Of a stretch of 64,000 nucleotides of DNA, positions 1 through 64,000 are shown in pieces. Made by a program: the position numbers and the translations under genes. The notes under the pieces were generated by a model that saw only the letters and a program-made list of their open reading frames with translations, was not told where the DNA came from and made no database searches. Source of the DNA: Bugula neritina (taxonomy: Eukaryota; Bryozoa; Gymnolaemata; Cheilostomatida; Bugulidae). Each line of letters begins with the position of its first letter. Within the stretch, counting starts at the first letter, position 1. The DNA lies in NCBI GenBank assembly GCA_964035545.1, contig OZ037769.1, forward strand, positions 357,001 through 421,000. Direction: 5' to 3'.

Positions 1-440
1 CTGGAAAGTTGACCTGCTGGACACGCATTGCATTTGGGCTGTGCGAATACTAAATGCAGCGGAACGAGGTGAGAATTATCTTTCCTTGAATACTTCATTT
101 CTGTGAAACTATTAATCCAACACAAGTTACACTTTAATACTGCATTAACCATTGGGGAGAGCTGATTAGCTTGCTTGTTTACTTTGTCTTTCTAATAGTA
201 GATCTTTTTTCTTCAGATGGCTGGATTTATGTAGAGAATATTACAATAGCTGTGGCTGAAGAAGAAAAAGATCTAGAAAATTCCATGAACCTGTGTGCTC
301 ACCACCCTGAAGTTCTGAACCAATACTATACAACACTCAACTGTACAACACCAATGACTGGCAGATTCCTTCAAATGACCATGCAATCCACTCATGATGC
401 TAAACTGGTCTTTTACGAAATTGAAGTTCATGGCTTTTGA
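1..440 (+). CDS. Fucolectin-like (FTP / F5/8 type C-like) lectin, C-terminal part
   Basis: Only the 3' end of the gene is in the window. Exons are 1..68 (phase-1 donor GAACGAG|gtgaga) and 217..440 (acceptor cttcag, stop TGA at 438-440). The first exon reads W-K-V-D-L then A-V-R-I-L-N, which matches the 'W-x-V-D-L...V-x-I-x-N-R' strand of fucolectin/tachylectin-4/pentraxin-1 domains. The last exon ends GRFLQMTMQ...LVFYEIEVHGF, the usual final strands of that fold, and the protein stops directly after the domain. Cysteines flank the CAHHPEVLNQYY and LNCTTP segments, as in FTP domains. Family knowledge: secreted fucose-binding lectins of innate immunity. The fucose-binding His/Arg residues are not visible, so sugar binding is inference. 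A general discoidin-type domain is the alternative. Confidence 0.72.
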
Positions 441-898
441 ATTATTGTTGCGTACAACATATCAAATGCTAACAATAGATAGATTAATTCCTAATTATTT
501 ATGTTGTTATATTTAAAACTATGCTTGTCATTTCTTTAACCTTTATTCAGAATGTGTAATGCTTTCTAACTTTTAATCAAAGCTAAAAATTTAGTGAGAT
601 CAAGTAAAGCAGCATTAAGTATATTTATAAATGAACTATCTTAAAGTTCAATAGTTCAATAGTTCAATAGTGTGGGTATGTGTTTATTTTTACCCAATGG
701 AGATTATGACTGCAATTTAATCAAACATATATTTAGTTTACAGCACTTTGGAGTTCTTACATTGTATACTGTGACATCGCAACTTAAGGATTATATTTCT
801 TTCTCTTACTGGAAGATGCATTATGTTTGTTTGCTCCATGAAACTTGAAGGATTACTATATGCTTTAATACTGTGCGCTTTATAATACTTCTCAACCT

Positions 899-904
899 AA
901 TAAA
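899..904 (+). promoter_or_regulatory. Polyadenylation signal of the FTP lectin gene
   Basis: AATAAA lies about 460 bp after the stop codon in an AT-rich 3' UTR. It is the first perfect hexamer downstream, so it is the likely poly(A) signal, but the cleavage site is not visible. Confidence 0.5.
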
Positions 905-2166
905 CTCATCTATAATCTAAACTCTGTGGTTATCAAGACCAAATACATAGAAAAAAACACGATGAACAATAGTAAGTAATAGAAAGGAGTAGCCTATTCA
1001 ATACGCAAATCTCCTGTGTGTTAGGTTACTACGTATAACTTATTCCCTCTACAATAAGCAAAATAAATAATTTACTTACAAAGATGTATATTTTCCCTGG
1101 ACAGCTATACGATTTGCACTCATCACATTGAAACACTCTAGATTTTTTGTATTATTCTTGAATATTTGATTTAAAACCATTAAAAACATGTACGGTGAAA
1201 GTAAGTTGATAGGTTCACTTTGTGTTTCGATACATTTACTGACAAACCTTTGAGAATAACAGAGATTCATTAGAGTGTTGAAAATGGATACAAAGGTTGT
1301 TTACTAGCACCTTTTTACTTGGTGGAGATGAAATATGTAAAGTACTTCATTTGTACATTAGGCTAGTGTACAGCATAAAATTTTATAAAATGATATAGTC
1401 CTGTATGAAATATAGTGCAATTGATACAATTTAGTGTTATTTTATATGCTATATAACATTATAGTGCTCTGTGGGTACTACAGTATTTTAGCCCCAGTGT
1501 AATATGACAGTCTATATACTAGACTAAACTGCCATGGTAAAGGTAAACTGGTAGCACTACACTATGCAATTTCTTCTTTTTTATTGTTTTTATGAGAGAA
1601 AGTGAAAGTTTGACTGTCCATAGTTTACTACAGTTCAACCTATACAAAACTTGATATTATAACTCACTGTCACCTGTATCACTGAGGTTTTCTCTAAGTT
1701 ATAGAAACATAAAAACATAATATTTACTTGAATAACTTTTCCAATATTTTACTGCATTGTTAAATTTATATTAGCAACTTCAAATTCCTTTCTTGTTTAG
1801 TGAATTACCTATTTACTATTAACAACATTCCTGCTAATAACCTGGTAAACAAATAGCTATTCATTTCATAAGTTTGACAGCCATTTAGGAGTTGCTTCCC
1901 TCTGCATTATATAATACGTAGTCAATGTTGTGCTACTTATTTTACACATGTTGCTTTGCTGTAGGAGTTGTTGCACCTTGTATAATACTTGTACACTACG
2001 ATAATTATATTATAATATAGTCACACTAGAGAATGTATTTGCTGAATGATTCGTTGTTGCAAATATGAAATTCGGTTTCAACAAAAGTAGATGAAAAATA
2101 ATATCTATTGACAGCAAACTAGTTAAAACAGCAGCCATTATAAATCAAATGTGTAATAAAATATCC
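905..2166. other. Intergenic, no gene seen
   Basis: AT-rich sequence between the lectin 3' end and the SRP72 3' end. The one ORF on the minus strand (1076-1270) has no homology that I recognise, no splice context and low-complexity composition. I see no RNA gene here. Confidence 0.6.
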
Positions 2167-2172
2167 TTTATT
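2167..2172 (-). promoter_or_regulatory. Polyadenylation signal of SRP72
   Basis: TTTATT on the plus strand is AATAAA on the minus strand, 57-62 bp downstream of the SRP72 stop. A second AATAAA overlaps the stop codon itself (2228-2233), but it is too close to be the main one. Confidence 0.5.
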
Positions 2173-2228
2173 TCAGTTAGAAATAAAACTACGAGTACAG
2201 CAACACTCAAAGCTTAGTTCCAATGAAT

Positions 2229-5200
2229 TTATTTCTTTCCCTTCTTTGTCTTTTTCTTCTTCTGTTGCTGTTTGCTGGCAGAGTAGCCCTTGGAGGAAGT
2301 TCCCACAGGCTGGGACACCGACTCAGAAGTTGACGAGTCCATTTTTGTGATATCCCTACAGGAAATCACCATATACCAGATGTGTCATACACCAGATGTG
2401 TCATATACTAGACGTGTCATACACCAGATGTGTCATACAGTAGATGTGTCATACAGTAGATGTGTCATACACTAGATGTGTCATACAGTAGATGTGTCAT
2501 ATACTACATGTGTCATACACCAGATGTGTCATACACTAGATGTGTCATACACCAGATGTGTCATACGATATACAGAATATAAACTTACAACTCAGGACCC
2601 CCTGCCACAGTGGCTCCTTGGCTTCCTTTTCCTACAATACAATAACACTTGAAACAAAACACGACAATATGTTTATCACAGTAAGAGTGATATTCACCTG
2701 AACTAAAGATTACTACACGCTGACGTATCACTCAGTACAGGCCCTAGCAGTCTTGAAAGACCTACCTATGGCTTCTTTACGCTTATCCCTTCTGTGACCT
2801 TTATAGTTTGACCTCTCTCTCCGTGGCAACCAGCGCTCCGGGTTGGGGTCAACATCGGGATTGTAGTCTTTAGGCAGCTTCCCTTTTCTCTTGCGTTTAG
2901 ATTTCTTCTTAGATACTATCAGTACATCTGATCTACAAATAATCAGTGAGTACTAGTTACTATACCACTCAGTGAGTACTAGTAACTCTACCACTCAGTG
3001 AGTACTAGTTACTCTACCACTCAGTGAGTACTAGTTACTATACCACTCAGTGAGTACTAGTTACTATACCACTCAGTGAGTACTAGTAACTCTACCACTC
3101 AGTGAGTACTAGTAACTCTACCACTCAGTGAGTACTAGTTACTATACCACTCCGTGAGTACTAGTTACTATACCACTCAGTGAGTACTAGTTACTATACC
3201 ACTCCGTGAGTACTAGTTACTATACCACTCAGTGAGTACTAGTTACTCTACCACTCAGTGAGTACTAGTTACTCTATCACTCAGTGAGTACTAGTTACTC
3301 TACCACTCAGTGAGTACTAGTAACTCTACCACTCAGTGAGTACTAGTTACTATACCACTCAGTGAGTACTAGTAACTCTACCACTCAGTGAGTACTAGTT
3401 ACTCTACCACTCAGTGAGTACTAGTTACTATACCACTCAGTGAGTACTAGTTACTCTACCACTCAGTGAGTACTAGTTACTATACCACTCAGTGAGTACT
3501 AGTTACTCCACTACTCAGTGACTCAGTAAGCAACACTGCCAATAAATAACAATTACTTGTCAAATGTGGTTGCTGCTTTCTCTTCTTTCTTAGCCTTGTA
3601 TTTGTTAGCCAGGGAGGCAGACGATTCCTCCAAGGCGTCCACATCGATGGCCTCTGCTAGACTCTCGATAGATGGCAGTTCATTGCTTATTCTGAGAACT
3701 TGGGCTAAGGACATAACTTCAGACATTGTAACTCTATTGAATTAAATACACAAGTCAAGTTAGAACTCATTGTACAGTGTGCACTCAGGCAGAAAGGATA
3801 CTTCTTTGCTTTAGGTGGGTCAAACTGAGAATAGGCTGCAAAGAGCATGCTCAGCACATTCCGGTTGTCGGGAGTCAGCTTTCTCAACTTCTCCAGAAAG
3901 GAGGCAGCGACACGCGGGTTCTTCAGCTTCAGTTGGAACTCGGCAGCCGACCTCAGAATGTGCGGAAAAGATGTGCCGTTTCTCTATAGAATATAAGGAC
4001 TGTATTCACATGAGTACAGTCAACTACTGTAATCACATGAGTACAGTCAACTACTGTAATCACATGAGTACAGTCAACTACTGTAATCACATGAGTACAG
4101 TCAACTACTGCAATCACATGAGTACAGTCAACTACTGTAATCACAAGAGTTCAAGTAGCATAAAACACACTCATTTCTTCGTTTTCCACTAAACCAAAGA
4201 AAAAGTGAAGGTACACAATTACCTCATTTTTTTCATACCAGGAAATTACATCATCAAAGAACTCTGACACAGAATCGTCTGCTCCCTGACTCATGTAGAG
4301 GCTGACTAGTAATGACACCTAGAAGAGAATATCCAGTACACATGCACTTATACACAATAACATTATATGACAGCAGCTTAATGCTCACTGGAACTGCTAG
4401 ATGAGATAATATAGAGTAAAACTAACCAAATAAACTCAAATTTCAGCTCCTAATGAGTCACGTCGACTCAGACTAGCGAAATAATGTGGCTGGACTTACA
4501 ATGGCGGGCTTGTAGGTGACGTGCCCGAGTTTCCTGAGCACCTGACACACTTGAGACGTGTCTCCGAGGCTAAGGTGAAGGTTAGCCAGTGAAAACTGAA
4601 CACTTAGACTCAATTCCTCAGACTCGGTGACATGAGACTACAAACAAGAGCAGATCTTAGGCTATAAGGAGGAAGGACAACTCCACTCTAGCCTAGACCA
4701 ACATGGTGTTGAACAGTATGCTGACCTTGAGTAACTCGAGTGCTGTCAGCTGCTGCCGAGACTTCACCATCAAACTGCTCTCTATCAGCACGGCCAGGTC
4801 GGTTACGTCAGCGTACTTCTTCCTGAGAGTCTGGCAGAGGTTTCTACAGACATCTACCTGGTGACACAGTATATGTACAGGTAAGTATATATATACTGTA
4901 TAACATATAACACAGTACACATACAGGTAAGTATATATATACTGTATAACATATAACACAGTACACGTACAGGTAAGTATATATATACTGTATAACATAT
5001 AACACAGTACACGTACAGGTAAGTATATATATACTGTATAACATATAACACAGTGTATGTACTGGTCAGAGTGGTTACCTGGTCAGAGTGGTTACCTGGT
5101 TAGAGTGGTTACCTGGTTAGAGTGGTTACCTGGTTAGAGTGGTTACCTGGTTAGAGTGGTTACCTGGTTAGAGTGGTTACCTGGTTAGAGTGGTTACCTG

Positions 5201-8200
5201 GTTAGAGTGGTTACCTGGTTAGCGTGGTTACCTGGTTAGAGTGGTTACCTGGTTAGAGTGGTTACCTTGTTAGAGTGGTTACCTGGTTAGAGTGGTTACC
5301 TGGTTAGCGTGGTTACCTGGTTAGAGTGGTTACCTGGTTAGAGTGGTTACCTGGGTAGAGTGGTTACCTGGGTAGAGTGGTTACCTGGTTAGAGTGGTTA
5401 CCTGGTTAGAGTGGTTACCTGGTTAGAGTGGTTACCTGGTTAGAGCGGTTACCAGGTTAGAGTAGTTACCTGGTTAGAGTGGTTACCTGGTTAGAGTGGT
5501 TACCAGGTTAGAGTGGTTACCTGGTTAGAGTGGTTACCTGGTTAGAGTGGTTACCTGGTTAGAGTGGTTACCTGGTTAGAGTGGTTACCTGGTTAGAGTG
5601 GTTACCTGGTTAGAGTGGTTACCTGGTTAGAGTGGTAGGCCAGCAGACAATTATTAACGTCAATAGACTTGAGCTGAGAGCTGGTCAACTTCTTGGACAG
5701 CTCAGGTGCTGTCGCCAGTTTCATCTTCTTCTTGCTGTCGAAGACGTTCTGATCCTACAAACACACTGAGTAGTTGGTTTCTACATACAACCACAATCAC
5801 CAACACACCATGACTGACAGCCTGACTGACACCTCTGTCAGCTCATAGATCACGTTGACACATTTCCTGCTGACAGTGATAACCTCTGACCCACCTGGTT
5901 AATGGTGACGGTGTTATTGGCAGCGACAGCGGTAACAGTCATGTCACTCGGCTTATTCTTAAACAGAGAGTTGTAGATCTTCAGAGCTTCATCCGTCTTC
6001 CCTAACATCTGCATGCAGTAGGCCAGCTGAACCCTGGGATATAGAGTATAACACTGTGTTACCTAGCAATAGCTATTCTATCACATTCTAATGTGTTACC
6101 TAGCAATGGCTATTCTATCACAATCTAATGTGTTACCTAGTAATAGCTATTCTATCACACTCTAATGTGTTACCTAATAATAGCAAGCTCATCTTCCTTT
6201 TCCTCTTCAGTCATGTCCTCATCTTCAAGGCTTTCTTGGCACAATTCTATGCAAAGTATTACACTGTGTAGTAGAGAGTACACTGTATAGTACAGAGTAC
6301 ACTGTATAGTACAGAGTACACTGTATAGTAGAGAGTACACTGTATAGCACAGAGTACATTGTATAGTAGAGAGTACACTGTATAGTACAGAGTACATGGT
6401 ATAGTAGAGAGTACATTGTATAGTAGAGAGTACACTGTATGGTACAGAGTATTTACTAACCTATTGCCCGGGTGAGCTGTGATTGGGCAGCTTCGTAGTC
6501 TTTCTGACCAATCAGGAAGCAGGCAGCATTATAGCACCTGTCGGAGTTGTCGTCAGCAGCGTCTGGGGTTACCTGAGAACATGAGAGGAGAGATTGAGTT
6601 ATATAGACTGAGAGATTGAGTTATATAGACTGAGAGATTGAGTTATATAGACTGAGAGATTGAGTTATATAGACTGAGAGATTGAGTTATATAGACTGAG
6701 AGATTGAGTTATATATACTGAGAGATTGAGTTATATAGACTGAGAGATTGAGTTATATAGACTGAGAGATTGAGTTATATAGACTGAGAGATTGAGTTAT
6801 ATATACTGAGAGATTGAGTTATATAGACTGAGAGATTGAGTTATATAGACTGAGAGATACTCACGAGGTCAGAGGTCGAGTTGGACAAACTGAGCGCTGC
6901 CGATACAGCAGACACATTGATCTGTCTCTCGTCATCGTAATCATCATTAGAATTCTTAACAACCTCTTTATAGAGGTTAATGGCACCTTCATAGTCTTCC
7001 AGTCTGTACAGCTAGAAGAAAGAAGACAACTCTTAATAGAGAGTATATCATGTAAAGTACAAGTATCATCAACTGATACATTATATCTCATGAAACGGGA
7101 GAGAAACTTACCAGCTGAGCCAGTAACTCCTTTCCTCGCAGGTCCAGTTTATCAGCACCTCTGAGAGTGGCCAAGGCGTCCTCATTCCTATACAGTCTGT
7201 ACTCACAGTACGCCTTCTCAAACACCATGCCACTCAACGCCTCGCTGTACTTGTTCAGGATGTCCAAGGCATTCTGGAAGTTACTCAGTTGAATGAGACA
7301 CACCACTTTATATCTGGCAGCGTCCGACTCACCTGGCGCTGCCTTCAGAACTGCAACAACAGATACTCAAACTTCTGCACTCTCACTTTTTGATCAGGTA
7401 ATTTCAACAGATATAGTGACAGCAACCAAATATAATGGGTATTGTAGCTAGGCAGTAGACAAGTAAACATGACAATTAGCACTTTGTTCGCTGCCTTAGC
7501 TGCTAGCTGCCTTAGCTGTAGTCTATATAGTTTCTTATTCATGTACAAAACATTGTGAGGAGAGATGTTTGCTATTAGGACACAATAAACCCAATTATAC
7601 ATTTCAACAGAGTAGATTTGCTAGCTAGATGGCGTCATCACAGCTGGAGACAATACAATAATCATATTATTTATATACATAATCTGTAAATTTGTCTTCC
7701 CACTTTATTGCAATATACTACTGGTAATAAGGTGAACAGCTAGTACTTGACAATGTTTTTTTAATTTAATACCAAAAAAAATTAACTTCAAGTTGTTTGG
7801 CCAGAACATGTATAAAACGATAAGAATCACAACTCAATCTAAACAGTAATAGGTTATATCCATATTTTTCAACATAACTTGCAAGCACATTTGTATGTTA
7901 AGTAATTTACTACCCAAGGCATATAGGAAAAATTTCATCTAAAGATTATTAAGAAAATCCCTTATCAAGTTAGTTAACATAATGTTTAGAAAATTAAATA
8001 TGAATGAAAAAGCTAAACTAACATAAAATCACTTCCACATGCATCACGATCATTACTATTATGAAAACATATACAAACATAACTAAACGCTTTTGACTTT
8101 GAGTAACTTCGAAGTCTTGATTCCTAATAAAAGTGACACACAATCAGTGAATCACAATGCATATCAGTACGAGTATAAACTTCGCAATAACTATCTAGAC

Positions 8201-8577
8201 TGAAAATATTACAATCAGCATCACCATAACAGACTCAGACTGGGAAAAAAACAATATAACAATAAGTTTAACGTGAACATCATAATCAACAAATCTAAAA
8301 CTAAAAGTAAATGAAAATATTCGAATTTGATTACATTTAATTTTATCTTTAAAATGAAAATTGATCAAATAACATTAAAAGTCACAAGAAAAGGTTTATT
8401 ATTTTACTAAAATTAAAAAGCTGACTACTATAAAAATGAAGGTAATACTAATACTTAAATAAACTTACTAGATTCTGCTGTCTTGATAGCTTTTTCATAA
8501 TTTTGCGCATCACCACATCGCTTTAAATCAGCATAAAGGAGAGGCAAATTAGGTTGGTTTTGGCCGGGTTTTGCCAT
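2229..8577 (-). CDS. SRP72: Signal recognition particle subunit SRP72, complete
   Basis: Fifteen exons, in transcription order: 8577-8469, 7350-7112, 7011-6865, 6572-6461, 6246-6174, 6033-5895, 5754-5623, 4857-4726, 4637-4500, 4318-4223, 3983-3802, 3733-3557, 2932-2766, 2631-2589, 2355-2229. They sum to 2013 nt (670 aa, close to the usual ~670) with every phase matching. The start MAKPGQNQ is the only ATG before the first donor. The body is a TPR array (KVVCLIQLSNF, FEKAYCEYRLYRNEDAL, LYRLEDYEGAI, YNAACFLIGQKDYEAA, QLAYCMQMLGKTDEAL, DQNVFDSKKK). The 7SL RNA-binding tail has the family signature KGKLPKDYNPDVDPNPERW (exon 2932-2766), then KGSQGATVAGG and a Lys-rich terminus ending KKGKK. SRP72 works with SRP68 on 7SL RNA in ER targeting. 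Most introns carry minisatellites. Its start faces the prenylcysteine oxidase gene head to head. Confidence 0.96.
2374..2568. repeat. 16-bp minisatellite in the last SRP72 intron
   Basis: About 12 copies of a unit of the form tgtgtcatacaccaga (variants cacTAGA, cagTAGA), filling most of the intron 2356-2588. There is no clear copy of the splice sites in the unit. Confidence 0.85.
2945..3526. repeat. 26-bp minisatellite in an SRP72 intron
   Basis: About 22 copies of a 26-bp unit beginning agtgagtactagttacta (variants agtaactcta), filling the intron 2933-3556. The half-palindromic core gagtactagt/actcagtgagt could form hairpins. Confidence 0.9.
4007..4145. repeat. 27-bp minisatellite in an SRP72 intron
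   Basis: Five copies of a 27-bp unit with core catgagtacagtcaactact, inside the intron 3984-4222. The unit stays open in several frames, so it generates spurious ORFs on both strands. Confidence 0.85.
4867..5052. repeat. 46-bp tandem repeat in an SRP72 intron
   Basis: Four copies of a 46-bp unit containing acaggtaagtatatatat and actgtataacatataaca. The donor-like GTAAGT is on the strand opposite to the gene, so it is not a functional donor for SRP72. Confidence 0.85.
5057..5638. repeat. 17-bp splice-donor-spanning minisatellite (SRP72)
   Basis: About 34 copies of ggttagagtggttacct. Read on the minus strand, each unit is CACTCTAACCAG followed by gtaac. That is the last 12 coding bases of exon 5754-5623 (codons H-S-N-Q) plus the first five bases of its intron. 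The exon end itself is the outermost copy. Confidence 0.92.
6056..6178. repeat. 37-bp splice-donor-spanning repeat (SRP72)
   Basis: Just over three copies of a 37-bp unit. On the minus strand each has gctattactag followed by gtaacacatt, a near copy of the end of exon 6246-6174 (GCTATTATTAG) and its donor. The exon end forms the last partial copy. Confidence 0.85.
6265..6455. repeat. 19-bp minisatellite in an SRP72 intron
   Basis: About 10 copies of actgtatagtacagagtac and variants, filling the intron 6247-6460. Confidence 0.85.
6590..6857. repeat. 22-bp minisatellite in an SRP72 intron
   Basis: Twelve copies of a 22-bp unit with core agattgagttatatagact, nearly identical to one another, filling the intron 6573-6864. 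Confidence 0.9.
7351..8468. other. SRP72 intron 1
   Basis: About 1.1 kb of AT-rich intron between the first and second SRP72 exons. Unlike the other introns of this gene it has no minisatellite. No coding signal was recognised; the ORF at 7345-7602 only extends an exon into the intron. Confidence 0.7.
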
Positions 8578-8805
8578 AATGACACTGGTTGTGATGGTAA
8601 AGTAACTACAATAACTACCACTTTAACTTTATATGCAGGAAAAAGTTAACTTAAAGTAAATAGCAATGCGTTTCACTAAAAGTATAAGTGTGACTTTTCG
8701 CACAAATTGAAATGACAAATATCACAAAGTTGACCCTAGAGCCAGTGGCCAAGTCATCAATTTTGCCGTTGCTTCAGTTTTTTCTTTTCCGACTAACATA
8801 AATAG

Positions 8806-9132
8806 GCTTCCCAATTGAAAATTAGAATACTGAGGAACGCAGGCTATACAAAGTTTTACAAATTACTGAAATGGAATTGTATTCCACTCAAGGGTCACGA
8901 TTATTGCTTTTCATTGATACAAATGGCATTAGAGGAATCGCTAAGTTTAGTTGATAAACCACCTACATCAGAGATAATCATCTTGGGAAACCATGAAGTT
9001 GGTTCGAATTTTATGCTAGTATTTAAAGCACAAAGGCTAAAGGCAAAGTTCAAAGTTTACAGAGTTCAAAATGTCCACAAATGTGACAAGCCCAAGGTTA
9101 AACGAAATAACTTCATAAACATTATAAAGTAA
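8806..9132 (+). CDS. Unrecognised ORF in the SRP72/PCYOX divergent promoter
   Basis: An open frame of 109 codons from the stop TAG at 8803-8805 to TAA at 9130-9132. It has no ATG near its 5' end; the first Met, within SLIQMALEES, lies about 43 codons in. A possible acceptor (aaatag) sits at 8805. The protein is not low-complexity: it reads KFYKLLKWNCIPLKGHDYC, then MALEESLSLVDKPPTSEIII, and ends in a basic stretch. The PLxGHDYCFSLI segment faintly recalls the catalytic loop of OTU-type cysteine proteases (GDGxCxF), but the match is weak. It ends only 30 bp before the PCYOX start codon. It may be a decayed transposon-derived fragment, a small gene or chance. I assign no function. Confidence 0.3.
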   Translation, partial: ASQLKIRILRNAGYTKFYKLLKWNCIPLKGHDYCFSLIQMALEESLSLVDKPPTSEIIILGNHEVGSNFMLVFKAQRLKAKFKVYRVQNVHKCDKPKVKRNNFINIIK

Positions 9133-9162
9133 TCAAGCATTTAACCGGTTAAATACCTCAAA

Positions 9163-12100
9163 ATGAACATAAATTGTGCAGTCGCGGTGGCTATCCTTAA
9201 TGTTGCTATTGTAAATTCACAGTTCACTTCATTTTTTGATGATATTGACGTGCCAAGAATAGGTTAGTTTTGTAACTATTTGAATTTGCAATACTTATAC
9301 TAATAGTAATACTATTACTAATAGTAATACTAATACAGTAATACTAATAGTAATACTAATAGTAAAACTAATAGTAATAGTAATACTGATAGTATTAGTA
9401 TTACTGTAGATGTAGTACTTATAGTTAAACAGTTATACTAGAAGTCAAAGTGATGGTGATACTTGATACTTAGTTATAGTTATGCTCATACTGATACTCA
9501 TAGTCATAGTAATCATATAGCAATAACTATGAGTCGTAGTTGAACTTAATGTTATATGATTACTATGAGCATCAGTATGAGTAGGAATAGTCATAGTAGT
9601 ATATTGCTGTGGCGTGTGAATATGTGTTAGTTTAAACATTATAATATTAAAATTAAATATTGTTAAACAATTATAAAAATTTTATTAATAATAGATATTA
9701 TAACAGTGAAAAACATAATTGAAATTATCTTATATTTCTTATACAGATCTGATGATTATAAAGCAGGTAGGTTATATTATTGTAGAATGTTTAAATAGAT
9801 CAGGTAGACAGGTTTGTGTGTTTCTGTTTTAGCGATAGTTGGGGGTGGAATAGGGGGATCCACTGCTGCCTATAAACTCAGAGACTTCTTCGGAGAAGCT
9901 TTGACCACTCTAGATGTCTATGAGAAAGACAAAATTGGTGGCAGATTGAGAACCATAAATATAGATGGGGAAGAGTACGAGACGGGTGGTAGTGTGATAC
10001 ACCCCGCCAATCAGCACATGATCGAGTTTACTAAACTATTAGGTCTGAATATCCTTTTAAGTTTTGGTCGTTAGCTGTGCTACTGTGTAACTACTTTAAA
10101 TGTGTTAGCTTTACTCTGTCAGACTTTTACATGAACTTGTAAATATATGTTTACATCTTGTGACTGGACTTCCTGCCTACTGACTGCATCAACTAATCCA
10201 TGAACATCGAAATATTTCACGCAGTCTCAGCTGACCCAGCATTTCTACATTTAATCTACGAATGCAGGGTTGAGTGAACGACCCGATCAAGGCGATGGGT
10301 CATTCGCCATGTTTGATAGAAGTACAAAGGTCTTTGAGCCGTCAAGAAACTCCTGGGTACAAACTTTGCAGTTGCTATGGCGATATGGCTGGAATTTGCT
10401 TACCATGCAGAGATCAACTAACAACTTCCTTCACGACTTCAGCAGGCAGGTCATGTGATGTGACAGTATGTGATGTGACAGTATGTGATGTGACAGTATG
10501 TGATGTGACAATGTGTCATGTGACAGTATGTGATGTGACAGTATGTGATGTGACAGTACTACTACTCAACTAGTCTTTGTTAATAGTATTACAGGTTGAT
10601 CATGTGACTTTGTTTCTCAACTTCTGTTGCGATTCTCAAGCAAGTTTGCCGAGTAGTAGAGTCTAAGTATATCTGTAGCTTGTGTGTGAAGAGTAAAGTG
10701 TAGTGCAATAGTGTAACTGATAATATGTTATACGATATTACATCTCATTGCAGTTATATAACATAATACGTACAATATATATGATATAAGAGGTATAATA
10801 TATATAGTATAATACATACAATATACAGGATTTACAAGTGGCAGGATGAACACCAGTCATTCACGACTCTCCCCAACCTGCTGCTGTCAATGTCTGATGA
10901 CATCATGAACGCCACTCAGCTGTCTCTGCGTCAGCTCATGGCCTCGCAGGGGATCTCACAGAAACTGGTAGATGAGCTGGTTTTGTCAGCGTGCAGAGTG
11001 AACTACGGTCAGACGCCAGACAACCTGCACGCTCTAGTGGGTAGGTGTTACCTCACAGTACTGTACCTACTTAGTGTAGCATACTCTAGTGGGTACGTGC
11101 TACCTCACAGTACTGTACTTACTTAGTGTAACACACTCTAGTGGGTACGTGGTACCTCACAGTACTGTACTTGATATAACACGCTCTAGTGGGTACGTGT
11201 TACTTCACAGTACCATACTTACTTAGTGTAACACGCTCTAGTGGGTACGTGTTACTTCACAGTACCATACTTACTTAGTGTAACACGCTCTAGTGGGTAC
11301 GTGTTACCTCACAGTGCTGTACTTACTTAGTGTAGCACACTCTAGTGGGTACGTGTTACCTCACAGTGCTGTACTTACTTAGTGTAACACACTCTAGTGG
11401 GGACGTGTTACCTCACAGTGCTGTACTTACTTAGTGTAACACACACTAGTGGGTACGTGTTACCTCACAGTACTGTACTTACTGTAGCACACTCTAGTGG
11501 GTACGTGCTACCTCACAGTACTGTACTTACTTAGTGTAACACACTCTAGTGGGTACGTGTTACCTCACAGTGCTGTACTTACTTAGTGTAACACACTCTA
11601 GTGGGGACGTGTTACCTCACAGTGCTGTACTTACTTAGTGTAACACACACTAGTGGGTACGTGTTACCTCACAGTACTGTACTTACTGTAGCACACTCTA
11701 GTGGGTACGTGCTACCTCACAGTACTGTACTTACTTAGTGTAACACACTCTAGTGGGTACGTGTTACCTCACAGTATTATACTTACTCAGTGTTTTCTAG
11801 GCTCAGTGTCTGTGGCTGGAGCAGACCCTGGCTTATGGGACGTGAAGGGAGGCAACTACAAGGTTGCAGAGGGGCTGTTACAGAGGTCTAAGGCTAACAT
11901 TATCTCCTCAGCTGTGGTTAAGATAGTCAACTCTACTGTGGAGAGGTCGCGGCCCCTCTACTCTCTCCACTCTGCTGACGGCAGCGTCAGGCAGTATGAT
12001 GCGGTGATCCTGGCCTACCCCTTCATTGTCGGCCAACCGTCAGTTGAGTTCTCTGGTTTTCTTACGGACTTTAGGGAGCTGCACCGCCGGTTCCACCATC

Positions 12101-12573
12101 TCTTTGTCTACATCGTGAAAGGAACTCCCAACTATAAGCACTTCGGCTTCGACAGTCTAGACGACATGCCAGAAATTATCTTCCCACTAGAGTCAGTGCC
12201 TTTCTACAATCAGATTTCCCGCATATACCCCGTCAGCGGTCTTCCTTCATCCACTCCTGTCTACAAAGTTTTCTCTTCCGGTAAACTCTCTCAGGACGAG
12301 TTGAATCTCCTCTTCCTCTCTCGCGAGTTGACGGAAGTTGTGGAGTGGATGGCCTACCCCCAGTATTCCGACAGCATGGAGTTCACCCCCTTCGTCTTGG
12401 CTCCCAACTTGTACCACGTCAACGCCATAGAGCTGGCAGCGTCAGCCATGGAGATGTCAGCAATTGGGGCCGTCAACGTGGCCAACCTCCTCTATCATCA
12501 CTCCCTAGGTAACAGTCACCGTGTGGACAACATGTTCGTGATTGAAGAGAAACATCTCAAGATGGAGTTGTAG
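9163..12573 (+). CDS. PCYOX1: Prenylcysteine oxidase, complete
   Basis: Exons 9163-9262, 9833-10042, 10268-10445, 10829-11040 and 11801-12573 sum to 1473 nt (490 aa; vertebrate enzyme ~505). Residues 1-20 are a signal peptide (MNINCAVAVAILNVAIVNSQ). The FAD Rossmann motif AIVGGGIGGSTAAYKL is at 34-49, followed by VYEKDKIGGRLRT and ETGGSVIHPANQHM. Later family blocks are RIYKWQDE, RVNYGQTPDN, AGADPGLWDVKGGN, and IELAASAMEMSAIGAVN near the C terminus. Known role: a secreted or lysosomal FAD thioether oxidase that releases cysteine, an aldehyde and H2O2 from prenylcysteine. The junction 10445/10829 needs a GC donor (AG|gcaggt) to keep frame and give the conserved RIY. PCYOX1 versus PCYOX1L cannot be separated. 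Confidence 0.93.
9293..9415. repeat. Trinucleotide-like (TAA/TAG/TAC) simple repeat in PCYOX intron 1
   Basis: A degenerate run of taatagtaatactaatagta triplets. Similar triplet runs recur at 57680-57760 and 61140-61600. Confidence 0.8.
10447..10560. repeat. 15-bp minisatellite at the PCYOX exon 3 donor
   Basis: About seven copies of gtgatgtgacagtat directly after the exon 3 donor. The first intron bases (caggtcatgtgatgtga) resemble the unit, so the array probably grew from the donor region. Confidence 0.85.
11032..11788. repeat. 52-bp splice-donor-spanning minisatellite (PCYOX)
   Basis: About 14 copies of a 52-bp unit whose core ctctagtgggtacgtgttac copies the end of exon 10829-11040 (CTCTAGTGG) plus its donor gtaggtgtt. 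The array fills the whole intron 11041-11800. Blocks at about 11330-11490 and 11520-11690 are nearly identical to each other, which indicates a higher-order duplication. Confidence 0.92.
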
Positions 12574-12992
12574 CGCCACAGCAGCGTGTAATATCATCTA
12601 CCTTCACTTCCTGTCTGTGTATGTTACTTCTCGTCTGCATATTATACAGTTTCCTGCCTCTATATTTTATATATAAATATATTGTAGAACTTTGTCGTTC
12701 AGCTTTTTACTCTCCCCATTCAAGACTGTGTTAATTAAATACTACGTCTACAATGTTCATATTATACTGTCATTACTAAACTAAGCACTGCTTTGTTCTC
12801 TTGTGTAATGTATTCTGTGTAATGTTACATTGCTGACTGCTGCCTAACTTTCTAATGTATATGATTCAGAGTGAGCTTTCATAATATTATTGTATGCTCT
12901 GTCCTATGCATCTTCTTGTTTTATACATTATAATATCATTTAGCTTTGCTAATTTTTGTAGTTGTCTTACCATTATATATTATATGAAGATA

Positions 12993-12998
12993 AATAAA
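12993..12998 (+). promoter_or_regulatory. Polyadenylation signal of PCYOX
   Basis: AATAAA about 420 bp after the stop codon, in an AT-rich tail. Confidence 0.5.
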
Positions 12999-14089
12999 GA
13001 GTTATCTTTCCTATCTAAAAAGGTGAAATCTATACAGATAGATTATTTACAATTGAAATTCTCCTAGGTGTAGTGAAATAGAAACTCAATGTTCACATCA
13101 CACATTTATCTGTACGTCTGCATTTGGTATCCGTCTGCTGTGGAAATGTTGCACAAGTTATGTTTACCAATGTTTTGCTTTAGTGCAAGCTTAACAATGT
13201 TCTGCCTTAGTGCAAGCTTTACAATGTTCTGCCTTAGTGCAAGCTTTACAATGTTTAGTATAACCATCAAGTACCATAATCTGAAATCTAGACCAGCGCC
13301 TGTAGTTATATAGTTATACATATGATAGATTATTTAATATAAAATTGTTTCAATTATTGGCATCCCTTTGAGATGAGAACTCAAAAGTTTGTTAGTTTAT
13401 TTATTCTGCAAATAATTCCTTAAATGTATTTGATAAAAAGCCCAAGTAAGTAGTTATTACTATGACAACAAAGCCTGAGCACCTTAACTACAAGTAAAGT
13501 AATAATTTGGTATTTCAAACCTGCCAGTTGCATATAAACACAACTTGCAAGATAATAAATATATATAGAATAATATTATACGGGTTATTTAGCTTAAGGA
13601 ACTAACAAGAAGCATCTAATATAAGGGAGGTATTCGGAAAGCTTCCGATGCTATTCAAAATTATGAACAATTGAAATTTTGTGTATAAGCCACATTTCAC
13701 AACCACTGTTTCTTTTTACAGCGCTATGATTGGCTACTACAAGGTTATGTACAGGCAGCAAAAAGTTGCTGTTGTAGCAATGTATACTGTAAATTTGTGA
13801 ACTGGTCATATCAGTGTTGCTGGGGGTAGAGAGAAGTAAAGATATTTTACCAGGTGTGTATTCTTTCTTCTTGCAGTGAATACGCTGTTAGTCTTTGAAA
13901 ATGGCCAACTATTCTATATTGTTTTTCAATTAGCTATCCGAGTGATGTGATAGATGCAATAAGAAAACAAGAACAATCATTGCAGGAGTAAAAAATTGAA
14001 ATAAAAAATTAATAGTTGTATTGACAAAACATTATAATTGTTCAACTTATGTTTTAGTGTTGCATAAGAGTTACACATACTGAGAGGAC
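12999..14089. other. Intergenic, PCYOX to LU-domain gene
   Basis: AT-rich and without a recognisable gene. It holds a short array of 3-4 copies of a 27-bp unit (core agtgcaagctttacaatgtt) at 13163-13255, which causes small ORFs on both strands. The promoter and 5' UTR of the downstream gene must lie here. Confidence 0.6.
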
Positions 14090-15060
14090 ATGAGAAGCCT
14101 GTTGGTTGTAGGAGCTCTGCTCCTTGGTAAGTTTTACAGAATATTCTGTGTGAATTATGAGACATACTCTAAGGAAGTGTCAAGCAATGAGAATTTTATT
14201 TAAACTAAGATGAAACGGCTGTCTATCATAAGAATGCAATATGGTTACTAGGTACTATATATGATATAGAAATACTTCTACTAATGAAAACATGTACAGT
14301 GTGAAAACTCTTTGTAGGCACAATTATAGCATAAAAAATTATTTTCTGAGGTACATTAACATATACATTTTATTTGTCAAAAAAATCATTTTTAACAGTT
14401 CTTTATTAATTTAAAGATTCCATTGCACTGATATTTCAAACCAGTCTTATCCATGTTCATTTAAAATAAAAATTGTAATGTATATAACTATATGTTGCTC
14501 TTTGTTGAATTTCAATTATTAGCAATCTTAGATCGTTTTGATTATGAAATGAAATAATAAAGCTTTGTGATTATGAAAATATTATAATCAGCTGAATGAT
14601 TTGAGTAAACAATTGAGAACTATCGACAGTAAACTAACAATAGTTTGCTCAAGTGAACAGTAAATGTCCACTTGAGTATTTCGGGCTCCTTCTTTATGTT
14701 GATATATTGACATAAAATTTTGAGTTATATTTGAGCTCGAATTGATGAAGTCATATTTGATAAAATGAAAATATAACAATGCCTTGTTTTAGTTGCTATA
14801 TGCTGAATTGATTTAAAGCGATGCAATAATGTTTTTTGTGAATTTGCAGCGGTGAACGTCACAACTTCACTCAAGTGCAAAGGTAAAGCAAACTTGTTGG
14901 AGTTTTACAGCACGGCTTGTAAACATAATGGTCACCATGGTGATCCGGAAGAAGATCAGTCTTGTCTGGTGGAAACTCGTGACGAACTTGATAGACAATG
15001 TGAGACGGATGACGCTTGTACTGTAAGAGAATAGCTATATTATATAAATTATATATATAA

Positions 15061-15154
<94 letters not shown>

Positions 15155-17495
15155 GTATATATCCGTATATATAGGAAATAAACATTGTGCTGGATGATGA
15201 CAGCTACGATGAGGAAGCTCAAGATATGATCTGGAGCTTCTCTTCATGTTATTAGAAAGAAATGGAAATCTACATTTGTGTTGATGATGCCAGTGAGTTT
15301 AATACAACTAAGTAAAGTGTATAGCAATTTCCTCGAACTGATGTATTTCTCTGTACACTGTTTGTAACTTGTCAACTAATTTTATGCAACATACTTGTTG
15401 TCCATGCTATATTTATTTTCCATTCCACTTGTTGTGCATGCCAACTACTAATTTTCTAAGCTGAGGAGCTCCTGTGCTGTTCCTTCTAAATACTGCTGAA
15501 AAATTTCCATGTCTGCTTAAAAATATTAGGCTTTGATTAAATTTATATATATACTGGTTATTTCACTTACAGCTGGATCAACAACTATACCACCAACAAC
15601 TACAGCAGCACCAACTACAGCAGCACCAACAACAACAGCAGCACCAACAACAACAGCAGCACCAACCACAACAGCAGCTCCAACCACAGCAGCTCCAACC
15701 ACAGCAGCACCAACCACAGCAGCACCAACTACAGCAGCACCAACTACTACAGCAGCTCCAACAACTACAGCAGCTCCAACTACTACAGCAGCACCAACTA
15801 CAACAGGTAAAACTTTTCAAATACATATTATATAAATAACAAACAGCAAATGTTAGGCAAATGTTTATGTTTTCATGATATGACATCATGGTTTTGCAAC
15901 GTGATATATGTTGTAAGGTAACAGGCACTTTTACATATTTTGTATTGTAATATATATTATAACAGACACATTTATGTTGTAGCTGCACCATTGACTGGAT
16001 GCTACGAAGGGACAGTCGATTTTACTGCTAATAGCTGTGCCGTACAAACTAAGACAGTTGAGCTAACAATGGTTGGGACATCCACTAAAGTTAATTTCAA
16101 AGTACATGTTATTGGGTGCTGCTCAGACGAAGATAATTGCAAAGTTGACACGTCTGAAGATGGTACGAGTTCTTTTAATTTTAACTGCTTCAGTTTATTT
16201 AAAAACAAAATATAATGCCTACACTTTTTGAAAATCACCTCTGCTAATTTAATTGTCCAAAGTTGGACTTCCTGTCTGGTTTCAAATAGGGAGTGGATTA
16301 TTGTATAAAGTACATACAGATTGTTAGGGGAGTGATCTGTACCAGAGCATTTAGTGCTATCTTAAGTGTTGTTCTACAGAGCCATATGAATGCAGCTACT
16401 ATACAACACCTAATATTGATGGTAGCAGTGAGTACACCGTTAGTTGTTCAGAAGGTTGCTTTACTGGAGTTACTACTTATCCTGATGGGTAAGCACACGC
16501 AGTGTTGTGTCTTTAGAATAAAAATATATTTTTCCTCTGATATTCGAATAAAGTTTAATACCATATGTATGACCAACATGTCATTTACTAAAGTCAAGCT
16601 CTTTCAGCATAAACCTAGTGATGATGGCATTATCTGGCTGTAGTATAATTAATAACCTGTTATTAGTAACTACAGTACCTAGTTACTGTAAGTTATTAGT
16701 TATTAGTTACTATATAGTTACTATAGTAACTAGTAGCTGGTTACTATAAGCTACTACTTTAGTGATAACTAGTAGCTAGTAACTACAGTAGTATAGCAGT
16801 ACCACATATCTCCTTATAGAATTGTTAAATCTGCACATGGATGCCTTAATGACATTCCCCGGGAGTTGGTGGGGCCATACGACGATGTAACCGAATGTGA
16901 CAAAGACACCATCATGGATGGAGACTGCCAAGACCTTGCTGGTGGATTCTATGTAAGCAAACCCTTTCACAAACTTTTTTCTTTCATCAAGTTCTTGAGC
17001 TAATGATTTAAATACATCAACTAATTTATCAAGTTCTCTGGACACAGAGTATGCTATACAATACATTAAATATTATATATGATATACTATGTTACATTAT
17101 CTTGTTTTCTGTTATATATGGTATATATTGCAGTGTATAATATGTTGTAGCAGTACAGTAATATTTTATATACTTAACTACAGTATATATAGAATAAATC
17201 ATGGAAGCTACAATTTCACATCTCTGTTACAGGTCTGTGCCCGGTGCTGTAAGCTACAATTTCACTTCTCTGTTACAGGTCTGTGCCCGATGCTGCAAGC
17301 TACAATTTCACTTCTCTGTTACAGGTCTGTGCCCGATGCTGCAAGTCAGATAACTGTAACGACTGGGAGACCCAAGAAGAAATTTTAGCTGATGACGACG
17401 ATGACAATGACAACGGCTCTACAAATCTTTTACCGTCTGCTCTTCTTCTTATTATCACCTTTCTATGCTCAATCAAACATCTAGTAGGCTTTTAG
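14090..17495 (+). CDS. GPI-anchored Ly6/uPAR (LU) domain protein with mucin-like linker
   Basis: Exons 14090-14126, 14850-15022, 15256-15292, 15573-15806, 15983-16162, 16380-16488, 16820-16952 and 17325-17495 sum to 1074 nt (357 aa), in frame. Residues 1-13 are the signal peptide MRSLLVVGALLLA. An N-terminal Cys-rich region follows (LKCKG...CKHNG...SCLVE...RQCETDDACT), then about 75 residues of T/A/P repeat (TTAAPTT, likely O-glycosylated). The second Cys-rich part ends IGCCSDEDNCK, and a full third unit runs from YECSYYTT to VCARCCKSDNCND. CC-x3-DxC is the closing signature of the three-finger LU fold. The C terminus has an acidic spacer, then a hydrophobic tail (LLPSALLLIITFLCSIKHL) with no charged extension, typical of a GPI signal. 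Ligand and role are unknown. The third, 37-nt exon is the least certain. Confidence 0.78.
15060..15152. repeat. (TA)n microsatellite
   Basis: About 45 uninterrupted TA dinucleotides in the LU-gene intron after exon 2, ending just before a pseudo-acceptor. Confidence 0.97.
15175..15255 (+). other. Possible alternative terminal exon / decayed duplicate exon
   Basis: An acceptor (tatatag) precedes an in-frame stretch that starts EINIVLDDD and ends FSSCY followed by TAG. Spliced from exon 2 (phase 0), it would end the LU protein early as a soluble form. Its start (GAAATaaACATTgTGc) closely resembles the exon region at 15265 (GAAATctACATTtGTGt), both followed by GATGATG, so the two look like a tandem exon duplication. 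The TAG stop of this copy is also the acceptor AG of the next exon. Confidence 0.4.
15575..15806 (+). repeat. Coding minisatellite (mucin-like APTT repeat)
   Basis: A 12/15-bp coding repeat of the form gcaccaactacagca within the LU gene, giving about 15 copies of AAPTT/AAPTTT. All units keep the frame. Confidence 0.9.
16635..16800. repeat. Degenerate gttacta/tagtaac inverted repeats
   Basis: Many short alternating copies of gttactatagtaac-like words in both orientations in an LU-gene intron. They can fold into hairpins. No gene is visible in them. Confidence 0.6.
17222..17345. repeat. 46-bp splice-acceptor-spanning repeat (LU gene)
   Basis: Three tandem copies of acceptor plus exon start: each has cacttctctgttacag followed by GTCTGTGCCCGATGCTGCAAG (17233, 17279 and 17325 are the three exon-start positions). 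The first copy has two substitutions. Only the third copy continues into the coding exon that ends with the GPI signal. Confidence 0.92.
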
Positions 17496-17825
17496 ACTAA
17501 TTTTTTTTGCTTAGCACGGTGTTACCTTTTTGTGCCTGTTTTTGTGCTTCATATCAATATTTGAATTGTTTGCTTCGTTTTTTATGTTTGTTTTCTAAAT
17601 TCTAGTTGATGAAGTTAATTAGAACAAAAATATGAATCTTGAAATTATTACCAACTTTGTGTGCCACCAGCTGGTCAAGTATCCCTAAGTTTTGGCATAG
17701 ACTTCAGTGTGTGCTGCAGTAAATTAGTGTGCAGTTTGTAAATTCTTATATATTTTTATTTTTTCCGTTTTGAAAACTAAAGCTTCATTGTGAATTGACT
17801 GTATATGAAACTTTGCGTTTGCTAA

Positions 17826-17831
17826 AATAAA
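17826..17831 (+). promoter_or_regulatory. Polyadenylation signal of the LU gene
   Basis: AATAAA about 330 bp after the stop. Confidence 0.5.
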
Positions 17832-20040
17832 TCTGATAATTTCATAAGTCTTTAACTTTTTTGATTTCTAACTTGACATAGGTTTGACATATAAATGAGA
17901 GCTTTTCTACCAGATTACTATTCTATGGTGTGTATATAATAGCAGACCAGAGTATACTCTCTATACACTTACGTCGTATATAGTATCACAGGATATACTC
18001 TCTATACACTTACGTCGTATAGTATCACAGAATATACCCTGTATACACTTACAGTATATAGTATTACAGGATATTTTATGACCTTGTTTATTGATTGACA
18101 AAAGCTATAAAAATTGTAGAGAAAAACTAGTAGAATATTGATTGTATGCCACTAGTTAGAGTCCACCTACATCGTAAGTTTGTACAAGTTTTCTGAATAG
18201 TTACGAGCAATCAGTGACATGCATAATGTGTTTAGAAAAAGTGAAAGTTTTTGAAAAAGTGAAAGTTTTGAAATTGCAAAAATCATATATTTGCAAGATA
18301 TTTATAGCATGGTAGCTTAGCAACGACCTCTCTTAGCAAACTGTGAAACACATGGCACTATAATGGTCTGTATTGTTCGGCCAGTTCACCTGAAAATGTT
18401 TGTATATGTGCTCCATGGTGATATGTGTTAAGGTGATCAAAAGGGAATTCTTAGCCATTGTAGCTTTTGTTGGTGTTGCTAATGTAAAGCATAATGTATG
18501 ATTATACTACAACAGAAAAAAAACTCAGGTGTTTATATTTTATAAAACATAAAACAATTTCATTGTTTAGAAGTCTTTGCATAGAATACTATAGAATATA
18601 ATATGACAAATTAGCAGCATGCTTAATTCCTCATAAAGAAAAACTTGACTGCCTCTAATTTCAACCCGCCTGATATTTTCAGTCCTAATGTCAACGTAGC
18701 CATTCAATGTTGAAATATTTATGAAGTGGCACAACCCTGTTCACACATGAAGATGATTTGTTAACAAGTATATGGTTCTTTGTAAGGCAGCTGAAGGTAG
18801 TATTCACTGCAGACCTAGTCTTTTATCAGCCTGTAATTGTAGGTTCATGCATATATAAATGGATTGTTCATCACTATGTTACACTGAATATTGTACTAAT
18901 AATGAAAATAAAATGGCTGAAATCAAATTATACAATAGCGTAATTTTGAGAATAAAATCGGCTGCTAAAATAAATTGCAATTATTAACAGAGATTTTTAA
19001 ATTAGAATAAAATATGAAGTTTTTTGTTTTAATCAGTTTGTTTTAATTTAAGCAAACCTATAATATAGTAGATTGCATTTTGATTCAGCATAACTTGCAG
19101 ACTGGCAAAATGTATTTCAAGAACATTGTTTTGCTCAAATAGAGTTTTTAGTACTTTATGTTTTTGTTATATTGGGCACTTTGCAGTTTTTGGTCTATGG
19201 GATAGAGATGACAACTTTTCGTGCCGTGAATGCTATTAAGGGTTCACTCACTTCAGTATACAGTTTACTTTATAGAAAGAGGATAACTCTTGAGTATACA
19301 CTTCAACATACAGTTTACTTTATAGAAAGAGGATAACTCTTGAGTATACACTGCAACAGTTTACTTTATAGAAAGAGGATAACTCATGAATACTCACTTC
19401 AGCAAACGATTTACTTTGTAGAGAGAGGATAATTCCTAAGTACTCACTTCAGCATACAGTTTACTATAATATATATAAGTTTCTTTCAGTACAACCCTAG
19501 CTGTGTATGTATAGAGGAAGGGTTGATTATCTTCTAAGGTTACTAACTCTTCCCTTTGTAGTTTATTAGCTCATAATAAAAGAGCTGTTGCAGCCATCCA
19601 ATTTATATCCAACACTAATCAATTATCCCTCATTATTATTCAACAATAAACAGTATAATTAATTCCAAGCGGCCAATCAAAGCTACACAGATACTCTGAA
19701 GGTCCAATAAAATGCCAGGAAATGTACACAAGGGACTACTAGCTGCCACTGTTTGCTAACACATTGTAGCACACAGCCCACTCGCAGCTCAGCCTATTTA
19801 AGGGAGAGTATAAAGTAAACACGTGAAGAGCCTTGCCTTTCAATCAACATTTTATTAGCTTTAGCAACTGCATTCTTGCACACCTCTTCCCTCGCAAAAT
19901 CTCTCTCACACACACAAACTCTCTCTCACACACAAAGTCTCTCTCTCACACAAACTCTCTCTCACACACAAAGTCTCTCTCTCTCACACACACACAAAGT
20001 CTCTCTCACACAAAGTCTCTCTCTTTCAAGACTCTTCAAG
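17832..20040. other. Intergenic and PKC upstream region
   Basis: No gene seen. It contains about three copies of a ~41-bp repeat (17935-18075), about four copies of a ~52-bp repeat with core cagtttactttatagaaaga (19243-19470), a TATA-like TATAAAG at 19809-19815 near an E-box CACGTG, and a CT/CACA-rich microsatellite (19903-20030) that probably lies in the PKC 5' UTR or promoter. Confidence 0.6.
19903..20030. repeat. CTCTCA/CACA-rich microsatellite upstream of the PKC start
   Basis: Irregular ctctctcacacacaaagt repeat ending 10 bp before the PKC ATG. It is a pyrimidine-rich tract on the coding strand, and two forward ORFs over it are artefacts. Confidence 0.85.
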
Positions 20041-31835
<11,795 letters not shown>

Positions 31836-32251
31836 TACCGTGAGGTATATTTCAGCTAGCTATTCCATTATTTTGATCTCCTCACACTTGTGGATGTAGA
31901 TATACTTTCAATTAGGTGCCGTGAGTAGTGCCAAAAGTGTCTACAATTGATTGTAGATTTGCTTACAATCACTTCGACTTCTCCACTTTATCTGGTTGTT
32001 AGTAATGATTGTAAACAGGTAAATATTAAACATGATCTGGTAAGGGTTTCGTTTCTAACTACGAAGAAATTTCTATATTATAAGAAAATATTACAAGACG
32101 GTTTTGAGTTGTCCTCTCTGCTTGTACGTAGTCACTTATTCTTCTGCATACGATTGTAAAGTGCTTTATTCTCTTAGCAATGCTTGGTGAATCGAACAGA
32201 CTTACTCGAGTATAACAAGAAGTCGTCCTCTCATGTCTGCACTGAAACACT

Positions 32252-32633
32252 AATAAAAAAGTTCATTCTGAGAATAATAAAAGACACAAGATTGTATAAA
32301 GTGTTCTGCGTATTTCTTTATTGTTATGTACCTTGAAACTCTAAGCAGGGTAGTCTGTGCACATTGCTTTACTTATTTGATGTTTATATTGTGTCCAAAA
32401 ACGGCTTTTTTCTACCCATTGTAAATTGTAATTACTTTTACTTTTGTTTTGTTTTTTAAATGTTATATTATATCTCTGCAATAAATTTGGCAAGTTTTTC
32501 AACCCCTATAGAATCTCTTTGAAAGTTTTAAATTAATTATTATTTTGTGTGCAATATATTTTACATTTTACTACATTTTAAAAATGTTATGCTGCAATAG
32601 TATTTCATTTCTATTTATGTAATTTCTAATAAA
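32252..32633 (+). promoter_or_regulatory. Candidate PKC polyadenylation signals
   Basis: Three perfect AATAAA hexamers at 32252-32257, 32480-32485 and 32628-32633, 417-800 bp after the PKC stop. Alternative 3' ends are possible; which is used cannot be told. Confidence 0.45.
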
Positions 32634-35600
32634 ATGTGAAGCATAAACATTGTGTGTTGCATTCACAAATATGAAAATCTTAAAAATGTTTTGCAATATT
32701 TGTACAATAATTAAATTGATGGTAAAAACAATTTTAAAAATATTACAACAAGCTGGTATGATCTCGAATGCAGCACCATAACAAAGGACCAGTTAGAGTA
32801 GACCAAAACATACTGTATTAATTCTGTGATGACAAAATATTAAAAAACATTAAAAGTAGAATAGCTCTAAGAAGATTCTTCTCAATTCTATTCGTAGTTC
32901 AATACATTGCATAGATGTAGCGGGTTTAAATTGTCAAATCACCAGTTTTAACTGTCTTTTCCCAAAACCTCCTCATTAGTTGTAGGCTACATTGCAGTAG
33001 ATACGTTTACTGTTTATGTAGTTGCAGGCCTCGACTGTACGTTTCAAGTGTTGACTGTAGACGTCAGCCCAGTCATTGATTGATAGTACGCGTGCTTCAT
33101 TGATAATTTGTGTAATTAGTCGTCAACAGTGAGATACGATTTTCAATTATCAGCTGGGAGAGGGTTGAATGGCGGCTATTATATAAGGCATGATGAGCTA
33201 CAAGTACTTCATTGTATTCCACTACACACAGGTGTAATAAGTCTGAGTAAATTAATAAAGAATCCTGAGTAATACCTACTAAAGCACCCCTAGTCAATTA
33301 CTCTCCTTCAGCATTAGAGCATCTAAATACAAACTGGGCATCAATACAAAGCTGTGGATAGCAGGCACTTGTTCCTAGGTGTCAAAGTATCTACTAGAAG
33401 CCAGCAACACTCTTAGAGGATGTAAGCAGGTAAGTTTCCTAGCTTCTAGAACATTCATTTAGCAGTGTTCTGCAACATAACACAATGTATGTATGCTGTC
33501 TACACAGTTTATATACTTTTTATATTTGTTAGTACAACTATTTTGTGAGTTATTATTTAATCTTTCAACACAACTAGAGGGCTGTAAAAATTCTAGCTAA
33601 CAATCTTAAAACTATTGACAAAATACTGACCTCTCATTGTATACCTCCAAACACCCTGTCAGTTTTTGTTAAACTTTATATAGTCCAACTCTAAGGCACT
33701 ATTTCCTTTGTCAATTCTCATTCAAGAACTATTGGCACATATATTATAATATACTGCAAGACCATATATACAATAAATATATGCAGATATTATATACTGT
33801 GTATATTTCAATAGATACTCCAATATACGCCTGCACTGAGTTCTAAACTACAAGTTTTATATAATCAATCTAAAAAATACTGAACTACCTTAGCATTAGA
33901 TTCCTAGAACAATTTTATAACACAAAAACCCCTCAAGCCATGAAACCAGAGTGTTGAGAGTGAAAATTACTGGAACGCTGCACACTGCCCTCGTACAATA
34001 AGCATTCTTCAAGCATACATGTACTCAGTCTAAACAGGCATATCAGTCCATAACTTGCAGAAAGAACTGTTAGCACATGTGGTAAGATGAAAGAAGGTAT
34101 TGTTGTGAGCAATATATAGTTTGCAGGTGTGTAGAGGTGAAACTCTGTGTGCAGGTGCTCAACGCACTAGACCTATGTTTAGTTTCAAATTTCTACTTAG
34201 TCTACTGTTACACCTTCATTCGTGTATATAGAAATTTCTCTCAACTCCGAGTTTAGTTAGTTTTTCTATGTGTGTTGCTCTTATAATGTTTATTTAAAAT
34301 CAAATAATTCTTTAGCATTACCTGTGAATAAAGTTACTTGCAAAATAAAAATAAATATGGCTATGCATGTACATTATAATAATCACCGTAAATATGAAAA
34401 TGAGGAGTCATTATCATAAAACAGAGGCAACTGTAGAACTATTTCAGTTTAATGAAATCAACATTATCACATAGAAACTTTTCAACTGAAAGGCTATTAA
34501 TTTATTAAAACAAATTTATTCACAATTTTGTTTATTTTCTAATATTAGATTCCTGTGGCTGATAATGCAATACTTTGCTATAATATATAATAAGTTTTGT
34601 TTAGTAACTTCTGCTTGAATTGGATAATAATTGACATGTTTTGAACCCTGTTTGAGTTGATAGTTTTGACAGTGTGAAGTATTTTATGCAATACTATTTG
34701 TAAGATCTGGGTGACTAGGTAAGATAAATTATGTCTCTCATCAGCAAAAACTACAAGAGCCAGGTGTATTGAGTGCTAATACTAATGATTAAGACTCCAT
34801 TATCCAGTTGTATAACATAGGATTAGCTCTACCAACTGCAACTCTTAGTTCCGCTCATCCGCTCTCTCAGCTACCTACCTCTCTCCTACTGTAGCCACCT
34901 ACCTCTCTCCTACTGTAGCAAATGTCAGGTAAAATTATGAAACAAAAACTTAATTATTTTTGGCAAATTGTTACGTAAATTATTCTTAGAAGTTCAATAG
35001 AAATCTATATATATATGAAAGCAAGCAGTGTGTGTTTCTATTCATCTTCTCTTCTAAACCAAATCTACAGTTAGCATGCCTTGCTATAGCAAACATTTAG
35101 CATGCCTTGCTATAGCAAACAGTTGCTGCTTTCTAAGCAAGTCTGTTTCATCTTCTAGTCAAACAAACGAGCTTTTGTTAGCTGAGGTTAATCTGTAATT
35201 CAAGCCAGCCTTAATGACTTTTTCACAATAAAAACAACCAACCTGCGAGGTATAAACTTTGACAACCACTGAATAATGATTTTATAAGAACTTTGAATGC
35301 CAAAGCGCAACTCAACAGACTGCGTGTTGCTTATAGGATGGTTATATTATGCTTTTTGACATATTTGTTTGTTCAACTCTGGATCTAGTAAACAAGTATT
35401 TCTAAATAAAGTTACAAGGAATTTGCAATACTTATAACAAATACCTGTAAATATGATTTCTTGTTAAGACCAGATCATATCCACGGTTAGACATAGATTT
35501 GCTCTCTTTAAGACAGCATGCATGCAGTTGATGAAAGCTGAGTGTACTTTGATTGAGTGTTGTTATTAGCGAATTCCTAAATACTGTGAGAAAGGAATTT

Positions 35601-37296
35601 TAGAGTCAGCTTTCCCAGACATTAGGCATATTTCTTTTTGACTTGTGAATTTGGGATGAAGCTATTTAAATATATTATAACTATATAATTATATTATGAC
35701 TATATTATGGCTATTTCTAATATTATCAGTGTAGAATCATATTATATACCCATGTTTACTATGTTAACAAAATTTTGAAAAAGAACAATTTCAAGTCATG
35801 GCAGCGTAGCTTTACTGATGTGCTACATATAGGCCTGAAAACCTGTAACTTACTGATAGATAAAACAGCCCCGGGCTATAGCATCTTTACTTGTAACATT
35901 TAGCTTCAACAATGCGCTTTGTACCCAACTTTATAGTTAGCTTTTGTTGAAGCTTCATTACTTGCTTACAGCCATTCCATATATTATGTTGCTAAAACCA
36001 GGCCCATCCTAACTCTATACCACTTAGCTTACTACATTTTTGAGCTTTTCAAAATAACACGGCTTTTCTTAGCAGAAACTATAGTACTTAATTGTTTTCT
36101 ATGTAAAATTTTGATTAGAAAACTTTCATTTCTATATAATTTAGGTTTTGCTTCAAGTTTTTAGCTCAAACTTGCTATATCTGACAGCGTACTAGTGGCT
36201 GGTAGAAGGGTCAATACAGCTGAATAGAGGGGTTATCTATCAATATATTTCACTAATTCTTTGTTAGAAGAAACTATAGTAGATAAAAGTCACCTATAGG
36301 CTGTTCTAGCTGCTACTTTGAATAGCATGACTCATAGTTGACTCAAACGGTTGCTGCCGAGCAGGTCATACTGCCAAGCAGGCCATGCTGCCGAGCTGCC
36401 TCTCCAATTCACATTGTTAAGTGCAGCAACATTGCAGATAAAACAAAGCTGTGACTCTGATTTGTTTGTTTTCATTAATTATATCATTTGTATTATTGTT
36501 TTCACTAATTATATCATTTGTATTATTGTTTTCACTAATTATATCATTTGTATTATTGTTGTCACCTAATTATTATAATTATAATTCATTCCATGTAACC
36601 TTTCCAATATTCTATCAGAAAAGCCAATGGTCTTGTTTAGCCAATACAAACATCCCAAAAGTGTTTATTGATTATTGATATTCTATTATAAAAGCCAAAG
36701 TAATTACCCAACAATTAGGATGCCAAATTATGCTGCCCCTGTAAGCAATTTGAAAGAGCATATCATTAACAGCAGCGTTCTATTGAAGAACAACAAAATA
36801 AATAGTCTTTACACACAATAGCTTTTTCCTATAGTATATTTACACTCCAAGTGAAGTTTAATAACCACAGGAATAAAGAGAAAGTGCCTCTGTAGTATAA
36901 CCAAGGTATCTGGAGCCCTCTGGTCAGCTGGTATACAGTTGTCTTTGGCCCCTTAATAAAAATCACTACAAGTTCATGGATTTATGGTTTTGATAAAAGT
37001 CTGATAACTCTGGTTATTTTGTTCTCTCAGACTAACATCTATATATTCTCAGACTAACATCTATATATTCTCAGACTAACCAGTAATAACCTAATTTTTG
37101 GACATAAATTCTGACCAGTACAAGGAAAAGTATGGCCCAGTATGTAACTACGACTATTACATAACCAGCAGCAAATGCTGAGGCAGCAGCAGAGACCAGG
37201 CAACTATAGTTGTATTTCTATTTTCTCATTTAGTGTCAGCTGAACCTGGTTCTACGATGAGCTTAGACTGAGGTTTTTCAAACTGATGAAATAAAG
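32634..37296. other. Large intergenic gap, no gene seen
   Basis: About 4.6 kb of AT-rich sequence with no supported exon on either strand. Minor features: a 2-copy duplication with core agcatgccttgctatagcaa at 35072-35121; about three copies of a 30-bp unit at 36463-36560 (core cactaattatatcatttgta); and three copies of a 22-bp unit at 37025-37081. An unannotated noncoding RNA cannot be excluded. Confidence 0.55.
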
Positions 37297-40200
37297 ATGA
37301 GACGGTTGCTCACCTGTTCGTACTCTGTGTTCCTCATGGCAATGCTAGTCTCCCCCCTCGAGCAGGTTTATAGTATACACATACAGTATATTATGTCTTA
37401 CACATACAGTATATAGTATACACATACAGTATATTATGTCTTACACATACAGTGTATGTCTTACACATACAGTATATGTCTTACACATACAGTATATGTC
37501 TTACACATACAGTATATGTCTTACACATACAGTATATGTCTTACACATACAGTATATTATGTCTTACACATACAGTATATAGTATACACATACAGTATAT
37601 GTCTTACACATACAGTGTATGTCTTACACATACAGTATATGTCTTACACATACACTATATGTCTTTGCTGCGTGCGAGCTTAGCAACACGCACCCGTAAC
37701 CCATGCAAAACTATGCTTTAGCTCCCCTCTAACTTCTACACAAATCTTGTGAATCTATCGGTGTTTGCTGATTTAAAAATTTGCGCAGACAACAGCTATG
37801 TGATTTTAATTTAACATTTGAACAAAATAATTAAACTTGAAAACCCTCAAAAGGCAATTCAAAACTGTGTTACTAGCGGCTATGCTCTGGTCTGTGTTTT
37901 CTTTTTGCTACGGGTGCCAAAGCTATCAGAGTATACTGTATGATATTGTCCCACATCCGGTCTGCATGGGGCCAACCTCAGGATATTACTTTATATAAGA
38001 AGTGGTTATTCCAAACTGGCTGAGTGTTATACTAAATGCTCAATCTATAATTTACTCCTTTTTCAATCAAGTATAGAGCATGTATATCAGAGCGCAGGAG
38101 GTAAAATCTCTTAATGAAATTACGGGATAATATCAGAGATGAAACCCGCAGCTTTCCCAGAGGAATATGAAACAGTCCTTGTCTCTGTAATGACAATTCA
38201 TCTTTCAGTCAGTGAATTGTCATTATGATTATCAGTTGAGAGCCAAAAGTGCATACAGATAATTGTTGAACATGCATGCAGTTTATACAAAAATTGGGTG
38301 CTATAAGATTATTATGGATTTGAAAGCTGTAGACTTTCATAAAAATGATTGTATGGCATGCTTCATGAAATCCACAGTTAATTATTTAGGCTAATGAACC
38401 CTTAACGCTATATTGAAAGTCAGGATGAATGCACTGGATAAAAAAACTGCTCTAGCCTTGAATTTTTGTTGTTATTTGCAATTATAAGTGAACTATTTGC
38501 CTGGTTAAACAAATTCCTAAAGCAACTAATTGAAATTCACAATCTAAAGTAGAAAATTTATCACGTTTTATCTAACTTTTCATATATTGCAGACATACAG
38601 TAAACGAGTTGCAAGTAAGCAGAAAGACAAATCTTCTAACAGGAAGTACAGTAAATGGAATAGTTGGACACCCTGTCCATCCATGTGCCGCTTTGACTGT
38701 TACTCACATTGCGTTCAGTTGAGGTATAAGACGTGCATAAAGCCCGAAATCTGTCAGTCAAACGTGTTAAAAGATGAGAAGACATGTGGAAGGTGTGAAT
38801 CCCCACTCCCCTCTTCCTATCAGATGACTAGCCCCGCACCGACTCCTACAAGCCGTCTGCTGATAAAGACACCAGACAGCGGCCGGCAGCTGGTAAAACT
38901 AGTCAACCATTGTCTGCCTGACTACCACTTCTCTAACTGGGGAGATTGGAGCAAATGTCTCAACGTGTGTCGTAAGGTTCGGTACCGTCAGTGTCTGACT
39001 ACACTGTGTCTGAACCGAGTAGCACACATGGAGGACTTGGCTGTTAAACAAGAAGAGTGGTGCATCCCAAAGGTGCAGGAGGGAGAGAGCCAGGAGTTGG
39101 TAAACTGCCAGAAGTATCTGGGTCACATGACTCTGGATGGAGGGCAGAGACTGCCGAGTATGGAGCTGAAACAGTGCGAGTCCACCAGACGAAAACTTGC
39201 CGCTCAGAGATTGGAAGACAAGGCAAGCAGTGAAAAGCCAGGTGAGTAAATAGTTCATTATATCAAAATGCTAATTTCAACTTCTAAATGTTTCACGACT
39301 CATTAGGGATTTTTGAGAAGCGGTCTGCATGAATCACTATAACATGTTCGTTTATTAAATAACTAGAAGTTCCAGTTGTTGAAGATCTTCTTCACTTTAG
39401 TGTTTATCTATTGTCACAAGACATGAGATTCCCTTTATTTACCTAATTGTTGTGATGGATGTACATCAGCAAATTAAGTTCTAAGCTATAGGAAAAGCAA
39501 GAGTATATCGAGGTATAAACTGATTATAAATGTGAAATAATGCTCAGGCTATACCTCTTTCAAATATTCCAATTATTGTAGAAATTATATTTTTACTGTT
39601 TGCATAGCAATTTATCGGCTAAAATTATTAAACTATTGGGATAGATCTTCCAGTGGAACTTGCACTTATAACTATAATAAGTGAACTTAAAAACTTGTAG
39701 TTAAAGAAAAGCTAAAAGAAAACAAGCAGCTAAACTTAATGTTACTATAGTGGGTGTAGTTATTACTATAGTAATGGCTACACCAACAGGTGAACTGTTT
39801 GCGATCTAATCGCTATCTCCTACAATTGGTTTAAAGCATGAGCATATACACAAGCAGTCCTAGCTGCGTCAGATTAGCTAGTATTTGTAGAGTATCAAGT
39901 TATTTACATAATTAAAGCCAACCCTAATCCCTCTCCGGCCACACACTAGGGTCATTAGCATACTTTTCCATTGATTTGTGTTGAGTTAATCCACATAACT
40001 AATTTGTCACAACCCCTGGACGTTATCCAAAGAGCTATGTCTCAGAAACACTCCTGTCGAAAATAACGACATAAGTTTATTATAAAAACAGCTACTATAT
40101 TCAATTTGCAGCAAAAGTTGTTAAAGCTTTTTATTCAATAAAAATAATTTTGTTTACTAAGAAAAAGGTGATAATTTTCAACATCTGTAATGATAAATAA

Positions 40201-43200
40201 AACAGCTGCGAATTGGGAATAATTTTAGAAAGCTCAGTCATATTTTAGAATTGTTAAATACAAGAAATATGTATTGATACCTCTTCTCCCGTTAGCGAAG
40301 TCTCACTAGCAAAAGTATGTTGGATTAAAGTTTATAACATGGCATTGTTTTTATGTAAAATTAAAGCTGGTTGACCAAAATTATTTGCCATTAACTTTGT
40401 TTTGATTGATTAGGCAATATTATATTATATACTCTAGTATAATAACTTGTCAGAATGAAGGAATTTCTAGGTTGGCTTACAAAAAAATTAATGTTGTTGT
40501 GTCTGCAACAGATAATCTCCAAGGAAATATTATAATAATTCTGTTTATTAAAATAAATTATTGGGATAAATAAGAGCATTTAGTATTCAATGATTCACGT
40601 TTTAGCACAGCTAAACCCTGTCCAGTACACGGAATAGTATAGTGCCATCTTGTACTATAGGCATATGGTATATAGCAGTGTGTATAAACTAGTCATGTCC
40701 TATAAGCATGTCCTAGCATGTCAAATACTGAAGGTCAAAAATATTATATTTCTTTGCTAGGTATATAAAAAATCAATGTTTTTATTTTTTTAAAATTTCA
40801 CAATTATTTTGTTGCTATTTTTTACATGTCACAAAAACTTGAAAATTTCATCAACAAAGCATAATACAAGAACGGAATTTGGTGATTGCTCCTCCCACAG
40901 TAAAGTTAGGATGTGTCAATCTGAAAACACTCACCGCTACCCTCGTAACTATTGAGTAAATCAATTTGCATGTAGTGTCCTGCCAAAACTTTGTAAATAA
41001 AAATAGAAAATATTCATACATCTTCAGTGGTGGCAGTATTAAAATCAAATAAATTATAATTTAACATTTAGTAGCGACAGGTGACATGCTGTTCCACCGA
41101 TGGTGTGAAATTTCGTATCCTGTTCACTTTCACTTTGCATAAGGCGGGTTACACGATTACCTAACATTCAGCATTGCCTGGAGAAATTGTATTCCAAATG
41201 CCAATCATTTTTTATCATATGTAGCTACAAAATTATTAGAATGTATAAAAATCTATTTACTGGTGAAAGTTTTTGATTAGTGAAAAACTATAATGTAAGT
41301 TAAAGAGACTAGAGATTACAAGATTTAGAAATACAGGATTTAGAGAACTTCACAGATCCTCTTTAGCTGTGGTGTAGATTATTCTGTGCCGTCGTACTGA
41401 TACTGCATGGAAGGTATTCAATCTTCAGTCTTTAAGATGGCATTTCATTTTACTATAGATGGAGATTGAAGCTGTAGACTCAGATCATGGTCTAGGGTTT
41501 TGGGCCTTCAAAAGGGCACTTGGAAAAATTGCACATTTTCTCCTTTAAGGCATTAGTCTATCTTTTCTTATACCTTAAAGGTTTCAGGTTATTCTGTTAG
41601 CAGACACTAAGGCCTGAAGAAAGATTAGACCAACTTTAGGGTACGAACACGTACTGATGAATAAGAATGAGCGGCTGAGGTGTAGTCCTGTTAGAGAGGA
41701 ACGTAGCCCATATTCCTGGGTAGAATAGCAAAGAGACCTCTCCTAATTGTTAATGTTTGCAGAGTTATGTAATGAATAGGGAAACTAATTACACGCACTT
41801 TGCAAGAGCATGTTACTAATTACCTGCATGATAAGTAATTCATAACTAAAGAACTTTTTTCTTTCATGGAAACTGTAAGCAATACGTACAAATTAGATTC
41901 AATCTATATTTAACAAACTCTCTTCTCATTACATAAAAGAAATAAACACTTAGTAAATTCATCTTGCTCACAGCTTTCTAACAGCTACTGTAAGACATTA
42001 ACTAAAAACTACAATTGTGTGAACATCAGCACAAAAAGCATTGTCTAGACTCTAGTATATGTACTGAAACTTGAAAATGTGCAAGAATAAAATAAATTGA
42101 TGAAATGTGGTTTAGTGTATACTCTACAGTGAAACATCTGCTGTATGTATTGGGAAATATTGCTGTAATGTCAATCATGTTAATCATTTGTAAAGTATAG
42201 CATATAATCCAGATCAAAATGGTGACCACAGTTATACTGATTGACAACTATGATGAAATACTGTGCTAATGAGGAATTATATGATAAATATACCCTTGGT
42301 GATACTGTAGCAGCTTTGTAAATATCCAAAGTGTCTGCAAAACCAGATCTAACTATTTTTATTAATTAAAATGTAAATTTGTTCTCTTGACAATAATAAA
42401 ATTGATTTAGCTAGATTACATCAGGATTATGTAAAAATTGAACATATTCATTGGATGAGAAATCAAAGCTAGAAAATAATTACACATTGAATTAGGAATT
42501 AGCCTGACAGGTGGGTAGACTAACGTCAAGATAACCAAACACACGTGCTACCAAATGTTAGAAATATCTCTACTATACAGAAGATGTTGGCAGATTATAA
42601 CTTTAGGATTCCTACTAGTCTTATCTACCTTCACTAAATAGAGCCCTCACTTGCATCATTCACTCTCAAAATCATTTTTAAAATCTTATATTTATTTGTA
42701 TGTCACAGAATAGACTTACACCGAGTAAATGACATCAATGTGATTAATTTAAATACAAATAATATTAAAAAAACAGCACTAAAGTTGAGAGAATCTTTTA
42801 GGCGACTTTTTTCATACTCAATGTATTAGGTTTTGCGGATGGCTTGCTTTGCATAACCTTTGCTCTCGTTGCTACATTCATTTGTTGTCACATATATTCA
42901 TTATTCAGTAACATTGTCAACAGCAAGTATTTATGTTTTAGCAGAAACTCTTCCTGAAGGTTCTGTGTTAGAGTTGGGCGTCTCATGTGGCCTCAGAAAC
43001 ACGCCAAGTAGAAGCCTCAGAATTATTGGAGGGAAAACTGTAAAGAAAGGTCATTGGCCATGGCAGGTAGGTTGGTGTATGCACGTTGGCAAGTTGTAGC
43101 AGGTAGGTTGATGCATGCACGTTGACAAGTTGTAGCAGGTAGGTTGATGTATTCACGTTGACAAGTTGTAGCAGGTAGGTTGATGTATTCATGTTGACAA

Positions 43201-44264
43201 GTTGTAGCAGGTAGGTTGGTGTAAGTTATTAGTAATAAACACTGTACATATTCTTGCAGGTGGCTATTATGATTGACAAGAAGAAAAATGACTTCACTGA
43301 CTTTCCACACCATCAGAATTTATTCAACTCCCAGCAATTCTATAACTACACAGAGGCTCCGAGCTATGTGCAGTATTGCGGAGGTACCCTCATCAACAAC
43401 CAGTGGGTCCTCACAGCCGCCCACTGTGTTAAACAAAGAGAAACTGGGCTACGCAAGCCCAACATGGTAGTAATGGTTGGAGAAACTGACATGAGAGTAA
43501 TGAAAGAAGAGGACGATTCCTGGCATACTAAGATATACAAGATATCAAAAGTGATTGACCACAACCGGTTTGAGTGGGAGTCGGTGAACAATGACATTGC
43601 ACTATTGAAGTTAGAAAAACCTGTGCCAAATGCACCAGAAATAGGCTTCAGCTGTGTTCCTAAAGAAGACATGGAGGTTAGTGCGGGAACTGAATGTATA
43701 GCGGTAGGTTGGGGGAAGAGCAAGAAGTACCCCAAACAGAGGTCTAGTAAACGTCTGAAAGAGGCTATATTGCCTCTAGTGTCAAGACAGGCGTGCAAAA
43801 GTGCCTTCAACTTCACCATAACAAAGAATCAAATGTGTGCCGGCTATGAAGATGGCCGAAGTGACTCGTGTGACGGAGATTCAGGGGGTCCTCTTCTGTG
43901 CCTGGCCAAGACGAGTAGCGGCGAGCGATGGATTGTCTACGGGATAACGAGTTTTGGGTCGAATGACGGGTGTGGTATAGCCGGAAGGTACGGAGTGTAC
44001 ACTAAAGTCAATAACTATTCTGATTGGATAGAGTATGCCATCGAAACTGGCACTCAAACGCCTGAACTAGCAACATCTACAGAAAACAGGAGACGGCGCC
44101 ATAAAAAGCAAAAACGCAAAAGAGAAAAATACAGCCAAAAGGATACTGAAAGTACAACAAAATCTAACTACTTTGACGAACTCGAAATGATTAACTGGCT
44201 GTCGGTAGATTCTGGAACTAACCTCAATTCACAAAACAAAACTCAAACTGGTGCAGAGAATTAG
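37297..44264 (+). CDS. Secreted TSP1-like / trypsin-like serine protease
   Basis: Exons 37297-37365, 38593-39241, 42942-43066 and 43260-44264 sum to 1848 nt (615 aa). Residues 1-23 form a signal peptide (MRRLLTCSYSVFLMAMLVSP). Two thrombospondin type 1-like modules follow: YSKWNSWTPCPSMC (W45/W48) and FSNWGDWSKCLNVC (W139/W142), separated by a Pro/Ser/Thr linker. The protease is a chymotrypsin-fold S1 zymogen: activation site SLR266|IIGG, His336 (TAAHC), Asp393 (NNDIALL), Ser489 (GDSGGP). Asp483 at chymotrypsin position 189 predicts cleavage after Arg/Lys. Cys255 probably keeps the modules linked to the protease after activation. A ~75-residue C-terminal tail begins with a very basic run (RRRRHKKQKRKREK), likely for heparan or matrix binding (inference). 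The signal exon donor (CAG|gttta) is weak, so exon 1 is less certain. Confidence 0.85.
37371..37662. repeat. 20-bp minisatellite in intron 1 of the TSP1/trypsin gene
   Basis: About 14 copies of acacatacagtatatgtctt and variants, beginning six bases after the exon 1 donor. Confidence 0.9.
39242..42941. other. Intron 2 of the TSP1/trypsin gene (3.7 kb)
   Basis: AT-rich, no tandem array, and no coding signal that I can support on either strand. Confidence 0.6.
43062..43222. repeat. 36-bp splice-donor-spanning repeat (TSP1/trypsin gene)
   Basis: Between four and five copies of a 36-bp unit starting caggtaggttgatgcatgca. Each contains CAG|gtaggt, copying the exon 42942-43066 end and donor; GTs fall at 43067, 43103, 43139, 43175 and 43211. 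Each unit has an in-frame TAG, so only the first donor gives a full-length protease. Confidence 0.92.
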
Positions 44265-44717
44265 CTGCGGGCAATAGCATAATTTATTTCTTTTAACCTA
44301 TATTTTTATTGAAACATATGATAGGGAAATTTTATAAATGATATTCTAGATTTACAGCTGGAAAAGCTATATATATCATCATTATATTTGTATAAGGTTA
44401 CTCAGAGCTGCAATATTGTATATTTTTATCCAATGTGGGAAAACTTTTTCATTTCATTTATACCAAATTATTCCGTCCAATAAAATACATTGAACTATCT
44501 ATAAAAAATCAGATATGGACCCCATCATATTACGATGTCTTGAAAGAGAATTACAAGTTTAAAAACAACCACATGCCTCCAATGTTAACAATGACTTTAA
44601 TTAAAAAAATAAAAATAAATGAAATCATAATAAATGCTATAAAATATGTAAATGTAACAAAAATATATACAAGATACAAGGAAACCAAGGTGTACTAGAA
44701 ATGACAATGAATATTAA

Positions 44718-44723
44718 AATAAA
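44718..44723 (+). promoter_or_regulatory. Polyadenylation signal of the TSP1/trypsin gene
   Basis: AATAAA about 450 bp after the stop; other AATAAA-like words lie at about 44609-44622. It is close to the convergent GPLD1 3' end. Confidence 0.4.
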
Positions 44724-45368
44724 GGTTGACATTGTCAGTTGATAGATGTTGTAAACAGAACCTATGCATATATTAATAACTTGGAGTTAGCAGTGGACCG
44801 AGTATTCCCAGACAGAGTGGACAACTCTAGTCTTCATATCACACAGGAAATACAAATATGACTCACTAAGCAATCTCAGAAAGTTCTAGAAGGCAGGCAG
44901 GCAGGAGAAGCCGACTCCTGATATTCCAAACTGTAAATAGAGTAAGAAATCAAGTAGTTCAGTGGCAAAACAATTAAATTGAATTTATTCTAAAAATCTG
45001 TTAACTTCTGAATTCATGTTTTGAGTTAAAAGATTCCCAAATTCACTCAGCTGCAAAAATCTGTTAGTAAGTGTAAATGCATATAAGTAAGTAAGTGTAA
45101 GTATGTAAATAAGCAAGTAGGTAAGCGTAAGGCAATATCTACATCTAGGTGTGTTGTTCAGTATGAATCAGAAGTGTATATTCATATTGATGGAGTGAAA
45201 TATATTCTCTATAAACTATGGCAGAACAGGAAACACATGTTTTGTAATTTAGGATATAAAGCACATCCTGGAGGATTCTGGGACAGACCATGAAGTATTT
45301 ATCTGCAGAAATTTACAAGAGTTCATGTGTCATGACTAACTACCTTTCACACAAGAGAGTGCCGGAGG
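44724..45368. other. Convergent intergenic interval
   Basis: A 645-bp gap between the tail-to-tail TSP1/trypsin and GPLD1 genes. It includes a minus-strand AATAAA (44984-44989) that could serve GPLD1, and a degenerate aagtaagt run at 45065-45130. Confidence 0.5.
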
Positions 45369-48300
45369 TTAGAACACCAGTACAGCTCCGGATTGTCTGG
45401 CGTCATGGGAGCTCCTCAACGCCGACACCACCACTCTACTTCTGGTTACACTCTGCAACATGACCAAGTAGAAACAGTATTGGTGGGTGAGGAATTGATA
45501 GCACAACTCATACAAAACAGAAAAAAGTCTACAAGCTTAAACTACATGTTGAATATAAAAATAAGACTAGGCTGGCCAATATAATGCACTGTTAGTAAAT
45601 ACTTCACATAACATCTTATTGCATAGCAACAACTGAAATAACATTTCTTCACCGGGTTGGTCAAGTTGGCCGACAAAAAGACAACCGATTATATTTTAAC
45701 CCAAACTCTGGTACCAGTTATATTTCTCATCAAGCGTCTTAAAGAACAAGTGACGGAGTATAAAGAGGTGAAACTGATGTCACCGGAAACAACCAGCTGT
45801 ATCATTGTTCAAATATGGACCAATCAGGGGCTGTTTAACTTCCACTTCTTAGGCCTACTTAAAGCTGGACAATGAGAGTCTAAATAGATGTTTACACGAG
45901 CATTTCATAGAACAGGCACAGAGGTCATTGTCCACCCATAAATCTCGGTTTAGTGAAAACACATTCCACTTCCTGTACGCGAAGCTCCCTCGAGACAATT
46001 TGCCAATTTATATAATGAATTGGCAGGCTTTATGAAATATTAATTATGAGTGAAAACATATAAATTAATGATCCTTAGCTGTACACTGTTTGGCAGATAA
46101 CACTCATATGAAATCATCTGGGAGAAACAGACAAGATATGTGGGTACAAACGCTGTAATTAATGGTCACGTAAAGGAGCGATTGATTTATAAAGCTAGGA
46201 CTAATATATGCAAATAAAATGAACAACCATTAGTTCAAAATATATCATAACATAATTTAACATGTTGTAATTATGTTTAGAGTTTAATGTCCGTTCAGAT
46301 CTTTATCTGGTCGCTGGAACACCCTGAAACCAATGAGTGATACTAAAATATGTACCTCATCATGAAACGTAGACCTAAAGGCAAAGCGAGGTGAACCTCA
46401 GCAATAAAACATAATCTCAGACATGCAAACAATCCCCTTAGTATCTATTAGGTACCCTGAATACTGTGGAGTCTCCTATACTATAAGCAGTTGTCTAATC
46501 GTTACACTTACAGATTTACTAACTCTCCAATACACTGTAGAAACAACCAGCTGAGATACTCTGTAGCCTGAGAAGAAACGTAGACTGTAGTCCTAACACG
46601 GGCTGTATGTTCCCTTCTTCACTAATTAAAACTGTAGATCTTTCCTGATCACTCAAACAACCTCTCTCAAAAGCTGCCATTACTGTGCAGAAGTCAGCAA
46701 GCTAACTATAAGCCTACTTCTACAGTTTATCTTAGAGAAGCAAGGCATATGAATTATGGATAAACTGGGACTAGAGTTTATGTTCTTGAGAGAAACTGGG
46801 GGGGGGGGAGGTACTGTTATGGTGTAATGTTGGGTAGTACTGTGTATAGTAAACTATGAAATACAAGCCAATATTATGCTACTATAAAGAAGGTTTATAG
46901 AAAGGAATTTTACTTAGTCTTGCCTCAAAACCTGCCATCTATCATTCAAAGCCTATATCTAAGGCTACACAGAGATCCCTAAGGCTACATAAAGATCTCT
47001 AAGGCTACACAAAGATTCCTAATGAAATAGAAACTTACGATTTCTCTGTGAAATTGACCTTGAAAGTTGTGGGAACTGGTATTCTAATCAATAGCCGAGA
47101 CAGCTTGCAGACAGAAAGTGCATAAAATGACAAGTTAATGGAGAAAGAGCCAACATTTACATATGTTGGTGTGTGAATTATTCACCATTCTAATATATCA
47201 ACCCAACAAGAATTTTAAACATTAAATTCTTTATGCAAACAGTTTGAGAAACTCTCTCTTCAAGTCTATAAAATTCTTAGAACTTTCCAGATCTTTAAAT
47301 ACAGAATCACTACATCTGATACTTGATAGTATACCTAGAGTAACACTAGTATACTTATAGTAACACTAGTATACTTACAGTAACACTAGTATACTTACAG
47401 TAACACTACGTCTGGATGCTTTACTCGAGTTGGCCTTCCCTTTAAGAATGGCGAGCTGATGTCCAAAATGAGCTTTGTCTTCCCTCCAGCTTAGCAGACG
47501 TGATGACTGAAATATGAGAGTATCAGTCATGACTCAGTCTAACTCACAGTTACTAACTCACAGATACTTAGCAAATAGTGACTCTGACTTAGTAAATAGA
47601 GAAAATTTGTATCAAAATAACCTCAACATTTTGTGTTTTATTTTCAACAAAACATAGACACATCCGTGTTGATTATAAATTACAGACAGAAACGAAGAGC
47701 TAAAATTCGGCTCCCAAAATATTTATTATAGCAATTCAAGTACCCACAGTTAATATTCACAACTACAAAATTCTGTTAGCAATTGAGCACACTTGCAAGG
47801 GTAATGAGTAAACACTAATAAAACAGTTGAGTGTACATAACATTGGCATCTATGCTCATACTTGGAGAGAGAAAACTGTGTACTTTCTACTGCGGCAACA
47901 TTTTGACTTAACATACAGATATTAAATGTGGTCAAAGGAATAACTTGGCAAGCAGTTAGGAATACCCTGTAAGGTTGATTATAATTGACAACTATCACTG
48001 CCATCAATGTCAACCTCTAAGCCAACACAAATATAGTACATAAATTTAAATATCTTAATTAGAAAGTGGCAGAAAGCCTATTTATGCTGATTTATCACAC
48101 AGGAGTGTATTAATAACACAACGTGAAGGGTGTCAGACACTAACTGGAGAGACGTAACGCTTTCACTTTGAGTTCTACACACAGTCACAATCACCAGGAA
48201 AATATGACAGAGCATTAAAAAAAGAGCATGACAAATGAGGTCATGTACAGCCATAATTATATAATATATTTACTGTGTCTGGAGGTAATTTCAGTGTCTG

Positions 48301-51300
48301 AGCCTACAGCGGCGTTATGTTTCGTAACGAGAAGCTTAACTCTAAACTCAATAATATAATAAGTAATTAAAGCACTTGTATATAAATACTCTATTGTAAT
48401 GGTTTTGTTTAATTGATTACATGTTTTCCAAGTATTGCAAATAATTAACTCCTGTGGATTAAAATAAGAGTTCATTGTTTTCACAACTACAGTTTGCACC
48501 CAGTCGATCTTTTATATTATATTAAATAATTAAAACACAGAAAATGACTAAAATTTTAATATAAATTAATTATTGTGTTGGAAAGGATAAGCCTAATATG
48601 AGTAGTGGCCAGGTGATCTTATCAACAGGTGATCTTATCAACAGGTGATCTTATCAACAGGTGCTGATGACCAGAGAAACTTTGTTATTTATTTATACAA
48701 TAATTTATTGCTCTGTGCCAACTTGAGAGAGGAGCTTTAACATTATAGAATGTCATCTGCTTATTTGTGACAGCTGATTGAGTCACAGAGTATACATACT
48801 CACAGTGCGGGACGGGCAGGGGCGTACCCAACTGTTGGCACAGATGTGTGAGGCTATGTCATCTTTAGGAAAACTGCTATTTCCTCCTCCAAACACGTAA
48901 ACAATCCCTTGTTCCACTGAAAATATTATAGTACAGTACAGTAGTATAATATAGTATAGTGCAGTACAGCGTGTAATATAACATAATTATAATATAACAT
49001 AGTAGCCTAAAATACAGTACAGTACAGTAGTATAATTTAGTATAGTACAGTACAGTGTGTAATATAACATATAATATAACATAGTAGCCTATAATATAGT
49101 ACAGTATAGCGTGTAATATTATATATATAACATATAATATAACATAGTAGCCTATAATATAGTACAGTACAGCGTGTAATATTATATATATATATAGAAT
49201 ATATCATATAACATAGTATAAAGTATAGTATAGTATGAAAGTTTGCCTAAAATCAGCTTCATCAACAGATACACAGTAATATGCAATGTTTAACCAAAGT
49301 CCATCATTTCAGTTTACCACAGAGTAATAACTTAGACCTGTGGCTACTTAATACCCCCACTATGAATAACACTTGGTTGATAGTCTGTAATACCAGCTCT
49401 AATTCAATTAACCTCCCATAAACCAGTCAGTTAGTGAGGGGGGGGAGGGAGGTTGTAGACTGACTGATGACAAAGAAGAGGTGATATATTGTCTAATTAT
49501 ATAACCAGAAATCTACCAGTTGAGAGAAAGTGACCTTATTGACCCCCCCTAATGACCAACGGTCAACCAACTAACAACCTCAGTAATGACGAAATACCCT
49601 TACGTAAAACTCAATTAACAAATTGATATGAAACGTAAGTTTTGTGGGAACTTTGATTGATTAAAAAGTAAAAAAAATATAATTTAACTTATCCATCCGT
49701 GTTGTATAACTGTTGTGTAACATCTCTGTAGGGTGGTGGTGGTGTGACATATACAGAGAATATACAGATAATATACAGAGAATATACAGATAATATACAG
49801 ATAATATACTACTAGCTTGGTTTACTTTACAGAACAATAAGTTTCTCTAAAGTCAGACTCAACCAACCAGTCTACCAGGATACACAAGTGAATCCTCTCA
49901 CCTCCGTAGAGCAGTGCGGTTGGGTCATCCGTGAAGTGAGGGGCACCCACAATCAGTTCATCTTTTCCGTTAGAATCCAAATCTACAAACTATACAGGAA
50001 ATGATGTAAGCGCATGGCTACGACAACAAAGTTTTCACCAGCTATGATTGGCTGGATGAGTCACGTCAAGTAATTATACGATGCAGAGTATCAGCTCTCT
50101 CACACATACTTCTATATGATTATTTGAAATTAAAAAAAATTAAATTTCACGATTGTAAGTCATCTGCTCCTTATTTCAGTCATTTTGGTATTTAAAACAT
50201 GACCTTGATATATGTCTGAAAACTGCTATGAAGATTCTGTGACCCCCACCTTGAGGGCAGCGGAGAAGAGAGAGAACTGTCTGTCAGCGTGTAAGACAGC
50301 GTCGGGCTGACAGCTGCTGCCTCCCTCAATCAGACAAGAGAGATTGTACACATCCACTGCTCCAGCTTGACTCAGGTGGACATCGTAACCAAACACACTG
50401 CCATTCACATCTGCAGCAGGAAATAATAGAGATATTAGTCACTAACTTATGGAGAAATGGACAGTAATTCAGAGTTATTCTCTCCTGATTTTGTGGAGAC
50501 AACTTTAAACAAGTACTAATTGACTTTAACACCCACCTACACTGTCTCTCCCAACAGCCAACATGATTGGTCCAGACAACCCAAAAGGATGACCAATAGA
50601 AAAGCTGCTGCCGAAATGCTCGTGTTCGGCTGTTCCCTCTATCTGTCGCAGCAGACGCAAGTCTGGCAGACTCCAGACGGTCAGCTGACCAACTGATTGC
50701 GTGTCTCTCACGGAGAACGTGCAGTTTGAACTGAAAGAGAGAGAAAGAGAGTAGGGCTACAGGCTATTCAAAGAGCGAGAGAGAGAGGGAAAGAGGGAGG
50801 GAGAATAGGAGCAGAGGCTAGACACGAGTTCAACTTACAAGGCACAGTTTCTACGGATAGGAGCTCCGACTATCAGGACAGGATTGTAAGGCGAATCGGC
50901 CACGAGTAAACGACTTCCGAACCAGCTGTTGTTGGCCTCCACCTTCGTGTAATAATATAAACATATAAAGTATGTAGAGGATGGCGTATAGTTAGTAATA
51001 TAAACATATATAGTATGTATAATATAGTGTATAGTTTGTAATATAAACATATATAGTATAGTGTATAGTTTGTAATATAAACATATAAAGTATGTAGAGG
51101 ATAGTGTATAGTTAGTAATATAAACATATAAAGTATGTAGAGGATAATGTATAGTTAGTAATATAAACATATATAGTATGTATAGGATAGTTCACAACAG
51201 GAAACACTAGTAATTACTCACCCCGGGACCCCAAATACACTTCCATGTGGAGAAATCAAATGCCTTGGAACTCAGAACAAAGCACACTTTGCCAGACTGG

Positions 51301-54300
51301 GGTCCGGCACCAGTTGGCCCAGTACCGGTTGGTCCAGCACCGTTTGGACCAGCGGACTCTGAGTATGGAGAGTATGGTGAACCAACGACTAGATCATCAA
51401 ATCCGTCTCTATTAATATCTGCAGCTAAGAGGGTTGTCCCCTCGTTATCATACAATGGCTGCAAAAGTGATAGAGGGAACTATTTGAAATACCTTCGATT
51501 CACTACAAATAATTAACTCATGATAAATGTCAACTTTATGATAGAAGATTCAAGCCAAAGATAGATCAAGCAGCAGATTACTTGATGAGAGAGAACCACT
51601 ACAAGTAAAGTTTCAAAGTTTCGAGGGAGTTTCAAAGTGAAGTCATTTAATTTAACTCAGTTTAGAATAACTGATAAGTTGTATCTTTAGTTAACTCTTT
51701 GACATAAATCAATCAACAAAAAGGTCGCAATAATAAAATCCAACTTCAAATAGGAAAGTTTGCATCAGTGAGCTCTGGAGTTAGATTATACGAGTTAGAC
51801 ATCAGTGAATACTGACTGAAGAGGATAATGAAGGAAACTTACTGCATGTTGGTCTCTCTGGACCATAGAGGGTTGGTCACTGAACGTACCGTCTTTATTG
51901 CCGAACCAGATGGACATCCCACCCTAACAACACACACAGCATTATACAGCTTTACCTTGAAGTGACATTGAGCTAGCTCACAGATATGCTATTTGTGAAG
52001 GAATGTAGATCAACTTACAGTATACGTGAGATTTGTCCAGCCCAAGTTGGGAGAGCTAACAACGATGTCTTTATATCCGTCTAGATTAGCGTCCAGTACG
52101 GCGACAGCAGAGCCAAACCTGCCCGCCTAGCAGCAAATATTAGCATATAATATCTACTAAGTTATGCTACAGGCACTATAACCTAACACAGATACCATGC
52201 ATATATATAAAGTATACTGAAATATACATACTACAACATACTATAAATAGAAAAGTATACTAAAATATACTACGACATACTATAAATAGAAAAGTATACT
52301 AAAATATACTACGACATACTATAAATAGAAAAGTATACTAAAATATACTACGACATACTATAAATAGAAAAGTATACTAAAATATACTACGACATACTAT
52401 AAATAGAAAAGTATACTAATATATACTACGACATACTATAAATAGAAAAGTATACTAAAATATACTACGACATACTATAAATAGAAAAGTATACTAAAAT
52501 ATACTACGACATACTATAAATAGAAAAGTATACTAAAATAAACTACGACATACTATAAATAGAAAAGTATACTAAAATATACTACGACATACTATAAATA
52601 GAAAAGTATACTAATATATACTACGACATACTATAAATAGAAAAGTATACTAAAATATACTACGACATACTATAAATAGAAAAGTATACTAAAATATACT
52701 ACGACATACTATAAATAGAAAAGTATACTAAAATATACTATGACATACTATAAATAGAAAAGTATACTAAAATATACTACGACATACTATAAATAGAAAA
52801 GTATACTAAAATATACAACGACATACTATAAATAGAAAAGTATACTAAAATATACAACGACATACTATAAATAGAAAAGTATACTAAAATATACTATGAC
52901 ATACTATAAATAGAAAAGTATACTAAAATATACTATGACATACTATAAATAGAAAAGTATACTAAAATATACTACGACATACTATAAATAGAAAAGTACA
53001 CTAAAATATACTACGACATACTATAAATAGAATAGTCTACTAAAATATACTACGACATACTATAAATAGAAAAGTATACTAAAATATACTACGACATACT
53101 ATAAATAGAAAAGTATACTAATATATACTACGACATACTATAAATAGAAAAGTATACTAAAATACTAACGGAGTTTGAAGCTCCTCTGAGGGTTACATTT
53201 GCCAGATCCTCAACTCGGAAGTCACCTTCTGGGAGACCTTCTTTATGTCCTGCATGTGTATTATTATATTATATAATATAATGTAGCGTTACATTTTATT
53301 TTATTATATTATATAATATAGCATTACATAATACATTATTATACTATATAATAATTTATTAATCTGAAGGACCAATGAGATTGAAAGAATAACTCACCAT
53401 ACAAGATGAAGACTGCCCCTGCGTAGTTAGTAGTGACGTTGTGTGGGTACATGGGTGAAGATATCACCAGGTCTTCTATTCCGTCGCTGTTCACGTCCGC
53501 TGAGAGAAGCACGCTGTGAAATTAACCGAGATAAAAACACAAATAAATGTCAAATAAGAAAGAGGGGCAGCTGTGAATAAGAGGGACACACAATTACAGA
53601 GTGCTAAGGCTATAGAGCAAGGAAGAAGGCTACAGATATTACAGTAAGCTTAGACAATGTTTTGACGGAGTGAATTCTCAAATAAAAGCTGGATGGAAAA
53701 TGTCGTAGAATAAATAAAAATTTAATTTTGATGCAATAAAACAAGAATAAAATAAGAATGGTTTGTAAAAATAGGCTAAAATGCTTTAATAAAGCAAATA
53801 ATGAAGGAAATAGAGGACTATTTTTAGAGTTGTTCCCCCACAAGAGATGAGAGGGGGCAACTCCAAACTATACAGACTACTCACTGGCCTAGCCTGGCAT
53901 ATGGCCACTTTGTAGATATTACGGTGCGAGGAGACTCTGCTTTCCTACTCTCTTTATGTTGTTTAGATCTCAGTCTTAATCTTCTTTGCTTTTCCACGGC
54001 ATTCTAAACAATGTTAATACCAGTTTGCTAATGGCCGTTCATCATTCTAAATATCAGAGAATATCGCAGCAATATAACTTATAGTAATCTTACAACAGTC
54101 ATACCTTAGCAGCAGTAGGTTTGAGTTTAAATATTACACCGTGTTTCGTCTTTTGTACTTTCATATCACCAGCACTGAGGCTATGCTTTAGAGACAGACT
54201 TGGAGGCTCTAAGGCTGGTTGCCGCGATGTAATTTCCTTAGTTACGGGCGACAACAGAGCGTGCTTGTACTTGTCACATCTGATGTACAGAGGGTTGTCA

Positions 54301-57300
54301 GGGGTCGTGCAGTTGGCACTATCGAAGACAAAACGGTAAAAATGCCCTATATTGTATAGAAAACAAATTCATAATGTGAGCAACCGCATAATATATAACT
54401 TTATATATTTGTACTGAAACATTGAGTTGAAAATAATGCAAGAAAATTGCATAAGAAATTGGCTAAGTCTATTCACATGGAATTGTCATTATCACAGAAA
54501 CACTTGATTCTACCCTTCTCCATGGGTAAAGTAACACATATTTTTGCTTGAAAGTATTTGTTTCAATTCCAAAGATATAAATCAAGTCTTCCAGACATAT
54601 AAATGAAATCGTGTCGCACTATAAAATGTTAGCTGAAGAAACTGGGAAACTAATTCTAAGAGTGACGGAGGGGGGGGGGGAGGAGGGGGTCACAATCACC
54701 AACTCAACTCTATATTAGTGATGCATATCAGTATACCACAGCGTTTGTTCAACTGATAAACTAGTTTCATTAAATGCAGAGAGTTTCAACCGAAACTGTA
54801 CTAGTTTTAGTGAGTAGTCTACAGTATTAGTGAGTAGTCTACAGTACTAGTGAGTAGTCTACAGTATTAGTGAGTAGTCTACAGTATTTATCAACATCAA
54901 TAATAAAGTAATACAATTGGAAGATCAACAGTATTTACTAGTTGAAGTGAATAAGTTAATATATTTAAGACTGGAGACCTGAACCCATGCTCGAGGATGT
55001 AGATGACGTTGTCCCATATACGGGTGGTCCACAGTGCCATGTCGTACAGACCACCCAGGAAGAATGTGTCCAGATTCTGAGTCAGAAATGGACTTTTAAC
55101 AGCAGTCTGCTCATAAACCTACAAAACGGAACATGACCTATATATCGTGTGACCTATATATCACTATGACCTATATATCCTGTGACCTACATATCACTGT
55201 AACCTTCATATCCTGTGACCTATATATCACTGTAACATATATACTACAACTCATCATCATTACTGTATACTATAACTCATCACTAATAAAATATTGTTAA
55301 TCAAAAAATGTATGAATAAAATAACTTTAACAGAGAGATTAAGTGTATCAGTATTTATTACAACTGCTGCTTATATAGAGCAATGATTTCAATACGCCAG
55401 CCATCACTTTGCTTTAGGTCCCCCAATCACCTAGCTTTAGGTCCCCCAATCACCTAGCTTTAGGTCCCCCCCCCCCCCCCCCCCCCGTGTTTATTATTAA
55501 TACATTACTGATGTCTTAAAACTTTAGAGATATAAAACTTTCAAGTATAATTTTGATGTCACAAAATAACAGTTTCTAACAACAAACCTTGCCAAGAGCA
55601 ATCTTTTCTCCCAATCTAAAATAAAGAAGACAACTTCTCAGATATAAAGAAATAAACTCAGCAATGCTCAGAGAGATGTGGGTAAAGAGTATATATGACT
55701 AGAGAGGAAATATGTCACTCTGGGCCCAGGTTGATGAACTCTTTCACTGTATCACGTACTACATACTCTGTTTCTGTCTTATAATACATTATAAGCGCAT
55801 GTGGTATCTACACTGCTAGGAATATGAGGTACTTACAATGCTAGGAATATGAGGGACTTACACTGCTAGGAACATGAGGGACTTACACTGCTAGGAATAT
55901 GAGGGACTTACACTGCTAGGAATATGAGGGACTTACACTGCTAGGAATATAATGGACGTACACTCCACAATGACTTCAGTTGGCATAGTTTCAGAGTTAT
56001 TGTAGTAAAGTTGGTAGATGTTAGCTAAATGGGTGACTGGAATATACCTGGTAAACAAAACAGAAAGCAAGTAAAGACTTTACTACATAAACTATACATT
56101 GTTTATGACGGTGAAATACTAGACAGACGTGCAGTGAGCATAGATGGCCCATCTCAAAATATTTAGTACACACAGAAAATTTTTTTCAAAAAATAAAACT
56201 TGTAGTAGAAAGCTCAAACTTTGTGATACGGGTAATTATTAGGTGCTGAATTCAAATATGAGATTATTTTATTGCCATAGGTGCTTAAACTTGACCTTTA
56301 ACCTCTCAAAAGTCCGCAGTCCAAAAAAATGGTGAAATATGAATGTTTATATTTTAATAAGCAAAACATGGTTTTAGACTAATATAAGGGCTCTGAATTC
56401 AAAAATAATACTAGTTTTTATCTGTGATAGACATATTTATACCTTTGGCTCTATAAAGTGAACACCAAAAAAAATTTATTAAAAATATTGCAGCATAAAG
56501 AGACAAAAGTTTTATGATTGGTTTTAAACAGAATGACTTTATTTTGGAAAATAATTTTCTACAGACTAAACTTTTAAAATTGACAGCATATGCATACAGC
56601 AGGTGCCTTTCCAAACCACTTATGAGGTAGGCTAATAGCTTGTTAGTTTTTTGTATAAATTGACAGTTCACCAGTAGTCCTATTATATCGAGTACAAGAC
56701 ATTCACACAAACAAAATGCATGCACAAAACATAAAATATTGTCAACAAACCATGAAATACATATTCACTAACACACTTCCTTCTAACTTATCTACACTCA
56801 CATCTCCTCCTACAAAAAACAGTAAGACAAATTATAGAATGTTTGCTAATGTTGATGTACACATTTAAACTTTCATCATTATTTCACAAGTAGCAGTTGC
56901 AGAAACCATGTGAGCTTGAGCTGATGTTATTGCAGCCCTCTCAATATTTTGCTAGTTGTAGGAGTAGATTGTTTAGTCTACATTTCTATTGTACTGGCTT
57001 CATCGTAAGATTCATCTAAACTTAATTAAGCTGTATATTTCAAGTATGATTTTTATTTTAATCGCTCTTCTGAACTTTCAATTTGTCTATACTTGTTCAG
57101 ATGTTGACATACCCCTCAGTTGTTGCTTCCTTCTCTCTTGCTGCTCTTCAGACCACTGCTTTTTTCTGATGAAGCATGGCTCCTAGCAGTGGACTGTTGC
57201 CTGGTCTTGAAAGGCATGAAACTATTCTATACAATATAAAAACTAAAATATATGAGTTTTTTAGTTTGGTAAGCTATTGAGACTAATGCTTAGAAGATGA

Positions 57301-60300
57301 GGGTTAGCTATAATCTAAGTTATTGGCTATTAATAACTTAATGAATAAGATAATGAAACTAAATAGTTGCAAAACAAGAGCTAGCCTTCAGAATAAAGTT
57401 GTATTTAAATTGACTATTAGCACGTTACAAGCTATTACACTATTGACAAGTTGTTAGCAATGATTAATTTGCTTAAGTACCCGTAGCGTACATGTCCGTA
57501 GTATAACTTACTCATTCAACTTAAACCTAAGGAGCTAATCCAAATCACTATTATGTACTAAGTAGATATATTAACATATTATTATTAAAGCAACTTATTC
57601 TTAAATTTCTAATTAAATTAAATTTATCAAGTGCAAACTATAAAAAATGCCAATAAGCAGGGATCAAGCACTCAGAGTGAGAGTAGTAAGAGTAAGAGTA
57701 ATCACTTAATGCTTATGTTATTAAGAAAAGTAATACTAATAGTAATAGTATTAGTATTGGTAATATCATATTGAGTTCAATATCATTACACTTACAGTTT
57801 GAATTTACACATCGCAGTTTACAATATTCAGTATTGACTATTGAATTCAAAATGAATCATTAAATGGTGAATGGCTACAATTTCAATTTGAATTTTAAGT
57901 TGCTGATCGCGGCAATAAAAGTTTTAGTTGAATATAAATTATGGCAATTCAAAACTAAAGTCTAAATACGCAAGTGCAATTTAAACTTAATGCATTAAAA
58001 AGTTATTTACTTAGTTATTTAGTTCTTATTTCCCAATTATCATTAATTTTAAATTATTAATAATAGAAATGTTATGATAAACTTAAAGAGTTACTCGTTA
58101 TCGTTATGATTGGGATTATCATTGTAAGAATTGATAAAACAAAAGAATGAAGCCTTAGAGAAAAATTGACTGAAAGTTATATTGTTTGATAAATATAAAA
58201 AGTTATGAGAAGTTTGGAAAAATACAATGAATACTAACCTGACGAAATAAATGAAAACTAAACCGCTATGCCATCAGATCATTTTCTTGGCAACAAACCG
58301 GATGCGCTACTATACTCTAAATTCTAGAGGTTTCAAGATGACTTTATTTATGAAAACAGAATTAGATTACTGTGTAATTATTTTATACTTACGAACAAAC
58401 AAGATGAAAATATATTTATCGTTGTAAAAAATAAGTTTGAGCAAAATAATGAAATTTAACTAATTTATTTGAGAGTGTAAACAGAAAGCGTTAGCAATTT
58501 CGTTCTCACGTGCTCATACTCAATTTACGGACAATTGTTGCGGACAAAAAATTCGTGAGGTTGAAACACTAAAACAGGAATATCTAAACTTGTACCGCTA
58601 GGAATTAGACATTCAGCACACCAAGAGATTGACAAGCTTTTTTAGAACAGTTTAAGGAAAAAAATATAATCATAATATATGTTTATAAAAAAATTATGCT
58701 ATGTCAAAGTTGAAATGTGTTACCCACTGAATTTATTTTTCAGTGGGTAAAATTTAAAAACTTGTCATTTTTTCAATAAAAAATGCATAATATAGCTTAA
58801 ATATACTAATTTTATAATAAATTAAAATGTTTTTTATTCTGGGACACAGTGAGTTCACATATTTGAAGCATCAGAGAGCTAGACAACATCATTTTTGAAA
58901 ACCTGTCCTTATTTTGCACTGTACTAATTATTTTGAGATGAGCCAGATATGGGAGTAATCTCCCCTGACTAACAGTACATACATACCACTGCTGATAATG
59001 AAGGTAGGAGTAATCTCCCCTGACTAACAGTACATACGTACCACTGCTGATAATGAAGGTAGGAGTAATCCCCCCTGAACTCATTCACCACGTCACCTCC
59101 AAAGTCTGCAGCAGAGTGAGCCGTGTCATAGACACCGTGGAAGTCTACCTACAGTTAGGTGAATAAATCTAGGTCAGCAAATCTAGGTCAACAAAGGGCA
59201 GTGGGCATACTATATCTTTAGGAAGAGAAGTTATAGGGACGGAGAAAAAGAATGAAGGTAGGAAAAGCTGCTAGGGAAGACAGGAAATGAGAAAGACTGA
59301 AAAATGCGAAGTCCTTCTGACAAATGATGAGAGAGAGAAAGATAGGCTATAAGTCAAGGAGAAACACAAGCTGACTTCTTTATCTCAACTAAAAATATCT
59401 GCTGTAAAATACTCAAAGCTGAGATAATAAATAGAATACAAGTAAAGTGTTTCCCGTATGACCTTGAACTTCTAATGCGCTGAGTATCAATAAGCAGACT
59501 CACAGCGGCCATTGTTCTGATGAATCCTTGTCGTATGCCCAGACTGTGCCAGGAGACGTCTGCAACTTGGTGAGAGATAAAGCCGAGCACAAACACTACT
59601 AGTTTCTCTGTTTCCTGTAAGTAAAGAGTGTAAATGGAATCACTGCACAGAACGACTCTCTTCGTGATCAATGCTGAATAAACATAATTCTACCAAAAAC
59701 ATGCATGTACTTTTCTTATAGCAATTTTTCTCAGTGCAAAAATTATAAAACGAATAAAATTGAAAAGGTATATGCAATTATAAGTGGAAACTAATATCTG
59801 ATTTATAGTAAAAAGAAACATAATATGCATATTGACAAGTGAAGTGAATAGGAAAGAAAAGTGTGACGCACCTCCGTCCAGGGGGGTGGGAAGTTGTCAC
59901 GGATATATTGCAGCGTGACGTTAGTAAATGCCGTCCAATGACTGTCTTCGGATGTGACTCTGTATTTACCTTAGCAACAAACATACATGTCCTTAGCAAC
60001 AAACACACATATCCTTAGCAACAAACATACACAACAGAAAACCTTTCGACTTTAGATTCGTGCAACTGCTGCAACAAAAGTTAAGTGAAGGAAGCAACTC
60101 GACTCCTTTTCTACTAAATGTGAATCAAACTTCCACTTACTATTAAAACAGACGCTGCCGTAGTAAGTGTCGGGGTAAGTATTTCCAGCCTGGAAAGCAT
60201 CTTGGTGCTTTAGAATGAGCTGCAAGTAGTTCAGTGAAACATCACATTTCTAGTTGGCGGATTTCTTAGAACGAATTGACTGAGAGTGAATACAACTATT

Positions 60301-61713
60301 GCGTCATACGCTTCTATATTGGAACTCACCTTGCGATAGTCCATTGCATGGTTGCTGTGAAATATCGTAGCTGCCATATGTCCTAGAAATATGATGCAAA
60401 AATATTACCATATTATGAACTAATTATTATTATTTACCTACATTAATGCTTGAGCCATTCATGGCAATTCTTGTCATGCGATAGTAAAATTATTATGCTG
60501 CTTACGACAACACCATTTAAAGCTACAAATACACCATGTAATGGTACACCCATGCAACAATCTGACTTGTAATGAATCTCTCACCTCATTACTACTTAAG
60601 AGTTGAAAAAATTAACTGGAATTGTAGAAAAAGGGTTTAAACAACAAATTTAAACATTAGGTAAATATGAATCAGTATAATTCAATTCATATATTGAAGC
60701 TAAAATATATAACTAGTTAACTAGTAACTATTATAATTTTAATTATTATAATAAAGATAGATATAATTTATATTAAAAATAATCGCTTGCATCAGTTTTA
60801 AATAAATTTACATTTCAACTTTTGTGTATACTTCTGTCGCTATAAACATATCTGTATTAATATGAACAATTATCATTAGGATTATGATTAATAATACAAT
60901 TTCAATTATTATTTATCACACCTGAAATGCTTATCAAAATGAGAATGAATGGTGTAAACCAAGACTTCACTTCTAGTAACAAACTTTCAAAACTATTAGT
61001 ATTAGTATTAATTATTAATATTACTAATGAACTTGAAGTTGAACAACTCAATATAAATTTAATCTCTATCAGTAATAAAATTGAATTATAAATTTACAGA
61101 TATTACATTTTGATTTAGCATTTACTCTTACTGTATTGGTATTACATTTACTTTTAGTTATCCACTAGTACTACTAATACTAATAGTAATAGTAATACTA
61201 ACAGTAACACTATTCCACAGTACTACTATTAGTATTAGTACTACTAGTACTAATACTTAATAGCAGCCTAGCAGGATTACTAAATTAGTATAACTATAAG
61301 TTATACTGTATAAGTAATTATAACCATTGATTAAGTATTATTATTATTATTATTATTATAATTAATAATTATTCGTATTGAGTGTTGCCATTGGTATTAC
61401 TATTACATTTGTTTTGTTTTAAAATTTAATTTTTATTTTATACCTATTACTATTAGTATTACTATTAGTATTACTATTACTATTAGCATTACTATTAGTA
61501 TTAGTATTACTATTATACTTAGTATTAGTATTACTATTACATTAGTATTAGTATAACTATAAGTATAAGTATTACTATTAGTATATCACTATAACTATAA
61601 CTATAAGTATAAGTATACTGTTACTGTATAAGTATATATATATTAATATATATATATATCAGTATATGTTCCATACCTATTTCTACATGGGTAGATAATC
61701 CACACGTGCTAAC
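45369..61713 (-). CDS. GPLD1: GPI-specific phospholipase D, nearly complete (first exon missing)
   Basis: Twenty-three exons, 5' to 3': 61713-61677, 60382-60330, 60219-60141, 59969-59872, 59614-59504, 59148-59042, 56047-55964, 55615-55588, 55118-54985, 54318-54105, 54003-53885, 53513-53398, 53249-53170, 52126-52019, 51923-51843, 51458-51222, 50942-50839, 50730-50537, 50410-50250, 49989-49902, 48916-48804, 47506-47399, 45452-45369: 2538 nt, 845 codons plus stop, in frame. The zinc-dependent catalytic domain has CGLSTHVEIGH, HQDAFQAGNTYPD, SHWTAF, SHQVADVSWHS, DFHGVYDTAHSAADFGGDV and KSPFL...FFLGGLYDMA. The C-terminal beta-propeller has FG-GAP/Ca2+ loops: DVNSDGIEDLVI, DANLDGYKDIVV, DINRDGFDDLVV, DLDSNGKDELIV. 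It ends ARQSGAVLVF. Known role: cleaves GPI anchors and releases surface proteins. The signal exon must lie beyond 61713. The propeller entry exons are unusually basic. Confidence 0.92.
45453..47398. other. Last GPLD1 intron (1.9 kb)
   Basis: Between the last two GPLD1 exons. The plus-strand ORF at 45657-45875 and a splice-like 65-bp stretch at 47039-47103 are not convincing genes. A G-run (about 46798-46808) is present. Confidence 0.6.
47328..47410. repeat. 20-bp splice-donor-spanning repeat (GPLD1)
   Basis: About four copies of taacactagtatacttacag. Read on the minus strand, each unit is AGTGTTACT followed by gtaagtatac, copying the end and donor of exon 47506-47399. Confidence 0.88.
48930..49225. 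repeat. Complex AT-rich repeat (agtacagtacag / taatataacata)
   Basis: Four degenerate copies of a 60-80-bp unit in a GPLD1 intron, with words such as atagtagcctataatatagt. Confidence 0.75.
50944..51190. repeat. ~43-bp minisatellite in a GPLD1 intron
   Basis: Five to six copies with core gtatagttagtaatataaac, some units truncated. It lies directly against the acceptor of exon 50942-50839, whose polypyrimidine side (tttatattatta) resembles the unit. Confidence 0.88.
52215..53166. repeat. 39-bp minisatellite in a GPLD1 intron
   Basis: About 24 copies of a 39-bp unit with core tacgacatactataaataga, nearly identical, filling the intron 52127-53169 up to 4 bp from the donor of exon 53249-53170. 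Confidence 0.93.
54812..54884. repeat. 20-bp tandem repeat in a GPLD1 intron
   Basis: About four copies of agtagtctacagtattagtg. Confidence 0.85.
55410..55486. repeat. 23-bp repeat capped by a 21-base C-run
   Basis: Three copies of a unit with ctagctttaggtccccc, the last running into 21 consecutive C (55466-55486). On the GPLD1 coding strand this is a G-run able to form quadruplex structures. Confidence 0.9.
55811..55960. repeat. 25-bp splice-donor-like repeat (GPLD1)
   Basis: Six copies of a 25-bp unit with cactgctaggaatatgaggg. On the minus strand each contains agtgtaagtccc, matching the donor region of exon 56047-55964 (GTGGA|gtgtacgtcc). Confidence 0.8.
56048..59041. other. Large GPLD1 intron (3.0 kb)
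   Basis: AT-rich. Apart from the donor-spanning repeat at its 5' end (58953-59075), I see no array and no supported gene. The ORFs at 56411 (-) and 56989 (+) are short and hydrophobic or low-complexity. Confidence 0.6.
58953..59075. repeat. 55-bp exon-end/donor-spanning repeat (GPLD1)
   Basis: Two full copies and a partial third of a 55-bp unit. On the minus strand each has TACCTTCATTATCAGCAGTG followed by gtacgtatg or gtatgtatg. It duplicates the last ~25 coding bases (YLHYQQW) and the donor of exon 59148-59042. Confidence 0.9.
59970..60033. repeat. ~22-bp splice-acceptor repeat (GPLD1)
   Basis: Three copies of cttagcaacaaacatacatg. On the minus strand each ends tttgttgctaag followed by G, a copy of the acceptor of exon 59969-59872. 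Confidence 0.82.
61140..61670. repeat. Trinucleotide-like ATT/ACT/AGT simple repeat
   Basis: A long degenerate run of tactattagtattactatta words in the GPLD1 intron next to the first identified exon, ending in a (TA)n tract. Confidence 0.85.
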
Positions 61714-64000
61714 CTGCAAAAATTTTGATATAGTGCAAGTTATGATTAGGAGAAAGAACCTCATTATTAGATTTTGGTATATTTTTGCGACAAAATAATA
61801 CTACAATTTCCAAAATATCGAGAAAATCAAAATACCAATATCAGTAAGAATATTTAAGAATGTGAATAAAAATAGTTCCTCTTTGTACACTGCAGAAAAA
61901 GGTTTTTCCATGACTTTCTTGCCGTAAACTTTGTGAGTCGTCGTAATAATCTAGGACTATTTTCTTACTAACAATTAATACAACAAATGTGTTGTAAAAG
62001 ACAACTCCTTAAAACCTTTTCATGCCAATAATATCTGAAATGAGTACAACTTTTAGCTAGCATATCACAAATCACAATGATTTAGGTGTTAAATTTTTAC
62101 TGCTATTATACTAGTATTTTAAACTTGAAAGTTAATTATAATCATAGTTAGCAAACTCTTATTTTTTAAATAAAATTGAAAAATGATATTAACATAATAT
62201 ACATTCTTAAATTGGACTCAGCTATAATTTGTAACTAGGTGACTAGTCTTTGTTGCTTTCAGTTTACGAAGCATATCATGTTTCATGCACAAGAGAAAGT
62301 CACATACATGCATGGCGTGTAATACATACATTATGAACACATCAGCTGATAGCGTGTACAGTATTTTACATGTCTTATTACTCTACATCACAATATTCTG
62401 CTGCTGCCATGCATGCAAGCTCTGTTGCTGCCTCAATATAAACCTATAGAAATAACAAATCAGACATTTCACCAAAATTATCAAGTGCGGGTAATGACTG
62501 TACCTTAAATAGTTCAGGTGATGACTGTACTCAAATGAACAACAACATCACCTCTCATATAAAATTATTTCATTTTTCCTAACAAACAATATTGTAATAA
62601 TAAATTCAAAAATAGAACCCAAAAGCTCAAATGTAGCGAGAGCCTGTCTCCTTCTAGCTATATTTAGTAAACTGAAATAAATTCTTTAGTGACACTTAAC
62701 CGCATGCCCTGTTTATACATTTCCCTGGGCAGCCCAGACCGATCCATTCTTTTCATACTGTATTAATTATGAATTCAAGTGACATTTAATAATTAATAAA
62801 CTGGGTAATTAAAGACAAATAGAATGTGACACATTGCAGCACAAATAGCAAAGAAAAACAATATAATATAACGCATAACTCTCTGATTGACCCCCCTCTC
62901 CCTCCCCCAGTGTCTTGGCATTTGACAACACATACGACGTGGTCTAAACTTTGAAAAATATGTCTCATATTAGCAGTTGGTCTGAACATGTATCCAACTT
63001 TGAAAAACATTCTAAATTATACAAATTCCTTAAACTAAAAAGTCTAGTAAACATGCTGCATTATATTCTGATAACAATGTCTATATATATAACCATACAT
63101 TTTGTATATGAGATATAATAGTAACATGTAACTCTATAATCAAGTGGTAATACTGCAAGAGAGAAGGATTTATACCTGGTCATCTGCGCCACTTCTATGG
63201 GCCATTTCTGTGTCACACATACAGAAGACACAAAGTTGCGTCAGGGGGAGATGAATTCAGTGCAGGAAGTCCGATATACTTCATCCTTGTGAGACTTATC
63301 TATGAGAAGCTTAGCAAACTATAATATATAGATTATTATATAACAATAATAGATAATTATATAACAATAATAGATAATAATATAACAATAATTATATAGA
63401 CTTATGATAGTATATATTACGCAGCTACACTGCCCAACCACTTATACAGAGAGGAATATAGCACTATATACTCTATATTATATAGCTAGTATATATTTAT
63501 ACAGTATACTGTTAGATACCTCTACTATGTACTTACATGTAGTTTTATACTTAGAATAAGGAGTTGTACTCTCTCTGCAATTAAAATATGTAGTTTTAGT
63601 TAGAATGGTGCTAAGGCTACAAGCTTTAGCAGATGTCCTGAATAACAACTTCTCCTGTCTTTCTATGACTCCCAATTGCAGAGGCTGTAGTTTATAAACA
63701 TTGTGGAGTTGTCCCCTCTAGTAATTCAACATAAAGCATAAATGAGTTGTTTAATTATTGTGTAATTATACAACAAATAATATGAGAAAGAGAGTAAGAA
63801 ACACACAATATTTCAAAGTTGTTTTTCAATCTATCTGAGTAATATTTCTCATCTTATTTACTACAGTATATTATTATGATGTAAGTAACTATAGTATTGC
63901 ATTCTATTTTATTTGCAATATTTATATTATTACTTTGCATTGCAAATTAAATTATTGTTATTTACATCAAAGTTCCCTACACTAATTTGTGTATATGCTA
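61714..64000. other. GPLD1 5' region; first exon not found
   Basis: The signal-peptide exon of GPLD1 should be here or beyond the window. No convincing ATG-hydrophobic-donor (phase 0) exon was found. A more GC-rich patch at 63170-63300 on the minus strand has an ATG (MAHRSGADDQ then CAG|gtataa, phase 0), but it does not look like a signal peptide. The rest is AT-rich with no gene seen. Confidence 0.45.

Follow-up and report, generated by a model that had tools for sequence, protein, structure and literature searches.

Minisatellites across exon–intron boundaries in Bugula neritina: a dense case of a known phenomenon, with donors crossed more often than acceptors

Tandem repeats that run across exon–intron boundaries have already been described in amphioxus, where passages of PMC3087553 name them 'mirages'. 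These are minisatellite-like duplications of the boundary in the Adh3, globin, TnC and PGBD5 genes (passages of PMC3087553 and PMC3902484). In human segmental duplications, minisatellite units of about 30 bp possibly give rise to novel introns at exon–intron boundaries, according to sections of PMC2812944. Intron gain by tandem duplication of AGGT (Rogers; Venkatesh; Zhuo; Gao and Lynch) is cited in PMC3087553.

Here we analysed one haplotype, GCA_964035545.1, of the ruby bryozoan Bugula neritina over a 64-kb stretch (the window); its alternate haplotype is deposited as GCA_964035465.1. In the amphioxus mirages (as in the passages of PMC3087553 and PMC3902484) and in B. neritina alike, the units span the boundary, either intron end can be affected, and many copies carry AG/GT signals. 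In our data the unit spans a boundary in 10 window arrays and 7 arrays of a comparison sample, and both intron ends are affected (14 donor and 3 acceptor arrays). B. neritina differs in belonging to Bryozoa, in having its ten window cases among many non-crossing intron arrays, and in that donors are crossed far more than acceptors when tested against a null model. Regular splicing and length instability are reported for the amphioxus mirages in the passages cited, whereas the B. neritina arrays are known here from the DNA of one haplotype. The human internal tandem repeats differ between recent paralogs (sections of PMC2812944), whereas the B. neritina arrays lengthen introns of conserved genes. 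AGGT intron gain, as presented in PMC3087553, shares with them tandem duplication over splice signals, but the B. neritina arrays sit in introns without sign of new creation. A limited literature search with broad terms found no bryozoan report of boundary-spanning arrays. The B. neritina arrays are a new dense case of a known phenomenon, now seen in a further phylum and ten times within 64 kb, and the donor/acceptor asymmetry is quantitatively new.

Tandem arrays were called with TRF, and exon models were scripted and then checked by reading frame and homology. The comparison set consisted of the window plus a 280-kb sample, whose exons were predicted, not curated. A self-trained gene finder was dropped for poor recall in the window, and a model trained on the window alone was used; the drift of the self-trained finder was probably caused by one block (B3), which is mostly one repeated gene. 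In the null model each array was collapsed to one unit and then placed at random. P values are per single test, and three settings and several measures were tried.

The window holds 61 non-redundant arrays, summing to 15.6% of its length, and 31 of the 61 modelled introns carry an array of unit at least 10 bp. There are 38 intronic minisatellites, 10 boundary-crossing and 28 non-crossing. TRF called an array at each of the ten places named in a sequence-only reading of the window, and in our exon models all ten overlap splice sites (8 donors and 2 acceptors). That reading had counted five host genes; there are six.

2229..8577, minus strand: SRP72 gene, 15 exons and 14 introns, 7 introns with arrays (62% identity to Watersipora subatra SRP72)
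9163..12573, plus strand: PCYOX1 (prenylcysteine oxidase) gene, 5 exons (PDB 9fxq_A, E 8.8e-93)
14090..17495, plus strand: gene for a Cys-rich, secreted-looking protein with a Thr/Ala repeat exon
20041..31835, plus strand: protein kinase C (PKC) gene of the conventional type (two C1, C2, kinase), 15 exons (PKC beta 8se2_A, E 1.3e-268)
38593..44264, plus strand: gene with a putative TSP1-like exon (named by reading), followed by a trypsin-like protease
45369..60382, minus strand: GPI-specific phospholipase D (GPI-PLD) gene, 22 exons modelled, without the 5' end (55% identity to Watersipora subatra GPI-PLD)

In SRP72, exon 12 probably starts at 3691 rather than 3733, and the exon 8/9 junction is uncertain; neither place lies at an array. 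A Pfam search with two pieces of the Cys-rich protein gave no match, and the provisional link between the two halves of its gene (15241-15572) was left out of the intron count. The ten boundary-crossing arrays are as follows.

5062..5636, minus strand: 17-bp x 33.8 array spanning the SRP72 exon 7 donor (exon low end 5623; 14 exonic bases)
6055..6184, minus strand: 37-bp x 3.5 array spanning the SRP72 exon 5 donor (11 exonic bases)
11028..11793, plus strand: 52-bp x 15 array that runs from the PCYOX1 exon 4 donor (exon end 11040) and stops 7 nt before the next acceptor
17205..17345, plus strand: 46-bp x 3.1 array spanning the acceptor of the Cys-rich gene's last exon (exon start 17325; 21 exonic bases)
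26616..26953, plus strand: 30-bp x 11.3 array spanning the PKC exon 4 donor, in the second C1 domain (exon end 26638; 23 exonic bases)
43063..43223, plus strand: 36-bp x 4.5 array spanning, in the TSP1–trypsin gene, the donor of the exon that ends at 43066 (4 exonic bases)
47327..47408, minus strand: 20-bp x 4.1 array spanning the GPI-PLD exon 21 donor (10 exonic bases)
55809..55964, minus strand: 25-bp x 6.2 array spanning the GPI-PLD exon 6 donor (28 exonic bases)
58952..59078, minus strand: 55-bp x 2.3 array spanning the GPI-PLD exon 5 donor (37 exonic bases)
59969..60031, minus strand: 22-bp x 2.9 array over the acceptor of GPI-PLD exon 3 (1 exonic base only; unit includes AG)

The following arrays in these genes lie within introns.

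2943..3521, minus strand: 26-bp x 22.3 non-crossing array that fills an SRP72 intron (acceptor 10 nt away)
4864..5054, minus strand: 46-bp x 4.2 array in the same intron as the 17-bp SRP72 array, its end lying 6 nt inside the exon 8 acceptor
6260..6451, minus strand: 19-bp x 10.1 non-crossing array filling an SRP72 intron (donor 9 nt away, acceptor 13 nt)
6588..6858, minus strand: 22-bp x 12.3 non-crossing array filling an SRP72 intron (donor 6 nt away, acceptor 15 nt)
23955..24830, plus strand: 22-bp x 39.8 non-crossing array in a PKC intron, 9 nt inside the donor
52209..53164, minus strand: 39-bp x 24.4 non-crossing array in most of a GPI-PLD intron, donor 5 nt away

The copied boundary had been said to keep a working splice signal, and donor-like sequence is indeed present in most downstream copies of the donor-crossing arrays. 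The 17-bp SRP72 array contains 33 copies, and CAG|GTAACC occurs in 28 of the 32 downstream ones. In PCYOX1 the first donor is GTAGGT, and the further copies have GTACGT (12/14) or GGACGT (2/14); a TRF row starting at 11034 gives this array 7 exonic bases, and 204 bp is also given as its period. A PCYOX1 microexon was ruled out by reading, as it breaks the frame. We infer that the first, exon-adjacent donor would be the one used in RNA. The claim that the exon-proximal copy always matches the conserved protein held in the six donor arrays that homology could judge, but it is nearly implied by geometry, because the copy joined to the exon is read as exon. Homology backs the exon-adjacent donor at these 6 of the 8 donor arrays, where the junction is ungapped in the homologue alignment: SRP72 exons 7 and 5, PCYOX1 exon 4, PKC exon 4, and GPI-PLD exons 6 and 5. 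There is a one-residue gap a few residues upstream in SRP72 exon 5 and in PCYOX1 exon 4. At GPI-PLD exon 21 the GT is lost in 2 of 4 copies and the junction falls in an alignment gap, and at the TSP1–trypsin gene it is only weakly suggested that the exon-adjacent copy is the true donor.

These copies could also be viewed as 5' splice sites that compete in series, 33 of them in a single SRP72 intron and most still near full strength, with arrays over 3' splice sites removed and array length acting as a fast-changing splicing switch. We regard this as quite unlikely. If it were true, splicing from inner donors in PKC would add copies of 10 residues to the second C1 zinc finger, because the 30-bp unit is in frame; the reading frame of PKC exon 4 is open throughout the array.

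The arrays themselves are more abundant than chance would give, but their meeting with boundaries is not more frequent than chance, since on collapsed introns 10 crossing arrays were seen in the window against 10.7 expected, and 17 against 21.2 in window plus sample (87 intronic arrays). When introns were left uncollapsed, the expected number was 4.8 in the window (P 0.011) and 10.5 in window plus sample (P 0.022). This apparent excess arises because the array itself lengthened the intron, which the uncollapsed null overlooks. It is a warning that repeat counts set against present-day intron length yield a false boundary excess.

The sequence-only reading favoured units that are boundary copies by origin. 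A process aimed at splice boundaries could produce them, for instance template switching or breakage linked to splicing or to the ends of exons. The uncollapsed counts are in line with this, as is an excess of donor crossing in collapsed introns of at least 150 nt (full set 6 against 2.8 expected, P 0.06; strict set of 56 arrays 6 against 1.9, P 0.009). However, collapsed introns as a whole show no excess, and those below 150 nt have fewer crossings than the null predicts (9 against 15.6). The boundary falls at varying positions within the unit: in donor-crossing arrays of the strict set, the exonic share is compatible with a uniform distribution (KS P 0.71, n=14). Most of the window's intron arrays do not cross a boundary, and acceptors are avoided, not copied. 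Units are also mostly unrelated: a 12-mer is common to 20 of 7503 pairs among the 123 arrays of window and sample, and AATACT-type arrays are involved in 10 of the 12 such pairs listed. We therefore consider directed copying of boundaries improbable. A mobile element or introner-like origin was rejected for these 123 arrays, since so few pairs are related and near-identical dispersed units would be expected.

Our data are probably best explained by ordinary minisatellites, that is, by random local tandem duplications filtered by selection on splicing. Local tandem duplication would give birth to them in introns and their surroundings, at positions that are essentially random, within regions of very high array density. 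Introns are short until they expand, so that a chance duplication of some tens of bases touching one would often take in a splice boundary. Selection would largely remove exonic arrays, and later expansion would lengthen the intron. The share of bases in arrays is 21.9% for introns, 9.0% for intergenic DNA and 4.2% for exons; 0 of 5000 circular shifts reached the intron value or the exon value. We infer that birth is random and that selection lies behind the scarcity in exons and the donor/acceptor asymmetry. This offers a simple cause, random duplications in short introns with splicing as the filter.

The asymmetry is present in both sets. In the full set donors were crossed 14 times against 10.6 expected (P 0.16) and acceptors 3 times against 10.6 (P 0.0025), a ratio of 14:3 (binomial P 0.013); in the strict set the counts were 14 against 8.3 (P 0.024) and 2 against 8.3 (P 0.005), a ratio of 14:2 (binomial P 0.004). 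Duplication had been thought to leave the exon unharmed. This applies to donors, but acceptor crossing is depleted, which looks like selection. Donor-crossing arrays would survive because the exon-adjacent copy retains an intact reading frame and donor, and the loss of most acceptor-crossing arrays is expected if a duplicated upstream AG is used first. Units divisible by 3 make up 3 of the 14 donor-crossing arrays of the strict set. Arrays just inside the acceptor numbered 15 against 6.5 expected overall (P 0.0013); the window drives this (12 against 3.1), and the sample alone has no such pile-up (3 against 3.5). Any minisatellite-rich genome could serve to test the measurable rule that duplication is tolerated at 5' splice sites and not at 3' ones.

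The asymmetry might also arise at birth, if GTA-rich donors seeded duplication and acceptor selection explained only part of it. GTAAGT or its complement occurs 12 times in units (12/123 arrays) against 2.1 expected, units are enriched in TA and GT/AC dinucleotides, and the strict-set donor excess points the same way. It is possible that the excess in longer collapsed introns reflects a donor preference beyond geometry, and GTAAGT-rich, TA/GT-type units may help donors act as seeds. However, the enrichment is equal or greater for other words that lack a donor core, such as AGTATA and CTATAC, and the full-set donor excess is not significant. Donor-biased birth is therefore an unlikely account, and we prefer random birth followed by selection.

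Tandem expansion had been proposed to lengthen introns, and our data agree with this. The median array-bearing intron is 469 nt long and falls to 218 nt when collapsed, compared with 207 nt for array-free introns. That collapsed introns are as long as array-free ones speaks against the idea that tandem duplication of AGGT-type proto-splice sites made the introns themselves, as does the finding that the unit exceeds its own exonic part in 13 of 14 donor-crossing arrays. GPI-PLD exon 6 would fit such intron gain, since its 28 exonic bases mean that one whole unit is coding and the intron opens with exon-like copies. Overall, we regard creation of these introns by duplication as highly improbable. 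That the assembly collapsed or stretched repeats is extremely improbable. The assembly is built from PacBio HiFi reads at about 132-fold with QV 53.7, as stated in part of PMC11480708, and the longest arrays (956 bases in the window, 1,660 in the sample) are shorter than the mean read of about 9.7 kb, a value obtained by dividing totals in that part. Array copies also carry variants.

The arrays had been taken to suggest a genome-wide process. In the sense of an even spread this is not supported, as density at the places sampled is mostly high near contig starts and low inside. It ranged from 2.6 to 30.5% at six places less than about 1 Mb from a contig start and from 0.8 to 4.4% at four interior places (one-sided exact P 0.0095, low-coordinate contig ends only). 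The place at 1.0 Mb on C2 is near a start yet array-poor (2.6%, arrays in 2 of 119 introns), and at the C6 place 0 of 3 introns have arrays. Five perfect TTAGGG telomere repeats in a row (30 bases, no mismatch) were found nowhere in the assembly. Array-dense regions probably lie near chromosome ends, if contig starts are the true ends. This would resemble human minisatellites and VNTRs, whose longer-unit repeats are denser toward chromosome ends according to PMC7608644. The human VNTRs are described there as GC-rich, whereas the B. neritina units are AT-rich (GC 0.339).

The arrays are real and of a known kind; they are probably dense because of where they lie, and their crossing of exon boundaries probably arises by chance and is then filtered by splicing. 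In the window TRF returned 92 rows, which reduce to 61 non-redundant arrays with 9,981 summed bases. Of these arrays 38 are intronic with a unit of at least 10 bp, and 31 of the 61 introns carry at least one array. The sequence-only reading had named ten arrays that cross splice sites, and TRF combined with the exon models returned exactly those ten, eight over donors and two over acceptors (one of the latter overlapping by a single base). Among the 28 non-crossing intronic arrays, 16 end 15 nt or less from the nearest splice site, against 5.6 expected. Exonic arrays are rare, with 461 array bases in exons compared with a mean of 1,666 under circular shifts. The units of the three arrays lying wholly within modelled exons are all multiples of three.

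Exonic arrays in the window
15591-15806, unit 18 bp
27772-27807, unit 12 bp
51301-51353, unit 15 bp

Repeats spanning exon-intron boundaries have been described in amphioxus as mirages, for which the published accounts give regular splicing and unstable lengths (PMC3087553, PMC3902484). The B. neritina arrays agree with the structural definition given there, a repeat across an exon-intron boundary. A literature search with broad terms and partial coverage found no report of such arrays in bryozoans.

The sequence-only reading had suggested a genome-wide process of tandem slippage across splice sites. Since a duplication strikes an intron that has not yet expanded, each array was collapsed to one unit, and the unit was given a random position among all those that touch the intron. 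Under this null, crossing does not exceed chance, with 10 observed and 10.7 expected in the window, and 17 and 21.2 among the 87 arrays of the window plus a wider sample. Collapsing only the tested array and keeping its intron neighbours at full length gave the same answer for all 87 arrays (17 vs 19.2). With present-day intron lengths there is an apparent enrichment in the window (10 vs 4.8, P 0.011), and this uncollapsed comparison is the likely source of the impression of excess. All P values are nominal, across several tests, and three settings were tried.

The sample comprises 280 kb from seven chromosomes, with genes predicted by a small gene finder whose training set was the models of the window. 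In leave-one-gene-out tests at early settings, its predictions overlapped 60 of the 68 exons, 38 of which were exact, and included 20 false exons; at the settings used, on its own training genes, it predicted 105 exons in total, overlapping all 68 and matching 59 exactly. Donor crossing in window plus sample was 14 against 10.6 expected (P 0.16), and acceptor crossing only 3 against 10.6 (P 0.0025). The 14:3 ratio (binomial P 0.013) is independent of any intron-length null. In the sample alone the values were 6 vs 5.3 for donors and 1 vs 5.3 for acceptors (P 0.019), and the six donor-crossing arrays all lie in Pfam-supported genes, encoding AIP3 (three), BTB-BACK (two) and cullin (one). Arrays just inside the donor numbered 10 vs 6.5 expected and just inside the acceptor 15 vs 6.5 (P 0.0013); the sample alone had no pile-up inside acceptors (3 vs 3.5). 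Thus depletion of acceptor crossing occurs in both window and sample, and the pile-up in the window only. In introns below 150 nt after collapse, crossing was 8 vs 7.8 for donors and 1 vs 7.8 for acceptors; in longer ones it was 6 vs 2.8 (P 0.06) and 2 vs 2.8.

The asymmetry can be read from the way splice sites are chosen. The usual acceptor is the first AG downstream of the branch point. Because this AG is normally taken, an array crossing the acceptor would put a functional AG ahead of the original one, and repeat sequence would enter the mRNA. In a donor-crossing array, the copy next to the exon would remain joined to an intact exon. The claim that this copy always fits the conserved protein held for six donor arrays, in SRP72 (two), PKC, PCYOX1 and GPI-PLD (starting at 58952 and 55809), where the exon-adjacent junction is ungapped in the coding alignment; SRP72 6055 and PCYOX1 have one-residue gaps a few residues upstream. 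For the other two the alignments are weaker or gapped: the comparison with factor X-like proteases scores poorly around the junction in the trypsin-like gene and has a one-residue gap there, and the GPI-PLD array at 47327 coincides with an alignment gap against Watersipora GPI-PLD. At 55809 one whole unit is inside the exon, and the conserved exon end is evidently not at the earlier donor-like word that this exon contains.

With a nine-base score derived from the donors of the window itself, most downstream copies came out as strong as the first donor. The exceptions are PCYOX1, whose first donor is GTAGGT and whose 14 further copies read GTACGT in 12 cases (slightly lower score) and lack GT in two, GPI-PLD 47327, where 2 of 4 copies have lost GT, and GPI-PLD 55809, where 1 of 5 further copies is weak. 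In a strict set of 56 arrays, donor-crossing units divisible by three were no commoner than chance (3 of 14), suggesting that inner donors are rarely of consequence for the protein. The testable part of the finding is the donor-acceptor asymmetry, together with any use of inner donors. Median length in the strict set is 312 bases for donor-crossing arrays, greater than the 134 bases of intronic arrays that do not cross.

Array density differs among places in the assembly.

Array share by block (chromosome contig and position)
C3 0.40 Mb, 30.5%
C7 0.40 Mb, 26.3%
C1 1.0 Mb, 16.0%
window (C5:357001-421000), 15.6%
C6 0.40 Mb, 12.8%
C2 6.0 Mb, 4.4%
C2 1.0 Mb, 2.6%
C4 6.0 Mb, 2.2%
C5 8.0 Mb, 0.9%
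C1 6.0 Mb, 0.8%

Near-start places compared with interior ones gave a one-sided P of 0.0095 (pieces of 10-64 kb, low-coordinate ends only). Near the starts, array-bearing introns made up 31/61 in the window, 17/36 in C1 1.0 Mb, 8/13 in C7 and 5/7 in C3, with low values in C6 (0/3) and C2 1.0 Mb (2/119); the four interior blocks had 2/35, 4/23, 1/25 and 0/4. The C2 1.0-Mb block runs contrary to the trend and consists mostly of one repeated gene. On C1, 32 strong exons in 50 kb go with few arrays in the 6.0-Mb block and 42 with many in the 1.0-Mb block, a contrast that exon density therefore cannot account for. No telomere-type run of five TTAGGG occurs in the assembly. The repeated gene (C2:1,000,001-1,050,000) is predicted to have 115 exons, largely copies of a two-exon module (exons of 214 and 251 nt, introns of roughly 144 and 237 nt; the sequence matches itself best at 846 bp), and we take its protein to resemble repeated LDL-receptor class A and Cys-rich domains. 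C1:6,000,001-6,020,428 is predicted to encode a large extracellular protein in which Cys-rich segments, presumably TSP1-like, come after a repetitive exon of 5 kb.

Units of 123 window and sample arrays are TA- and GT/AC-rich and AA/TT-poor relative to flanking DNA (GC 0.339 vs 0.356). Twenty array pairs share 12-mers; among the 12 listed, 10 link to AATACT-type arrays and two do not.

AATACT-type arrays to which the 10 pairs link
9290-9405
61444-61598

The assembly examined has 215.8 Mb in 295 contigs; the tzBugNeri2.1 genome note (Bugula neritina, ruby bryozoan) gives 320 scaffolds and 216.00 Mb (PMC11480708). Window models, script-built after reading the sequence, comprise 68 exons and 61 introns in SRP72, PCYOX1, a Cys-rich secreted-looking protein (two parts, the break between them excluded as an intron from crossing tests), PKC, a TSP1-trypsin gene and GPI-PLD. 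They were checked by homology to PKC beta, an ancestral PCYOX1 structure, factor X-like proteases and Watersipora SRP72 and GPI-PLD; the bryozoan Watersipora subatra is the best listed relative for both (62% and 55% identity). SRP72 exon 12 was probably modelled 42 nt too early (a 14-residue insertion vs Watersipora) and its exon 8/9 junction is uncertain (a 5-residue gap). Both places are clear of arrays, and all counts use the original models. Two pieces of the Cys-rich protein (14090-17495), which includes a Thr/Ala repeat exon, had no Pfam match. PCYOX1 intron 3 (10446-10828) has an apparent GC donor, AGCAG/GCAGGT, the sole non-GT donor among the modelled window introns.
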